Shown here: in pieces, positions 1-64,000 of the stretch
Layout of the letters: each line of letters opens with the position of its first letter
Position numbering within the stretch: the stretch's first letter is position 1
NCBI RefSeq assembly: GCF_020886775.1
Contig: NZ_AP024525.1
Location: forward strand, 3,534,001 to 3,598,000
Reading direction: 5' to 3'
From: Sinomonas cyclohexanicum
Lineage (GTDB): Bacteria > Actinomycetota > Actinomycetes > Actinomycetales > Micrococcaceae
DNA length: 64,000 nucleotides
Made by a program: the position numbers and the translations under genes
The notes under the pieces: model-generated
Seen by the model: the letters and a program-made list of their open reading frames with translations, nothing else
Told to the model about the DNA's origin: nothing
Databases searched by the model: none

Positions 1-1
1 C

Positions 2-1294
2 GCCGCCGCCGGCGCCCCTGTCACCGCACTGGACATCAGCGAGTCCCACCACGACGGCGTCGTCGTGGACATCACCTGCAACACGACCTCCGAGCAGCAC
101 GCCGAGGAGGTCGCCGCCGCGCTCGAGGCGCTCGAGGGCGTGCACGTCCGCAAGGTCTCCGACCGCACCTTCCTCATGCACCTCGGCGGCAAGCTCGAGG
201 TCGTCCCCAAGGTTCCCCTCCGCAACCGCGACGACCTCTCGCGGGCCTACACGCCCGGCGTCGCCCGCGTGTGCCGCGCGATCGCGGAGAACCCCGACGA
301 CGCGCGCCGCCTCACCGTCAAGCGCAACACCGTCGCCGTGGTCACCGACGGCACGGCCGTGCTCGGCCTGGGCGACATCGGCCCGGCCGCCGCGCTGCCC
401 GTCATGGAGGGCAAGGCCGCCCTGTTCAAGCAGTTCGCCAACGTGGACGCATGGCCGGTGTGCCTCGACACGAAGGACACCGAGGAGATCATCAAGATCG
501 TCAAGGCGATCGCACCGGTCTACGGCGGTGTGAACCTCGAAGACATCGCGGCCCCGCGCTGCTTCGAGATCGAGGCCCGCCTCCGCGAGGAGCTGGACAT
601 CCCCGTCTTCCACGACGACCAGCACGGCACCGCGATCGTCACGCTCGCCGCCCTCGTCAACGCGCTCAAGCTCGTGGGCAAGAAGATCGAGGACGTGCGC
701 ATCGTGGTCTCCGGTGTCGGCGCCGCGGGCAACGCGATCATCCAGCTCCTCCAGGCCCAAGGCGCGAAGAACATCATCGCGTGCGACCGCAAGGGCGCCA
801 TCCACAAGGGCCGTGAGCTCACCGACGCGCACCGCGTGTGGGTCGCCGAGAACACGAACCCGGAGTCGTTCTCCGGCACGCTCATCGAGGCGCTCAAGGG
901 CTCAGACGTGTTCATCGGCGTCTCCGCGCCGAACCTGTTCGGCCCCGAGGACGTCGCCACGATGGCCGAGGACGCCATCGTCTTCGCCATGGCCAACCCG
1001 GACCCAGAGACGGACCCCGTCGCCGCCGCGGACCACGCCGCGGTCGTGGCGACCGGCCGCAGCGACTTCCCGAACCAGATCAACAACGTGCTCGCCTTCC
1101 CGGGCGTGTTCCGCGGCCTGCTCGACGCCGGGGTCTCGGACATCACTCCCGCGATGCTCGTCGCCGCCGCCCAGGCCATCGCGGCTCGCGTGAGCGACGA
1201 GGAGCTCAACGCGAGCTTCATCATCCCGAGCGTGTTCGACCCGCACGTCGCCCAGGACGTCGCCGCAGCGATCGTCTCGGCAGCGCGCGTCTAG
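2..1294 (+). CDS. NAD(P)-dependent malic enzyme with ACT domain (5' partial)
   Basis: Oxidative decarboxylation of malate to pyruvate. The frame is open from the window edge, so the N-terminus is missing; the first visible residues ([19 protein letters not shown]) look like the end of an ACT regulatory domain. The malic core follows with SRAYTPGVA (catalytic Tyr), [20 protein letters not shown] (catalytic Lys), [21 protein letters not shown] (metal site) and VSGVGAAG (nucleotide-binding loop). A GTG at 65 is an internal codon, not the likely start. Malate synthase follows about 110 bp downstream, so this enzyme probably drains malate made from glyoxylate. Function is confident; cofactor preference is not readable. 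Confidence 0.93.
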
Positions 1295-1410
1295 ACCGGC
1301 GCGCACAGGCTCGCACAAAGCGCAGTCGAGCGCCCGCGCAAGACCCCCAGCAAGCAGTTCAACCAGGCCCCAGGGAGAACCCGGATTCCGGGAGAAGGAA
1401 CGTGAAAGCT

Positions 1411-3009
1411 ATGGCCATCACAGTCACCGACAACGCGCCGATCGCGGGCGCCGACGAGATCCTCACCGACGAGGCGCTCGCCTTCGTCGAGGAGCTCCAC
1501 AAGCGCTTCGCCGGCGAGCGCAACGCTCGGCTCGAGGCCCGCAAGGCCCGCCGAGCCGAGGCCGCGAGCACCGGCAAGCTCGATTTCCTGCCGGAGACGG
1601 CGGAGGTCCGGGCCGGGGACTGGAAGGTCGCCGAGGCCCCGGCGCCGCTCATGGACCGCCGCGTCGAGATGACCGGTCCGGCGAGCCCGGCCAAGATGGC
1701 CATCAATGCCCTCAACTCCGGCGCCAAGGTGTGGCTCGCGGACATGGAGGACGCCGCGAGCCCGCACTGGGCCAACGTGGTGGATGCCGTGAAGAACCTC
1801 CGCGACGCGGCCAACGGAACGCTCTCGTTCACCTCGCCCGAGGGCAAGGAGTACACGCTGCGCACCGACGCGCCGCTCGCCGTCGTGGTCACCCGCCCGC
1901 GCGGTTGGCACATGGACGAGCGCCACGTGCTCATCGACGGCGCGCCGGGCGTGGGCGCGCTCGTGGACTTCGGCCTGCACTTCTTCCACGTCGCCAAGCC
2001 GCTCATCGCCTCGGGCCGGGGCCCGTACTACTACCTGCCCAAGATGGAGAGCCACCTCGAGGCGCGCCTGTGGAACGAGGTCTTCGTGTTCGCACAGGAC
2101 TACCTCGGCATCCCCCAGGGCACCATCCGCGCCACGGTGCTCATCGAGACGATCCCGGCCGCGTTCGAGATGGACGAGATCCTCTACGAGCTCCGCGACC
2201 ACGCCTCGGGCCTGAACGCCGGCCGCTGGGACTACCTGTTCAGCATCATCAAGTTCTTCCGTGACGCGGGCGAGAAGTTCACCCTGCCGGACCGCGCCTC
2301 GGTGGTCATGACGGCCCCGTTCATGCGGGCGTACACCGAGCTCCTCGTGCAGACGTGCCACAAGCGCGGCGCATTCGCCATGGGCGGCATGGCCGCGTTC
2401 ATCCCGAACCGCAAGGAGCCCGAGATCACCGCGGCGGCGATCGAGAAGGTCCGCGCGGACAAGACCCGCGAGGCCACGGACGGCTTCGACGGCTCGTGGG
2501 TCGCGCACCCGGACCTCGTCCCGACGTGCCGCGAGGTGTTCGACCAGTTCCTCGGCGACAAGCCGAACCAGGTGGACCGCCAGCGCCCCGAGGTCAACGT
2601 GACCGCGGCCGACCTGCTCAACGTCTCCGCGACCGCGGGCGAGGCCACCGAGGCCGGCCTGCACCTGAACCTGTACGTCGCCGTCGCCTACACGGCCGTG
2701 TGGCTCTCGGGCAACGGCGCCGTCGCCATCCACAACCTCATGGAGGATGCCGCGACCGCCGAGATCTCGCGCTCCCAGGTGTGGCAGCAGATCCACAACA
2801 AGGTGGTCCTCACGGACACGGGCAACACGGTGACCCGGGAGCTCGTCGAGCAGATCCTCGGCGAGGAGACCGACCGCCTGCGCGCCGAGGTGGATCCGCA
2901 GATGTTCGCGAAGTTCTACGAGCCGGCAAGCCGCCTCATCGCGGACATCGTGCTCTCCGAGGACTTCACGGACTTCCTCACCACGCCCGCCTACGAGCTG
3001 GTGGGCTGA
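1411..3009 (+). CDS. aceB: Malate synthase A
   Basis: Condenses glyoxylate with acetyl-CoA to malate. The 532 residues match the malate synthase A family size. Recognisable blocks are MINALNSGAKVWLADMEDA-like (KMAINALNSGAKVWLADMED), VVVTRPRGWHM, the TVLIETIPAAFEMDEILYEL barrel strand, GRWDYLFSIIKFF and GMAAFIPNRKEP. The start is either ATG 1411, with AAGGA 11 nt upstream, or GTG 1402, with GGAG 7 nt upstream; I use the ATG. The stop is immediately followed by the next ATG at 3010, so the two genes are translationally linked. Placement beside allantoin genes indicates disposal of purine-derived glyoxylate rather than only the glyoxylate shunt. Confidence 0.95.
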   Translation: MAITVTDNAPIAGADEILTDEALAFVEELHKRFAGERNARLEARKARRAEAASTGKLDFLPETAEVRAGDWKVAEAPAPLMDRRVEMTGPASPAKMAINALNSGAKVWLADMEDAASPHWANVVDAVKNLRDAANGTLSFTSPEGKEYTLRTDAPLAVVVTRPRGWHMDERHVLIDGAPGVGALVDFGLHFFHVAKPLIASGRGPYYYLPKMESHLEARLWNEVFVFAQDYLGIPQGTIRATVLIETIPAAFEMDEILYELRDHASGLNAGRWDYLFSIIKFFRDAGEKFTLPDRASVVMTAPFMRAYTELLVQTCHKRGAFAMGGMAAFIPNRKEPEITAAAIEKVRADKTREATDGFDGSWVAHPDLVPTCREVFDQFLGDKPNQVDRQRPEVNVTAADLLNVSATAGEATEAGLHLNLYVAVAYTAVWLSGNGAVAIHNLMEDAATAEISRSQVWQQIHNKVVLTDTGNTVTRELVEQILGEETDRLRAEVDPQMFAKFYEPASRLIADIVLSEDFTDFLTTPAYELVG

Positions 3010-4353
3010 ATGAGCGAGCCCCACGTGGACCAGGGCCTGCCGGCCCGCGTGCTCGACGACGCCGACCTCGCCCGCATCGACGCCAGCCTCGCCGCCACCG
3101 ACCGGCTCCTCGCCGAGGACTACCCCGGCGACTCGGGGACCCGCCAGCCCGTCCACACGGTGTACGTGCCCGCGGACCGCTTCACCCCGCAGCTCGCTGC
3201 GGAGTGGGGCGCCGCGGCTCTGGCCGCCGCGGACGAGGCCGGCGGGCTCGAGGCCCTGGCCCGGCGCGTGGGGCTCGCACCCGCCCTCGCGGCCGAGGTC
3301 GCGCCGCGCGTCCAGGCGAAGCTGACCTCCGAGCCGATCGAGGACCTCCGCATCGACTTCGAAGACGGCTACCTCGCGCCGGGCAAGGCCGCCAAGGCTG
3401 GCGGCGACCCGGACGCCGTCGAGGACGGCGGGGCCATCCGGGCGGCGGATTCGGTCGCCGCCGCACTCGGTGCCGGAAGCACGACGCCGTTCGTCGGCAT
3501 CCGCTTCAAGTGCTTCGAGGAGCCCACTCGCCGCCGCGGCCTGCGCACGCTCGAGCTGTTCATCGCACGCCTCGCGCAGAACGGCGGGCTCGCGGGCCTC
3601 GGCGGCGCCCAGGTAGGCCTCGTCCTCACGCTGCCCAAGGTGACCACGGTGGACCAGGTCAAGGCGATGGTCTTCGCCGTCGAGCGCCTCGAGTCCGCTC
3701 TCGGGCTGGACCCGGGCCGGCTCGGGTTCGAGGTCCAGGTCGAGACGCCGCAGCTCATCATCGGCCCGGACGGCACCCACCCGGTCGCGCAGCTCCCGCA
3801 CATCGCGGACGGCCGCATCACCGCCCTGCATTACGGCACCTATGACTACTCCGCGTCCCTGCAGATCGCCGCCGCCTACCAGTCGATGGAGCACCCTGTG
3901 GCGGACTTCGCCAAGGAGGTCATGCAGCTGGCCGTGGCGGGGACGGGCATCCGCCTCTCCGACGGCTCCACGAACGTGCTCCCGCTCGGCGACGCCGCCC
4001 AGCGCGAGGCCGCGTGGGCGCTGCACGCCCGGCTCGTGCGCCGCTCGCTCGAGCGGGGCTACTACCAGGGCTGGGACCTCCACGCGCACCAGCTGCCCAC
4101 CAGGTACATCGCCACGTATGCGTTCTACCGCGAGGGCCTCGAGGCCGCGACCACGCGCCTGAGGAACTACGTGAACCAGACCGTCGGCGCCGTCCTGGAC
4201 GAGCCGGCCACGGCCCGCGCGCTCGCGGCCTTCGTGCTCCGCGGGCTGCAGTGCGGCGCGGTCGGCGCGGACGAGGTGCTCGCCTCGGCCGGACTCACAG
4301 AGCTCGAGCTCACACACCTCGCGCATCCGCGGCTGGCCGCCGCGACGAACTAG
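3010..4353 (+). CDS. DUF6986 / HpcH-HpaI aldolase-like protein
   Basis: A 447-residue protein resembling the citrate-lyase-beta/HpcH aldolase barrel. It has RIDFEDGY (acidic metal-site motif), VGIRFKCFEEPTRRR, LVLTLPKVTTVDQVKAM, FEVQVETPQLIIGPDGT and HYGTYDYSASL. Families with this barrel make or break C-C bonds of short keto-acids with Mg2+. The exact substrate is unknown. The gene abuts malate synthase (ATG directly after the aceB stop) and lies 12 bp before the ureidoglycine aminohydrolase gene, so it most likely handles a C2-C4 acid from allantoin breakdown. The family assignment is good; the reaction is inference. Confidence 0.75.
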   Translation: MSEPHVDQGLPARVLDDADLARIDASLAATDRLLAEDYPGDSGTRQPVHTVYVPADRFTPQLAAEWGAAALAAADEAGGLEALARRVGLAPALAAEVAPRVQAKLTSEPIEDLRIDFEDGYLAPGKAAKAGGDPDAVEDGGAIRAADSVAAALGAGSTTPFVGIRFKCFEEPTRRRGLRTLELFIARLAQNGGLAGLGGAQVGLVLTLPKVTTVDQVKAMVFAVERLESALGLDPGRLGFEVQVETPQLIIGPDGTHPVAQLPHIADGRITALHYGTYDYSASLQIAAAYQSMEHPVADFAKEVMQLAVAGTGIRLSDGSTNVLPLGDAAQREAAWALHARLVRRSLERGYYQGWDLHAHQLPTRYIATYAFYREGLEAATTRLRNYVNQTVGAVLDEPATARALAAFVLRGLQCGAVGADEVLASAGLTELELTHLAHPRLAAATN

Positions 4354-4365
4354 AAGGAGGCCCTC

Positions 4366-5196
4366 ATGGGCAAGTACTACTACCCCGAAGGCGGCCTGCC
4401 GCCCCAGACGCACCTGACCACCGAGCGCGCCATCGTCACCGAGGCGTACACGGTCATCCCGAAGGGCGTCCTCACGGACATCGTCACGTCCAACCTGCCG
4501 GGCTTCTCGAACACCCGGGCGTGGATCATCGCGCGCCCGATCTCGGGGTTCGCCACGACGTTCTCCCAGCTCATCGTGGAGATCGGACCGGGCGGCGGGG
4601 CCCCGAAGGCGGAGTTCGAGGCCGGCGTCGAGGGCGTCGTGTTCGTGGTCAAGGGCAAGGTGAACCTCACGCTCAACGGCGAGGTGCACGCGCTCGAGGA
4701 AGGCGGCTATGCCTACCTCGCGGCCGGCGACGAGTGGGGCCTCGAGAACGTCTCGGATGACATCGCCTCGTTCCACTGGATCCGCAAGGCCTACGAGCGG
4801 CTCGAGGGCTACGAGGCCAAGAGCTTCGTGACCTCGGACTCCGAGGTGGAGCCGGGCGAGATGCCGGACGTCAACGGCGTGTGGAAGACCACCCGCTTCG
4901 CCGACCCGAACGACCTCGCGCATGACATGCACGTGAACATCGTGACGTTCCAGCCCGGCGGCGTCATCCCGTTCCCGGAGACCCACGTCATGGAGCACGG
5001 CCTGTACGTGCTTGAGGGCAAGGCCATGTACCTGCTCAACAACGACTGGGTCGAGGTCGAGGCCGGCGACTTCATGTGGCTGCGCGCGTTCTGCCCGCAG
5101 GCCTGCTACGCGGGCGGCCCTGGCCCGTTCCGGTACCTCCTGTACAAGGACGTCAACCGCCAGGTGCGCCTCACGGGCGCCCCGCTGCCGGGCTGA
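4366..5196 (+). CDS. allE: (S)-ureidoglycine aminohydrolase
   Basis: Bicupin enzyme that releases ammonia from (S)-ureidoglycine to give ureidoglycolate in allantoin degradation. The N-terminal cupin spans about residues 60-130 and the C-terminal cupin about 190-260. In the C-terminal cupin the expected metal ligands are visible: E205, H207, H211 (PETHVMEHG) and Q245 (FCPQACYAGG), with YVLEGKAMYLLNNDW between them. Length 276 is typical. AAGGAGG sits 7 nt before the ATG. This is the last gene of the aceB group; a strong hairpin follows. Allantoate amidohydrolase, which should make its substrate, is not in the window. Confidence 0.92.
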   Translation: MGKYYYPEGGLPPQTHLTTERAIVTEAYTVIPKGVLTDIVTSNLPGFSNTRAWIIARPISGFATTFSQLIVEIGPGGGAPKAEFEAGVEGVVFVVKGKVNLTLNGEVHALEEGGYAYLAAGDEWGLENVSDDIASFHWIRKAYERLEGYEAKSFVTSDSEVEPGEMPDVNGVWKTTRFADPNDLAHDMHVNIVTFQPGGVIPFPETHVMEHGLYVLEGKAMYLLNNDWVEVEAGDFMWLRAFCPQACYAGGPGPFRYLLYKDVNRQVRLTGAPLPG

Positions 5197-5212
5197 CGCG
5201 CCGGTGACCCTA

Positions 5213-5296
5213 GCGCACGACGGCGCCCGCTCGGCGTCGTGCGCCGCCCCACCCGCGGCGCCCTGCCGCGTGTGGCGGCCACACAGCACGACGGCG
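5213..5296. repeat. GCACGACGGCG repeat cluster (facing pair plus single copy)
   Basis: GCGCACGACG (5213-5222) faces CGTCGTGCGC (5235-5244), a 10-bp stem after the allE stop. The first arm continues as the full GCACGACGGCG core (5215-5225), and a further exact core lies at 5286-5296. It is one of several gene-end copies of the dispersed 11-mer described in the findings. Confidence 0.8.
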
Positions 5297-5347
5297 CGGG
5301 GCTGGCCTGGCACTGAGCCGCCCCGCGCCGTCGGAACCACCACAGGG

Positions 5348-5377
5348 AAGGCCCGCCCGAGATCCCGGGCGGGCCTT
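5348..5377. terminator. Bidirectional hairpin terminator
   Basis: AAGGCCCGCCCG (5348-5359), 6-nt loop, then CGGGCGGGCCTT (5366-5377): a perfect 12-bp stem between converging allE and the MmcQ/YjbR gene. The A and T ends could supply short U-runs in both directions. Confidence 0.85.
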
Positions 5378-5419
5378 GCCTGCGTCGAGGGGGCATCTCC
5401 CCGCGGCCCGGGGTCGCCC

Positions 5420-5728
5420 TCAGCCCGCTCCGCCCGCGATCCGGTACGACTCCTCGACCACCTCCGCGAGCTCCTCGCGCGAGATCCGCGCGAGGCGGAC
5501 GAGCACGAGCTCCGGCGAGCCCAGATGATGCGGGATCTCCCAGTAGAACGTCTCAGGGTCCGTGGCGTGCAGCGCCTCGCGCTCCCCCGTCTTGAGCGTC
5601 ACGACGCCCGGCTCCCAGATCCGGGCGAACAGCGTCCTGCCGAACCACGCCGGCTGGTTCCAGCTGGGCCGCTCGGTCACGCCCGGCAGGGCGAGGCAGA
5701 GCTCGCGGACGTCCTCCTCAGTGGCCAT
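5420..5728 (-). CDS. MmcQ/YjbR family protein
   Basis: A small 102-residue protein of the MmcQ/YjbR (CyaY-like fold) DNA-binding-like family. Typical features are the N-terminal helix with LCLALPGVTERPSW, then WNQPAWFGRTLFARIW, GVVTLKTGEREAL and FYWEIPHHLGSPELVLVRL. I start at ATG 5728 because family members begin just before the LPG motif; longer upstream reading is out-of-family. It converges on allE across a shared terminator. The biological role of the family is not established. Confidence 0.85.
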   Translation of the reverse strand: MATEEDVRELCLALPGVTERPSWNQPAWFGRTLFARIWEPGVVTLKTGEREALHATDPETFYWEIPHHLGSPELVLVRLARISREELAEVVEESYRIAGGAG

Positions 5729-5809
5729 CCGCCCACGGTGCCATGCGGCGCGGCGCGGTTCAAGGCCACGGACAAGCGAAGGGCCCGCCACCGGTAACGT
5801 GGCATCGAC

Positions 5810-7033
5810 ATGACCAAACGCAGCAGCTACCCGTGGGCCGTCCTCGCGCACGCCTTCTTCCTCCAGCTCGCCGTGTACATCGTGCGCCCGACGGCGTCCT
5901 ACCGGGCCCTCGAGCTCGGCGTGGACGCCGCGCTGCTCGGGCTCATCGTGGCAAGCTTCTCGCTCCTGCCGCTCGCCGCGGCGGTGTGGGTGGGCAGGAT
6001 GAACGACGCCGGCCACGGCCGCGCGCTGCTGCTCGCCGGGGCGGTGCTCATGGTGGCCTCCGGCGTGGGGCTCTTGGCCGCGACGCCGGACGTGTGGTGG
6101 CTGCTGGGCTGGAATGTGGCGCTCGGGCTCGGGCACCTGGTCAGCCTCCTGGGCGAACAGGCCCGCATCGCCGGGTCGCTCGCCGACGGCGCACAGCGCC
6201 GGAGCCTCGACTCGCTGTTCGGCCTCTACACCTTCACGGGCTCGGCAGGACAGGCGATTGCGCCGTCGCTGCTCGCCGTGGTCGGCGGCGGATCCGTCCT
6301 GCCCCACACGGGCCCACTCTTCGGCTGGTACCTCGCGGCCGCCGCCGGCATGCTCGCCGTGACGCTGCCCCTCGCGCTGCGCCGGGGCGCAACGACGCCG
6401 GCGACGGGCCCGCACGCGGCGAGCGGCGCCGTCGTGCGTGCCCCGGGCCCCTCGCGGCTGGGGATGCGCGCGAGCCTCGCGGCGGACCCGGCCTCGCGCC
6501 GCCCGCTCGTGGCGTCGATCGGCGTCTCGATGATGGTCCTGTGCGCGATCGACCTGATCCAGGTGTACCTGCCCGCCCTCGGGGTGGAGCGGGGAGTGCC
6601 GGCCGCGGCCGTGGGCGCGCTCCTGACGGCGCGGGGGGTCGCGACGATGGCCTCGCGGTTGGCGATGGGCCGGCTCGTGACGGGGTTCGGGCGGCCGTGG
6701 CTCATCCTGTGGGGCACCGCGGCGGGCGCGGCGGCCGTGCTGGCGATTGCGGCGCCGATGCCCGAGTGGGCGCTCGCGGCGGTGCTTGTCGTGGCGGGGT
6801 ACGCGCTGGGGATCGTGCAGCCGCTCACCATGACCGTGGTGTCGCTCGCCGCGCCGCCCGGCACCGCCGGCACTCGGCTCGCGGCCCGCATCACGGCGAA
6901 CCGGCTCGGCCAGGCGCTCATCCCGCCCGCGGTGGGGCTCCTCGCGGCAGGGCTCGGGACGGCCGGCGTGTTCGCCGCGACGGGCGTGCTACTCAGGGCT
7001 GCGGCGGGCGCATGGCGCGCCGTCCGCCCCTGA
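5810..7033 (+). CDS. MFS transporter
   Basis: A 407-residue integral membrane protein with roughly twelve hydrophobic segments. The first loop has the MFS A-like motif GRMNDAGHGR, and a central hydrophilic loop (about residues 190-225) separates the halves. Start ATG 5810 lies just before the first membrane segment (WAVLAHAFFLQLAVYIV). Residues 206-212 are encoded across a copy of the dispersed 11-mer on the other strand (6427-6437). Substrate cannot be read. The gene is followed by the compound palindrome at 7051-7150. Confidence 0.85.
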   Translation: MTKRSSYPWAVLAHAFFLQLAVYIVRPTASYRALELGVDAALLGLIVASFSLLPLAAAVWVGRMNDAGHGRALLLAGAVLMVASGVGLLAATPDVWWLLGWNVALGLGHLVSLLGEQARIAGSLADGAQRRSLDSLFGLYTFTGSAGQAIAPSLLAVVGGGSVLPHTGPLFGWYLAAAAGMLAVTLPLALRRGATTPATGPHAASGAVVRAPGPSRLGMRASLAADPASRRPLVASIGVSMMVLCAIDLIQVYLPALGVERGVPAAAVGALLTARGVATMASRLAMGRLVTGFGRPWLILWGTAAGAAAVLAIAAPMPEWALAAVLVVAGYALGIVQPLTMTVVSLAAPPGTAGTRLAARITANRLGQALIPPAVGLLAAGLGTAGVFAATGVLLRAAAGAWRAVRP

Positions 7034-7050
7034 CGGTTCCGGTCACCACC

Positions 7051-7150
7051 CCCCGATGAGGGGTCACATCCCCGATGAGGGGTCACATCTCTATAAAGGA
7101 GAGTGGCCTCTCTAGAGATGTGACCCCTCATCGGGGACATGACCCCTCAT
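7051..7150. repeat. Compound palindrome of TGAGGGGTC units, terminator-like
   Basis: Two direct units CCCCGATGAGGGGTCACAT (7051-7069 and 7070-7088) face two inverted units (7116-7136 and the shorter CATGACCCCTCAT at 7138-7150). The inner pair forms a perfect 24-bp stem, 7070-7093 with 7113-7136. Its 19-nt loop has a further GAGAG/CTCTC hairpin. It lies between the converging MFS gene and the gene at 7215, so termination of both is likely. A related unit occurs at 18491-18549. Confidence 0.85.
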
Positions 7151-7214
7151 CATTGAGCGGGGACCCGGGTTCCGGAGGGAAGCCCCCCGCGGGTCAGGCG
7201 GGCAGTGCGGGCCG

Positions 7215-7541
7215 TCAGCCTCCTCGGCCCGAGCCTTCGATGGCTTCCTCGGGAGTCTCCTCCTCGCCGTCCGGAAGGGCGCCTCCGGCCGCCGGGACCT
7301 CGTCTTCGTCCGGCGGGGCGTCGGCCTGGTTCTGCGGGTGCCAGCTGAGGTGGACGCAGGCGCCCTCGTCCTCGGCCTCGATCCGCATGATGATGTCCTG
7401 CCCGATCAGGTGCTTGTGCTCGAGAAAGCTTCGGTCGGTCCGCGCCTCTTCGAGGAGACGCGTGAGGGCAACGGCCATCGCGCGGCCCCAGTCATGGGGA
7501 TCCTTGCTCGAGGCGTGCTCCAGTGCTCTGTACGTGGCCAT
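7215..7541 (-). CDS. Hypothetical acidic small protein
   Basis: A 108-residue soluble protein that I do not recognise. The N-terminal two thirds look folded (MATYRALEHASSKDPHDW, an amphipathic helix AVALTRLLEEAR, then a strand IIMRIEAEDEGACVHLSW). The last about 40 residues are Pro/Glu/Gly-rich and probably disordered. An in-frame ATG at 7571 would add ten residues but has no ribosome site; I prefer 7541. It lies upstream of and divergent from the hyi operon, which does not prove a shared role. Confidence 0.55.
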   Translation of the reverse strand: MATYRALEHASSKDPHDWGRAMAVALTRLLEEARTDRSFLEHKHLIGQDIIMRIEAEDEGACVHLSWHPQNQADAPPDEDEVPAAGGALPDGEEETPEEAIEGSGRGG

Positions 7542-7613
7542 GCCTCCATCATTCCCCGGCCGGGCCCTCATGAACCAGTGACCAAAGAACCGGGCGATTT
7601 GGTATCCAAGAGG

Positions 7614-7678
7614 TTGACCCCAGTCACATCGTCGATCTACACTTTCATACAGAGAAAGTTTCCTTCCGCAATATGGAA
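7614..7678 (+). promoter_or_regulatory. hyi promoter with TTCC...GGAA operator
   Basis: TTGACC (7614-7619), 18-bp spacer, TACACT (7638-7643) form a plausible sigma-70 promoter. TTCCGCAATATGGAA (7664-7678), an imperfect palindrome, lies just after the expected start point, where a repressor would block elongation. The same motif is at 14773-14787 and 51657-51671. Sites with TTCC/GGAA arms are typical of IclR-family regulators, but no such regulator is in the window. Confidence 0.6.
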
Positions 7679-7718
7679 ATCAATTCTAAAGACCTGACGG
7701 ACAAGAAAGGCCCCGACG

Positions 7719-8510
7719 ATGACGTACACGGTGAACTGCTCCATCCTCCTGACCGAGCTGCCCCTCCTCGAGCGCCCGGCGGCGGCGAAGGCGGCGGGCT
7801 TCGACGCGGTCGAGTTCTGGTGGCCGTTCGCCGAGGCCGTCCCCGCTGACAAGGACGTCGACGCGTTCATCGCGGCCCTGGACGACGCCGGCGTGCGGCT
7901 GTCCGGCCTGAACTTCTTCGCGGGCGACATGCCGGCCGGTGACCGCGGGCTCGTCTCGTGGACCGGCCGCGAGCGCGAGTTCCTCGACAACATCGACGTG
8001 GTCGTGGCCATCGCCGAGCGCACCGGCACCAAGGCGTTCAACGCGCTGTACGGCAACCGGCTCGACGGCGCGTCCTCCGAGGCGCAGGACGAGCTCGGCG
8101 TCGCGCACCTCGTCGCCGCCGCCCAGGGCGTCGCGAAGATCGGCGGCACCGTGCTCCTCGAGCCCGTCTCCGGCACCCCGGCCTACCCGCTCAAGACGGC
8201 GGCGGACGCCCTCGCGGTCATCGCGAAGACCCGTGAGGCGGGCGTCGACAACGTCAAGCTCCTGGCCGACTTCTACCACCTCGCGGTCAACGGCGACGAC
8301 GTCGCCGCCGTCATCGAGGAGCACGCCAAGGACTTCGGCCACATCCAGATCGCGGACAACCCCGGCCGCGGCGCCCCCGGCACCGGCGAGCTCCCGCTTG
8401 GCGAGTGGATCACCCGCTCCCGCGAGCTCGGCTACGCCGGCTACATCGGCCTCGAGTACAAGGCGCCGCAGGCCGAGGCATTCACGTGGGCCATCCGCCC
8501 CGTCGCTTGA
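7719..8510 (+). CDS. hyi: Hydroxypyruvate isomerase
   Basis: Interconverts hydroxypyruvate and tartronate semialdehyde in glyoxylate assimilation. A 263-residue TIM barrel of the AP-endonuclease-2/xylose-isomerase-like superfamily. Family landmarks are NCSILLTELPLLERPAAAK, FDAVEFWWPF, LSGLNFFAGDMPAGDRGLVS, FNALYGNR, LLEPVSGTPAYPL, LLADFYHLAVNGDD, HIQIADNPGRGAPGTGE and GLEYKA (metal-site acids and His). First gene of the hyi-glxR-gcl-glxK-allB run. Its stop codon is inside a 14-bp tandem repeat. Confidence 0.93.
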   Translation: MTYTVNCSILLTELPLLERPAAAKAAGFDAVEFWWPFAEAVPADKDVDAFIAALDDAGVRLSGLNFFAGDMPAGDRGLVSWTGREREFLDNIDVVVAIAERTGTKAFNALYGNRLDGASSEAQDELGVAHLVAAAQGVAKIGGTVLLEPVSGTPAYPLKTAADALAVIAKTREAGVDNVKLLADFYHLAVNGDDVAAVIEEHAKDFGHIQIADNPGRGAPGTGELPLGEWITRSRELGYAGYIGLEYKAPQAEAFTWAIRPVA

Positions 8511-8538
8511 GCCCCGTCGCTTGAGCCCCGTCGCCTGA
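8497..8538 (+). repeat. Three tandem 14-bp repeats spanning the hyi stop
   Basis: GCCCCGTCGCTTGA at 8497-8510 and 8511-8524, then GCCCCGTCGCCTGA at 8525-8538. The hyi TGA is the end of the first copy. Because 14 is not a multiple of three, the extra copies supply stops in other frames. It looks like a replication-slippage duplication. Confidence 0.9.
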
Positions 8539-8583
8539 GCCGCTGGCACGACCACCCACACCCAAGACTTCCAGGAGCAGAAG

Positions 8584-9483
8584 ATGAGCAATCCCGCCAA
8601 GACCAACATCGCCGTCATCGGCCTCGGCATCATGGGCCTCCCCATGGCCGTCAACCTCGTCAAGGCCGGCCACACGGTCACCGGCTACAACCGCAGCGAG
8701 GACAAGGTCACCAAGCTCGTCGCCGAGGGCGGCCAGGGCGCGGGGAGCATCGCGGAGGCGGTCAAGGACGCCGAGGTCATCATCACGATGGTGCCGGACT
8801 CCCCCGACGTCGAGGGCGTCGTCTCCGGCGGCGACGGCGTGTTCGCGAACGCGCCGAAGGGCGCCTTGTGGATCGACGCCTCCTCGATCCGTCCCGACGT
8901 GGCCGCGCGGCTCTCCGCCGATGCCCGCGAGGCCGGCCTCCGCCCCCTCGACGCTCCGGTCTCCGGAGGCGAGCAGGGCGCCATCGACGCCGTCCTGTCC
9001 ATCATGGTTGGCGGAGACAAGGCGGACTTCGACGCCGCACTGCCCGTCCTCGAGGCGGTCGGCAAGACCATCGTCCACGTGGGCCCCTCCGGCTCCGGCC
9101 AGACCGTCAAGGCCGCGAACCAGCTGATCGTCGCCGTCAACATCCAGGCGCTCTCCGAGGCGATCGTCTTCCTCGAGGCGTACGGCGTCGACACGGACGC
9201 CGCGCTCAAGGTCCTCGGCGGCGGCCTCGCCGGCTCGAAGGTCCTGGACCAGAAGGGCCAGAAGATGCTGGACCGCAACTTCGACCCCGGCTTCCGCCTG
9301 GCCCTGCACAACAAGGACCTCGGCATCGTCACCTCGGCCGCCCGCGAGGCCGGCGTGGTCGTCCCGCTCGGCGCGGCCGTCGCGCAGCTGGTCACCGCCC
9401 TCGTCGCCCGCGGCGACGGCGGCCTCGACCACTCCGGCCTCTTCAAGCTCACCGCCGAGCTCTCCGGCAAAGACCGGCGCTGA
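8584..9483 (+). CDS. glxR: 2-hydroxy-3-oxopropionate (tartronate semialdehyde) reductase
   Basis: Reduces tartronate semialdehyde to D-glycerate with NAD(P)H. A beta-hydroxyacid dehydrogenase of 299 residues: nucleotide loop [10 protein letters not shown] (13-22), substrate motif [11 protein letters not shown] (123-133) and catalytic lysine K176 in [11 protein letters not shown]. It follows hyi after 73 bp and precedes gcl after a 205-bp gap with two hairpins. The neighbours complete the route glyoxylate to tartronate semialdehyde to glycerate to phosphoglycerate. Confidence 0.94.
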
Positions 9484-9515
9484 CGGCAAGCAGCCCCGCG
9501 ACACTCACCGACTGA

Positions 9516-9630
9516 CGCACGACGGCGGCCACTCGCCGTCGTGCGCACGGCACCGCACGCTCCGCGCGGCACCTCGCGCAGGCGGTGCCCCACAGACCGC
9601 CGGCCCCGGGCGCGCAACCCCGGGGCCGGC
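9516..9630. terminator. Two hairpins between glxR and gcl, first made of the 11-mer pair
   Basis: CGCACGACGGCG (9516-9527), 6-nt loop, CGCCGTCGTGCG (9534-9545): a perfect 12-bp stem from two facing copies of the dispersed repeat. A second stem GCCGGCCCCGGG (9599-9610) pairs with 9619-9630. No long T-run follows either. They may attenuate or process the transcript inside the operon rather than end it. Confidence 0.7.
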
Positions 9631-9688
9631 GCCCCATTCCACCCGATTCCCCAGACTCATCAAGACTTTCCAGTTAGGAGCAACGGCA

Positions 9689-11476
<1,788 letters not shown>

Positions 11477-11480
11477 CACC

Positions 11481-12659
11481 ATGAAGATCGTCCTCGCCCC
11501 CGACAAGTTCAAGGGCTCGCTCACCGCCGCCGAGGTGGCCGAGGCGCTCGCCGCGGGCATCCGCGAGGTGCTCCCCGAGGCAGAGCTCGTCCAGGTCCCC
11601 GTGGCCGACGGCGGCGAGGGCACCGTGAGCGCGGCCCTCGGCGCGGGGTTCTCCCCGCGCCGGGCGGCCGTGGCCGGTCCCACGGGCCAGAGGCTCACCG
11701 CCGAGTTCGCGGTCTCGGCCGACGCGGACGGCAACCGGACCGCGGTCATCGAGATGGCGGCCGCCTCGGGCCTCGACGTGCTCCCCGGCGGCACCCTCGA
11801 CGCCCGCGGGGCCACGAGCCTCGGCACGGGCCAGCTCATCCGCGCGGCACTCGACGCGGGCTGCCGTGAGATCGTCCTCGGCGTGGGCGGCAGCGCCTGC
11901 ACCGACGGCGGTGCGGGGATGCTCGCGGGCCTGGGTGCGCGGTTCACGGACGACGCCGGCCGCGACCTCCCGCTCGGCGGCGCGGCCCTCGCGCGGATCG
12001 CCTCGGCGGACCTGTCCGGCCTCGACACCCGCCTCGACCACGCAAGCGGCTCCTTCCAGCTGACGCTGGCCGCCGACGTCGACAATCCCCTCCTCGGGGT
12101 ACGCGGAGCGGCAGCCGTGTTCGGCCCGCAGAAGGGGGCATCGCCGTCGGACGTCACGGAGCTCGACGCCGCCCTGGCGCGGTTCGCCGCCGTCCTCGGC
12201 GCGGAGATGGGCCCCTGGGCCGCGGCAGCGAAGGACCTTCCCGGGGCGGGCGCGGCGGGCGGCGTCGGCTATGCGGCGCTCGCCCTCGGCGCGAGGCGCA
12301 GGCGCGGGATCGACGTCGTCGTCGAGTTCACGCGCCTGCGCGAGAAGCTCGCCGGGGCCGAACTCGTGGTGACGGGCGAGGGCAGCCTCGACGCGCAGTC
12401 CCTGTCGGGGAAGGCTCCCGTGGGCGTCGCGGCGGAGGCCGCGGCGCTCGGGATCCCCGCAGTCGCGGTGTGCGGGCGCAGCCAGCTGGACCCCGCGTCA
12501 CGCGCCGCGGCGGGGTTCCGGTCCGTCCACGCCCTCACGGATCTCGAGCCGGACGTGGACACGTGCATCCGGGAGGCCGCGAGCCTCCTGCGGCAGGTCG
12601 GGAGAGATCTGGCCGCGACAATCGTTGACAGCAACAGCAGGAAGGAGTCCGTGCGGTGA
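11481..12659 (+). CDS. glxK: Glycerate kinase
   Basis: Phosphorylates glycerate, the end product of the carboligase branch, feeding it to glycolysis. A 392-residue GarK/GlxK-type (class I) kinase: start MKIVLAPDKFKGSLTAAEVA, VPVADGGEGTVSA, LGVGGSACTDGGAGMLAGLG, FGPQKGA, PGAGAAGGVGYA and VTGEGSLDAQSLSGKAP. It begins 4 bp after gcl and overlaps allB by 4 bp (GTGA), consistent with one polycistron. Confidence 0.93.
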   Translation: MKIVLAPDKFKGSLTAAEVAEALAAGIREVLPEAELVQVPVADGGEGTVSAALGAGFSPRRAAVAGPTGQRLTAEFAVSADADGNRTAVIEMAAASGLDVLPGGTLDARGATSLGTGQLIRAALDAGCREIVLGVGGSACTDGGAGMLAGLGARFTDDAGRDLPLGGAALARIASADLSGLDTRLDHASGSFQLTLAADVDNPLLGVRGAAAVFGPQKGASPSDVTELDAALARFAAVLGAEMGPWAAAAKDLPGAGAAGGVGYAALALGARRRRGIDVVVEFTRLREKLAGAELVVTGEGSLDAQSLSGKAPVGVAAEAAALGIPAVAVCGRSQLDPASRAAAGFRSVHALTDLEPDVDTCIREAASLLRQVGRDLAATIVDSNSRKESVR

Positions 12660-13996
12660 CTACCGAATACGACCTGGTGATCCGAGGCCAGAGGGTCCTC
12701 ACGACTGCGGGCATCGTGGCCCGCGAAGTGGGCATCGTGGATGGGCGCATCGTCGCGCTCGAGCCGCTCGGCAACGCCCTCGTGGGCAAGGAGACGATCG
12801 AGCTGGCCGATGACGAGACGCTCATCCCCGGCCTCGTCGACTCCCACGTGCACGTCAACGAGCCCGGCCGCACCGAGTGGGAGGGCTTCGCGTCCGCCAC
12901 GAAGGCCGCGGCGGCCGGCGGCGTCACGACCATCATCGACATGCCGCTCAACTCGATCCCGCCGACCGTGAACGTCGACGCGCTCGACGTCAAGCGCGAC
13001 TCCGCCCGCACCCAGGCGTTCGTGGACGTCGGCTTCTGGGGCGGCGCGATCCCGGGCAACACCGGCGACCTGCGGGCGCTCCACGACGAGGGCGTCTTCG
13101 GCTTCAAGTGCTTCCTGCTGCACTCGGGCGTCGACGAGTTCCCGCCGCTCGACCCTGACGAGCTCGAGAAGGACATGGCGGAGCTGGCCAGCTTCGACGG
13201 CCTCATGATCGTCCACGCCGAAGACTCCCGCGCGATCGACCGGGCGCCGAGCCCCGAGGGCGACGAGTACGAGGGCTTCCTGCACTCCCGCCCCCGCGGC
13301 GCCGAGAACATCGCGATCGCCGAGGTCATCGAGCGGGCCCGCTGGACCGGTGCCCGGGCGCACATCCTGCACCTGTCGTCCTCGGACGCCCTCGCGATGA
13401 TCGCGACGGCGAAGCGGGACGGCGTCAAGCTCACCGTCGAGACGTGTCCGCACTACCTCACGCTCCTGGCCGAGGAGATCCCGAACGGGGCCACGTCGTA
13501 CAAGTGCTGCCCGCCGATCCGCGAGGCCTCGAACCGGGAGCTGCTCTGGAAGGGCCTCGAGGACGGGGTCATCGACTGCATCGTCTCGGACCACTCCCCC
13601 AGCACGATTGACCTCAAGGACCTTGAGAACGGCGACTTCGCGGTCGCGTGGGGCGGCATCTCGTCGCTGCAGCTGGGCCTGTCGATCATCTGGACCGAGG
13701 CGCGCCAGCGCGGGATCCCGCTCGAGAAGGTCGTCGAGTGGATGGGACGCAAGCCGGCCGAGCTCGCCCGCCTGCAGCGCAAGGGCACCCTCGCGCCGGG
13801 CTTCGACGCGGACCTGGCGATCTTCGCCGCCGACGAGGCGTTTATCGTGGACGCGGACAGGCTCTACCACAAGAACCACATCACGCCGTATCAGGGCAAG
13901 CCGCTCTCGGGCGTGGTGCGCAGGACCTTCGTGCGCGGCACCGAGGTGGACTTCAACGAGCCGAAGGGCCAGCTGATCCGCCGCGGCACTGCGTGA
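12656..13996 (+). CDS. allB: Allantoinase
   Basis: Hydrolyses allantoin to allantoate. A cyclic amidohydrolase of 446 residues with metal ligands in PGLVDSHVHVNEPGRTEWEG, the probably carboxylated lysine in FGFKCFLLHSGVDE, later His in MIVHAED and ILHLSS, and the Asp in SDHSPS. The GTG start overlaps the glxK stop. The N-terminal TEYDLVIRGQRVL is typical. Last enzyme of the co-directional run; bcp follows after 24 bp. Confidence 0.94.
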   Translation: MTTEYDLVIRGQRVLTTAGIVAREVGIVDGRIVALEPLGNALVGKETIELADDETLIPGLVDSHVHVNEPGRTEWEGFASATKAAAAGGVTTIIDMPLNSIPPTVNVDALDVKRDSARTQAFVDVGFWGGAIPGNTGDLRALHDEGVFGFKCFLLHSGVDEFPPLDPDELEKDMAELASFDGLMIVHAEDSRAIDRAPSPEGDEYEGFLHSRPRGAENIAIAEVIERARWTGARAHILHLSSSDALAMIATAKRDGVKLTVETCPHYLTLLAEEIPNGATSYKCCPPIREASNRELLWKGLEDGVIDCIVSDHSPSTIDLKDLENGDFAVAWGGISSLQLGLSIIWTEARQRGIPLEKVVEWMGRKPAELARLQRKGTLAPGFDADLAIFAADEAFIVDADRLYHKNHITPYQGKPLSGVVRRTFVRGTEVDFNEPKGQLIRRGTA

Positions 13997-14020
13997 AGCC
14001 AACCCCCTAGGAGGAACCCT

Positions 14021-14494
14021 ATGACAGCACTGACGAAGCTCTCCGCTGGGCAGCAGGCCCCCACGTTCTCGCTCCCGGACGCGTCCGGGAAGGCCGTCTC
14101 GCTCGACGACTTCCGCGGCCGCCGGGTGGTCGTGTACTTCTACCCCAAGGCGGCTACACCGGGCTGCACCACCGAGGCCTGCGACTTCCGGGACAGCCTC
14201 GACGCACTGAATGCAGCCGGCGTGAGCGTCATCGGGATCTCGCCGGATCCGGTCGAGGACATCAAGGCCTTCGCCGATGACTTCTCCCTCACCTTCCCGC
14301 TCCTCGCGGACGACGGCGCGGCCGTCGCCAAGGCCTGGGGAGCGTGGGGCGAGAAGATCGTGCAGGGCGAGGTGCGCGAGGGCATCCTCCGCTCCACCGC
14401 CGTCGTGTCCCCCTCGGGCGAGATCGAGTCGATCGACTACGGCGTCCAGGCCGACGGACACGTCGCCGCGCTCAGGACCAAGCTCGGCCTCTGA
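14021..14494 (+). CDS. bcp: Thiol peroxidase, Bcp-type peroxiredoxin
   Basis: Reduces H2O2 and organic peroxides using thioredoxin. 157 residues with the peroxiredoxin core: YFYPKAATPGCTTEACDFRD has T46, peroxidatic C49 and C54, the pair typical of 2-Cys Bcp. AGGAGG is 8 nt before the ATG. Position directly after allB suggests cotranscription, which could help because uricase produces H2O2; that link is inference. Confidence 0.93.
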   Translation: MTALTKLSAGQQAPTFSLPDASGKAVSLDDFRGRRVVVYFYPKAATPGCTTEACDFRDSLDALNAAGVSVIGISPDPVEDIKAFADDFSLTFPLLADDGAAVAKAWGAWGEKIVQGEVREGILRSTAVVSPSGEIESIDYGVQADGHVAALRTKLGL

Positions 14495-14539
14495 GCCAGC
14501 ACCACAGCAGAACTGCGCCACGGCTGAACGAAGCCGAAA

Positions 14540-14577
14540 CCGGGCCCCGGACCAGTACTCACTGGTCCGGGGCCCGG
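14540..14577 (+). terminator. Strong hairpin after bcp
   Basis: Perfect 17-bp stem: CCGGGCCCCGGACCAGT (14540-14556), ACTC loop, and its complement (14561-14577). There is no clear T-run. It closes the hyi-to-bcp unit. The rest of 14495-14866 (372 bp without a gene) holds only this and the uraD promoter/operator. Confidence 0.85.
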
Positions 14578-14719
14578 TCGTTCCCGAGTTCACCCAGTCG
14601 ACCAGGTCGCCCCTCCCGCCCACCACAGCCGTCATGCGGTCTGGGGAGAAATCGGCGAAACCGGCCGCGCCCCCAGAACGGGACCTCAATTATTCTGTAT
14701 CCCAGATCACTGAGATGTG

Positions 14720-14787
14720 TTGACAGTCACAGGGCAGATAGTGCAGACTAATTGCACATGCTGAAATAACAGTTCCACGATACGGAA
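14720..14787 (+). promoter_or_regulatory. uraD promoter with TTCC...GGAA operator
   Basis: TTGACA (14720-14725) with a weak -10 CAGACT (14744-14749, spacer 18). The operator TTCCACGATACGGAA (14773-14787, extended to GTTCC...GGAAC) lies about 24 bp after the -10, close to the layout before hyi. Another half-site TTCCGTATA starts at 14811. Confidence 0.6.
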
Positions 14788-14866
14788 CCCAGGCGATCTG
14801 GACACCGATGTTCCGTATAGCCGTCACCGTGGATGCCAGCATTGAGCAGTTGAGGACCAGACAAGC

Positions 14867-15412
14867 ATGCTGCTTGAACAGTTCAACGCCGCCCCCGCCG
14901 AGAAGGCACGAGAGCTCCTGAAGCCGTGCCTCGACGTCGACCGCTGGGTCGAGGAGATCACTGCAGCCCGCCCGTTCGCGAGCGTGGAGGCCCTCCTGGA
15001 TGCAGCGCACGGCGCGGCCGATCCCTTCACCCCCGCGGAGCTTGAGGGCGCGCTGTCCCACCACCCACGCATCGGCGAGAAGGCGGCCGGTACGAGCACC
15101 GAGGCCGGGATGTCCAGGAGCGAGCAGGCGGGTGTGGACCACGAGGACCACGCGACCGCGGCGGCCCTGGCAGCCGGCAACCGGGCCTACGAGGAGAAGT
15201 TCGGCCGGGTCTTCCTGATCCGGGCGGCGGGCCGCAGCGCCGAGGACATGCTCCGGGCCCTCCGGGAACGCCTGGGCCACACGCCCGAGCAGGAGGAGCC
15301 GATCGTGGCCGGGCAGCTGCGGGAGATCGCCCTGCTCCGCCTCGAGGGCCTGCTCGGGCAGAGCCTCGCGCCGAGCCCGCAGGGCCAGAGCACCGCTTCG
15401 AGAGGAGCCTGA
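14867..15412 (+). CDS. uraD: 2-oxo-4-hydroxy-4-carboxy-5-ureidoimidazoline decarboxylase
   Basis: Decarboxylates OHCU stereospecifically to (S)-allantoin, the last step of urate oxidation. 181 residues, all-helical OHCU decarboxylase fold: FNAAPAEKARELLKPCLDVDRWVEEI, LSHHPRIGEKA (the conserved HPRIG catalytic block), MSRSEQAGVD and NRAYEEKFGRVFLIRAAGRSAEDML. GAGGA about 10 nt before the ATG. First gene of uraD-uraH-uricase-permease, with the uraH ATG 4 bp after its stop. Confidence 0.93.
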   Translation: MLLEQFNAAPAEKARELLKPCLDVDRWVEEITAARPFASVEALLDAAHGAADPFTPAELEGALSHHPRIGEKAAGTSTEAGMSRSEQAGVDHEDHATAAALAAGNRAYEEKFGRVFLIRAAGRSAEDMLRALRERLGHTPEQEEPIVAGQLREIALLRLEGLLGQSLAPSPQGQSTASRGA

Positions 15413-15416
15413 GCGC

Positions 15417-15758
15417 ATGAGCGTCTCACATGTGACCACCCACATTCTGGATACCGCCGCCGGGAAGCCGGCTGCAGGTGTCGCCGTCGAACTCTACGCC
15501 CGCGACGGCGACGCATGGTCCCGGATTGGCACGGGCATCACCGATGCGGACGGGCGGGTGAAAGACCTCGGCCCCGAGCGGCTGGAAAGCGGCAGCTACC
15601 GCCTCCAGTTCGCCACGGGACCGTACTTCGCCAGCATCGGACAGGACACCTTCTTCCCAGAGGTTTCGCTGACCTTCACGGTCAACGCGGCCGAGGCGCA
15701 CTACCACGTGCCGCTTCTGCTGAGTCCTTTCGCCTTTTCTACTTATCGAGGGAGCTAA
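15417..15758 (+). CDS. uraH: 5-hydroxyisourate hydrolase
   Basis: Transthyretin-like enzyme opening 5-hydroxyisourate to OHCU. 113 residues, with both family signatures: the N-terminal HVTTHILDTAAGKPAAGVAV and the C-terminal tetrapeptide YRGS. Conserved catalytic His and Arg appear in SHVTTH and in the HYHVPLLLSPF strand. It lies between uraD and uricase, so the three steps urate to allantoin are one operon. Confidence 0.95.
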   Translation: MSVSHVTTHILDTAAGKPAAGVAVELYARDGDAWSRIGTGITDADGRVKDLGPERLESGSYRLQFATGPYFASIGQDTFFPEVSLTFTVNAAEAHYHVPLLLSPFAFSTYRGS

Positions 15759-15764
15759 GCGACC

Positions 15765-16718
15765 ATGGCGCAGAACAACAGCAACGAGAACAACAAGATC
15801 GTCCTGGGCAAGAACCAGTACGGCAAGGCCGAGGTCCGCGTCGTCAAGATCACCCGCGACACGGACCGCCACGAGATCGAGGACCTGAGCGTCACGTCGC
15901 AGCTCCGCGGCGACTTCGACGCGGCCCACTTCGAGGGCGACAACGCCCATGTGGTCCCGACGGACACCCAGAAGAACACCGTCTTCGGGTTCGCCCGCGA
16001 CGGCGTCGGCTCGCCCGAGCAGTTCCTCATCCGGCTCGCGAACCACTTCACCTCCGAGTTCGCGTGGGTCACGGGTGGCCGCTGGGAGGCCGAGCAGTAC
16101 GCGTGGGAGCGGATCCAGACCAGCACCGCCCCGGGGGAGGGCAAGGCCGCGGGCCACGACCACTCCTTCGTCCGCAAGGGACAGGAGGTCCGCAACGCGG
16201 TGGTCGTGAAGGACGGCGACGCCATTCAGGTCATCTCGGGCCTCAACGACCTCACGGTCCTCAAGTCGACCCAGTCGGGCTTCGTGGGCTACCCGAAGGA
16301 CCGCTTCACGACGCTCGAGGAGACCACGGACCGCATCCTCGCGACGGACGTCTCGGCCCGCTGGCGCTACAGCCCCGAGGCGATCGCGAACGGCGGCGTC
16401 GACTTCAACAAGTCGTACGACGACGTCAAGGCGCTCCTCCTCGAGGGCTTCACCGAGGGCTATTCGTACGCGCTCCAGCAGACCCTGTTCCAGATGGCGC
16501 AGAAGGTCCTGGACGCCCACCCGGAGATCGAGGAGCTGCGCTTCTCCACGCCGAACAAGCACCACTTCCTCGTGGACCTGACGCCGTTCGGCCTCGACAA
16601 CCCGAACGAGGTCTTCTACGCGGCCGACCGCCCGTACGGCCTCATCGAGGCGAACTTCCAGCGCGAGTCCATCTCGGGCGACAACAACGCGTGGGACGGC
16701 ATCACCGGCTTCTGCTGA
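15765..16718 (+). CDS. Urate oxidase (uricase)
   Basis: Cofactor-free oxidation of urate to 5-hydroxyisourate with H2O2 release. 317 residues with two T-fold domains: NQYGKAEVRVVKITR (catalytic Lys), VVPTDTQKNTVFGFAR (catalytic Thr block), GHDHSFVRKGQEVRN and LKSTQSGFVGYPKDRFTTL, then FSTPNKHHFLVDL. GAGGGAG precedes the ATG. Known symbols differ by genus (uox, pucL). Three hairpins separate it from the permease gene. Confidence 0.96.
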   Translation: MAQNNSNENNKIVLGKNQYGKAEVRVVKITRDTDRHEIEDLSVTSQLRGDFDAAHFEGDNAHVVPTDTQKNTVFGFARDGVGSPEQFLIRLANHFTSEFAWVTGGRWEAEQYAWERIQTSTAPGEGKAAGHDHSFVRKGQEVRNAVVVKDGDAIQVISGLNDLTVLKSTQSGFVGYPKDRFTTLEETTDRILATDVSARWRYSPEAIANGGVDFNKSYDDVKALLLEGFTEGYSYALQQTLFQMAQKVLDAHPEIEELRFSTPNKHHFLVDLTPFGLDNPNEVFYAADRPYGLIEANFQRESISGDNNAWDGITGFC

Positions 16719-16774
16719 CCGCTGTGCCGAGCCTGACGGCTCCAGCACGCTCGCTGCACCCCCACGGAAGGCGC

Positions 16775-16906
16775 GCACGACGGCGGTGAACTCCGGCCGC
16801 CGTCGTCCTCCTTCCGCTCGCCCCCTTCGGGCGAGATCGCCCCGGTTCCGGGGCCACCTGACCGCCGCGGGCGGCCCTGCCCTCCCTGGGGCCGGCCGCC
16901 CGCGGC
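16775..16906 (+). terminator. Hairpin series between uricase and permease
   Basis: The 11-mer at 16775-16785 faces CCGCCGTCGT (16797-16806), a 10-bp stem. CTCGCCC/GGGCGAG follows at about 16817-16834. GCCGCGGGCGGCC (16864-16876) pairs perfectly with 16894-16906. Together they could reduce transcription from uricase into the permease. The remainder of the 247-bp gap has no other clear signal. Confidence 0.65.
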
Positions 16907-16965
16907 ACCCAACCCCTTCCCCAAGTTGCGCACTCGGAATATCACAGCTGACAAGGAGGTCCGCT

Positions 16966-18475
16966 ATGTCCCGAAAGTCCGCGCCCGCACCCGAGGCCCA
17001 GGCCCAGGCGGCACGCCCCGAAGACCAGAAGCTCCCGGTTGGGACCGCGTTCGCGTACGGGTTCCAGCACGTGCTGACGATGTACGGCGGCATCATCGCC
17101 CCGCCGCTGATCATCGGCTCGGCGGCCGGCCTCGGCGGCCAGGACATCGCACTGCTCATCACCTCGTGCCTGTTCGTCGGCGGCCTCGCAACCCTGCTGC
17201 AGACGCTCGGCGTGAAGTGGTTCGGCTCGCAGCTGCCGCTCGTGCAGGGCACCTCGTTCGCCTCGGTCGCGACGATGCTCGCGATCGTGAGCGGCGGCGG
17301 AGGCATCCAGGCGGTGTTCGGCGCCGTCATCGCAGCCTCGCTCATCGGCCTGATCATCGCGCCGTTCTTCGCGAAGATCATCCACTTCTTCCCGCCGGTC
17401 GTCACGGGAGTCGTGATCACGACCATCGGCCTCTCGCTGGTCCCGGTCGCCGCCAACTGGGCGCTGGGGAACAACGCCAAGGCACCGGACTACGGCTCGC
17501 CCGCGAACATCGGCCTCGCGGCCCTGACCCTCGTGGTCATCATGCTCCTGAGCAAGCTCGGCAACGCGGTCATCTCGCGCCTGTCCATCCTGCTCGCGAT
17601 CGTCATCGGCACGATCGTGCGCTGCCTTCGGCATGGCGGACTTCTCCAAGGTCGGGACCGGCGCCGTCTTCGAGCTGCCGCGTCCGTTCGCGTTCGGCCT
17701 GCCGACGTTCGAGCCGGCCGCGATCATCTCGATGGTCATCGTCATCCTCGTGATCCTCACGGAGACCACGGCAGACATCCTCGCGGTCAGCGAGATCGCC
17801 GGCACCACGGTGGACTCGAAGCGCATCGCCAACGGCCTGCGCGCCGACATGCTCTCCTCGGCCGTCGCCCCCGTGTTCAACACGTTCACCCAGAGCGCGT
17901 TCGCCCAGAACGTCGGCCTCGTCGCCGTCACGGGCATCAAGTCCCGGTACGCGGTGGCCGCCGGCGGCGGAGTCCTGACCCTGCTGGGGCTCCTGCCGAT
18001 CCTGGGCCGCGTCGTGGCCGCCGTCCCCGCCCCCGTGCTCGGCGGCGCCGGGATCGTCCTGTTCGGCACGGTCGCGGCGTCCGGCATCCGGACCCTGGCC
18101 AAGGTCGAGTACAAGGACAACATGAACCTGATCATCGTCGCGACGTCCATCGCGTTCGGCCTCGTCCCGGTGATCAACAAGGACTTCTACCACGCGTTCC
18201 CGACCTGGTTCCAGGTCATCTTCGACTCGGGCATCAGCTCCGCGGCCATCATGGCGATCCTCCTGAACCTCGTCTTCAACGTGTTCAAGCGCGGCACGCC
18301 CCACGATCCGTCGGTGTTCGGCGCCGCCCCCGTCCGCGTCATCCCCGAAGAGGTGCTCGAGTGCCTCGAGGAGGGCGACCGCTGCGAGAACGGCAAGATC
18401 CTCGACAAGGAGGGCAACGAGGTCGCCGTCAAGTCCAAGGCCGGGAAGTCAGACAGCGCCGCCCACGGCCACTGA
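16966..18475 (+). pseudogene. NCS2 (xanthine/uracil) permease with +1 frameshift
   Basis: Nucleobase:cation symporter-2 family, importing xanthine, urate or uracil. The first frame starts at ATG 16966 (AAGGAGG upstream) and gives TAFAYGFQHVLTMYGG, APPLIIG and several membrane segments to IVIGTIV (codon ending 17619). The second frame resumes as AAFGMADFSKVGTGAVF from 17621, with QNVGLVAVTG, the NCS2 signature. Skipping one C at about 17620 restores a continuous 502-residue permease. As read, the first frame runs on nonsensically to 18516. It is either a sequencing error or a genuine inactivation. Location after uricase suggests urate/xanthine uptake. Confidence 0.85.
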
Positions 18476-18490
18476 CCCCGCATCCTCCCG

Positions 18491-18549
18491 CCGGAGACCC
18501 CTCAACACCCCGTTGAGGGGTCTCCGGCCGTCTGTTGAGGGGTCTCTGG
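18491..18549. terminator. TGAGGGGTC hairpin plus extra direct copy
   Basis: CCGGAGACCCCTCAAC (18491-18506), 5-nt loop, GTTGAGGGGTCTCCGG (18512-18527): a perfect 16-bp stem. A third copy GTTGAGGGGTCTCTGG (18534-18549) follows directly. The core TGAGGGGTC is shared with the 7051-7150 array. Confidence 0.85.
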
Positions 18550-18590
18550 CGCCACCATGCGGGGCCGCGGGCGCCCGGTAAGCTTGTCCC

Positions 18591-19031
18591 ATGCCCACCC
18601 AGCGTCAGATCACCGTCCGCCGTGCGCCCAAGTACGTCCCGTTCCTCGTGGCGGGCGGCCTGCTCGGCGTCATCGTCGCGGCGGTGACCTCCTACTCGGT
18701 CCCGGCCCCGAAGGACTACACGCAGGGCTCGGTCTTCGGCTACTTCCTGGTCCTGTTCGCAGCGGCGGGCGTCCTGGTGGGCGGCGTCGTCGCCCTCGTC
18801 CTGGACCGCGTCCTCCTGCGCCGCACCGAGCGCGCGACCGTCGAGGAGATCGACGAGCCCGAGGAGACCCCGGAGACCGAGGCCGTCGGTGCGCCGGCGC
18901 ACGACGGCGAGCACGCGCCGTCGTCCGCGGAGACCGCCTCTGGCGACGGCACAGGCGAGGGCACGGCCGGAGGTGCCGCCGCCGCGAGCGCGCCGAAGGA
19001 CCCCGAGGCGGGTGCCACCTCGGCTCCGTGA
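18591..19031 (+). CDS. Small membrane protein upstream of purF
   Basis: 146 residues with two membrane segments (about 16-33, VPFLVAGGLLGVIVAAVTSY, and 47-70, VFGYFLVLFAAAGVLVGGVVALVL). An acidic/Ala-rich, probably disordered cytoplasmic tail follows. No function is known to me. The tail carries a copy of the dispersed 11-mer (18899-18909) facing a degenerate inverted copy (18916-18924). It ends 12 bp before purF and is probably cotranscribed. Confidence 0.7.
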   Translation: MPTQRQITVRRAPKYVPFLVAGGLLGVIVAAVTSYSVPAPKDYTQGSVFGYFLVLFAAAGVLVGGVVALVLDRVLLRRTERATVEEIDEPEETPETEAVGAPAHDGEHAPSSAETASGDGTGEGTAGGAAAASAPKDPEAGATSAP

Positions 19032-19043
19032 GACAATCGACCA

Positions 19044-20717
19044 GTGGTACGCGGTGACGGACTCCTCTCCCTTGATATAGATCCCCTTGACAAAGGCCCC
19101 AAGGACGCCTGTGGCGTCTTCGGTGTGTGGGCACCCGGCGAGGAGGTCGCCAAGCTCACGTATTACGGCCTGTACGCCCTCCAGCACCGCGGGCAGGAGT
19201 CCGCGGGCATCGCCACGAGCGACGGCGAGCGCATCAGCGTGTACAAGGACATGGGCCTCGTCTCGCAGGTGTTCGACGAGTCGACCCTGAACTCGCTCAC
19301 GGGGCACCTCGCGGTGGGCCACTGCCGCTACTCGACGACGGGCGCGAGCCACTGGGCCAACGCGCAGCCCACGCTCGGCGCAACCGCGTCCGGAACCGTG
19401 GCCCTCGCCCACAACGGCAACCTCACCAACACCGCCGAGCTCCGCGACATGATCGAGGAGCTCACGGGCGGCGAGCTCACGGGCGAGATGAAGCAGGGAA
19501 ACACCTCGGACACGGCGCTCGTGACGGCGCTCCTGGCGGGCCAGAAGGGCCAGACGCTCGAGGAGACCGCCATGGAGCTGCTGCCGAAGATCCGCGGCGG
19601 CTTCTGCTTCGTCTTCATGGACGAGAACACGATCTACGCCGCGCGGGACACCTTCGGGATCCGGCCGCTGTGCCTGGGCCGCCTCGAGCGCGGCTGGGTG
19701 GTCGCGTCGGAGCAGTCCGCGCTGGCGACCGTGGGCGCGAGCTTCATCCGCGAGATCGAGCCGGGCGAGTTCATCGCGATCGACGAGAACGGCGTCCGCT
19801 CGCAGCGCTTCGGCAAGCCCACCCCGGCCGGGTGCGTCTTCGAGTACGTCTATCTGGCCCGCCCGGACGCGAGCATCGCGGGCCGCTCCGTGTACGAGTC
19901 CCGCGTCGAGATGGGCCGCCAGCTGGCCCGCGAGAACACCCACGACGCGGACATCGTCATCCCCGTCCCCGAGTCCGGCACCCCGGCCGCGGTGGGCTAC
20001 GCGGAGGAGTCCGGCATCCCGTTCGCGCACGGCTTCGTCAAGAACGCCTACGTGGGCCGCACGTTCATCCAGCCGTCCCAGACCCTGCGCCAGCTCGGCA
20101 TCCGGCTCAAGCTCAACGCGCTCGAGTCCGTGATCCGCGGCAAGCGCGTGGTCGTCGTGGACGACTCGATTGTGCGCGGCAACACCCAGCGCGCGATCGT
20201 GCGCATGCTGCGCGAGGCGGGCGCGGCCGAGGTCCACGTCAAGATCTCCTCGCCGCCCGTGAAGTGGCCATGCTTCTACGGCATCGACTTCGCCTCGCGC
20301 GCCGAGCTCATCGCCAACGGCGCCACGATCGAGGAGATCTCCCAGGCCATCGGCGCCGATTCCCTCGGGTACATCTCCGAGAACGGGATGATCGCCGCGA
20401 CCCAGCAGCCGCGTGAGCGCCTCTGCACCGCGTGCTTCACGGGCACGTACCCGATCGAGCTGCCCAGCGCGGACAAGCTCGGGAAGAACCTGCTCGAGCG
20501 GCGGAACGGCACGGAGGGCGGAGCGCACGACGGCGCCGGCTTGCCGGACGCCGTCGGGTCGCCGGACGGCGACGCTCCCCTCGAACCGGTCACCGACGCC
20601 GAGGACGGGGGCCACCCGGGCTCGACCGGCTGCGACCCGGGCCCGGACTCGGAGTTCGAACCCCTGCTGACCGAGGCAGACAAGACGCCCGACGCCGTGA
20701 GGAAAGAGACCGTATGA
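19044..20717 (+). CDS. purF: Amidophosphoribosyltransferase
   Basis: First committed step of purine synthesis (PRPP plus glutamine to phosphoribosylamine). N-terminal nucleophile domain: after a 22-residue propeptide C23 begins CGVFGVWAPGEE, with YYGLYALQHRGQES. The PRPP loop is VVVVDDSIVRGNTQR. Cysteines in AGCVFEYV, WPCFYGID and LCTACFTG fit the [4Fe-4S] class. At 557 residues it is long because of a polar tail (about 490-557) that includes AHDGAG, encoded by the dispersed 11-mer. GTG start. It overlaps purM by 4 bp. Confidence 0.96.
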   Translation: MVRGDGLLSLDIDPLDKGPKDACGVFGVWAPGEEVAKLTYYGLYALQHRGQESAGIATSDGERISVYKDMGLVSQVFDESTLNSLTGHLAVGHCRYSTTGASHWANAQPTLGATASGTVALAHNGNLTNTAELRDMIEELTGGELTGEMKQGNTSDTALVTALLAGQKGQTLEETAMELLPKIRGGFCFVFMDENTIYAARDTFGIRPLCLGRLERGWVVASEQSALATVGASFIREIEPGEFIAIDENGVRSQRFGKPTPAGCVFEYVYLARPDASIAGRSVYESRVEMGRQLARENTHDADIVIPVPESGTPAAVGYAEESGIPFAHGFVKNAYVGRTFIQPSQTLRQLGIRLKLNALESVIRGKRVVVVDDSIVRGNTQRAIVRMLREAGAAEVHVKISSPPVKWPCFYGIDFASRAELIANGATIEEISQAIGADSLGYISENGMIAATQQPRERLCTACFTGTYPIELPSADKLGKNLLERRNGTEGGAHDGAGLPDAVGSPDGDAPLEPVTDAEDGGHPGSTGCDPGPDSEFEPLLTEADKTPDAVRKETV

Positions 20718-21946
20718 GCGCCACGCCCGCACAGCCCCAGCCCGCCGGCACGTCCGCTGGGAGCACTTCCCCGGCGCCCACCGACACTGTGATTACCTAC
20801 GCCGGCGCTGGAGTCGACGTCGAGGCCGGGGACCGCGCCGTCGAGCTCATGAAGGACGCCGTCAAGGCGACGCACAACGCCTCGGTGCTGGGCGGCGTCG
20901 GCGGCTTCGCGGGCCTGTTCGACGTCTCCCGGCTCCTGACCTACAGGCGGCCGCTGCTTGCGACGTCCACGGATGGCGTGGGCACGAAGGTCGCGATCGC
21001 GCAGGCCATGGACGTGCACGACACGATCGGGTTCGACCTCGTGGGCATGGTCGTGGACGACATCGTGGTGGTCGGCGCCGAGCCGCTGTACATGACCGAC
21101 TACATTGCGTGCGGCAGGGTCGTGCCCGAGCGGATCGCGGACATCGTGCGCGGCATCGCCGCGGCCTGTTCCGTGGCGGGCACGGCGCTCGTGGGCGGCG
21201 AGACGGCCGAGCACCCGGGCCTCCTCGGCGAGAACGAGTACGACGTCGCGGGCGCGGCCACCGGTGTGGTCGAGGCCGATGCGCTGCTCGGCCCCGATCG
21301 GGTGCGTGAGGGCGACGTCGTGATCGGCATGGCGTCCTCGGGGATCCACTCGAACGGGTACTCGCTCGTGCGCCGGGTCATCAACCACGCCGGCTGGGCC
21401 CTCGACCGCCAGGTATCCGAGCTGGGCCGCACGCTCGGCGAAGAGCTCCTCGAGCCCACGCGCGTGTACGCCGCCGACTGCCTCGACCTGGTGCGGGCGC
21501 TCAACGGCGCCGGCGGCGCCGGTGCCGGCAGCGAGCCCGGCGCGGGCCTCCCGCTGCGCGGGTTCTCGCACGTCACGGGCGGCGGCCTCGCGGCGAACCT
21601 CGCGCGGGTGCTGCCCAAGGGCCTCCTTGCGACCGTAGACCGCTCGACGTGGGAGCTCCCGGCGATCTTCAAGGTCATCGCCCAGCTCGGCAACGTGCCG
21701 CAGGCCGACCTCGAGCGCACGCTGAACCTCGGCGTGGGCATGGTCGCGATCGTGGCGCCCGAGGCCGCCGACGCCGCCCTCGCCCGCCTCGCCGAGCGCG
21801 GGCTGCCCTCGTGGGTCATGGGCCGGGTGGGCGCGGACGACCTCGCAGGTTCTGCTGCTCGTGCAGCGGCTGCAGGTCCCGACTACGTGCAGGGCGCCAA
21901 GGGCGTGGACGGCGGAGCGGTCCGCCTCGTCAACAGCTACGCCTGA
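20714..21946 (+). CDS. purM: Phosphoribosylformylglycinamidine cyclo-ligase
   Basis: ATP-dependent closure of FGAM to AIR in purine synthesis. The ATG overlaps the purF stop (ATGA). 410 residues with TYAGAGVDVEAGDRAVELMK, LLATSTDGVGTKVAIA, MVVDDIVVVGAEPLYMTDY, GGETAEHPG, MASSGIHSNGYSLVRRV, FSHVTGGGLAANLARVLP and NLGVGMVAIV. The N-terminal about 27 residues are a Pro/Ser-rich extension beyond the usual start. The compound palindrome at 21988 follows. Confidence 0.96.
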   Translation: MSATPAQPQPAGTSAGSTSPAPTDTVITYAGAGVDVEAGDRAVELMKDAVKATHNASVLGGVGGFAGLFDVSRLLTYRRPLLATSTDGVGTKVAIAQAMDVHDTIGFDLVGMVVDDIVVVGAEPLYMTDYIACGRVVPERIADIVRGIAAACSVAGTALVGGETAEHPGLLGENEYDVAGAATGVVEADALLGPDRVREGDVVIGMASSGIHSNGYSLVRRVINHAGWALDRQVSELGRTLGEELLEPTRVYAADCLDLVRALNGAGGAGAGSEPGAGLPLRGFSHVTGGGLAANLARVLPKGLLATVDRSTWELPAIFKVIAQLGNVPQADLERTLNLGVGMVAIVAPEAADAALARLAERGLPSWVMGRVGADDLAGSAARAAAAGPDYVQGAKGVDGGAVRLVNSYA

Positions 21947-21987
21947 CCCGAGCCTCCCTCCGCTCGCTCACCTCGCGCTTCTCGCCC

Positions 21988-22082
21988 CGTCTCGGGTACA
22001 GATCACCTCGCGAAAACGGCGTTTCGGGTACACACCTCGTACCCGAGACGCCGTTTTCGGCACGTCATATGTACCCGAAACG
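21988..22082. repeat. Compound palindrome of CG(T/C)TCGGGTAC units
   Basis: Two direct units, CGTCTCGGGTAC (21988-21999) and CGTTTCGGGTAC inside 22012-22031, face two inverted units (22039-22058 and GTACCCGAAACG 22071-22082). The inner 20-bp arms (22012-22031, 22039-22058) match at 19 positions around a 7-nt loop. The outer arms match at 11 of 12. It ends 2 bp before the first possible P450 start, so it may be a purM terminator, an operator, or both. Confidence 0.85.
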
Positions 22083-22084
22083 GG

Positions 22085-23293
22085 ATGTCTGGCACCGTGG
22101 ACCCCATGACTGAGAAGCCTCAGGAGACGGCCCACAGCGCGGCGCCCGTCTTCGACTGGGACCCCCGCTCGGAGGAGGTCCAGGCCGACCAGATTGCCGC
22201 CTACGACGCGATGCGCGCGCGGTGCCCTGTGGCGCTCGGGGCCCAGGGCAACTGGGCCGTGTTCGGGCACGCGGACAACCGCGCGATCCTCGACGACCCC
22301 CGCACGTTCTCCAACGCCGTCTCAACGCACCTGACCGTCCCCAACGGCATGGATCCGCCCGAGCACGGGCCCTACCGCGCAATCGTCGACAAGTACTACA
22401 CCCCCTGGCGCATGCACGCCTTCGAGCCCACGTGCCGTCGGATCGCGCACCGCCTCGTCGCGGCGCTCCCCCGGGACGCCGAGGTCGAGATCATGGGCGC
22501 CCTCGCCGAGCCGTTCGCGAATGAGGTCCAGTGCGCCTTCATGGGCTGGCCGGACACGCTCCACGGCCCGCTGCGCGAATGGACCAAGAAGAACCACGCC
22601 GCAACCCTGAGCCTCGACCGGGCCGCGATGTCCGCCATCGCCCTCGAGTTCGACGGCTACATCCGCGAGCAGCTCGAGCTGCGGCGGAAGGCCGGGGCCG
22701 CGGCACCCGAGGACGCGACCACCGAGCTGCTCGGCGAGGAGGTCCACGGCCGCACCCTCTCCGACGAGGAGATCGTCTCGATCGTGCGCAACTGGACGGT
22801 CGGCGAACTCGGCACGATCGCCGCGAGCGTCGGGATCATCGCGCGGTTCCTCGCCACCCACCCGGACGTGCAGGCTGATCTGCGGTCCCGGAGGCACGAC
22901 GGCGCCCTGCTCGCCAGAGCGAGCGACGAGATCCTCCGCCTCGACGCGCCACTGATCGCCAACCGTCGCAGGACCACCCGCGAGGTCACGATCGGGGGCA
23001 GGACCGTCCCCTCCGGGGAGCGCGTCGTGGTGCTCTGGGCCTCCGCGAATCGGGACGGGAGCGTGTTCGAACAGCCCGACGAGTTCAGGCTCGACCGCAA
23101 TCCGGCCGACAACCTGCTCTACGGGGAGGGGATCCACGCGTGCCCGGGCGCCCCGCTCGCCCGGCTCGAGCTGAGCGTGCTCATGCAGGAGCTGCTGGGT
23201 GGTACGGCGGCGATCGAGCCGGCGGGCGAGGCGCCGCAGCGGGCGCGCTACCCGTCGGGCGGGTGGAGCACGGTGGGCGTGCGCCTCGCCTGA
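22085..23293 (+). CDS. Cytochrome P450
   Basis: Haem-thiolate monooxygenase, about 400 residues, soluble bacterial class. The haem loop YGEGIHACPGAPLARLE has the cysteine ligand, the K-helix ExxR is EILR in ASDEILRLDAP, and the I-helix region WTVGELGTIAASVG is degenerate at the usual acid-Thr pair (G-T retained). PPEHGPYR is the C-helix block. Start may be ATG 22085 or ATG 22109; neither has a good ribosome site. No ferredoxin or reductase gene is adjacent, so redox partner and substrate are unknown. Confidence 0.9.
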   Translation: MSGTVDPMTEKPQETAHSAAPVFDWDPRSEEVQADQIAAYDAMRARCPVALGAQGNWAVFGHADNRAILDDPRTFSNAVSTHLTVPNGMDPPEHGPYRAIVDKYYTPWRMHAFEPTCRRIAHRLVAALPRDAEVEIMGALAEPFANEVQCAFMGWPDTLHGPLREWTKKNHAATLSLDRAAMSAIALEFDGYIREQLELRRKAGAAAPEDATTELLGEEVHGRTLSDEEIVSIVRNWTVGELGTIAASVGIIARFLATHPDVQADLRSRRHDGALLARASDEILRLDAPLIANRRRTTREVTIGGRTVPSGERVVVLWASANRDGSVFEQPDEFRLDRNPADNLLYGEGIHACPGAPLARLELSVLMQELLGGTAAIEPAGEAPQRARYPSGGWSTVGVRLA

Positions 23294-23301
23294 CCCCGTC
23301 T

Positions 23302-23343
23302 GGGAGCCACCTCCCGGGAGTCACCTCCCGGGAGTCACCTCCC
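23302..23343. repeat. Three tandem GGGAG(T/C)CACCTCCC repeats
   Basis: GGGAGCCACCTCCC (23302-23315) then GGGAGTCACCTCCC twice (23316-23329, 23330-23343). Each 14-mer is itself a short inverted repeat (GGGAG/CTCCC). The array fills the gap between converging P450 and sirtuin genes. A partial copy is at 58953-58964. Confidence 0.9.
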
Positions 23344-23348
23344 GCGGA

Positions 23349-24230
23349 TCACAGGAGCGCCGAGAGCTCCTCGAGGGCCCCGCCCACCTCGGTGCGCCAG
23401 CGCCATTGCGCCCGCGAGTCGCCTCGGGACGGGCCCTGGTTGACGATCCCCACCGGCTTGCCGTCCCGGACCGCATCCAGAACGAACCGGAAGCCGCTCA
23501 TGACCGCCAGGGACGACCCCAGCACGAGGAGGCTGCGCGCGGAGGCGAGCATCGCCGTCGCCCGTTCCTTGCGTTCGAGCGGGACGCTCTCGCCGAAGTA
23601 CACGACATCGGGCTTGAGCATGTCGGACCCGCACACGAGGCACGGCACCATGATGAACCGCGCGACCCAGTGCGCATCGAGCTCGACGTCTCCGTCCGGG
23701 TTGACCGTCGCGGGGTCGTGGGCGACGGCCTCGGCATAGCCCGGGTTGGCCTGGGCGAGACGCTCGTCGAGATTGGTGCGCCCCTCGACGTTGCCGCAGT
23801 TGAGGCACACCACCTTGTCGAGGTCGCCGTGCAGCGCCACCAGTCGCCTCGTCCCCGCGGCGGCGTGCAGGCCGTCCACGTTCTGGGTCACGACGCCGGC
23901 CACGGAGCCCCGCCCCTCGAGATCGGCGAGGATCCGGTGGGCGCGGTTCGGCTCGGCACGATGGAGATGCCGCCAGCCGATGTAGCTGCGGGCCCAGTAC
24001 CGGTGGCGGGCCGCCGCGTCGTGGCGGAACTCCTGGTACGTCATGGGCCGATGCTTGCGCCACGAGCCCTGCGGGCCGCGATAGTCCGGGATCCCCGACG
24101 CAGTGGACACGCCCGCTCCGGTCAGCGCCAGCACTCCCCCGTCGCGCAGCATCCCGAGGATCCCCTCACGGGCGACGTCGGGCTGCTGCGGTTCCGCGGT
24201 CTCTGTCACCTCGCGCGCGATCGACCGCAA
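23349..24230 (-). CDS. Sir2-family NAD-dependent protein deacylase
   Basis: Removes acyl groups from lysine using NAD+. 293 residues: LTGAGVSTASGIPDYRGPQG (NAD site), VVTQNVDGLHAAAG, LHGDLDKVVCLNCG and PCLVCGSDMLKPDVVYFGE (catalytic His; two CxxC pairs for structural zinc), VLGSSLAVMSGF. The long insert between helices suits the SIRT4-like class. The start is uncertain: TTG 24230 or GTG 24209; the frame stays open back to the DUF3073 stop at 24282, with no ATG. Confidence 0.9.
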   Translation of the reverse strand: MRSIAREVTETAEPQQPDVAREGILGMLRDGGVLALTGAGVSTASGIPDYRGPQGSWRKHRPMTYQEFRHDAAARHRYWARSYIGWRHLHRAEPNRAHRILADLEGRGSVAGVVTQNVDGLHAAAGTRRLVALHGDLDKVVCLNCGNVEGRTNLDERLAQANPGYAEAVAHDPATVNPDGDVELDAHWVARFIMVPCLVCGSDMLKPDVVYFGESVPLERKERATAMLASARSLLVLGSSLAVMSGFRFVLDAVRDGKPVGIVNQGPSRGDSRAQWRWRTEVGGALEELSALL

Positions 24231-24281
24231 CGCGGCCGCGTGCGCACCGGCGACGGCCGGGTGCTCGAACGGGTTCAGGGC

Positions 24282-24512
24282 TCAACCGATCCGGCGGGAG
24301 TCCTCGTCATCGTCATCATCGGCAAACTGATCCCCGTACTTGTCCTCGTACTCCGAGTAATCCGGCTCGGAGTCATCGGTGTACCGGTGAGAAGAATGGC
24401 CACCCTGCGAGCCGAGTTCGCGCTCGAGAGCTCGATAGTCAGTGCTCGGGCTGTAGTACTTGATGTCCCGGGCCTGCTTGGTTGCCTTAGCCTTTTGACG
24501 GCCGCGCCCCAT
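24282..24512 (-). CDS. DUF3073 domain protein
   Basis: A 76-residue actinobacterial small protein. The basic start MGRGRQKAKATKQARDIKYY, then STDYRALERELG, and an acidic tail DDDDDEDS are characteristic. No function is known. It is upstream of the sirtuin gene in the same frame and direction with a 51-bp gap. GGGGG precedes the ATG. Confidence 0.9.
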   Translation of the reverse strand: MGRGRQKAKATKQARDIKYYSPSTDYRALERELGSQGGHSSHRYTDDSEPDYSEYEDKYGDQFADDDDDEDSRRIG

Positions 24513-24690
24513 GGCGTGACCCCCTCTTTTGCGTCGGTCCCGGAGGTTGTCGCGAAGGGCATGCTCGCGAGGCCCCGGAGTGTCTGATCAATTTGTCGTA
24601 GGTCTAGACTACATGTAATTGCGCCGTCATGCGTATTCGCTCCGGCGCTGTCCACTGGCCGTGTGAGCTACAAGGAAGCGAGCCCAGTGC

Positions 24691-25326
24691 ATGAGCACGC
24701 CCAACGTCCCTGGTGCCCCTCGCCGCGGGAACTTTCCGCCGCCCCCGCCGAAGCCTGCACGCTCGCCGGGAGCCCCTGGCGCGCGCACGCCGGGCCTGCT
24801 CGACCGCTTCAGGAGGAGCCCCTCGCGCGGCGGCCCCTCCCGGGGCGGTACACCCGGGACCCGGCGTGAGGAGCGCAGACGCCGCCGGCGCCGGGGGCCC
24901 CTGTTCCTGATCGCGGCGGTCGTGGCCGTCGGCCTGATCATCTGGGGCATCGCCGCGCTGGCCGGCGCCGGGAAGCCCAAGGCCGCGGTGGAGTCGACCG
25001 CATACGCGAAGGGCGACTGCTTCGCCGACTTCGACGCCGCCGCCACGTCCGGGAACAAGGTCGACTGCGCCGAGGCCCACTCGGCGCAGCTCGTGGGCGT
25101 CGAGAACGCCCCGGCCGACGAGGCATATCCCGGCCGCGACGCCCTCGAGCAGCGCGCCAGCCAGCTGTGCAAGACGTCCGACATCACCCTTCCGGACGAC
25201 ACGAGCCACCTCAAGCAGCGCTCCGCGTACCCGAGCCAGGACGGGTGGCAGGGCGGTGACCGCCGCATGGACTGCTATGTGGTGACCACTGACGGGAACA
25301 CGCTCACCGCGTCGCTCCTCCACTGA
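24691..25326 (+). CDS. Membrane-anchored septum-formation-domain protein
   Basis: 211 residues. A Pro/Arg-rich cytoplasmic N-terminus (1-68) ends in RRRRRRRG, followed by one membrane segment (about 69-90, LFLIAAVVAVGLIIWGIAAL) and an extracytoplasmic domain with KGDCFADFD, DCAEAHSAQLVG, LCK and DCYVVTT. The paired cysteines fit the septum-formation/DUF4190-associated domain seen in actinobacteria. Role is not established. It is monocistronic, followed by a bidirectional hairpin. Confidence 0.75.
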   Translation: MSTPNVPGAPRRGNFPPPPPKPARSPGAPGARTPGLLDRFRRSPSRGGPSRGGTPGTRREERRRRRRRGPLFLIAAVVAVGLIIWGIAALAGAGKPKAAVESTAYAKGDCFADFDAAATSGNKVDCAEAHSAQLVGVENAPADEAYPGRDALEQRASQLCKTSDITLPDDTSHLKQRSAYPSQDGWQGGDRRMDCYVVTTDGNTLTASLLH

Positions 25327-25327
25327 C

Positions 25328-25364
25328 CCGCCGCCGAGGTCACACGGGGTGACCTCGGCGGCGG
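25328..25364. terminator. Bidirectional hairpin terminator
   Basis: CCGCCGCCGAGGTCAC (25328-25343), loop ACGGG, and its perfect complement (25349-25364): a 16-bp stem between the converging gene at 24691 and clpB. Confidence 0.85.
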
Positions 25365-25368
25365 CAGC

Positions 25369-28014
25369 CTACTGGACGGCGGGCACCTTGCGCGTGACGC
25401 TCAGGCCGCTCGTGGCACCGGACAGGTCCTTCAGGTCCACGTTCACGTCGGCGACGTCGACGAGAACGGTGTCGCCGTCGCCGATCTCCCCGGCGAGGAT
25501 CTCCCGCGCGAGCCGGTCCCCGATCTCGCGCTGCACGAGCCGCCGCAGCGGCCGCGCGCCGTAGGCGGGGTCGTAGCCGGCCATCGCGAGCCAGGCCCGG
25601 GCGGCGTCGGTCACCTCGAGGGTGAGCCGGCGCTCCGTGAGCCGCGACTGGAGCGACGCGACCTGAAGCTCCACGATCCGCGACAGCTCGTCCACGGACA
25701 GCGCGTCGAACATGATCACGTCGTCGAGCCGGTTGAGGAACTCGGGCTTGAACGAGGCGTTGACCACGCTCATGACGGCCTCGCGCTTCGAGGACTCGCT
25801 CAGCTCGGGGTCCACGAGGAACTGGCTGCCGAGGTTCGAGGTCAGCACGAGGATCACGTTGCGGAAGTCCACGGTGCGGCCCTGGCCGTCCGTGAGACGG
25901 CCGTCGTCGAGCACCTGAAGGAGGATGTCGAAGACCTCCGGGTGCGCCTTCTCGACCTCATCGAGCAGGATCACCGAGTACGGCCTGCGGCGCACGGCCT
26001 CGGTCAGCTGGCCGCCCTCCTCGTACCCCACGTATCCCGGAGGGGCACCGACAAGCCGGGCCACGGCGTGCTTCTCCGAATACTCGGACATGTCGATGCG
26101 CACCATGGCGCGCTCGTCGTCGAACAGGAAGTCCGCGAGGGCCTTGGCGAGCTCGGTCTTGCCCACGCCGGTGGGACCGAGGAAGAGGAACGAGCCGGTG
26201 GGCCGGTTCGGGTCGCTGATGCCGGCCCGGGCCCGCCGCACGGCGTCGGAGACCGCGGCAACCGCCTTGGCCTGGCCGATGAGGCGCTTGCCGAGCTCTT
26301 CCTCCATGTGCAGGAGCTTCTGGCTCTCGCCCTGGAGCATGCGGCCGGCGGGGATGCCGGTCCACGCCGAGATGACCTCGGCGATGTCGTCCGCGGTGAC
26401 TTCCTCGGCGACCATCGTGGACTTGCCCGCGGTGCCCTGCTCAGCGGCGGTGGCCACCTCATTCGCCTCGGCGAGCTCGCGCTCGAGCGTGGGGATCTCG
26501 CCGTAGAGGATGCGGGAGGCTTCGCCGAGATCGCCCTCGCGCTGGGCCTTGTCCGCGAGGGAGCGCAGCTCGTCCAGCTTCGCCTTGAGCTCGCCCACCC
26601 GATTCAGGCCGGCCTTCTCGGCCTCCCACCGGGCGTTGAGCGCCGAGAGCTCCTCCTTCCTGTCCGCCATGTCTTCGCGGAGGGCGGCAAGCCGCTCGAC
26701 GCTCGCGGCGTCGGTCTCGCCCTCGAGGGCGAGCTCCTCCATCGTGAGGCGGTCGACGGCGCGGCGCAGCTGGTCGATCTCCTCGGGCGCCGAGTCGATC
26801 TCCATCCTCAGCCGGGACGCGGCCTCGTCGACGAGGTCGATGGCCTTGTCGGGGAGCTGGCGGCCGGAGATGTACCGGTTGGACAGGGTCGCGGCGGCCA
26901 CGAGCGCGGAGTCGGCGATGGCCACCTTGTGGTGCGCCTCGTAGCGCTCCTTGAGGCCGCGGAGGATCGCGATCGTGTCGTCAACGCTCGGCTCCCCCAC
27001 GAACACCTGCTGGAAGCGGCGCTCGAGGGCGGCGTCCTTCTCGATGTTCTCGCGGTACTCGTCCAGCGTCGTGGCGCCGATGAGGCGCAGCTCGCCGCGG
27101 GCCAGCATGGGCTTGAGCATGTTGCCGGCATCCATGGACGAGTCGCCCGTCGCACCGGCGCCGACCACCGTGTGGATCTCGTCGATGAACGTGACGATCT
27201 GGCCCTCCGAGGCCTTGATCTCCTCGAGGACCGCCTTGAGCCTCTCCTCGAACTCGCCGCGGTACTTGGCGCCCGCGACCATCGAGCCGAGGTCGAGGGA
27301 GATGAGGGTCTTGCCCCTCAGGCTCTCGGGCACGTCCCCGGCGACGATCCGCTGGGCGAGGCCCTCGACGACGGCGGTCTTGCCGACGCCGGGCTCGCCG
27401 ATCAGCACCGGGTTGTTCTTGGTGCGGCGGGAGAGGACCTGGATGACGCGGCGGATCTCGGAGTCGCGCCCGATCACCGGGTCGAGCTTGCCGGAGCGCG
27501 CAACGGCGGTAAGGTCCGTGCCGTACTTCTCGAGCGCCTGGAACGTGTTCTCGGGGTCCGGGGAGTCCACCTTGCGGTCGCCGCGCACGCCGGGGAGCGC
27601 CGCCTTGAGCGACTCGAGCGCCGCCCCGTTGTCACGCAGCGCCGCGCCGGCCGGACCGCCGTCGGCCGCGAGTCCGAGCAGGAGGTGCTCGGTGGAGACG
27701 AACGAGTCCCCCATCTGTTCCGCCTGCTGCTGGGAGGCCTGGACGACCTGGAGACCCTGGCGGCTGAGCTGCGCCTGGGCCACAGTGCTGCCGGAGCTCG
27801 ACGGTAGGGCCTTGATGGCCGTGCTGGCCGCGACGCTCACGGCGTCCGGGTCCGCTCCCGTGGCCCGCAGGAGCGCGACGGCGACGCCCTCGCGCTGGTC
27901 CATGAGCGCTTTGAGGAGGTGCGCGGGCTCGATCTGCGGATTGCCCGCCGTCGAGGCGTTCATGGCGGCCGCGGAGAGCGCCTCCTGGCTCTTGGTAGTG
28001 AATTTGACGTCCAA
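25369..28014 (-). CDS. clpB: ATP-dependent disaggregase ClpB
   Basis: Hsp100 disaggregase working with DnaK. 881 residues: N domain with [16 protein letters not shown], first AAA with [18 protein letters not shown] and [14 protein letters not shown], a coiled-coil middle domain (about 410-530), second AAA with [19 protein letters not shown] and [21 protein letters not shown] place the start at TTG 28014, giving the usual [10 protein letters not shown]-terminus with GGGAG 6 nt upstream; ATG 28047 would add an out-of-family leader. A HAIR operator lies upstream at 28085. Confidence 0.95.
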
Positions 28015-28084
28015 AACGAGCTCCCTTCCACGCGCTTCCAGATCCATCCAACCGCGTCGACCTCACCGAGGTCAACGCATTTAA

Positions 28085-28105
28085 GTTGAGTGTACATGAC
28101 TCAAC
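28085..28105 (-). promoter_or_regulatory. HAIR operator (HspR site) of clpB
   Basis: GTTGAGT-N7-ACTCAAC, one base per arm from the HspR consensus CTTGAGT-N7-ACTCAAG, about 70 bp upstream of the clpB start. The repressor hspR is at 47316 and two more HAIR boxes are at dnaK. Confidence 0.9.
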
Positions 28106-28189
28106 TTTGTGGACAAAGCCGAAGGGCGCGCGCCCACCGGCGCCCATCGGGCCCCGCGCGGTCCGAGCCCCCGGTGGCATGCTGTTCCC

Positions 28190-29128
28190 ATGGGCATCCT
28201 CATCGACTCCCCGATCTGGCCCGCGCACGGGACGGTGTTCGCGCATCTCGTCTCGGATGCGTCCCTCACCGAGCTGCACGCCTTCGCGGCCGCAGCGGGG
28301 ATCCCCGAGCGCGCCTTCGACGAGGACCATTACGACGTCCCCGAGCGCCGCCATGCCGAGCTCGTGGCACTCGGCGCCCGCGAGGTGACGGGCCGTGCGC
28401 TCGCCCGCGCCCTAATAGGCTCGGGTCTGCGAGTGCCAGCACGCGAGCGTGCCAAGGCCTTGGAGCGCCCGCTCCTGCAGCGCTGGGAGGCCCTCCTGCC
28501 CGGACGGGGCGACCTGGGCCGCGAGCTCTTGGACCGCTGGGCCGAGCCGCACCGCCGCTACCACACGCGCGCCCACCTCTTCGCCGTCCTGGAGTCCCTC
28601 GAGCGGATTGCGGACGGGGGCTCCTCGCCCCACGGGGCGCCGCGCGCCGTCGTGCTCGCGGCCTGGTTCCACGACGCGGTCTACCGAGCGGGAGACGCCA
28701 GCGGGCGGGAGGGAGAAGCCGGCGCCGCCCCGGGGCAGGATGAGGAGGACTCGGCGCTCCTCGCCGAGGACCGGCTGAGCGGGGCGGGCCTGCCCGACGC
28801 GGAGGTGGGCGAGGTGGGGCGGCTCGTGCGGCTCACTGCGGCGCACGCCCCCGAGGCGCACGACGGCGCCGGCCAGCTCATGTGCGACGCCGACCTCGAG
28901 GTACTGGGCCGGGATCCACACGCCTATCGGCGCTACGCCCGCCAGGTGCGCGAGGAGTTCGCGCACGTCCCCGACGAGCTGTTCCGCGCGGGCCGGGCCG
29001 CGGTGCTGGAATCGCTCCTGGACCTCGACCCACTCTTCCACACCGAAACGGCTCGCGGCCTGTGGGCCGCGCAGGCCCGGCTGAACCTCCGGGCCGAGCT
29101 CGAGGCGGGGTCCTGGATCGGGCAGTGA
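28190..29128 (+). CDS. DUF4031 - HD-domain fusion protein
   Basis: 312 residues with two parts. Residues 1-85 are DUF4031 (MGILIDSPIWPAHGTVFAHLVSD, FDEDHYDVPERRHAELVALGA). From about 120 there is a predicted HD metal-dependent hydrolase: HRRYHTRAHLFAVLESL, AAWFHDAVY (His-Asp), LIRLTAAHAPE-like region and MCDADLEVLG (distal Asp). Start ATG 28190 is chosen because DUF4031 begins there; the upstream 27 codons overlap the clpB regulatory region. Two copies of the dispersed 11-mer lie inside (28645-28655, 28858-28868). Substrate unknown. Confidence 0.8.
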   Translation: MGILIDSPIWPAHGTVFAHLVSDASLTELHAFAAAAGIPERAFDEDHYDVPERRHAELVALGAREVTGRALARALIGSGLRVPARERAKALERPLLQRWEALLPGRGDLGRELLDRWAEPHRRYHTRAHLFAVLESLERIADGGSSPHGAPRAVVLAAWFHDAVYRAGDASGREGEAGAAPGQDEEDSALLAEDRLSGAGLPDAEVGEVGRLVRLTAAHAPEAHDGAGQLMCDADLEVLGRDPHAYRRYARQVREEFAHVPDELFRAGRAAVLESLLDLDPLFHTETARGLWAAQARLNLRAELEAGSWIGQ

Positions 29129-29137
29129 GACAGGCGG

Positions 29138-29647
29138 CTAGCGCCACTGGGCGACGGGCAGCCGCCACTCGGTGTCGCCGCCGGGTGCCATGTCCACGAG
29201 GGCCACGCTGTGCAGGAGCACCGTCTCCCCGGCGTGGACGCGCCGCTCCCCCTGCACCGTGACATGCGGGCGGAAGCCCCGGCCCGTGTGCTGCAGGCTG
29301 TGGATCCGGCCGCCGAGGGCCACGACGGCGTCCCGGACGCGCTCGTGCAGCTCCTGCAGCGGGTCGGGCGCCTTGAGCGGATCCGAGTGCGCGGCGTCGT
29401 GCTCCACGAGCGAGACGCGGACCCGGCCGCGGTAGCCGAAGTCGGCGTCGCGGCCGATCCGGATGCGGAACGGCTGGAACGCAGACAAGGCCCCGGTGGC
29501 CGCCTCACGGGCGGCCTCCGGGGCCAGGTCGAAACGCAGGAGGGTCACGTGCAGCGGCCAGTGCCGCTTGCCGAAACGCACCTCGCCCACCGGCTCGACG
29601 AACGCGACGGCAACGAAGGGATGGAGGCCCTCATCGCCGTCGTCCAC
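29138..29647 (-). CDS. 2'-5' RNA ligase-like 2H phosphoesterase
   Basis: 169 residues with the two HxT motifs of the 2H superfamily, LHVTLL (about 34) and PHVTVQ (about 129), which form the active site for cyclic phosphodiester or 2'-5' chemistry. Physiological RNA or nucleotide substrate is unknown. It converges tail-to-tail with the DUF4031-HD gene (9 bp apart). Confidence 0.85.
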   Translation of the reverse strand: MDDGDEGLHPFVAVAFVEPVGEVRFGKRHWPLHVTLLRFDLAPEAAREAATGALSAFQPFRIRIGRDADFGYRGRVRVSLVEHDAAHSDPLKAPDPLQELHERVRDAVVALGGRIHSLQHTGRGFRPHVTVQGERRVHAGETVLLHSVALVDMAPGGDTEWRLPVAQWR

Positions 29648-29665
29648 GTCAGCCTGCGGTGGGGG

Positions 29666-30274
29666 TCAGCTGTGCTCTGACTGCTCGGCCTTCGACTCGT
29701 CCGCAGCTGCGGAATCGCCGCTGGGGACGGTCTTGATGGCCGAGATCTCGAACTCGAGCAGGATGCGGTCGGAGACGAGCACGCCGCCCGAGTCCAGGCC
29801 GGCGTTCCAGTTGACGCCGAAGTCCTTGCGGTCAATCCGGCGAGAGCCCTCGAAGCCGGCGCGCATGTTGCCGAACGGGTCCGTCTCGATGCCGACGAAC
29901 TCGATCGGCAGTGCGATCTCCTTTGTCACGCCGCGGATCGTAAGGTCGCCGGAGACGATGAAGCTGTTCTCCTCGACCTGGTCGATGCGCTTGGAGACGA
30001 ACGTGATCTCCGGGTGATGCGGGGCGTCGAAGAAGTCGTTGGTCCGCAGGTGCTCATCGCGCTGGGCGTTGCGCGTGTCGATGCTGGCCACCTTGATGGT
30101 GACCTTGACGGACGAGTTGGTCGGCTCGTCGACGTCGACGTTGATGATGCCCTCGACGTCGTTGAACGCGCCGCGGACCTTCGTGACCATCGCATGCCGG
30201 GTGGAGAATCCGACCCGGGTGTGGGCAGGATCGAACTTCCACTCGCCGGCAAGGGAACTATCGAGTTCGGGCAT
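29666..30274 (-). CDS. YceI family protein
   Basis: 202 residues, lipocalin-like YceI fold thought to bind polyisoprenoids or amphiphiles. Markers are LAGEWKFDPAHTRVGFSTRHAMVTKVRGAF, SVKVTIKVASIDTRNAQRDEHLR, FFDAPHHPEITF, GDLTIRGVTKEIALP and FGVNWN. No signal peptide, so cytoplasmic, as for many actinobacterial members. The C-terminus is a short charged tail. Confidence 0.92.
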   Translation of the reverse strand: MPELDSSLAGEWKFDPAHTRVGFSTRHAMVTKVRGAFNDVEGIINVDVDEPTNSSVKVTIKVASIDTRNAQRDEHLRTNDFFDAPHHPEITFVSKRIDQVEENSFIVSGDLTIRGVTKEIALPIEFVGIETDPFGNMRAGFEGSRRIDRKDFGVNWNAGLDSGGVLVSDRILLEFEISAIKTVPSGDSAAADESKAEQSEHS

Positions 30275-30354
30275 TCGTGCCTCCTTATCAGGTCAAACCT
30301 ATAGTGCGCTCTGCCTACTGTCCAAGAACGCCGCAATCAGTTCGACGCGCCGGA

Positions 30355-30756
30355 TCAGCGTCCGTAGCTGGCCAGGAGGCGGTCTGTCGGCACGATTTCC
30401 TTGCCGAGGGGCATGAGCGAGACGGGGATCAGCTTGATGTTGGCGATGGCGAGCGGTATCCCGATGATGGTCGTGGCCATCGCGATCGCGGTGGCCACGT
30501 GGCCGATGGCAATCCAGATGCCGGCCACGAGCAGCCAGATGATGTTCCCGATCGTCGAGGCCGTGCCCACGCGGCCGCCCTTGTCCACGATGGTGCGCCC
30601 GAACGGCCACAGCGCGTAGGAGGCGATGCGGAAGGACGCGATGCCCCAGGGGATCGTGATGATGAGCGCGCAGCAGATCAGGCCCGCGAGGAAGTATCCC
30701 AGCGCCAGGACGAAACCGCCGAAGATGAACCAGATGAGATTCAGGAGGGTCTTCAT
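30355..30756 (-). CDS. YccF-family membrane protein
   Basis: 133 residues with four hydrophobic segments. The two YccF repeats are seen as LIWFIFGGFVLALGYFLAG...IPWGIASFRIASYALWPFGR and IGNIIWLLVAGIWIAIGHV...IGIPLAIANIKLIPVSLMPLGK. Inner membrane, function unknown. It is upstream of yceI in the same direction with an 80-bp gap. Confidence 0.92.
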   Translation of the reverse strand: MKTLLNLIWFIFGGFVLALGYFLAGLICCALIITIPWGIASFRIASYALWPFGRTIVDKGGRVGTASTIGNIIWLLVAGIWIAIGHVATAIAMATTIIGIPLAIANIKLIPVSLMPLGKEIVPTDRLLASYGR

Positions 30757-30800
30757 GGCACCAGTCTGCCCCGATGCGGCCCACTACCTATAGTTATCCC

Positions 30801-32372
30801 ATGTCCAATGTCTCTGCGGTGCCCGACATCACGCTCGCACGCCGCGGCGAAGGCGGCTACGCGCAGTACCGCATCCCTGCGCTGGCAGTGACGAACGCCG
30901 GGACCGTGCTCGCGGCGTACGACGGCCGGCCCAACCTGGACGACCTGCCCAGCCCGATCGACCTGCTCGTGCGCCGGTCCCACGACTCCGGCGTCACATG
31001 GGGCCCCCAGCAGGTGGTCCGTACCGGCACGGGCCTGCAGGGCTTCGGCGATCCCTCCCTGATCGTGGACCACGCCACCGGGCGGATCCTCATGTTCCAC
31101 GCGACGGGCACGCTCGCGGGGTTCTTCGAGGCGGTGGAGGGCCCCGGGAGCACCGAGGGCCACGACGCGGTGCAGCATGTGGACGTCTCCCTCTCGGACG
31201 ACGACGGCGCCACCTGGATCCACCGCCGCCTCACCTCCCAGCTCAAGAGGCCGGGGATCACGGGGATCTTCGCCGCGTCGGGCGGCGGCCTGTGCGTGCC
31301 CGGCGGGCCGTTCGCCGGGCGCCTCGTCCAGCCCATGGTCCTCCTCGACGGCGGCGAGATCACCGCCGCGGCTGCCTACAGCGACGACCACGGCGAGACG
31401 TGGACACTCGGCGCGCCGGTGGGCGGGGGCACCAACGAGTCCGCGATCGCGTCCCTCCCCGACGGGTCGCTCCTGCTGCACTCCCGCGCCACGCCGTCGC
31501 GCCTCGCGGCGGTATCGCACGACGGCGGGGCCTCCTGGGGCGCTGCCGTCGCGGTCGAGGGGCTCCCGGACCCGAGCGACAACGGCTCGCTGGTCATGCT
31601 CGGGGGAGGCTCCTTGCTCGCCTCCTCCAACCTCGACCCCGAGCTGCGCCGCAACACGGGCCTGAGCCTCTCGCTCGACGGCGGTGCGACGTGGCCGCAC
31701 CAGCTCGTCCTGTGCGAGGGCAGCTCCGGGTACTCGTGCGCCGCCGAGCTCCCGGGCGGCCGCATCGGCGTGCTCTACGAGCGCGAGGGCTACTCCGAGA
31801 TCGCCTTCGCCTCGGTGTCCCGCGCCGAGATCGAGGCGAGCGGTCCCGCGGACGGCGAGCAGGCCGGCGTCGTGCGCCCGGCCGAGCCGACGCTCGAGGT
31901 AATCCTCCGCTCGGTCACCCCCGGCCTGCCCGAGGAATGGGTGCACGTGGGCGAGCACCACGTCTACCCCGTGGACGCCGGCGGGGTCGACGCGAGCGCG
32001 TGGAAGGAGGTCGGGCAGGCGTACGGAGCGGCCGGCGGGATGATCCTCGGCACGCGCGAGGCGCAGCTGCTCAACTACGGCCCGCCGCGGCCGGGACTCC
32101 ACGCCGGGGACATCCTCGCGTTCCACGCCCGCGTGCGGCTGCCCGAGGGCGTCGCCGCGGACGGCGTGGTGCTCGAGCACCCGGGCGGGGCCACGATTCC
32201 TGTGGACCTCCCGCCCGGGGGGCGCGCGGTGTTCGGCGCGCCCTACCCCGCGCTGACGGTGACGGACGCCGACGTCGCGGCCGGGGTGGCCGCGGCGCGG
32301 TTCGCGGTGCCCGCGCTGGGGCTGGCCCGCGAGCTGCGGTACTCAACCGCCACCGGGGAGTTGCTACCGTAG
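30801..32372 (+). CDS. Exo-alpha-sialidase-like protein
   Basis: 523 residues. The first about 350 form a sialidase six-bladed propeller: YRIPAL near the start (F/YRIP arginine motif) and five Asp boxes, SHDSGVTWG, SDDDGATWI, SDDHGETWT, SHDGGASWG, SLDGGATWP. Residues about 380-523 are an additional beta-rich domain I do not recognise. Start ATG 30801 has no signal peptide after it (MSNVSAVPDITLARR), so the enzyme appears cytoplasmic. A TATAGT-like -10 is at about 30789. Sialic acid as substrate is unproven. Confidence 0.8.
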   Translation: MSNVSAVPDITLARRGEGGYAQYRIPALAVTNAGTVLAAYDGRPNLDDLPSPIDLLVRRSHDSGVTWGPQQVVRTGTGLQGFGDPSLIVDHATGRILMFHATGTLAGFFEAVEGPGSTEGHDAVQHVDVSLSDDDGATWIHRRLTSQLKRPGITGIFAASGGGLCVPGGPFAGRLVQPMVLLDGGEITAAAAYSDDHGETWTLGAPVGGGTNESAIASLPDGSLLLHSRATPSRLAAVSHDGGASWGAAVAVEGLPDPSDNGSLVMLGGGSLLASSNLDPELRRNTGLSLSLDGGATWPHQLVLCEGSSGYSCAAELPGGRIGVLYEREGYSEIAFASVSRAEIEASGPADGEQAGVVRPAEPTLEVILRSVTPGLPEEWVHVGEHHVYPVDAGGVDASAWKEVGQAYGAAGGMILGTREAQLLNYGPPRPGLHAGDILAFHARVRLPEGVAADGVVLEHPGGATIPVDLPPGGRAVFGAPYPALTVTDADVAAGVAAARFAVPALGLARELRYSTATGELLP

Positions 32373-32393
32373 AAGGAGGGGCCGCACTCGGCT

Positions 32394-32448
32394 CCCCGGA
32401 CGAGGGAACCCAGTACCCGGAACGCGACAAGACTGGCCGGAAGGTTCC
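32394..32448 (+). promoter_or_regulatory. Guanidine-III (ykkC-III) riboswitch
   Basis: Conserved blocks of the class in order: CCGGACGAGG (32396-32405), GTACCCGG (32413-32420), GACAAGAC (32426-32433). Helix CCAGT (32410-32414) with ACTGG (32432-32436). The pseudoknot is CCGG 32396-32399 with CCGG 32417-32420. A third CCGG and GGTTCC (32443-32448, complementary to GGAACC 32405-32410) overlap the ribosome site GGAAGG 6 nt before the ATG, so control is probably translational. It sits before an SMR exporter pair, the known target type. Confidence 0.92.
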
Positions 32449-32450
32449 TC

Positions 32451-32765
32451 ATGTCCTGGGTCGTCCTCATCGCGTCCGGCGCCCTCGAGGCCGTCTGGGC
32501 GGCCGCGCTCGAGCGCTCACACGGCTTCCGCCGCCCCCTCCCCACCCTCGTGTTCCTGCTCGCGCTCGGCGCCAGCATGGGCGGGCTCTCGTGGGCGCTC
32601 ACCGAGATCCCCGTCGGCACCGGCTACGCCGTGTGGGTCGGCGTGGGCGTGGTGCTGACGGCGGTGTACGCCATGGTGCGCAAGCTTGAGCGCACGACGG
32701 CGGCGCGCGTACTCCTGCTGCTCGGCATCGCCGGGTGCGTGGCCGGGCTCAAGGCGGTGGCGTAG
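32451..32765 (+). CDS. SMR guanidinium exporter subunit 1
   Basis: 104-residue small multidrug resistance protein with four membrane helices and the SugE/Gdx-like start MSWVVLIASGALEAVWAAALE, where the helix-1 glutamate E14 is the proton/substrate site. GTGYAVWVGVGVVLTA is the helix-3 motif. Under a guanidine-III riboswitch it should be a Gdx-type guanidinium exporter. The second subunit starts 2 bp after its stop, indicating an antiparallel heterodimer. Confidence 0.9.
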   Translation: MSWVVLIASGALEAVWAAALERSHGFRRPLPTLVFLLALGASMGGLSWALTEIPVGTGYAVWVGVGVVLTAVYAMVRKLERTTAARVLLLLGIAGCVAGLKAVA

Positions 32766-32767
32766 CC

Positions 32768-33130
32768 ATGGCGTGGATCGTGCTGCTCGCCTCCGCCGTG
32801 CTCGAGGCCGTCTGGGCGACGGCGCTCGGCGCATCCGAGGGCTTCAGCCAGCCCGCCGCGACGGCGGTCTTCGCCGTCGCGGCCACGGCGAGCATGGCCG
32901 GGCTCGCCGTGGCCGTCCGGCGGATCCCGCTCGCGACGGCCTACGCCGTGTGGGTGGGCGTGGGCGCGTCGCTTACTGTGGCGTGGGCGATGCTCACGGG
33001 AGCCGAGGCCTTCAGCTGGCTCAAGCTCGTGTTCATCGCCGGGATCGTGGCGTGCTCGGCCGGGCTCAAGGCCCTGGGCGGCGAGTCCTCGGCCGCCTCT
33101 ACTCCTGCGACGCCCGGTGCATCCCGGTGA
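32768..33130 (+). CDS. SMR guanidinium exporter subunit 2
   Basis: 120 residues, start ATG 32768. MAWIVLLASAVLEAVWATALG keeps the essential helix-1 glutamate (E13), and ATAYAVWVGVGASLTVAW is the helix-3 motif. A short polar tail follows the fourth helix. It pairs with the preceding gene and shares its riboswitch. Its last 32 bp overlap the converging flavoprotein gene. Confidence 0.9.
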   Translation: MAWIVLLASAVLEAVWATALGASEGFSQPAATAVFAVAATASMAGLAVAVRRIPLATAYAVWVGVGASLTVAWAMLTGAEAFSWLKLVFIAGIVACSAGLKALGGESSAASTPATPGASR

Positions 33131-33578
33131 ACTGGGAGACCCAGTGCGAGGGGTCCGCGACCTTGAACTGGCGCCCCGTGACCTCACCGGGGACGATCCG
33201 CACGAAGAACGCCTTCTCCCCCGACTGCCACGGGAACAGCGGGAGCGCGACGGCGTCGACGATCGATGCGGTGTCCAGCACCGGCTCGAGCGTGCCGTGG
33301 ACCACCACGGACCAGGCCTCGTTGGTGTCCGCCTCGTAGCCATCCACCTCGAACGCGACCGCGAGCCGCTCCATGGAGGCGGCCAGCTTGGTCCCCGGCG
33401 CGGTGCGGAAGAGCACGGTGCCGCGGTCCACGAGGTAGTTGATCGGGAACAGCTCGAGACGGTCGCCGCCGCTGAACGCGAGCCGGCCGACGACCATGGT
33501 GCGCGCCCGCTCCCACGAGTCCTCGGGGGACAGGTTGCGGACGCCTCCAGAGGGGGCCGTGGTGTCGTGGGTGCTCAT
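33099..33578 (-). CDS. Pyridoxamine 5'-phosphate oxidase-like flavoprotein
   Basis: 159 residues, split-barrel FMN/F420-binding family: VVGRLAFSGGDRLELFPINYLVDRGTVLFRTAPGTKL and VAFEVDGYEADTNEAWSVVVHGTLEPV. Members bind FMN, F420 or haem; which applies here is not readable. The 3' end overlaps the SMR gene by 32 bp on the opposite strand. Confidence 0.88.
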   Translation of the reverse strand: MSTHDTTAPSGGVRNLSPEDSWERARTMVVGRLAFSGGDRLELFPINYLVDRGTVLFRTAPGTKLAASMERLAVAFEVDGYEADTNEAWSVVVHGTLEPVLDTASIVDAVALPLFPWQSGEKAFFVRIVPGEVTGRQFKVADPSHWVSQFTGMHRASQE

Positions 33579-33650
33579 GCCGCCAGTCTAGGACCCGCGC
33601 GGCCCCGGGGCGAAGGGCCATACGGCCCGCCCTCCGTTGAGGGGGGCGGG

Positions 33651-35294
33651 TCAGCGGTTGTTCGACGCCGGCGAGCTCGCCCGGCGCGGGCCGCGGGGGC
33701 CCCGGCCGCCCTGACCGCCGGCGCTACCGCCCCGGCCCTGGCCCGCGGCGCCGCCGCGACTGCCGGAGCCGTAGCTGCCGCCGGACGTCCCGCCGGTGGT
33801 CGAGGTCCACACGGTCGGGATCGCGCCCGCACTGCGGGGGCCCGAGCCCTGCCGGCGCTGCTTGGGCTGCTCGGTCCGAGCTCCCTTGTCGCTGCGCGGG
33901 GCCCTCTCGTTCCTCGCGGCGCCCACGTCGTTGCGGTGGCCCGGACCGCCGGTGCCGCGGCCGCCGCGGCGGGCGACGTCGTCCTGCGCGCCCTGGCCCG
34001 TGCCACGACCGCGCGAGCGCTTGCGCTGCGCGTTCGCGCCGGTGGACTTCCCGCCGCCCTGCTGGGGCATCTTCGCGGCGACCGCGGCGGCACGGTCGGC
34101 CGGGTCGACGTACGCGGCGCGCTCGCCCACGAGGGCGGTGACCTGCGGCGAGGACGTGGTCACGGGCGTGACCTCGACCTTCACGCCGGCGTCGCGGAGG
34201 AGCTTGCGGACGTCCTGCTTCTGCTCGGGCAGCACGATCGTCACGACCGTGCCCTCCGAGCCCGCGCGCGCCGTGCGGCCCGAACGGTGGAGGTAGGCCT
34301 TGTGCTCGGCCGGCGGATCGACGTGGACCACGAGCTCCACATCGTCCACGTGCACGCCACGGGCCGCGACGTCCGTCGCGACCAGCACGCGCACCTCGCC
34401 CGAGGCGAAGTCCGCGAGGTTGCGGTCGCGGGCGTTCTGGGACAGGTTGCCGTGCAGGTCGACGGCGGGGATGCCCGCCTTCGTCAGCTGCTGCGCAAGG
34501 CGCTTGGCGTGGTGCTTCGTGCGCATGAACAGCACGCGTCGGCCCTGCCCGGAGGCGAGGAGCTCGATGAGGTTCTTCTTGCTCGTGGCGTCCGCCGTGA
34601 GCAGGACGTGGTGCTCCATGGTGCTGACCGCGGCTTGCGGCGCGTCCACGGAGTGCGTGAGCGGGTTGTGCAGGTAGCGCTTGACGATCTTGTCCACGCC
34701 GTTGTCGAGGGTCGCCGAGAAGAGGAGGCGCTGGCCGCCGTCGGGCGTCTGGTCGAGGATGCGCTTGACCACCGGCAGGAACCCGAGATCCGCCATGTGG
34801 TCCGCCTCGTCGAGGACGGTCACCGCGATGTCGTTCAGGTTCACGATGCCCTGACGCCCGAGGTCCTCGAGGCGACCCGGGCACGCGATCACGATATCGA
34901 CGCCGGCCCTGAGCGCGCGCTCCTGGCGCGCCTGGGAGACGCCGCCGTAGATCACGGTCGTGTTGAGGCCCATCGCGGCCGCCAACGGGGCCACGGTGGC
35001 GTCGATCTGGGTGGCGAGCTCGCGGGTCGGCGCCAGGACGAGGCCCGTCGGGCGCCCCGGGCGGCGGCTGCCCGCGCCGGCGCGGCCGGACTCCGCGAGG
35101 CCCGCCACGAGCGGCAGGGCGAACGCGATGGTCTTGCCCGAGCCGGTCTGGCCGCGGCCGAGGACGTCGCGGCCGCCCAGCGTATCCGGGAGGGTCTTGG
35201 TCTGGATGGGGAACGGCGTCTCGATGCCCTGCTCCGCAAGGACGCGGGAGAGCGCGGCGGGCACGCCGAGGGAAGTGAAGGTGGTTTCGGACAT
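33651..35294 (-). CDS. DEAD-box ATP-dependent RNA helicase
   Basis: 547 residues. Core (1-370): Q motif FPIQTKTLPDTLGGRDVL, Walker A GRGQTGSGKT, PTRELATQ, DEAD in VLDEADHMADLG, SAT in FSATLD, then ATDVAARGVHVDDV and HRSGRTARAG. From about 400 there is a long Gly/Arg/Ser-rich disordered tail for RNA contact. RhlE/CsdA-like; roles in cold adaptation or ribosome assembly are usual for the family. The 169 bp to the next gene show no other feature. Confidence 0.93.
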   Translation of the reverse strand: MSETTFTSLGVPAALSRVLAEQGIETPFPIQTKTLPDTLGGRDVLGRGQTGSGKTIAFALPLVAGLAESGRAGAGSRRPGRPTGLVLAPTRELATQIDATVAPLAAAMGLNTTVIYGGVSQARQERALRAGVDIVIACPGRLEDLGRQGIVNLNDIAVTVLDEADHMADLGFLPVVKRILDQTPDGGQRLLFSATLDNGVDKIVKRYLHNPLTHSVDAPQAAVSTMEHHVLLTADATSKKNLIELLASGQGRRVLFMRTKHHAKRLAQQLTKAGIPAVDLHGNLSQNARDRNLADFASGEVRVLVATDVAARGVHVDDVELVVHVDPPAEHKAYLHRSGRTARAGSEGTVVTIVLPEQKQDVRKLLRDAGVKVEVTPVTTSSPQVTALVGERAAYVDPADRAAAVAAKMPQQGGGKSTGANAQRKRSRGRGTGQGAQDDVARRGGRGTGGPGHRNDVGAARNERAPRSDKGARTEQPKQRRQGSGPRSAGAIPTVWTSTTGGTSGGSYGSGSRGGAAGQGRGGSAGGQGGRGPRGPRRASSPASNNR

Positions 35295-35463
35295 AGGTGG
35301 TCCAGTGCTCCGTCATCGGAATGTCCCCGCGGGCCAAATCGGCTCACGCAGGGTTCGCCGAGGAAAGGAGCCGTGGCCGGAGGGCCGGCTTGCGCGATCT
35401 TCGACGCAGGCGGCGCGGACGCCCAGCCAAACTCTCTGGGACTACGGCGCACTGCCAGTTGTC

Positions 35464-36528
35464 CTAGTCTACCAGTTCCGTCAGGGGGTCCAGATCCGGG
35501 GCCGAGACGACCTCCCCCGTGGTCGTGCCGTCGGCCCGCAGCATGACGCCTACGCGCTTGACCGCGCGGATCATCACGACACTCTCGACGAGCTCGATGC
35601 CCGGGACCTTCTCGCGGAGCGTGAGCTCGCCCGTCATGACGTCCGCGACGCTGCGCAGCCACATCATGATCGTGAAGTTGGTCCGGCCGGTGGTCGAGGC
35701 GGCCAGGCGGATGTTCCGCAGGCCCGCAAGCGCCGCGGCGGCTGCGGCATGCTGCCCCGGAGGGACCTTCGCGAGCCATTTGCACGCCACGGGGTAGCCG
35801 GCCCGCGCCTGGGCGACCTCGCACCGGAACGAGAGCAGGCCGCTGCCCATCACCCGGGTGAGCTGCCGGTGCACGGTGGCAGCACTGCGGCCCAGCACTC
35901 TCGAGAGCTCGGCCGCCGTCGCGCGCCCGTCGAGGGAGAGGTGCGGCAGGAGGTCCAAGGCGGCCGGAGGCAGCCTGCCGGCGAACGGCTCGACGCGGGC
36001 CAGTTCCGAGACGGCGGCGATCTGCGCTCGGTTGAGGGCCGCGAGCCGCCAGGTGTGGCCGCCGGCGTGGAGGCGCGTGCACAGGTGGGCATCCATGCGC
36101 AGTACCCCCGGCTGCGCCGCGATCCGCGGGACGGCGTTCTCCGCATAGTCGAGGATCGAGGCGGCGAACACGGTCAGGGAGATGTCGGGGTGGCTGGACC
36201 CGATGTCTATGGTCTGGACCTCCGGCAGGCGCGCTAGCGCGGCAACCGCTTCCTCGCGCCGCCCAAGCTCGCACTCCACGTCGACGAACGCGAGCACCAT
36301 CGCCGCCGGGTCGCCGCGGAGGTGCGCCGTGACCCAGGCCAGCCCGCTGGAGCGCATCCGCTCCCACCGGCGCGCGAGCGTCGCCGGGTGCGCGTCCAGC
36401 ACGTCGGCGAGATCCGACCATGCGGCCCGCGGGGCGATCTGGAGCGCGTGCAGCAGCGCGAGGTCCTCCTCCGAAAACGCCACCGATCCCTCCGTCAGTG
36501 AGATGGGCTGCAGAATACGGGTCTCCAT
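35464..36528 (-). CDS. Double-HTH Lrp/AsnC family regulator
   Basis: 354 residues, about twice a classical Lrp. It has two winged-helix units (about 15-60: DLALLHALQIAPRAAWSDLADVL; about 180-230: LDLLPHLSLDGRATAAELSRVLGRSAATVHRQL), each followed by a ligand-domain-like half. Start ATG 36528 (METRILQPISL). Divergent from the M20 amidohydrolase and MHS transporter genes, so it likely controls them through the 140-bp gap, possibly at the TGTGGC-N5-GCCACA site. Confidence 0.85.
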   Translation of the reverse strand: METRILQPISLTEGSVAFSEEDLALLHALQIAPRAAWSDLADVLDAHPATLARRWERMRSSGLAWVTAHLRGDPAAMVLAFVDVECELGRREEAVAALARLPEVQTIDIGSSHPDISLTVFAASILDYAENAVPRIAAQPGVLRMDAHLCTRLHAGGHTWRLAALNRAQIAAVSELARVEPFAGRLPPAALDLLPHLSLDGRATAAELSRVLGRSAATVHRQLTRVMGSGLLSFRCEVAQARAGYPVACKWLAKVPPGQHAAAAAALAGLRNIRLAASTTGRTNFTIMMWLRSVADVMTGELTLREKVPGIELVESVVMIRAVKRVGVMLRADGTTTGEVVSAPDLDPLTELVD

Positions 36529-36598
36529 GTGAGAGATTATTGCGATTCTCCGCCCAGGAGTGCTGCTTTGGCCCACACTCGTTGACGATCACTTCATG

Positions 36599-36615
36599 TG
36601 TGGCGGCATGCCACA
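36599..36615. promoter_or_regulatory. Operator-like inverted repeat TGTGGC-N5-GCCACA
   Basis: Perfect 6-bp arms with a 5-bp spacer between the divergent Lrp and amidohydrolase genes, 53 bp before the GTG at 36669. An identical arm/spacer arrangement is at 40338-40354 before the GntR regulator. Confidence 0.5.
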
Positions 36616-36668
36616 TACCGCGCGCAGCGCAAGAGCGGCGCAAGAGCAGCACACGGGACGGAGACACT

Positions 36669-37982
36669 GTGAACCTCATCGACGAGGCCAAGGGCCTGCA
36701 GGGCCAGCTCACTCAGTGGAGGCATGCGCTCCACCAGGAGCCGGAGATCGGGCTCGAGCTGCCCCGGACCCAGGAGAAGGTCCTGGCAGCCCTCGACAGC
36801 CTCGGGCTCGAGGTCTCCACGGGCACCGACACCACCTCGGTCACCGCGGTGCTGCGCGGCACGGGCGCGCCAGCGCACCCGGGTGGGCACCGCCCCGGCG
36901 CGACGCACGACGCCGGTGACGAGCCGCCGTCGTCCGCCTCGCCGGCCGCCGCCGCACTCCGGGCGCACCCGACCGTCCTCCTCCGCGCTGACATGGACGC
37001 CCTGCCGGTGCAGGAGCGCACGGGCGCCGAGTTCATCTCGCGGATCGACGGCGCGATGCACGCGTGCGGCCACGACCTGCACACGTCGATGCTGCTCGGG
37101 GCCGCCACCCTGCTCGCGGACAGCCGGCACCGGCTCGCCGGAGACGTCGTGTTCATGTTCCAGCCGGGCGAGGAGGGCTACGACGGCGCGTCGGTCATGA
37201 TCCGCGAGGGCGTGCTCGACGCAGCCGGGCGACGCGCCGACGCCGCGTTCGGGATGCACGTGTTCTCCTCGATGGCCCCGCATGGGCAGTTCGTGACCCG
37301 GCCGGGCGTGATGATGAGTGCCTCGGACGGCCTGTTCGTGCGGGTGCTCGGCGCCGGCGGCCACGGCTCCGCGCCCCACATGGCCAAGGACCCGGTGACG
37401 GTCGCCGCCGAGATGGTCGTGGCGCTGCAGACCATGCTGACCCGCCAGTTCGACATGTTCGACCCCGCCGTCATCACCGTCGGCAGGTTCACGGCGGGGT
37501 CCAAGCGCAACGTCATCCCGGACACGGCCGAGTTCGACGCGACGATCCGCACGTTCTCCGGCGCCCACCGCGAGCGCATGCAGACCGCGATCCCGCGCCT
37601 CCTCAAGGGCATCGCCCAGGCTCACGGCGTCGACGTGGACGTCCGGTACGAGGCCGAGTACCCCCTCACCGTGACGGATGTGGCGGAGACGGAGTTCGCC
37701 GAGGGCGCGATCGCGGACCTCTTCGGAGGCGCCGCCGGTGCACCCGGCCGCCACGCGCGCCTGGCCAATCCGCTCTCGGGCTCCGAGGACTTCTCCCGCG
37801 TCCTCGCCGAGGTGCCCGGCAGCTTCATCGGGCTCAGCGCCGTGCCGGCCGGGGCCGATCCGGCTACGTCCGCGTTCAACCACTCCCCCTACGCCACGTT
37901 CGACGACGCCGTCCTCGCCGACGGCACCGCCCTCTACGCCCACCTCGCCCTGACCAAGCTCGCCGCGCTCGCGGGCGCCTGA
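36669..37982 (+). CDS. M20 family amidohydrolase
   Basis: 437 residues, metal-dependent amidohydrolase of the hippurate/indole-acetyl-amino-acid type. WRHALHQEPEIGLELPRTQE, LLRADMDALPVQERTG, MHACGHDLHTSMLLGAA, FMFQPGEEGYDGASVMI and GAGGHGSAPHMAKDPV contain the metal ligands. Residues about 62-96 are a polar insert (APAHPGGHRPGATHDAGDEP...) that interrupts the usual short loop before the LLRADMD strand; its DNA contains degenerate facing copies of the dispersed 11-mer. GTG start. Followed 23 bp later by an MHS transporter, suggesting uptake and hydrolysis of an N-acyl amino acid. Confidence 0.9.
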   Translation: MNLIDEAKGLQGQLTQWRHALHQEPEIGLELPRTQEKVLAALDSLGLEVSTGTDTTSVTAVLRGTGAPAHPGGHRPGATHDAGDEPPSSASPAAAALRAHPTVLLRADMDALPVQERTGAEFISRIDGAMHACGHDLHTSMLLGAATLLADSRHRLAGDVVFMFQPGEEGYDGASVMIREGVLDAAGRRADAAFGMHVFSSMAPHGQFVTRPGVMMSASDGLFVRVLGAGGHGSAPHMAKDPVTVAAEMVVALQTMLTRQFDMFDPAVITVGRFTAGSKRNVIPDTAEFDATIRTFSGAHRERMQTAIPRLLKGIAQAHGVDVDVRYEAEYPLTVTDVAETEFAEGAIADLFGGAAGAPGRHARLANPLSGSEDFSRVLAEVPGSFIGLSAVPAGADPATSAFNHSPYATFDDAVLADGTALYAHLALTKLAALAGA

Positions 37983-38005
37983 CCGCGCATCTTCGAAAGG
38001 TAGCC

Positions 38006-39313
38006 ATGTCCACCAACACCGCCGTTGCCGGACGCGTCCGGAAGGCACCGTCGACCCGTCAGACGGTCATGAGCACGGGCGTGGGGAACGCCGTCGAGTG
38101 GTTCGACTGGAACGTCTACGCGACGTTCGCGCCGTTCTTCTCGAAGCAGCTCTTCAATGGGGCAGACCCCACGTCCGCGATCCTCTCCACGCTCGCCGTG
38201 TTCGCGGTGGGGTTCCTCGCCCGGCCGTTCGGCGGACTGGTCTTCGGCTGGATCGGGGACCGGATCGGGCGCAAGACGTCGATGACATTCGCGGTGGCCC
38301 TCGCCGCCTTCGGCAGCCTGCTCATCGCGATCGCGCCGACGTTCACCGCGGTCGGGGCGTTCGCCTCCCTCACGCTGCTCGTGGCCCGCCTCATCCAGGG
38401 CCTCGCGCACGGCGGCGAGCTCCCCTCGTCCCAGACCTACCTCTCGGAGGTCGCACCGCGCGAGAAGCGCGGCTTCTGGTCCTCGCTCATCTACGTCTCG
38501 GGCACCGTCGGCGTCCTCTTCGGCACCTTCCTCGGCGTGGTCCTCACGAGCATCCTGACCAAGGCGCAGATGGACGCGTTCGGCTGGCGCATCCCGTTCT
38601 TCCTCGGCGCGGCGATGGGCCTGTACGGCCTGGTCATGCGGTTCCGCATGCCGGAGACGGAGGCTTTCGAGGGCCTCACCGCCGCTGGCGGCACAAAGCG
38701 GCCCAAGCACCCGATCTGGCGCTCGATCGTCGAGCACAGGAAGCAGGCTCTGCAGGTCATCGGCATGACCGTGGGCCTGACGATCATCTACTACGTGTGG
38801 GGCGTCGTGGCCCCCGCCTTCGCCATCTCGAGCCTGCACATCAACGCCTCCGAGGCGCTGTGGGCCGGCGTCGGGGCCAACGCCGTGTTCCTCATCGCCC
38901 TGCCGCTGTGGGGCAGGCTGAGCGACCGGATCGGCCGCAAGAAGGTCATGATCATCGGCGGCGTGGGCGTCGCGGTGCTGCACTTCCCGATGACGTGGCT
39001 GCTCCAGAACTCGGCCTGGCAGCTGTTCGTCTCGATGTCGGTCATGCTCATCTTCATCGCGTGCTCGGCCGCGATCGTGCCCGCCGCCTACGCGGAGATG
39101 TTCCCGGCCCACATCCGCACCGTGGGCGTGGGCGTCCCGTACTCGATCTGCGTGGCGCTGTTCGGCGGCACGGCGCCGTACCTCCAGCAGCTCTTCGCTG
39201 ACGTCCTGCACGCATCGTGGGCATTCAACGTCTATGCCGTGCTCATGGTCGCCGTCTCCATCCTGACGGTGCTGGCCCTGCCCGAGACGAAGGGCAAGGA
39301 CCTGCGCCACTGA
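38006..39313 (+). CDS. MHS-type MFS transporter
   Basis: 435 residues, twelve membrane segments, metabolite:H+ symporter group. GNAVEWFDWNVYATFAPFF is the group signature; GWIGDRIGRKTSM and GRLSDRIGRKKVM are the two MFS loops, and LIQGLAHGGELPSSQTYLSE the helix-5 motif. AAGG precedes the ATG. Almost certainly cotranscribed with the amidohydrolase and importing its substrate (carboxylate or acyl amino acid). Confidence 0.92.
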   Translation: MSTNTAVAGRVRKAPSTRQTVMSTGVGNAVEWFDWNVYATFAPFFSKQLFNGADPTSAILSTLAVFAVGFLARPFGGLVFGWIGDRIGRKTSMTFAVALAAFGSLLIAIAPTFTAVGAFASLTLLVARLIQGLAHGGELPSSQTYLSEVAPREKRGFWSSLIYVSGTVGVLFGTFLGVVLTSILTKAQMDAFGWRIPFFLGAAMGLYGLVMRFRMPETEAFEGLTAAGGTKRPKHPIWRSIVEHRKQALQVIGMTVGLTIIYYVWGVVAPAFAISSLHINASEALWAGVGANAVFLIALPLWGRLSDRIGRKKVMIIGGVGVAVLHFPMTWLLQNSAWQLFVSMSVMLIFIACSAAIVPAAYAEMFPAHIRTVGVGVPYSICVALFGGTAPYLQQLFADVLHASWAFNVYAVLMVAVSILTVLALPETKGKDLRH

Positions 39314-39328
39314 GGCCAGCGGCCCGCA

Positions 39329-39372
39329 GCGCCCCCTCTCCCCCGCGTGGACAGCGGCCGGCGAGGGGGCGC
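39329..39372 (+). terminator. Hairpin after the MHS transporter gene
   Basis: GCGCCCCCTC (39329-39338) pairs with GAGGGGGCGC (39363-39372), with a 24-nt loop. It is followed at once by CGTCGTCC, a degenerate copy of the dispersed repeat. Confidence 0.6.
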
Positions 39373-39400
39373 CGTCGTCCGTCCCGTAGCCTTTAAGGCG

Positions 39401-40240
39401 ATGAGCGAGCACCCCAACCCCGTCACCCCCGGCTCCCAGGCCTCCTTCGGCACGTACCGGCGGCAGCCGGTGAGCTTCGTCCGGCGCGGGACCCGGCTTC
39501 AGGGGCGGCGGCAGGCGGCGTGGGACGAGCACGCGGACGCGTTCGTGGTGGACGTCCCGCGGCACGTCGCGGACACGTCGGTGCATCCGGACTACGAGTT
39601 CGACGCGGCGGCGGAGTTCGGCCGCCCTGCGCCGCTCGTCGTCGAGATCGGCTCGGGACTCGGCGAGGCGATCGTGGCGGCGGCCGAGGCGGACCCGGCC
39701 CGCAACTACCTCGCCGTCGAGGTCTACAAGCCGGGCCTCGCGAACACGCTCCTGCGGATCGGCCAGCGCGGCCTCACCAACGTGCGCGTGGTCCAGGCCA
39801 ACGCGCCCGAGGTGCTCGGCAGCATGCTGCCCGCCGGGTCCGTGGCGGAGCTGTGGGTGTTCTTCCCCGACCCGTGGCACAAGACGAAGCACCACAAGCG
39901 CCGGCTCGTGCAGGAGTCCTTCGCGGGGCTCGCCGCCCGCGCCCTCGCGCCGGGCGGGCTGTGGAGGCTCGCGACCGACTGGTCCGGCTACGCGCAGCAG
40001 ATGCGCGAGGTCATCGCCGCCTCGCCGGAGTTCCGCAACGCGCACGACGGCGAACTGGCCGGCTCCGAGAGCCCCCTCACCGCGGCGTGGGCCTCCGGTG
40101 TGGACTGCGAGGCCACGGGGGACCTTGACCACGTGGGCGGCTGGGCGCCGCGCTTCGACGGGCGCGTGCTCACGAGCTTCGAGAACAAGGCCCACCAGGC
40201 CGGCCGGGTGATCTTCGACCTCACGGCCGTGCGAGCGTAG
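39401..40240 (+). CDS. trmB: tRNA (guanine-N7-)-methyltransferase
   Basis: SAM-dependent formation of m7G46 in tRNA variable loops. 279 residues: N-terminal actinobacterial FGTYRRQPVSFVRRGTRLQGRRQAAW, SAM loop VVEIGSGLGEAIV, NYLAVEVYKPGLANTL, ELWVFFPDPWHKTKHHKRRLVQ (catalytic region) and LATDWSGYAQQM. Start ATG 39401. AHDG at about 215 is encoded by the dispersed 11-mer (40042-40052). Confidence 0.95.
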   Translation: MSEHPNPVTPGSQASFGTYRRQPVSFVRRGTRLQGRRQAAWDEHADAFVVDVPRHVADTSVHPDYEFDAAAEFGRPAPLVVEIGSGLGEAIVAAAEADPARNYLAVEVYKPGLANTLLRIGQRGLTNVRVVQANAPEVLGSMLPAGSVAELWVFFPDPWHKTKHHKRRLVQESFAGLAARALAPGGLWRLATDWSGYAQQMREVIAASPEFRNAHDGELAGSESPLTAAWASGVDCEATGDLDHVGGWAPRFDGRVLTSFENKAHQAGRVIFDLTAVRA

Positions 40241-40337
40241 TGTGCGGGACTGCACAACTCGCGGCGCTGATCCCCTGAATCCGCGATGAATCGGCGCTGA
40301 CGTCTGCAGTTCTGCACCCGTGATCACATCGGGGGCC

Positions 40338-40370
40338 TGTGGCACGCCGCCACACATCTGATATATCTAG
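40338..40370 (+). promoter_or_regulatory. GntR-gene promoter region with two palindromes
   Basis: TGTGGC-ACGCC-GCCACA (40338-40354) repeats the 36599 site. CTGATATATCTAG (40358-40370) resembles CTGATATATAAG at 43991. TATATC here is also a fair -10 placed only about 6-7 bp before GTG 40374, and no ribosome site is visible, so the mRNA may be leaderless. Confidence 0.5.
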
Positions 40371-40373
40371 GCT

Positions 40374-41027
40374 GTGGCAAGAACCAGCACCGCGGGCCGA
40401 ACGCTGGCCGAGCACGCGTACCTCGAGCTGCGCGAGCGCATCATCGACATGCGCCTGGAGCCGGGCGAGGCTCTGGACGAGGACGCGCTCATGAAGGAGC
40501 TTGGCGTGGGCCGGACGCCAATGCGCGAGGCGGTCAAGCGGCTCGAGTCAGACCGCATGCTGACCGTCTACCCGAGGCGCGGCACGATCGTCTCCGACGT
40601 GAACATCAAGGACCTGCGCGCGATCTCGGATGCGCGCCGGGTACTCGAGTCCTTCGCCGCGCGCCGAGCGGCCGAGCAGGTCACCGATGAGGACAGGGTC
40701 ATGCTGCGGGCCTGCCTGGATGATCTCGCGCGCGACGGCGCCACGTCGAACATTGACGCGATGGATCTCGACGAGCGCATCCACCGCGCGATCTACTCCA
40801 TCATGCGGAACAGCTACGTCGAGGCGACCCTCATCCAGTACTTCAGCCTGTCCCAGCGCATGTGGAACTTCGTCCTGGCCGGGCTCGCCCCCATCAGCTC
40901 CAACGTGCGCGAGCATGCCGAGCTCCTCACGGCGATCGTGGACGGCGACCCGGCGAGGGCCAGCGCGCTCGCCGAGCAGCACGTGACGCACTTCGAGGAC
41001 GTCGTGCGCGGCGCCCTCATGCGCTAG
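40374..41027 (+). CDS. GntR family (FCD domain) regulator
   Basis: 217 residues. The winged helix at 10-75 (AYLELRERIIDMRLEPGEALDEDALMKELGVGRTPMREAVKRLES) is followed by an all-helical FCD ligand domain (ARRVLESFAARRAAEQ, DERIHRAIY, EHAELLTAIVDGDPARASALAEQHV) with metal-ligand Asp/His positions. GTG start, possibly leaderless. Converges on the dimethylglycine oxidase gene, its likely target. Autoregulation through the palindromes upstream is inference. Confidence 0.92.
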   Translation: MARTSTAGRTLAEHAYLELRERIIDMRLEPGEALDEDALMKELGVGRTPMREAVKRLESDRMLTVYPRRGTIVSDVNIKDLRAISDARRVLESFAARRAAEQVTDEDRVMLRACLDDLARDGATSNIDAMDLDERIHRAIYSIMRNSYVEATLIQYFSLSQRMWNFVLAGLAPISSNVREHAELLTAIVDGDPARASALAEQHVTHFEDVVRGALMR

Positions 41028-41062
41028 CCCGCGCGGCGGGACCTGTTCCCGCGCACGACGGC

Positions 41063-41102
41063 GGGCCCCGCCTCCCGGAGATCTTTCCGGGAGGCGGGGC
41101 CC
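41063..41102. terminator. Bidirectional hairpin terminator
   Basis: GGGCCCCGCCTCCCGGA (41063-41079), 6-nt loop, perfect complement (41086-41102): a 17-bp stem between converging gntR and the dimethylglycine oxidase gene. An exact copy of the 11-mer (41053-41063) abuts its left side. Confidence 0.88.
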
Positions 41103-41143
41103 GCTTCAGGCGGCCCTGCCGCGGCCGCCCGTCGGTCGGGGAC

Positions 41144-44791
<3,648 letters not shown>

Positions 44792-44795
<4 letters not shown>

Positions 44796-45301
44796 CGGTC
44801 CACCCCCATCTCGTCGAGCGCGGAGCGCAGCGCCTTGAGCGCGTAGAAGCAGCGGGACTTGACCGTGCCTGCGGGGACGCCGAGCTCGCGGGCCGCCTCC
44901 ACGACGGTGAGGCGGCGGTAGTGGACGGCGACGAGGGCCTCGCGGTGCTCGGGCGTGAGCCGGGTCAGGGCCTCCTCCATGACCACGCGGTCGAGGAGCT
45001 CGTCGATGCGCTCGGCATCCACGGCGACGGCGAAGCCATCCGCCGCCTCATCCACCGAGGCAACGGTGCGCGGCCGCCGGGCGGCGAGTCGGTGCTGGTC
45101 CACGATCAGGTTCCTCACGGTCCGGTACAGGTAGGCGCGGAGGCCCTGCGTCTCGGGCGGCGCCTGCCGCCACACGCGGATGATGGCCTCCTGGACGATG
45201 TCCTCGGCCTTCTCGCTTCCCACGGCGCCGCGGGCGAACCGGCGCAGCGCGGCACCGTGCTCGCGGTAGAGGGCCGCGACGGCGTCCTCGTCCATGGGCA
45301 T
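44792..45301 (-). CDS. ECF sigma-70 factor (SigK/SigL-like)
   Basis: 169 residues. Region 2: YREHGAALRRFARGAVGSEKAEDIVQEAIIRVWRQ and YLYRTVRNLIVDQHR. Region 4: LTPEHREALVAVHYRRLTVVEAARELGVPAGTVKSRCFYALKALR. ATG 45301 with AAGGAGG 6 nt upstream; ATG 45295 is internal. Translationally coupled to its anti-sigma gene. Its own promoter TGAACC-N16-CGTGTT matches the mycobacterial SigL-type motif and is repeated at the divergent lipoprotein gene, so the factor probably autoregulates. Confidence 0.92.
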
Positions 45302-45320
45302 GCTGGCCTCCTTGCCGTGG

Positions 45321-45348
45321 AACACGCGCTCAGGGCCGATTCGGTTCA
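45321..45348 (-). promoter_or_regulatory. ECF promoter of the sigma/anti-sigma operon
   Basis: Minus strand: -35 TGAACC (45348-45343), 16-bp spacer, -10 CGTGTT (45326-45321). The start point would fall about at 45314, leaving a leader little longer than the ribosome site. Confidence 0.7.
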
Positions 45349-45373
45349 TTCCTGCGGTGATCCCGGCGCCCGC

Positions 45374-45401
45374 TGAACCATTTTCCTCCCGATGGCGTGT
45401 G
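45374..45401 (+). promoter_or_regulatory. ECF promoter of the lipoprotein gene
   Basis: -35 TGAACC (45374-45379), 16-bp spacer, -10 CGTGTG (45396-45401), the same elements and spacing as the divergent sigma-operon promoter. Confidence 0.7.
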
Positions 45402-45446
45402 TGTGGGCAGCGGTGGGCCCACCGCCGCACAACAGGAAGGCGAACC

Positions 45447-46031
45447 ATGAACAAGCGAGCAGCCTTGTGGATGGCCGCGGCCTGGGCGATCCCCGCCCTC
45501 GCTCTCGCGGGGTGCGGCAGCAGCACGAGCAGCGGTGCCGCGTCGTCCGGCGGGACCACGTCCTCGTCGAGCGCAGCATCCGGCTCGGACAACATGGGCT
45601 ACGGCGCGGGCGGCTCGGCCGCGAGCGGGTCCGCGTCGGCAAGCTCGGGCGGCTCCGCCCAGTCGGGGACGAGCGAAACGCTGAAGACGGCCACCATCGG
45701 CGGGCAGACCATCGTGGTGGACGGTCAGGGCAAGGTGGTCTACTACTACACCCGCGACAACGCAGGGGCGACCGTGAGCGCGTGCACGGGGGGCTGCGCG
45801 ACGCTGTGGCCGGCCGTCACCTCCGCTGACGCGCCGACGCTCCAGGGCGTCACGGCGAAGGTCGGCAGCATCAAGACCGCGGACGGCAAGAGCCAGGTCA
45901 CGCTCAACGGGATGCCGATCTACTTCTACCAGAAGGACACGGCACCGGGGCAGGCCAACGGCCAGGGCGTGGCAAGCGTCTGGTACGTGATCGGCGCGGA
46001 CGGGACGATGATCACCACCGCGCTCAAGTAG
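45447..46031 (+). CDS. Lipoprotein with Yx(F/W/Y)xxD repeats
   Basis: 194 residues. Signal peptide with lipobox (MNKRAALWMAAAWAIPALAL then AGC; lipid on Cys about 23), a Ser/Gly-rich linker (24-76), then two repeats of the secreted-repeat lipoprotein family: VVYYYTRDNAGATVSACTGG and PIYFYQKDTAPGQANGQG, each ending in a Trp-rich strand (CATLWPAV, VWYVIG). The family is often paired with ECF sigma/RskA loci in actinobacteria. AGGAAGG precedes the ATG. Likely the sigma factor's envelope target. Confidence 0.9.
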   Translation: MNKRAALWMAAAWAIPALALAGCGSSTSSGAASSGGTTSSSSAASGSDNMGYGAGGSAASGSASASSGGSAQSGTSETLKTATIGGQTIVVDGQGKVVYYYTRDNAGATVSACTGGCATLWPAVTSADAPTLQGVTAKVGSIKTADGKSQVTLNGMPIYFYQKDTAPGQANGQGVASVWYVIGADGTMITTALK

Positions 46032-46158
46032 GGCGACGTGCACGGCGCGACTGGCTGCGCCGTGCACATCGTCGTGTCCCAACTCCCCGCGGGCGCGCTC
46101 TCCCGTAACACGCAGGTCCGGGAGTAGTGTGGAAAAACCCCGCGGTGGAGGAGGAACC

Positions 46159-46326
46159 ATGTCAGACTTCCGCACCTATACGGAAGAAGAGAAGCACAGC
46201 TTCGTCGCGCCGGCGTGCGACCTGTGCGGCCAGCACCGGCACATTGTGTGGCAGCAGGACGGGGACAAGTGGATCCCCCGCGACAAGGGCTGTTCGAACG
46301 AGGCGTGCCCGCAGTACGGGGGGTGA
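46159..46326 (+). CDS. Small zinc-ribbon-like protein
   Basis: 55 residues, too short for most gene calls but well supported: GAGGAGG 5 nt before ATG 46159 and a compact domain. CDLC (24-27) and CSNEAC (45-50) form a probable Zn site; HRHIVWQQDGDKWIPRDKGC lies between. I do not recognise the family. Converges on the gene at 46348. Confidence 0.7.
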   Translation: MSDFRTYTEEEKHSFVAPACDLCGQHRHIVWQQDGDKWIPRDKGCSNEACPQYGG

Positions 46327-46347
46327 TGGGGCCGCGCGAGACGTCCG

Positions 46348-47187
46348 TCAGAGGGCCGGCTCGCTCTCGTCGAGCTCCTCGAACTCGACTGCGGCGAGCA
46401 CCCTCCCGTCCTCGGGATCGATCATGTAGGCCTCGTCGTCCTCCTCGACCATGAGGTACTCGCCCTGATCGGTCGTGAAGCGCCACGCGAGGGTCCTGAC
46501 GCCGTCGTGCATGTAGTTCGGGTCGCCCATCGTGATCGCGGTCAGCTCGTGGCCGGCCACGTCGCACAGCTCGCGGATCACGAGCTCGAACTCGGGCATG
46601 TCCGCGAAGTCTTCGGCCCGGGCGGCTGCACGGCGCTCCTCGAGGTCCTCGATGAGGCCAACCCGCCGGGCGATCTCGTCCTCGATCCCGTCGTCGTCGA
46701 GAGCGAGGAGGCCCTCCTGGCCGCGGAGCCACGCGGCGTTGAGCGCCACGAGGTCCTGTTCGTCCTGGAGCGCCTCGAAGCGCTCGTCGAGCTCCTCGAG
46801 CGCGGCCACGGCCGGGGAGGTCCCGTCCTCGCCGTCGAGGTACGCCTCGACGTCGTCCGCGGAGAGTCCGTCGAACGCGGAGGTGAGCTCGTCGAAGAGC
46901 GTCGCGTGCTGGGGCGCGCCCATCTCGCGCAGCCCGTCCCGGATGAGCCCGTCCGTGCGCCGGCGGTCCCCCGCGGTGAAGACGTACTGGGCAAACCCGC
47001 CGTCGAGCATCTGCGTCAGGTAGAAGTCAACGAAGTAGCTGCGCAGTGCGTTCACGGCGATCTCGCGCTCGTCGAGCAGCTCCTCGTACATCGCGTTGAC
47101 AACGTCGACGTTCGCATCGACGACCGCCTCGTCGCCCGCGTGCAGGGCTTCGGCGGGAAGGACAACGGGGTGCTGGCTGGTGCTCAT
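46348..47187 (-). CDS. DUF4375 (DMP19-like) protein
   Basis: 279 residues, acidic. NAMYEELLDEREIAVNALRSYF and VDFYLTQMLDGGFAQYVFTAG resemble the DMP19/DUF4375 domain (the GGFxQYF element). The C-terminal part has GDPNYMHDGVRTLAWRFT and YMIDPEDGRVLAAVEFEE. No enzyme motif seen. ATG 47187 is chosen over ATG 47217 because GAGGAG lies 8 nt upstream. Function unknown. Confidence 0.65.
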   Translation of the reverse strand: MSTSQHPVVLPAEALHAGDEAVVDANVDVVNAMYEELLDEREIAVNALRSYFVDFYLTQMLDGGFAQYVFTAGDRRRTDGLIRDGLREMGAPQHATLFDELTSAFDGLSADDVEAYLDGEDGTSPAVAALEELDERFEALQDEQDLVALNAAWLRGQEGLLALDDDGIEDEIARRVGLIEDLEERRAAARAEDFADMPEFELVIRELCDVAGHELTAITMGDPNYMHDGVRTLAWRFTTDQGEYLMVEEDDEAYMIDPEDGRVLAAVEFEELDESEPAL

Positions 47188-47315
47188 GCGGGGCTCCTCG
47201 CTCGTGCGGTCACTCACCCCTCGAACGTACGACGGCGCGCCGCGGCCCGGCGTCCACGGCCGGTGAACGCTGGGCGAACCTTGGGCGAGCTTCTGGTGGT
47301 CGCGTTCGGCCCCGG

Positions 47316-47735
47316 TCAGTGCTTGGGGCGCCAGACCACGAGCGCCTGGGACCGTTGCTCGGGCCGCTGCCCGCGCGCGAGGGTGACGACATCCCCCGCG
47401 ATTCCGGCCGCGAAGACGCGCCGCGGGTCCGCGCCGCGCTGCGTGTTGGCGAGCTCCGCCTGCAGCTCAGTGACGCGGGAGCGCAGGGCGGCGACCTGGT
47501 TCTCGAGGTCCAGGATGCGCCTGATGCCCTCGAGCGAGACGCCATCCTTCGAGAGGCGCTGGACCTCGCGGAGCATCTCGACGTCGCGCTGCGAGTAGCG
47601 CCGCTGCCGCCCACCCTGGCGCGACGGCGAGACGATCCCCAGACGGTCGTACTGGCGCAGGGTCTGCGGGTGCATCTCGGCCAGCTCGGCCGCCACGGAG
47701 ATCACGAAGATCGGCGCGTACGGGTCGATGGCCAT
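47316..47735 (-). CDS. hspR: Heat-shock repressor HspR
   Basis: 139-residue MerR-family repressor. FVISVAAELAEMHPQTLRQYDRLGIVSPSRQGGRQRRYSQRDVEMLREVQRLS-type helix-turn-helix and wing, then a coiled-coil (LENQVAALRSRVTELQAEL). Binds HAIR boxes, three of which are in this window. Last gene of dnaK-grpE-dnaJ-hspR, 3 bp after dnaJ. DnaK acts as co-repressor in the family. Confidence 0.95.
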   Translation of the reverse strand: MAIDPYAPIFVISVAAELAEMHPQTLRQYDRLGIVSPSRQGGRQRRYSQRDVEMLREVQRLSKDGVSLEGIRRILDLENQVAALRSRVTELQAELANTQRGADPRRVFAAGIAGDVVTLARGQRPEQRSQALVVWRPKH

Positions 47736-47738
47736 GGC

Positions 47739-48719
47739 CTAGAGCCTCGCTTTCTCCGCGAGGTGTGCGCGCGGGTCCGACTGGCCGTTCTTCGAGGTCG
47801 CCGCGGCGAAGGCCCTGACGGCGTCCTCGGCCTCCTTGGAGAGGTTCTGGGGCACGACGACGTCGACCGTCACCAGCAGATCGCCGGCCCCCTTGGACGT
47901 CGTGACGCCCTTGCCCTTCACACGCAGGGTCCGTCCGGAGCTCGTGCCGGCGGGCACCTTCATCTTGACGGTCGTGCCGTCCACTGTCGGCACCTCGATC
48001 TGGGCGCCGAGGGCCGCCTCGTCGAAGCTGACGGGCACGTGGATGCGGAGGTTGTCGCCGTCGCGGGTGAAGAAGCCGTGCGGCTTGACGTGGACCGTGA
48101 CCATGAGGTCGCCGGGGCCGGCCGAGCCGGGGCCGCCCTTGCCGCGGACGCGGACCTTCTGGCCGTCGCGGATGCCGGCGGGGATGCGGACGTCGATGAC
48201 CTCGCCGCTCTGCTCGCGCAGGCCCACGGTTGTGCCGCGGATCGAGCCGGCGAAGGAGATGGTGGTCGTCGCCTGGCGGTCGGCGCCCTTCTGGGGCGGT
48301 GCCTGGAAGCCGCCGCTGAATCCGCCGCCGCCCCCGAAGAGGTCGGCGAACTCGGGCGGGAGGTTGCCGGTGCTGAAGCCGCGCGAGTGGCGGCCCGCGC
48401 CGCCGCCGAACAGGCCGCCGAAGAGGTCCTCGAACCCCGCGGCGCCGGCGCCGCCGCCCGGTCCGCCCGCGGAGAACCGGGCACCGCCCATGGCACGGAT
48501 AGCATCGTACTGCTGGCGCTCCTCGGGGTCGGACAGGACGGAGTTGGCCTCGGTGATGTCCTTGAACTTCTTCTCGGCCTCGGCATTCCCCGGGTTCTGG
48601 TCGGGGTGGTACTTGCGGGCGAGCTTGCGATAGGCCTTCTTGATGTCGGCCTCGGAGGCGTCCTTGGACACGCCGAGAATGGCGTAGAAGTCCTTCTCCA
48701 CCCAATCCTGACTTGCCAC
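47739..48719 (-). CDS. dnaJ: DnaJ chaperone lacking the zinc-finger domain
   Basis: 326 residues. J domain with [10 protein letters not shown] (HPD), a Gly/Phe-rich region ([15 protein letters not shown]...), then directly the two C-terminal beta domains ([17 protein letters not shown]..., [28 protein letters not shown]). The four CxxCxGxG repeats of canonical DnaJ are absent, making it class B, like DnaJ1 of other actinobacteria. It lies between hspR and grpE, separated from grpE by a nested hairpin. Confidence 0.93.
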
Positions 48720-48787
48720 GAACGCTCCTTCTCTCTCTACAAAACTAAGTTACGCCGATGCTTGTGAGCCGACAGCCAAGCCGGCGC

Positions 48788-48884
48788 GATGCGGGGGCCC
48801 GGGAGTGGCATCGGGCCTGCCTTCGGGCGGTGGCCTGCGTCGCAAGACGCAGGCCACCGCCCGAAGGGGCGGGGCCCCCGCATC
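48788..48884. repeat. Nested long hairpin between grpE and dnaJ
   Basis: Inner stem of 22 perfect base pairs, 48820-48841 with 48846-48867, closed by a GCAA tetraloop. Around it, outer arms GATGCGGGGGCCC (48788-48800) and GGGCCCCCGCATC (48872-48884) are also complementary. No T-run. It could terminate partly, stabilise the dnaK-grpE mRNA end, or be a cleavage site, lowering dnaJ-hspR relative to dnaK-grpE. Confidence 0.88.
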
Positions 48885-48907
48885 GCCCCCGGCGAAGGTG
48901 AGGCGGG

Positions 48908-49585
48908 TCAGCCCTGCGGCGTCGCCACGATGACCTGGGCCGCCCGAAGGAGGCGCGCCTCGGTCTTGTAGCCCACGCGCAGCACCTGCTGGACGGTGTC
49001 CACCTCGATGCCCTCGCCGGGTTGCTGGATGAGCGCCTCGTGGACGTTCGGGTCGAACTCGACACCCGTCTGGTCGATCCGCTGGAGCCCCTGGCTCGTG
49101 AGGACCGACTCGAGCTTCGCGGCAATCGCCGCGAACGGCCCGTCCGTGAGGTCACCGTGGGCGCGGGCGGCGTCGAGGTCGTCGACCACCGGCAGCAGCG
49201 AGCTCAGGACGCCGAACACGGCGGCCTCCCCCGCCACCGCACGGTCGCGGTCCACGCGCTTGCGGTAGTTGACGTACTCGGCCTGGAGCCGCTGCAGGTC
49301 GTCGCGGAGTTCCTTGACGACCACGGCCAGTCCGGCGCCCTCCTCCTCGCCGGCAGCTTCCCGGAGGATCTGCTCGGCCTGCGCGAGGGCGTCGTCGGCG
49401 TCGTGGGGCTCGTCGACGGGACGCATGTCCTCGTGCTCGGGGTGCGCCGCGCCTGCCTCGTCGGTGTGGCGGGCCTGACCCGTGACCGGGTCGACCTTGC
49501 GGTTGTCCCGGATTACCGGTTCAGGACGCTCGCCGTCGCGCTCGCGCTCGGGTTCGTTGTGGTTCTGGTCTGAGTGAGAAGCCAT
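48908..49585 (-). CDS. grpE: Nucleotide exchange factor GrpE
   Basis: 225 residues. Charged disordered N-terminus, long helix with KELRDDLQRLQAEYVNYRKRVDRDR, then GVLSSLLPVVDDLDAARAHGD, LTSQGLQRIDQTGVEFDPNVHEAL and QQVLRVGYKTEARLLRAAQVIVA. Starts 2 bp after the dnaK stop. Releases ADP from DnaK. Confidence 0.96.
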   Translation of the reverse strand: MASHSDQNHNEPERERDGERPEPVIRDNRKVDPVTGQARHTDEAGAAHPEHEDMRPVDEPHDADDALAQAEQILREAAGEEEGAGLAVVVKELRDDLQRLQAEYVNYRKRVDRDRAVAGEAAVFGVLSSLLPVVDDLDAARAHGDLTDGPFAAIAAKLESVLTSQGLQRIDQTGVEFDPNVHEALIQQPGEGIEVDTVQQVLRVGYKTEARLLRAAQVIVATPQG

Positions 49586-49587
49586 GG

Positions 49588-53986
<4,399 letters not shown>

Positions 53987-54098
53987 CGGCCAAGCCTAGC
54001 GCCGCGCGCACGAGGCGACGCGGCGCCGTCGTGCGCCGCGGGGCTGTGGGTCAGGCGCGCGCGTCACACGCGCGCGCCCGGCGAGGATCCGGTGAGGA

Positions 54099-54509
54099 TC
54101 AGAAGGACGGGTACATCATCGACTGGTTGAGCACGTCCGCGCTGGCCGGGGTGACGGCGGCCAGGGCCACGATGCCGACCGTGAAGATGAGGCTGATGAG
54201 CAGCCAGACGGCACTGAACTTCGCGAGGGTCCGGATCTCGGCGCGGCTCACCTCGGCCTTGTCCTCACGGACGGCCTGGACCTGAGCGCTGAGGCGTGCC
54301 AGAGGCGACGGCGCGGTGGCGAGGATGCGGTTCGACGCGCAGTCGATGCTGCCGTCGCGCAGCGTGGCGACCATACGGTCGGCGCGCCGGTCGAGGCGCA
54401 TGCTTGCGATGTTGTGGCCGTGTCGGGCCAGGAGGATGTCCTCGCCCAGGCGCATGCGGCCGCGACGACGGATACCACCGGTGGTGTGCGGGTTCTGGAT
54501 CAGGGACAT
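54099..54509 (-). CDS. Hypothetical protein with C-terminal membrane helix
   Basis: 136 residues, ATG 54509 with GAGGAG 5 nt upstream. Basic N-terminus (MSLIQNPHTTGGIRRRGRMRLG), a soluble stretch with LARHGHNIASMRLDRRADRM, then one membrane segment (about 100-122, FSAVWLLISLIFTVGIVALAAV). No recognised domain. The gap to the MFS gene carries an exact copy of the 11-mer (54024-54034) within a longer palindrome CGGCGCCG...; the 153 bp upstream show only a weak promoter region. Confidence 0.6.
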   Translation of the reverse strand: MSLIQNPHTTGGIRRRGRMRLGEDILLARHGHNIASMRLDRRADRMVATLRDGSIDCASNRILATAPSPLARLSAQVQAVREDKAEVSRAEIRTLAKFSAVWLLISLIFTVGIVALAAVTPASADVLNQSMMYPSF

Positions 54510-54662
54510 GCGTGCTCCTCTCTGACGAGGGGCACCATCGGCCCTCAAAGTCGTATATGATTCGCTCCCAGTCTACGGACCGGGCGGGTGCTGTTCCGAC
54601 GCTTTGCGGGCTTTCGTAGCCAACCTCACAGGGGTGTGTGATCGCTTCGGTAACGTTGAGAC

Positions 54663-55493
54663 ATGGATGCCCCGGACAGCACCGCCCAGACCCCCGACGA
54701 CGTCTACACGCACGGCCACCACGAGAGCGTCGTGCAGGCGCACGCCGCACGCACTGCCGAGAACTCGGCCGCGTTCCTCGTCCCCCACCTCAACCCGGGC
54801 CTGGCCGTGCTCGACGTGGGCTGCGGGCCCGGGAGCATCACGTGCGACTTTGCCCGGCTCGTGGACCCGGGTACCGTGCTGGGGCTCGACCGGTCCGAGG
54901 ACATCGTGGCCCAGGCGCGCGCCCTCGCGGAGGAGCGCGGCGTCACGAACGCGTCCTTCGCGGCGGGGAACGTCTACGACCTCGACCTCGAGGACGAGTC
55001 CTTCGACGTGGTGCACGCCCACCAGGTCCTCCAGCACCTCACGGACCCCGTCGCGGCGCTCCGGGAGATGCGCCGCGTGGCCAAGCCCGGCGGCATCGTC
55101 GCCGTGCGCGATGCCGACTTCCACGGGATGAGCTGGTACCCCGAGCTCCCCGAGCTGGACGAGTGGATGGACCTCTACCAGCGCATCGCCCGGCACAACG
55201 GCGCCGAGCCCGACGCCGGGCGGCGGCTCGTGAGCTGGATGCAGGAGGCAGGCTTCACGGACGTGGCGCCCACGTCCAGCAACTGGCTGTACGCGACGCC
55301 GCAGCAGCGCGCCTGGCAGGCCCGCGTATGGAGCGAGCGGGTGCTGCATTCGGCGTTCGCGGAACAGTCGCTCGAGTACGGGTTCGCCGAGCGGGCCGAC
55401 CTCGACCGGATCGCCGCAGGGTGGCACCGGTGGGGCTCGTCGGCCGACGGCTGGTTCCTCATCCCCAACGGCGAGATCATCGCCCGGGCCTAA
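54663..55493 (+). CDS. Class I SAM-dependent methyltransferase
   Basis: 276 residues with the Methyltransf_11-type fold: SAM loop LAVLDVGCGPGSITCDFARLV, GLDRSEDIVAQARALAEERG, FDVVHAHQVLQHLTDPVAALREMRRV-type post-II motif, GGIVAVRDADFHGM. Resembles ubiquinone/menaquinone-biosynthesis-like or small-molecule methyltransferases; substrate unknown. Followed 79 bp later by a LysE-type exporter in the same direction. Confidence 0.88.
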   Translation: MDAPDSTAQTPDDVYTHGHHESVVQAHAARTAENSAAFLVPHLNPGLAVLDVGCGPGSITCDFARLVDPGTVLGLDRSEDIVAQARALAEERGVTNASFAAGNVYDLDLEDESFDVVHAHQVLQHLTDPVAALREMRRVAKPGGIVAVRDADFHGMSWYPELPELDEWMDLYQRIARHNGAEPDAGRRLVSWMQEAGFTDVAPTSSNWLYATPQQRAWQARVWSERVLHSAFAEQSLEYGFAERADLDRIAAGWHRWGSSADGWFLIPNGEIIARA

Positions 55494-55571
55494 GGCCCGG
55501 CGGCCCCGGCGTTCGCCGCGGCCGCGGGCATCGAGACCTCGAGGCGAGCCTCGTGGCCCTAGGCTTGTCTG

Positions 55572-56192
55572 GTGCCCATCTCTGTCTGGGGCGCCCTCGT
55601 GGGCGCCTGCCTGCTGATCAGCTTCACCCCCGGCGCCGGCGCCATCAACACGATGAGCAACTCGCTCACCTCGGGGTTCCGGCGTGCCATCTGGGGCGTG
55701 CTGGGGCAGCAGGCGGCGCTCGTGGTGCACCTCGCCATCGTGGCGGCGGGGCTCGGCGTGCTGGTGGCGAGCTCGCCGGTGGCGTTCAACGTGATCCGCT
55801 ACCTCGGCGCCGCCTACCTCGTGTACCTGGGCATCCGGCAGTTCATCAGCAAGCCGGACACCTCGCACGAGGCCGTCGCGGCACTGGCCAACGAGCCGGC
55901 GTGGTCCATGTTCCAGCGCGGGCTGTGGGTCAACCTGCTCAACCCGAAGGCGATCGTCTTCTTCCTCGCGTTCATCCCGGGGTTCGTGCGCCCCGACCTG
56001 CCTCTGTGGAGCCAGTACCTCGTGATCGGCGCGACGATCGTGGTCGTGGACATCCTGGTCATGTGGTTCTTCTTCGCCCTCGCCGCGAAGAGCTTCCAGC
56101 GCTTCACCCAGAGCGAGCACGGCCAGCGGGTCGTGAACCGGGTGTTCGGCGTCCTGTTCGTGGGCGTCGGAGTGCTCCTCGCCGTTGTGTGA
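55572..56192 (+). CDS. LysE/RhtB family amino-acid exporter
   Basis: 206 residues, six hydrophobic segments. SFTPGAGAINTMSNSLTSGFRRAIWGVLGQQ is the family N-terminal signature and LNPKAIVFFLAFIPGFV the central one. GTG start. Exports homoserine, threonine or related amino acids in characterised relatives. Confidence 0.92.
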   Translation: MPISVWGALVGACLLISFTPGAGAINTMSNSLTSGFRRAIWGVLGQQAALVVHLAIVAAGLGVLVASSPVAFNVIRYLGAAYLVYLGIRQFISKPDTSHEAVAALANEPAWSMFQRGLWVNLLNPKAIVFFLAFIPGFVRPDLPLWSQYLVIGATIVVVDILVMWFFFALAAKSFQRFTQSEHGQRVVNRVFGVLFVGVGVLLAVV

Positions 56193-56237
56193 CCGGCGAT
56201 GCGTGCGCCGCTGTATCGGGACCCTATGCTTAGTCGC

Positions 56238-56768
56238 ATGAACTCGACGGCGAGCCCCTATCGGATCATCACGGTCTGCACCGGGAACATCTGCCGCTCG
56301 CCCATGGCCGAGTTCATGCTTGCCGATGCGCTGCGCGCTGCGGGCCTCGGCGACAGCACCGTGGTCGACTCCGCGGGCACCACGGGGTGGGAGATCGGCA
56401 GGCCGATCGACCCCCGCGCCGCCCGCGTCCTCGACGGGCACGGCCTGCGCCCCCAGCTCCACACCGCACGGCAGTTCGAGCCCGTGTGGTACCTCGAGCG
56501 TGAGCTCATCCTTGCCCTCGATGTGGACCACTATGGCCACCTGCGCGAGCACGCCCCCGCCGGGACCGAGCACAAGGTGCGGATGATGCGGGAGTTCGAC
56601 CCCACCGTCGCCCATCTCGACCACCTCGACCAGGGGATCGAGGACCCTTGGTTCGGCGACCAGAGCGACTTCGAGGCGACGTGGAAGCTCATTGCCGCCT
56701 CTGTGCCCGGGATCGTGGCCCACGTGCGGCGTGAACTCGCTGCGTGCGGGCTCCCCGCCGACGCGTGA
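56238..56768 (+). CDS. Low-molecular-weight protein-tyrosine phosphatase
   Basis: 176 residues. The P-loop VCTGNICRSPMAEF carries the catalytic Cys and Arg, and the general acid is in IEDPWFGD. ATG 56238 is used; ATG 56226 adds four residues. Its stop codon overlaps the GTG start of the next gene (GTGA), so the two are translationally coupled. Confidence 0.93.
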   Translation: MNSTASPYRIITVCTGNICRSPMAEFMLADALRAAGLGDSTVVDSAGTTGWEIGRPIDPRAARVLDGHGLRPQLHTARQFEPVWYLERELILALDVDHYGHLREHAPAGTEHKVRMMREFDPTVAHLDHLDQGIEDPWFGDQSDFEATWKLIAASVPGIVAHVRRELAACGLPADA

Positions 56769-58915
56769 GCCGCGTGGCCGGCGGAAGCGGGCCCCGGCCG
56801 GTCGTCGTCGCGATCGATGGCCGCTCGGGGGCCGGCAAGACGTCCCTCGCCGTCGAGCTGGCCGCCGCGCTGCGTGAGCACCGCACGGTGGCCCTCGTGC
56901 ACCTCGAGGACCTCTACCCGGGGTGGGACGGCCTCGGAGAGGGGATCCGCCGCTGCGCCGAGCAGGTCCTTGCGGCGCTGTCCCAGGGCAAGCCGGCCCG
57001 GTGGCGCGCGTGGGACTGGGCGGCCGGCGCGGAGGGGCCGGAGCGGGTGACCCAGCCCGCCGACGTCGTGCTCGTCGAGGGCGTCGGCGCGGGCGCGGGC
57101 CCCCTGCGCGCACTGTCCGACGCGCTCGTGTGGGTCGAGGCGCCGGCCGAGGAGCGCAAACGCCGCGCCCTCGCCCGCGACGGCGACGTCTACGCGCCGC
57201 ATTGGGACCGCTGGGCAGCGCAGGAGGAGGCGTGGCTCGCGCACGACGACGCCGCCTCGGCCGCCGCCGTCACCGTCGCCTCCCTCGCGGGCCCGGACAG
57301 GCCAGACGGGCTCACGGCCCGGGTGCTCAGCGCGCTCGCCGAGCTGCCGCAGCTTCGCGAGTTCCTCGCGCCCGAGCGGTCCGGGCGGGAGTCCGCGGGC
57401 GCCGTCGTGCGCAGGATGCGGGGGGTGCCGGATCCCGAACGGCTCTTCGGCGAGCTGTTCGGCGGCTCCGGGCACGCCGTGTGGCTCGACTCCTCCGACG
57501 CCGAGGCCGGGGCCCCTGACGCCGAAGTCTGGCCCCCTGACGCCGAGGTCATCCGGCGGAATCGGTTCAGCATCATGGCCGACGACGGCGGCGAGCTCGG
57601 CCGCCGGATGTCCCATCGTCGGGGCCTGACCGAGGTCATCGAGGGCCCCGCGACCGACGCCCCGGTGAACGTGCGCTTCGACGCGCCGTTCTTCCGCTGG
57701 CTCGACTCCGAATGGGGGCACGGCCAGACGCCGGCCGTCCCGGGCCTGGAGTGCGGATTCGCGCTCGGCTGGCTCGGCTATCTCGGGTACGAGCTCAAGA
57801 GGGAGTGCGGCGGATCGGACGCCGACCCCGGGCTGCCCGACGCCCAGCTCCTCTACGCGGCACGCGCCGTCGTCCTCGACCATGCGCTCGGCGAGGCCTG
57901 GCTTCTCGCCCTCGACGCGCCGGATGCCGGGGCGTGGCTCGACGCCGCGTCCACAGCCGTCGATGAGTGCACACAGGACCAGACCCCGGCGTCACAGGGC
58001 CCGGCCTCCGCGCCGGAGCCGGCCTTCACGGCCCGGGACTCCGCCGCCGCATACATGGACAAGGTCCGCGCGGCCCAGGCGGAGATCACCGAGGGCAATA
58101 CGTACGAGGTCTGCCTCACGACCACCCTGGAGGCGACGGTCCCGCATCCGCCCGGCCAGCCCGGCGTCGAGCCCCTTGAGATCTACCGCGCCCTGCGCCG
58201 CCGCAGCCCGGCGCCGTTCGCGGCGTTCGCGCGTTTCGGCGGCCTCCAGATCGCGAGCACGTCCCCGGAGCGGTTCCTGTCCCTCACGGCGGACGGCGCC
58301 CTCCGCGCCGAGCCCATCAAGGGCACCCGCCGCCGGTCCCCCACCGCGTCCCCCACTCACGCCGCACTCGCCGACGAGCGAACGCGCGCCGAGCTCGCCG
58401 CGAACCCCAAGGACCGCGCGGAGAACCTGATGATCGTGGACCTGCTCCGCAACGACCTCAGCCACCACGCAGTCCCGGGGTCGGTGCGCGTCTCGCGCCT
58501 CTTCGCGGTCGAGACGTACGCGACCGTCCACCAGCTCGTGAGCACCATCGACGCGCGTCTCCGGCCCGGTGCCTCCCGCGCGGAGGCCATCGCGGCGGCG
58601 TTCCCACCGGGTTCCATGACGGGCGCGCCGAAGATCAGCACGATGGGCATCCTCGACCGCCTCGAGGCCGGCCCGCGCGGCGTCTACTCGGGCGTGATCG
58701 GCTACTTCTCCCGCACGGGAGCCGCGGACCTCTCCGTGGTGATCCGCACATTGGTCGTCGAGCGGCTCGGCGGCGCGCACGACGGCGCCACCCGCCTCAC
58801 GCTGGGAGTGGGCGGCGCCGTCGTGGCCGACTCTGACCCGGCCGACGAGTACGAGGAGATCCGCACCAAGGCCTTCGCGGTCCTCAGCACGCTCGGTGCC
58901 GAGTTCCCGGGCTGA
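56765..58915 (+). CDS. pabB: P-loop kinase - aminodeoxychorismate synthase component I fusion
   Basis: 716 residues. Residues about 10-200 are a uridine-kinase-like P-loop domain: VVVAIDGRSGAGKTSLAVEL (Walker A 19-26), VHLEDLYPGW, VVLVEGVGAG. A linker (200-260) has PDAEV repeats encoded by a 21-bp duplication. The rest is chorismate-binding: LGWLGYLGYELKRE, EGNTYEVCLTT, PEPIKGT-type RAEPIKGTRR (K519; PIKGT marks PabB rather than TrpE), ENLMIVDLLRNDLS, PGSMTGAPKI and RGVYSGVIGYF. Makes aminodeoxychorismate for folate; pabC is at 61778. Role of the kinase part unknown. Confidence 0.9.
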   Translation: MSRVAGGSGPRPVVVAIDGRSGAGKTSLAVELAAALREHRTVALVHLEDLYPGWDGLGEGIRRCAEQVLAALSQGKPARWRAWDWAAGAEGPERVTQPADVVLVEGVGAGAGPLRALSDALVWVEAPAEERKRRALARDGDVYAPHWDRWAAQEEAWLAHDDAASAAAVTVASLAGPDRPDGLTARVLSALAELPQLREFLAPERSGRESAGAVVRRMRGVPDPERLFGELFGGSGHAVWLDSSDAEAGAPDAEVWPPDAEVIRRNRFSIMADDGGELGRRMSHRRGLTEVIEGPATDAPVNVRFDAPFFRWLDSEWGHGQTPAVPGLECGFALGWLGYLGYELKRECGGSDADPGLPDAQLLYAARAVVLDHALGEAWLLALDAPDAGAWLDAASTAVDECTQDQTPASQGPASAPEPAFTARDSAAAYMDKVRAAQAEITEGNTYEVCLTTTLEATVPHPPGQPGVEPLEIYRALRRRSPAPFAAFARFGGLQIASTSPERFLSLTADGALRAEPIKGTRRRSPTASPTHAALADERTRAELAANPKDRAENLMIVDLLRNDLSHHAVPGSVRVSRLFAVETYATVHQLVSTIDARLRPGASRAEAIAAAFPPGSMTGAPKISTMGILDRLEAGPRGVYSGVIGYFSRTGAADLSVVIRTLVVERLGGAHDGATRLTLGVGGAVVADSDPADEYEEIRTKAFAVLSTLGAEFPG

Positions 58916-58991
58916 CCCGCGAGCCGGCCGAAGCCTTTGGAAGTCACGTCCTGGGAGTCACCTCTTGTGACCCCCACGAGGCGACCCTTAG

Positions 58992-60194
58992 ATGGATGGC
59001 ATGAAGGCCATCGTCGTGGGCGCCGGGATCGCCGGCCTGGTCACCGCCCGGCAGCTGGGCCTGGCCGGCTGGGAGGTCGAGGTCATCGAGCGGTCGCCGG
59101 GCCCGCGCAAGGACGGGTACATGATGGACTTCTTCGGCCCGGGCGTGGAGGCCTCGGAGCGGATCGGCCTGTACCCTCGGCTCGCGGCGGCATCGTATCG
59201 GGTCGAGGCGGCCCAGTACGTCACGCCCGAGGGCCGCGTCACGTCGAGCCTGAGCTACCGCCGCTTCGCCGACCTCGCGGGGGGAAAGGTCCTGAGCCTC
59301 CTCCGCCCCGACATGGAACTCGCGGCCCTCGACGCGCTCCGCGACGTCCCCGCCGGCCGGGTCGAGGTCCGCTACGGCGCGGGCGTCGGGGACGCCGCTG
59401 TGCGGGCCTTCGCAGCGGACGCCGACGTAGTGATCGGGGCGGACGGCATCCACTCGGAGGTCCGCGCGCAGGCGTTCGGCCCGGAGCCGGAGTTCCTCCG
59501 CCCTCTCGGGATGCGCGCCGCCGCATTCATCGTCACGGAGCCGATCCTCAACGCGCGCTTCCACAACAGGTTCATCCTCACGGACAGCATCGACCGCATG
59601 GCCGGGCTATACAGCCTCCGCACCGACGAGGTCGCCGCATTCCTCGTCTACCGTGACACGGCAGACGGCGCCGCACACGACGCTGCCCCGGCCACCCTGC
59701 TGGACGCCCGCGCCCGCCTGCGGGAGCGCTTCGCCGGCCTCGGGCCCACCGTGGACCGGCTCCTCGAGCTGTGCCCCGAGCACCCCTACGACGACGTCGT
59801 CGCACAGATCGTCATGCCCCACTGGCAGACGACCCACCGGCACACCGCGGACCGCCGCGCTGCCCCCGTGGTCCTCGTCGGCGACGCGTGCGGCGCGGTC
59901 TCCCTCCTGGCCGGGCAGGGCGGCTCGCTCGCGATCGCCGGCGCCGCGCTCCTCGGCGACCTGCTCGGACCGGTCGCCGGCCCCGAGGGGATCCCCGCTG
60001 CCCTCGCCGCGTTCGAGGACCGCTGGCGCCCCTTCGTGCTCACCGCACAGGCGTCCGGCCGGCGCGCGGCGGCCTCATTCCTCCCATCCGGGCCCCTCGC
60101 GCGGCTCCTGCGGCGGTGGGTCATCCGCGCGTCGAACCTGCCGGTGATCGACGGGATCGTCGCCCGCAGCATCGTGGGCAGGATCGCGAAGTAG
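58992..60194 (+). CDS. FAD-dependent monooxygenase
   Basis: 400 residues of the PHBH/TetX-like class. IVVGAGIAGLVTARQLGLAGWEVEVIER (FAD Rossmann loop), VVIGADGIHSEVRAQ (DG motif) and VVLVGDACGAVSLLAGQGGSLAIAGA (GD motif with active-site Pro replaced by L). The C-terminal helices are amphipathic. ATG 58992 or ATG 59001. The upstream gap has a GGGAGTCACCTC repeat (58953-58964). Substrate not predictable. Confidence 0.9.
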   Translation: MDGMKAIVVGAGIAGLVTARQLGLAGWEVEVIERSPGPRKDGYMMDFFGPGVEASERIGLYPRLAAASYRVEAAQYVTPEGRVTSSLSYRRFADLAGGKVLSLLRPDMELAALDALRDVPAGRVEVRYGAGVGDAAVRAFAADADVVIGADGIHSEVRAQAFGPEPEFLRPLGMRAAAFIVTEPILNARFHNRFILTDSIDRMAGLYSLRTDEVAAFLVYRDTADGAAHDAAPATLLDARARLRERFAGLGPTVDRLLELCPEHPYDDVVAQIVMPHWQTTHRHTADRRAAPVVLVGDACGAVSLLAGQGGSLAIAGAALLGDLLGPVAGPEGIPAALAAFEDRWRPFVLTAQASGRRAAASFLPSGPLARLLRRWVIRASNLPVIDGIVARSIVGRIAK

Positions 60195-60217
60195 CGTCCC
60201 GCGTCGCACACCGCTCG

Positions 60218-60266
60218 GCGCACGACGGCGCCGTCCCCACCAAGGCGGGCACGCGCCGTCGTGCGC
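60218..60266. terminator. Terminator-like facing pair of the 11-mer
   Basis: GCGCACGACGGCG (60218-60230) and CGCCGTCGTGCGC (60254-60266) form a perfect 13-bp stem with a 23-nt loop between the converging monooxygenase and cardiolipin synthase genes. Clearest gene-end example of the dispersed repeat. Confidence 0.85.
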
Positions 60267-60280
60267 TGGGCACACCCGCG

Positions 60281-61738
60281 CTACTGCAGCGTCGCCGTGA
60301 GCCGCGCGACGTTGTCCACATACCGGCTGAGCATCGGCCTGCTGCGCCACTCGTGCAGATCGAGGCGCTTGCTCACGTTGCGGTACATGTCCTCGACCTT
60401 GCGCATCTGGTCGACGATCTCCGCACCCGGGAGCATGAGCGAGACCTCCATGTTGAGGGAGAACGAGCGCATGTCCATGTTGGAGGAGCCGAGGACGGCC
60501 ACGTCGTCGTCGACCGTGAAGTGCTTCGCGTGGAGCACGTACGGCTTGGGATACCGGTAGATCTTGACCCCGGCGACGAGGAGCTGGTCGTAGTAGGACT
60601 GCTGGGCGTGGTGCACGAGGAACTGGTCCCCCTGCTCGGAGACGAACAGCTCGACGTCGACCCCACGCTGCGCGGCCGTCGTGACCGCGTAGAGCAGCGA
60701 GTCGTCGGGGACGAAGTAGGGGCTGCAGATGGAGAGGCGCTGCTGGGCCGAGTAGATGAGTGTGTTGAACAGGCGCAGGTTGTTCTCGTTCGCGAACGCT
60801 GGGCCGCTCGGGACGACCTGGGCCGGCTCGTCGCCGGCGGGTTCGGGTGCCACGAGCTGCGCTTCGAGCATCTCGTCCGTCTCGGAGAGCCAGTCGGTGG
60901 CGAAGACGACATTGAGTGTCGTGACGGCCGGCCCCTCGACCCTGGACATGAGCTCGACCCACTTCCGGTTGCCGCGGCGGTGGTACGAGCGCTCGATGAG
61001 GTTCAGCGAGCCCGTGAACGCCGCTTCGCCGTCCACCACGAGGATCTTGCGGTGGTTGCGGAGGTCCATGCGGCGCCACTGTCCGTGCACGGGCATGACC
61101 GGCAGCATCCGCCGCCACTGCATCTTCGTCGCGTCGAGCCGCTTGAGGAACGTGCGGTAGCCGGGGATCCGGAGGGATCCGATGTGGTCGAACAGGAACC
61201 GGACCTCGACGCCCCGCTCGGCCGCCTCGGCGAGTGCCGTGAACAGCCCTTCGGTGACGTCGTCCCACGCGACGATGTAGAACTCGGCATTGACGAACCG
61301 CTTGGCGTTGCGGACGGCCTCCGTCATCTCGGCGATCGCGTCCTCGTAGCCGGGGATCAGGCGGACGCGGTTGCCGCTGACCATCGGAAGCGACCCGAGG
61401 CCCCGGTTCAGCTGCGCCGCAGACTGCAGCCAGTCAGGGCCATCGAACTCGGTGTCGACGTCGTGCGAGTCCGCGAGCGCCGCCCGGACGCGGGCGCTCA
61501 CCTCCTGCTGCTGCTCGCGGCGCCTCCCGGAGAAGCGGAAGTTGCCGAACATGAGGAACAGGAGGAGGCCGACGGTCGGCACGAAGAAGATCGCGAGGAG
61601 CCAGGCCATCGCGGTGGTGGGCCGACGGTTGCCCGGGATGACGCCGAGCATGACCACCCGGATCACGAGGTCCACTATCCCGAGGACGAACGTGAGCCAG
61701 TTCGGCAGGAGCCCGATGAGCGGCAGCTGCAGGAGCAT
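60281..61738 (-). CDS. cls: Cardiolipin synthase
   Basis: 485 residues. Two N-terminal membrane helices (about 8-60), then two phospholipase-D domains with HKD motifs: NHRKILVVDGEAAFTGSLN and HAKHFTVDDDVAVLGSSNMD, and the closing YLDNVARL-like C-terminus (YVDNVARLTATLQ). Condenses phosphatidylglycerol species to cardiolipin at the membrane. Confidence 0.94.
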   Translation of the reverse strand: MLLQLPLIGLLPNWLTFVLGIVDLVIRVVMLGVIPGNRRPTTAMAWLLAIFFVPTVGLLLFLMFGNFRFSGRRREQQQEVSARVRAALADSHDVDTEFDGPDWLQSAAQLNRGLGSLPMVSGNRVRLIPGYEDAIAEMTEAVRNAKRFVNAEFYIVAWDDVTEGLFTALAEAAERGVEVRFLFDHIGSLRIPGYRTFLKRLDATKMQWRRMLPVMPVHGQWRRMDLRNHRKILVVDGEAAFTGSLNLIERSYHRRGNRKWVELMSRVEGPAVTTLNVVFATDWLSETDEMLEAQLVAPEPAGDEPAQVVPSGPAFANENNLRLFNTLIYSAQQRLSICSPYFVPDDSLLYAVTTAAQRGVDVELFVSEQGDQFLVHHAQQSYYDQLLVAGVKIYRYPKPYVLHAKHFTVDDDVAVLGSSNMDMRSFSLNMEVSLMLPGAEIVDQMRKVEDMYRNVSKRLDLHEWRSRPMLSRYVDNVARLTATLQ

Positions 61739-61777
61739 GGGCCCAGCCTACGGTGAGGCACAGCCTAAGCTGTCCCC

Positions 61778-62692
61778 ATGACTCAGACCGTTCTCGTGTT
61801 CCTCGACCGCGCGTTGCCCGACGGACGGATCGAGGACGCCACCAAGCCGCAGCTTTTCGCCACCGATCTCGGGGCCACACGCGGCGACGGGGTGTTCGAG
61901 ACGCTCCTCGTCCTCGACGGGCACGTCCGCAAGCTGCCCGCGCACCTGTCCCGCATGCAGCACTCCGCCGCGGTGCTCGAGCTCGAGGTGCCCGGGCACG
62001 AGGCGTGGGAGCGGGCCATCGTCACGGCCCTGGACGAGTACCAGCGGGCGGTGGGGCCGCTCACCGAAGTGGTCGTGAAGCTCGTGGCGACGCGCGGCGT
62101 CGAGGGTGCGCACGAGGCGACGTGCTGGGTCGCCGCCTCCGCCCCCGCTCCGGCGGCGAAGCGCCAGCGCGAGGAGGGCATCGACGTCCTGCTCCTGGAC
62201 CGCGGCTACGACTCCGACCTCGGCGAACGCGCTCCGTGGCTCCTCCTCGGTGCCAAGACGCTCTCCTACGCGGTGAACATGGCCGCGCTGCGGTACGCGC
62301 ACTCCCATGGCGCCGACGACGTCATCTTCACCTCCTCGGACGGCCAGGTCCTCGAGGGGCCCACCTCGACCGTGCTGCTCGCCCACGCCGAGACGGACGA
62401 CGCCGGCCGGGTCACCGCCCGCAGGCTCGTCACCCCGCGCCTGGATTCCGGCATCCTCCCGGGCACGTCCCAGGGGGCCCTATTCGCCGCGGCCAAGGAG
62501 GCCGGTTGGGAGCTCGGGTACGGGCCGCTCGTCCCGGACGACCTGTTCGACGCCGACGCCGTGTGGCTCATCTCCTCGGTGCGCCTCCTGACCCCCGTGA
62601 ACCATCTGGACGGCAAGCCGATCGGGGCCGACCCGGTTCTGGCGAAGGCCCTCACGGACGAGCTCGCGGCCCTGTTCGACAAGATCCACTGA
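61778..62692 (+). CDS. pabC: Aminodeoxychorismate lyase (class IV aminotransferase)
   Basis: 304 residues, fold-type IV PLP enzyme. TRGDGVFETLLVLDGHVRKLPAHLSRM is the family N-terminus, the PLP lysine is in LLLGAKTLSYAVNM, and the phosphate-binding loop includes SSDGQVLEGPTSTVLL and GILPGTSQGAL. Eliminates pyruvate from aminodeoxychorismate to give p-aminobenzoate. The nearby pabB fusion favours this over a branched-chain or D-amino-acid transaminase. Confidence 0.87.
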   Translation: MTQTVLVFLDRALPDGRIEDATKPQLFATDLGATRGDGVFETLLVLDGHVRKLPAHLSRMQHSAAVLELEVPGHEAWERAIVTALDEYQRAVGPLTEVVVKLVATRGVEGAHEATCWVAASAPAPAAKRQREEGIDVLLLDRGYDSDLGERAPWLLLGAKTLSYAVNMAALRYAHSHGADDVIFTSSDGQVLEGPTSTVLLAHAETDDAGRVTARRLVTPRLDSGILPGTSQGALFAAAKEAGWELGYGPLVPDDLFDADAVWLISSVRLLTPVNHLDGKPIGADPVLAKALTDELAALFDKIH

Positions 62693-62700
62693 CGTCGCGA

Positions 62701-62740
62701 TCGGGTCGGGTGCTCCGCTTGTCGCGCCCACACGACCCGA
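62701..62740 (+). terminator. Weak hairpin after pabC
   Basis: TCGGGTCG (62701-62708) pairs with CGACCCGA (62733-62740). Short stem and long loop, so termination is uncertain. The following 100 bp before mmsA are less GC-rich and probably hold its promoter, but I cannot assign boxes with confidence. Confidence 0.45.
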
Positions 62741-62842
62741 CCTCGGCGGAAGCGGGCCACCTCTGGAATTTAGTTGGAAGTCCGAGTATCTTCGATCTCA
62801 GATGACTTGGATCACATCCGCCCCCAAGCGAAGGAGCTTGTC

Positions 62843-64000
62843 ATGGTCCGCGACCTCACGCACTACATCGGCGGCACGCGCGTCGACGGCACGTCCGGGC
62901 GTTTCAGCGACGTCTACAACCCCTGCACGGGCGAGGTCCAGGCCCGCCTGCCTCTGGCCAGCAAGGAAGAGGTCGGTGAGGCGGTCGCCAGCGCCGAGAA
63001 GGGCCAGGCCGAGTGGGCAGCCATGAACCCGCAGCGCCGGGGCCGGATCCTGCTGAAGTTCGTGGACCTCGCCAACGAGCACATGGACGAGCTCGCCGAG
63101 CTGCTCTCCTCCGAGCACGGCAAGACGTTCGCGGACTCGAAGGGGGACGTGCAGCGCGGCCTCGAGGTCGTCGAATTCTCCGCCGGCGCGGCCCCGCACC
63201 TGCTCAAGGGCGAGTTCTCCGACAGTGTCGGGACGGGCGTTGACGTGCACTCGCTGCGCAAGCCCCTCGGCGTCGTCGCGGGCATCAGCCCGTTCAACTT
63301 CCCGGCCATGATCCCGCTCTGGCAGGCCGGCCCGGCCCTGGCCGCGGGCAACGCGTTCATCTGCAAGCCGTCCGAGCGGGACCCGTCGGTCCCCCTCCGC
63401 CTCGCTGAGCTCCTCACGGAGGCCGGCCTGCCGGACGGCGTATTCAACGTGGTGAACGGTGACAAGGAGGCCGTGGACGCGCTCATCGGGGACCCGCGCG
63501 TCAAGGCGATCGGGTTCGTCGGCAGCACCCCGATCGCCCAGTACATCTACGCGGAGGCCGCGGCGCACGGCAAGCGCGCCCAGTGCTTCGGCGGAGCGAA
63601 GAACCACATGGTCATCCTCCCCGATGCAGACCTGGACATGGCTGCGGACGCCCTCATCGGCGCGGGCTATGGCTCGGCCGGCGAGCGCTGCATGGCGATC
63701 TCGGTCGCCGTCCCGGTGGGCGAGGAGACCGCCAACGCGCTCGTCGGCAAGCTCCAGGAGCGCATCAAGGACCTGCGCGTGGGCGCGAGCATGGAGCCGG
63801 ACGTGGACTTCGGGCCGGTGGTCGCCCAATCGGCCAAGGACCGGATCGAGGGCTACATCGCCGCAGGCGTCGAGGCGGGCGCAGACTTGGTCGTGGACGG
63901 CCGCGGCCACACCGTCGAGGGCTACGAGGGCGGCTTCTGGGTCGGCCCCACGCTGTTCGACCGCGTCACGGAGGACATGTCGATCTACCGCGAAGAGATC
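62843..64000 (+). CDS. mmsA: CoA-acylating methylmalonate-semialdehyde dehydrogenase (3' partial)
   Basis: Oxidises methylmalonate or malonate semialdehyde to propionyl- or acetyl-CoA (valine, thymine or inositol catabolism). 386 codons are visible before the window ends in frame. THYIGGTRVDGTSGRFSDVYNP, GISPFNFPAMIPLWQAGPALAAGN, KPSERDPSVPL, GFVGSTPIAQYIY, FGGAKNHMVILPDADLD and catalytic cysteine GSAGERCMAISVAV (class hallmark). AAGGAG 7 nt before ATG 62843. Confidence 0.95.
   Translation, partial: MVRDLTHYIGGTRVDGTSGRFSDVYNPCTGEVQARLPLASKEEVGEAVASAEKGQAEWAAMNPQRRGRILLKFVDLANEHMDELAELLSSEHGKTFADSKGDVQRGLEVVEFSAGAAPHLLKGEFSDSVGTGVDVHSLRKPLGVVAGISPFNFPAMIPLWQAGPALAAGNAFICKPSERDPSVPLRLAELLTEAGLPDGVFNVVNGDKEAVDALIGDPRVKAIGFVGSTPIAQYIYAEAAAHGKRAQCFGGAKNHMVILPDADLDMAADALIGAGYGSAGERCMAISVAVPVGEETANALVGKLQERIKDLRVGASMEPDVDFGPVVAQSAKDRIEGYIAAGVEAGADLVVDGRGHTVEGYEGGFWVGPTLFDRVTEDMSIYREEI

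Follow-up and report, generated by a model that had tools for sequence, protein, structure and literature searches.

A dispersed 11-mer of Sinomonas genomes as a predicted DNA uptake sequence

The Neisseriaceae and Pasteurellaceae are both Gram-negative families. According to a 2016 review, these are the two families with sequence-specific DNA uptake (PMC5031613), their uptake words being called DUS and USS, respectively. Transformation of Micrococcus luteus, which belongs to the same family as Sinomonas, requires tad genes (PMC4322843). Here, an 11-mer, GCACGACGGCG, is described from the chromosome (4.41 Mb) of a member of the genus Sinomonas, family Micrococcaceae (G000), which probably serves as a DNA uptake sequence, i.e., a self tag for natural transformation. 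The word was noticed in the window, meaning the whole stretch of 64,000 nucleotides that was analysed, and an earlier note had called its distribution uptake-signal-like. Genomic tests on G000 support this description by gene enrichment, intergenic density, inverted pairs, turnover by point changes, plasmid scarcity and dialects. A literature search on Sinomonas listed no paper containing the genus name, and a search for the literal word gave no title on the subject among the matches listed.

Abundance, placement and hairpins

The chromosome carries 974 copies of GCACGACGGCG (499 forward and 475 reverse), or ~1 per 4.5 kb, compared with 19 copies (8 + 11) of the reversed control word. In a 464-kb sample, consisting of the window and 20 stretches of 20 kb each, the 139 copies exceed the expectation of both a third-order (5.1) and a fifth-order (11.9) Markov model, a kind of comparison that the earlier note had proposed genome-wide, and GCACGACGGCG is the top 9- to 12-mer when ranked by Markov excess. 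Upstream of the word, RC is favoured, giving RCGCACGACGGCG, and position 9, within CGACGGCG, tolerates change (41 vs 4.4 for GCACGACGCCG). Neither codon or tetranucleotide bias as the source of the frequency nor confinement of the copies to the window, the two refutations named at the outset, is true of G000.

Exact matching finds 23 copies in the window. At least 22 had been claimed before; all 22 are exact and correctly placed, and one further copy had been overlooked (46500–46510, minus strand, within gene 46348–47187). Dinucleotide shuffling of the window yields on average 0.51 copies (100 shuffles, maximum 3). By our own gene calls, 14/23 copies are coding and 9/23 intergenic, the latter number being that counted before. 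In addition to the coding copies that are followed in congeners below, the word lies at 6427–6437 (−) within the plus-strand gene 5810–7033, at 28858–28868 (+) within gene 28190–29128, at 31517–31527 (+) within gene 30774–32372, at 32692–32702 (+) within gene 32451–32765, at 40042–40052 (+) within gene 39401–40240, and at 52690–52700 (−) within gene 52544–53986. Against Rfam, the window gives one gathering-level hit, a Guanidine-III riboswitch (32375–32441), and an Rfam family was rejected as the identity of the word. Intergenic copies include 5215–5225 (+), located 18 bp past the plus-strand gene 4366–5196 and followed by a degenerate facing arm, and 5286–5296 (+), which shares the same convergent interval. 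Others are found 56 bp past gene 15765–16718 (16775–16785, +; intergenic by our own gene calls), at convergent gene ends (41053–41063, +), and at 54024–54034 (−). The remaining four form two inverted pairs, one past gene 8584–9483 (9517–9527, +, and 9534–9544, −; hairpin 9517–9544) and one between the convergent genes 58992–60194 and 60281–61738 (60220–60230, +, and 60254–60264, −; hairpin 60220–60264).

Across the 464-kb sample, 88/139 copies lie inside genes and 51/139 between genes, corresponding to 0.21 copies per kb of coding and 1.16 per kb of intergenic DNA, a 5.6-fold difference in G000. Genes were called with a home-made dicodon caller rather than a standard program, and its table, trained on G000, performs poorly on genomes of lower G+C content (coding fraction 0.54 in G075 and 0.46 in G021), so gene-based numbers for these two carry no weight. 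The intergenic copies of the sample are distributed over convergent gaps (22 copies in 7347 bp), gaps between two leftward genes (16 in 12546 bp), gaps between two rightward genes (11 in 12965 bp) and divergent gaps (2 in 10317 bp); with paired copies counted singly, the excess in convergent gaps has a P of ~1e-5 and the avoidance of divergent gaps a P of ~2e-4. The gene-end bias that was to be mapped is present in G000. In a sample of a second genome (G002), the intergenic excess is weak (0.27 vs 0.21 per kb), and no intergenic excess was found in that of G009 (0 copies).

Perfect inverted pairs of the word number 72 genome-wide, compared with 0 for the control word. In the 464-kb sample, a perfect facing partner is found for 28/51 intergenic and 2/88 coding copies, and a facing arm with up to three mismatches accompanies 42/51 intergenic copies compared with 24% of control positions. 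Among 17 neighbouring pairs no more than 60 bp apart, 15 stand in hairpin-forming order and one in the opposite order. The facing stems described at the ends of genes were borne out, as both pairs in the window form perfect 11-bp arms within longer hairpins, with folding energies of −27.2 kcal/mol (z −4.4) for 9517/9534 and −51.2 kcal/mol (z −6.6) for 60220/60254. By eye, the inner stem varies among hairpins and the 11-mer is fixed, so the conserved feature is not pairing alone.

Dialects, orthologous sites and plasmids

The dialect words were chosen from sampled stretches, and three words were searched genome-wide. The dialect words have CGACGGCG in common, and the preceding triplet varies, being GCA in G000, GGA in a sister clade, and GCC in another genus of the Micrococcaceae. 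One Sinomonas clade favours GGACGACGGCG in single copies and hairpins alike. For example, copies with GCAC and GGAC number 974 and 300 in G000 and 151 and 722 in G001, respectively. The GGAC form is favoured by 6/6 members of this clade, which has an ultrafast bootstrap of 100 in a midpoint-rooted tree of three proteins, not all of them complete, and the hairpins of the clade contain 6–29 GGAC and 0–2 GCAC pairs. A weaker preference for GCAC over GGAC is seen in G004 (425/331; hairpins 19/16), G008 (438/321; hairpins 16/12) and G013 (464/317; hairpins 22/10). The GGAC word of G007 and G009 coincides in part with runs of GAC that codon usage produces, and it does not rank alone at the top in these genomes. 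Outside Sinomonas, hairpins of GCCCGACGGCG occur in a second genus of the family, g10, where two genomes have 21 and 20 GCCC hairpins, compared with 0 in G000. Synonymous shuffling and the counting of prefixes revealed no clear signal in family f8 (G130), G015 and G075, and the firm claim is therefore restricted to Sinomonas; genus g10 is backed by its hairpins, and G021, G033 and G037 are leads.

Gain and loss at orthologous sites, suggested before as a check, were followed for 14 coding sites in seven congener genomes, a set whose cells are not independent. Gap-free coding comparisons show zero or one mismatch in 44/57 cases, compared with 40% for control 11-mers nearby, and 41/98 coding and 42/63 intergenic comparisons are unalignable. 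Where sites align, they differ mainly by single point changes, and the single-mismatch cells at gap-free sites are dominated by position 2 (C>G, 12/29) and position 9 (10/29). For example, the copy at 18899–18909 (+; gene 18591–19031) is exact in 4/7 congeners, has one mismatch in 2/7 and is unaligned in 1/7, and that at 22894–22904 (+; gene 22085–23293) is exact in 3/7 and unaligned in 4/7. The GGAC form replaces the word in 4/7 congeners at 28645–28655 (−; gene 28190–29128; exact 2/7, unaligned 1/7), in 2/7 at 51810–51820 (+; gene 51682–52560; exact 2/7, unaligned 3/7) and in 2/7 at 58777–58787 (+; gene 56774–58915; exact 3/7). The copy at 57400–57410 (−), in the same gene 56774–58915, has a single mismatch at position 9 in 4/7 congeners, and all seven are gapped or unaligned at 20525–20535 (+; gene 19044–20717).

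The word is scarce on a congener plasmid, pSA01, with one GCAC copy compared with 8.3 expected (P 0.0024; 80 of 82 kb), and this plasmid also has three GGAC copies. In G009:C2, a 202-kb replicon not proven to be a plasmid, the 80 kb read contain one GGAC copy compared with 9.5 expected (P 0.0008) and two GCAC copies. The scarcity thus concerns two replicons, one proven plasmid and one of unproven type, and word counts were made in 8 of 80 named loci.

Alternative explanations of the word

Chi and KOPS are short, abundant, chromosomal and species-specific words with strong strand bias, for which intergenic excess and hairpin pairs at gene ends are not expected. A Chi-like recombination hotspot, or another intracellular word read by a helicase-nuclease, a translocase or a nucleoid protein, would also fit the genome-wide spread, the genic copies, the dialect-like variation between clades and the scarcity on a plasmid. 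Strand mapping, likewise proposed at the outset, gave no clear skew, with 59 leading and 80 lagging copies in the 464-kb sample (P 0.09; the origin is assumed to lie at the start of the contig and the terminus halfway along it), and a slight lagging-strand excess would be compatible with such a word. However, the strong bias of Chi and KOPS is not seen, as the sampled first half of the contig has 29 plus and 34 minus copies and the second half 46 and 30, and the first 100 forward copies cover 809 kb, where 91 would be expected without bias. A Chi or segregation motif fits worse than an uptake word, and an intracellular word of this kind is considered unlikely. The word could instead mark related transcription terminators or attenuators, with an arm sequence kept for an RNA-level reason and with the genic copies as spill-over. 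Four folded hairpins of −27 to −69 kcal/mol, the pairs counted genome-wide, and the frequent facing arms between genes are in favour of this explanation, but most copies are genic, 51 of the 88 coding copies are antisense to their gene, and coding copies hardly ever face a partner. By eye, the inner stems vary beside the fixed 11-mer and no T-run stands 3' of the listed hairpins. Termination as the explanation of the word as a whole is considered improbable.

Dispersed inverted repeats between genes also recall REP- or MITE-like mobile palindromes spread by a transposase, and the 42/63 unalignable intergenic comparisons leave room for insertions. Yet most copies are partnerless 11-mers within genes, point changes account for the differences at the gap-free orthologous sites, and the loops and inner stems of the hairpins seem mutually unrelated by eye; mobile palindromic elements were therefore rejected as a very improbable source. 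The codons CAC, GAC and GGC are preferred, and a bias in codon pairs and oligonucleotides, at a G+C content of 71%, is favoured by the mild excess of the word in many relatives outside Sinomonas and by the sense HDG frame, which by itself is only 2.8-fold over synonymous-codon shuffles (25 vs 8.85). In the same shuffles (50 in total), coding sequence of the sample contains on average 13.4 copies and at most 20, compared with the 88 real ones, which read as AVV (48), HDG (25), TTA-type (10) or other (5). The antisense AVV copies (48 vs 4.05) and the sense TTA-type copies (10 vs 1.25) exceed the bias, the copies of the sample exceed the Markov expectations, and neither the intergenic excess nor the inverted pairs would follow from it. 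Compositional bias is thus refuted for G000, where it has next to no credibility left, and is still possible in the weakly enriched genera.

A predicted uptake system and its relation to known ones

The best reading is that the word is an uptake sequence that evolved independently of DUS and USS. As for the competence and pilus genes whose presence was to be checked, G000 encodes comEA-comEC, dprA and two tad/flp-like loci. Among 148 relatives, comEC is present in 143 and a T2SSE ATPase in 147, among them genomes that lack the motif. The two genes are nearly universal and do not follow the motif, and correlating them with it was set aside as uninformative. PilM, of type IVa pili, was found in 0/90 genomes of the family and in 25 others of the order, making a ComP-like route in its usual setting unlikely. 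TadE/TadG-like proteins and ComEA are no more than candidates for the receptor. In the proposed working, a Tad/Flp competence pilus on a competent Sinomonas cell would bind double-stranded DNA at the surface, where a surface or pilus-tip protein would favour fragments bearing the word. One strand would then be brought in by ComEA and ComEC and inserted via DprA and recombination. Biased uptake and recombination may together act as a molecular drive, by which the word would spread through point changes where proteins tolerate them, and at gene ends it may have been taken over for the arms of hairpins, which probably act as transcription terminators.

The wider proposal, for which the chances are put somewhat better than even, is that a third, independent origin of self-tagged uptake took place in Gram-positive Actinomycetota, comprising Sinomonas and at least one further genus of the family, with CGACGGCG-based words carrying clade triplets (GCA, GGA, GCC and perhaps GTA), read by a Tad/Flp pilus, and with dialects acting as sexual barriers among related soil bacteria. 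If confirmed, a tagging system in the style of DUS and USS would exist in a Gram-positive bacterium. Such a case, the third and one from monoderm bacteria with Tad pili, would mean that sequence-specific uptake has arisen more than once and with more than one type of pilus, make molecular-drive theory testable in a new lineage, and open another way to approach the receptor. It would also allow predictions of gene exchange among related soil bacteria and provide a practical handle for their genetics.

The Tad/Flp-pilus transformation of Micrococcus luteus resembles the predicted system in host family and in the comEA, comEC and tad-like genes, but its papers mention no uptake word, the terms "uptake sequence" and "uptake signal" having 0 occurrences in PMC4322843 and PMC8467076 (main texts). 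Compared with the USS of Pasteurellaceae, the word differs in sequence and lineage; about 10% of USS copies are inverted repeats, while 30/139 copies of the Sinomonas word have a perfect facing partner. The DUS of Neisseriaceae is unrelated in sequence and denser, with about 1900 copies in Neisseria (PMC3630211), and the Sinomonas word belongs to a Gram-positive actinobacterial host in a family without PilM. Like DUS, however, it is a non-palindromic word of 10–12 bp with many copies, present in genes and in hairpins at gene ends, and with clade dialects that differ by single bases. Even the coexistence of two near-equal dialects in one genome has its counterpart, as the GCAC and GGAC forms number 606 and 575 in G011, and the two DUS dialects of Simonsiella muelleri number 2257 and 2292 (PMC3630211).

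Abundance and placement of the word

The 11-mer GCACGACGGCG (the GCAC word), which the earlier note had counted at least 22 times in the window, is present at all 22 listed places, with a further copy at 46500 (-), while dinucleotide shuffles of the window contained a mean of 0.51 and a maximum of 3 copies (100 shuffles). The single contig of this genome, G000 (4,413,566 bases), in which the window spans 3,534,001-3,598,000, carries 499 forward and 475 reverse copies compared with 8 forward and 11 reverse copies of the control word read backwards, making GCACGACGGCG a feature of the whole chromosome; with 974 copies, confinement to the window falls away. A k-mer count against Markov models, as the same note had proposed, placed GCACGACGGCG and its sub-words at the top of the over-represented 9- to 12-mers in a 464-kb sample of G000 (20 evenly spaced 20-kb stretches plus the window), with 139 copies observed vs 5.1 and 11.9 expected from third- and fifth-order models, respectively. 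Two sampled stretches, L021 (G000:C1:2740001-2760000) and L019 (2300001-2320000), hold 0 and 1 copy and might be recent islands.

Using genes called by a dicodon method, 88 of the sampled copies are located in genes and 51 between them, none straddling, with densities of 0.21 and 1.16 per kb. Synonymous-codon shuffles within genes gave a mean of 13.4 and a maximum of 20 copies (50 shuffles) vs the real 88; together with the Markov expectations, this rules out composition or codon bias as the cause in G000. As the excess is strongest in the AVV frame, where the word lies opposite the gene strand (48 copies vs 4.05 in synonymous shuffles), and in the TTA-type frame (10 vs 1.25), and weaker in the HDG frame (25 vs 8.85), it is the DNA word that is favoured, not a peptide.

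Convergent gaps hold 22 of the 51 intergenic copies and tandem gaps 16 and 11, while divergent gaps make up 24% of intergenic bases yet hold 2 (P 1e-5 for convergent and 2e-4 for divergent gaps, with paired copies counted singly). A perfect facing copy lies within ~60 bases of 28 of the 51 (control positions, 2%), and one with at most 3 mismatches near 42 (control positions, 24%), while 2 of the 88 coding copies have a perfect partner. Among 17 neighbour pairs with starts at most 60 bp apart, 15 read GCACGACGGCG...CGCCGTCGTGC, one has the opposite order, and one is tandem. Across the whole of G000 there are 72 perfect pairs, their arms lying 3-33 bases apart, and none for the control. For four hairpins the folding energy is -27 to -69 kcal/mol, in every case better than all 200 of the hairpin's own shuffles, and by eye the inner stem and loop vary between sites while the 11-mer is constant. 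Just outside the word, the flank reads R, then C, in 98% and 90% of intergenic copies and in 89% and 57% of those in genes.

A Chi-type or segregation motif, also raised in the earlier note, would be expected to show strand skew; no clear Chi- or KOPS-like skew was seen in the 464-kb sample (59 leading vs 80 lagging, P 0.09), if replication is assumed to begin at the contig start, where a RecF-like frame was seen by eye at ~4-5 kb, and to end at the middle. Strand counts in the sample were 29 + / 34 - for the first half of the contig and 46 + / 30 - for the second.

Other elements were met in passing. A Guanidine-III riboswitch aptamer lies at 32375-32441 (+) of the window (49.6 bits, above the gathering score), and a single hairpin with the core GGGGTGACCTC at ~25331-25363; the same core forms 21-bp tandem repeat arrays in a stretch of Sinomonas genome G002 (L080: 15681-15851, 19353-19539, and 19772-19861).

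Turnover and dialects

The comparison with relatives at orthologous sites used syntenic stretches of seven Sinomonas genomes (24-51 kb of the window aligned, 79-85% identity). At 14 coding sites, 57 gap-free cells included 20 exact words and 24 with a one-base difference (44/57, vs 40% with 0-1 difference for control 11-mers nearby); gapped or unaligned cells (41/98 coding, 42/63 intergenic) carry no information. Over all 23 window sites, 29 cells show single-base differences, with C>G at position 2 in 12 and changes at position 9 in 10. The same one-off variants are over-represented within the G000 sample (GGACGACGGCG, position 2, 46 vs 6.1; GCACGACGCCG, position 9, 41 vs 4.4; all one-off copies, 294 vs 115.5 expected), while changes at positions 7, 8, 10, and 11 total 12 copies vs ~25 expected. 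Position 9, inside the core CGACGGCG, is thus tolerant, varying both within and between genomes.

Two dialect forms, GCAC and GGAC, differ in the triplet before this core (GCA or GGA) and were counted genome-wide in 15 Sinomonas genomes (G000-G014). GCAC leads in G000 (GCAC/GGAC 974/300), G002 (754/301), G003 (804/290), G014 (759/287), and G012 (502/224), and weakly in G004 (425/331), G008 (438/321), and G013 (464/317), with 72, 33, 37, 29, 24, 19, 16, and 22 GCAC pairs, respectively, and 5-16 GGAC pairs each. GGAC leads in G010 (173/482), G009 (242/552), G007 (256/694), G006 (181/448), G005 (217/499), and G001 (151/722), with 1, 2, 0, 1, 1, and 0 GCAC and 12, 9, 16, 6, 8, and 29 GGAC pairs, while G011 is mixed (606/575; 26 GCAC and 12 GGAC pairs). 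Perfect hairpins track these preferences. In a midpoint-rooted three-protein tree, the six GGAC genomes form one clade (ultrafast bootstrap 100) adjoined by G011, and the branch that separates this group of seven from the remaining eight is likewise supported at 100.

The top 11-mer in an 80-kb sample of G001 is GGACGACGGCG (23 vs 1.2 expected), and GGAC exceeds synonymous shuffles in genes of G001 (17 vs 4.0), G007 (10 vs 1.9), and G009 (9 vs 2.1). GCAC is denser between genes than within them in G003 (0.76 vs 0.16 per kb) and G013 (0.68 vs 0.09); counting against a uniform picture are G002 (0.27 vs 0.21) and G009, with 0 intergenic GGAC copies in 80 kb. Five named Sinomonas loci from a ComEA search (Sinomonas sp., two of S. 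atrocyanea, S. susongensis, and S. mesophila; ~17-21 kb each) gave GCAC/GGAC counts of 2/1, 4/0, 3/0, 0/2, and 3/1, one Arthrobacter locus 0/0, and two Microbacterium loci 0/1 and 0/0.

GCAC pairs occur in 42 of 148 relatives; beyond the genus, the counts are highest in G052 (12), G076 (11), and G037 (10). In G076, a member of genus g10, CGACGGCG is most often preceded by GCC (21 vs 2.2 expected), and this genus has GCCC hairpins in G076 (20), G052 (21), and G023 (3); they are found in 18 of the 148 genomes, at most 4 outside g10, and within Sinomonas are absent from 13 of 15 (G004, 1; G008, 2, with a control of 1). G021, of the same family (61% G+C), offers a lead to a possible fourth dialect: in 60 kb (L207-L209), its leading prefix is GTA (6 vs 0.1) and its top words are ACGACGGCGAT (9 vs 0.1) and GTACGACGGCG (6 vs 0.1). 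Samples of G015, G075, and G130 gave no clear signal. In genus g9 (G022, G051, and G075), short hairpins similar to GGACGACGGCGGGAGGTCCCGCCGTCGTCC recur almost unaltered, as a copied element might, in contrast to the variable hairpins of Sinomonas. A class survey of 394 genomes, six from the family and G000 the sole Sinomonas, found pairs of the word, position 2 being either C or G, in 31 (G000, 97; next highest, 6), and one reversed-control pair in each of six genomes.

Second contigs and competence genes

In two genomes the second contig is poor in the leading dialect word. That of G013, which equals the S. atrocyanea KCTC 3377 plasmid pSA01 in length and, over the 20 kb compared, in sequence, has 1 GCAC copy in 80 of its 82 kb vs 8.3 predicted from the genome rate (P 0.0024), and 3 GGAC; that of G009, a putative plasmid (202 kb, 80 kb examined), has 1 GGAC vs 9.5 expected (P 0.0008), and 2 GCAC.

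G000, in which the earlier note had advised looking for com/pil genes, has comEA-comEC at ~2,224-2,227 kb, dprA at 2,460,614, and two tad/flp-like loci. One, at ~3,086-3,093 kb, has frames resembling TadE, TadG, RcpC, AAA, T2SSE, T2SSF (two), and Flp, the last of which scores under the Pfam cut-off; the other, at ~3,468-3,473 kb, has T2SSE, T2SSF, and DUF4244, with Tad/TadE matches below cut-off. PilM_2 was found in 0 of 90 genomes of the family. As comEC and T2SSE are nearly universal among relatives, their presence permits the reading as an uptake sequence without arguing for it. In the GGAC-dialect genome G010, the comEC match lies in two pieces on contigs C12 and C14, and one piece contains an internal TGA; the gene may be broken, or the assembly may be interrupted there.

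Comparison with known uptake systems

The word is non-palindromic, lies on both gene strands with a non-coding excess and gene-end inverted pairs, lacks clear strand bias, has single-base dialects, turns over by point changes, and is scarce on a plasmid. We know of no other motif class combining all these traits, and their match to described uptake sequences makes it rather probable that GCACGACGGCG serves as a DNA uptake sequence. Among the open-access papers listed, titles and opening abstract lines revealed no actinobacterial uptake word, which is weak evidence of absence as subscription papers fall mostly outside that scope. Two families with sequence-specific uptake are named in PMC5031613, and PMC10526031 states that none is reported in mycobacteria. 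The TerminatorNet paper (PMC13020248) describes uptake words within terminators for the two known families, with maximal shares of 22% and 37%, and its main text contains neither 'Actinobacteria', 'Actinomycet' nor 'Micrococc'.

In Micrococcus luteus, like Sinomonas a member of Micrococcaceae, transformation requires tad genes lying in two clusters, as stated in the abstract of PMC4322843. Excerpts of PMC1939737 place 65% of uptake words of H. influenzae and 35% of those of N. gonorrhoeae inside ORFs, with a non-coding excess, no orientation bias, and ~10% in inverted repeats without bias to gene ends; the Sinomonas word likewise occurs in ORFs with a non-coding excess and no clear orientation bias. 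Finally, the GCAC and GGAC forms resemble the DUS dialects described in PMC3630211, where one genome carries two dialects in equal numbers, much as G011 does here.
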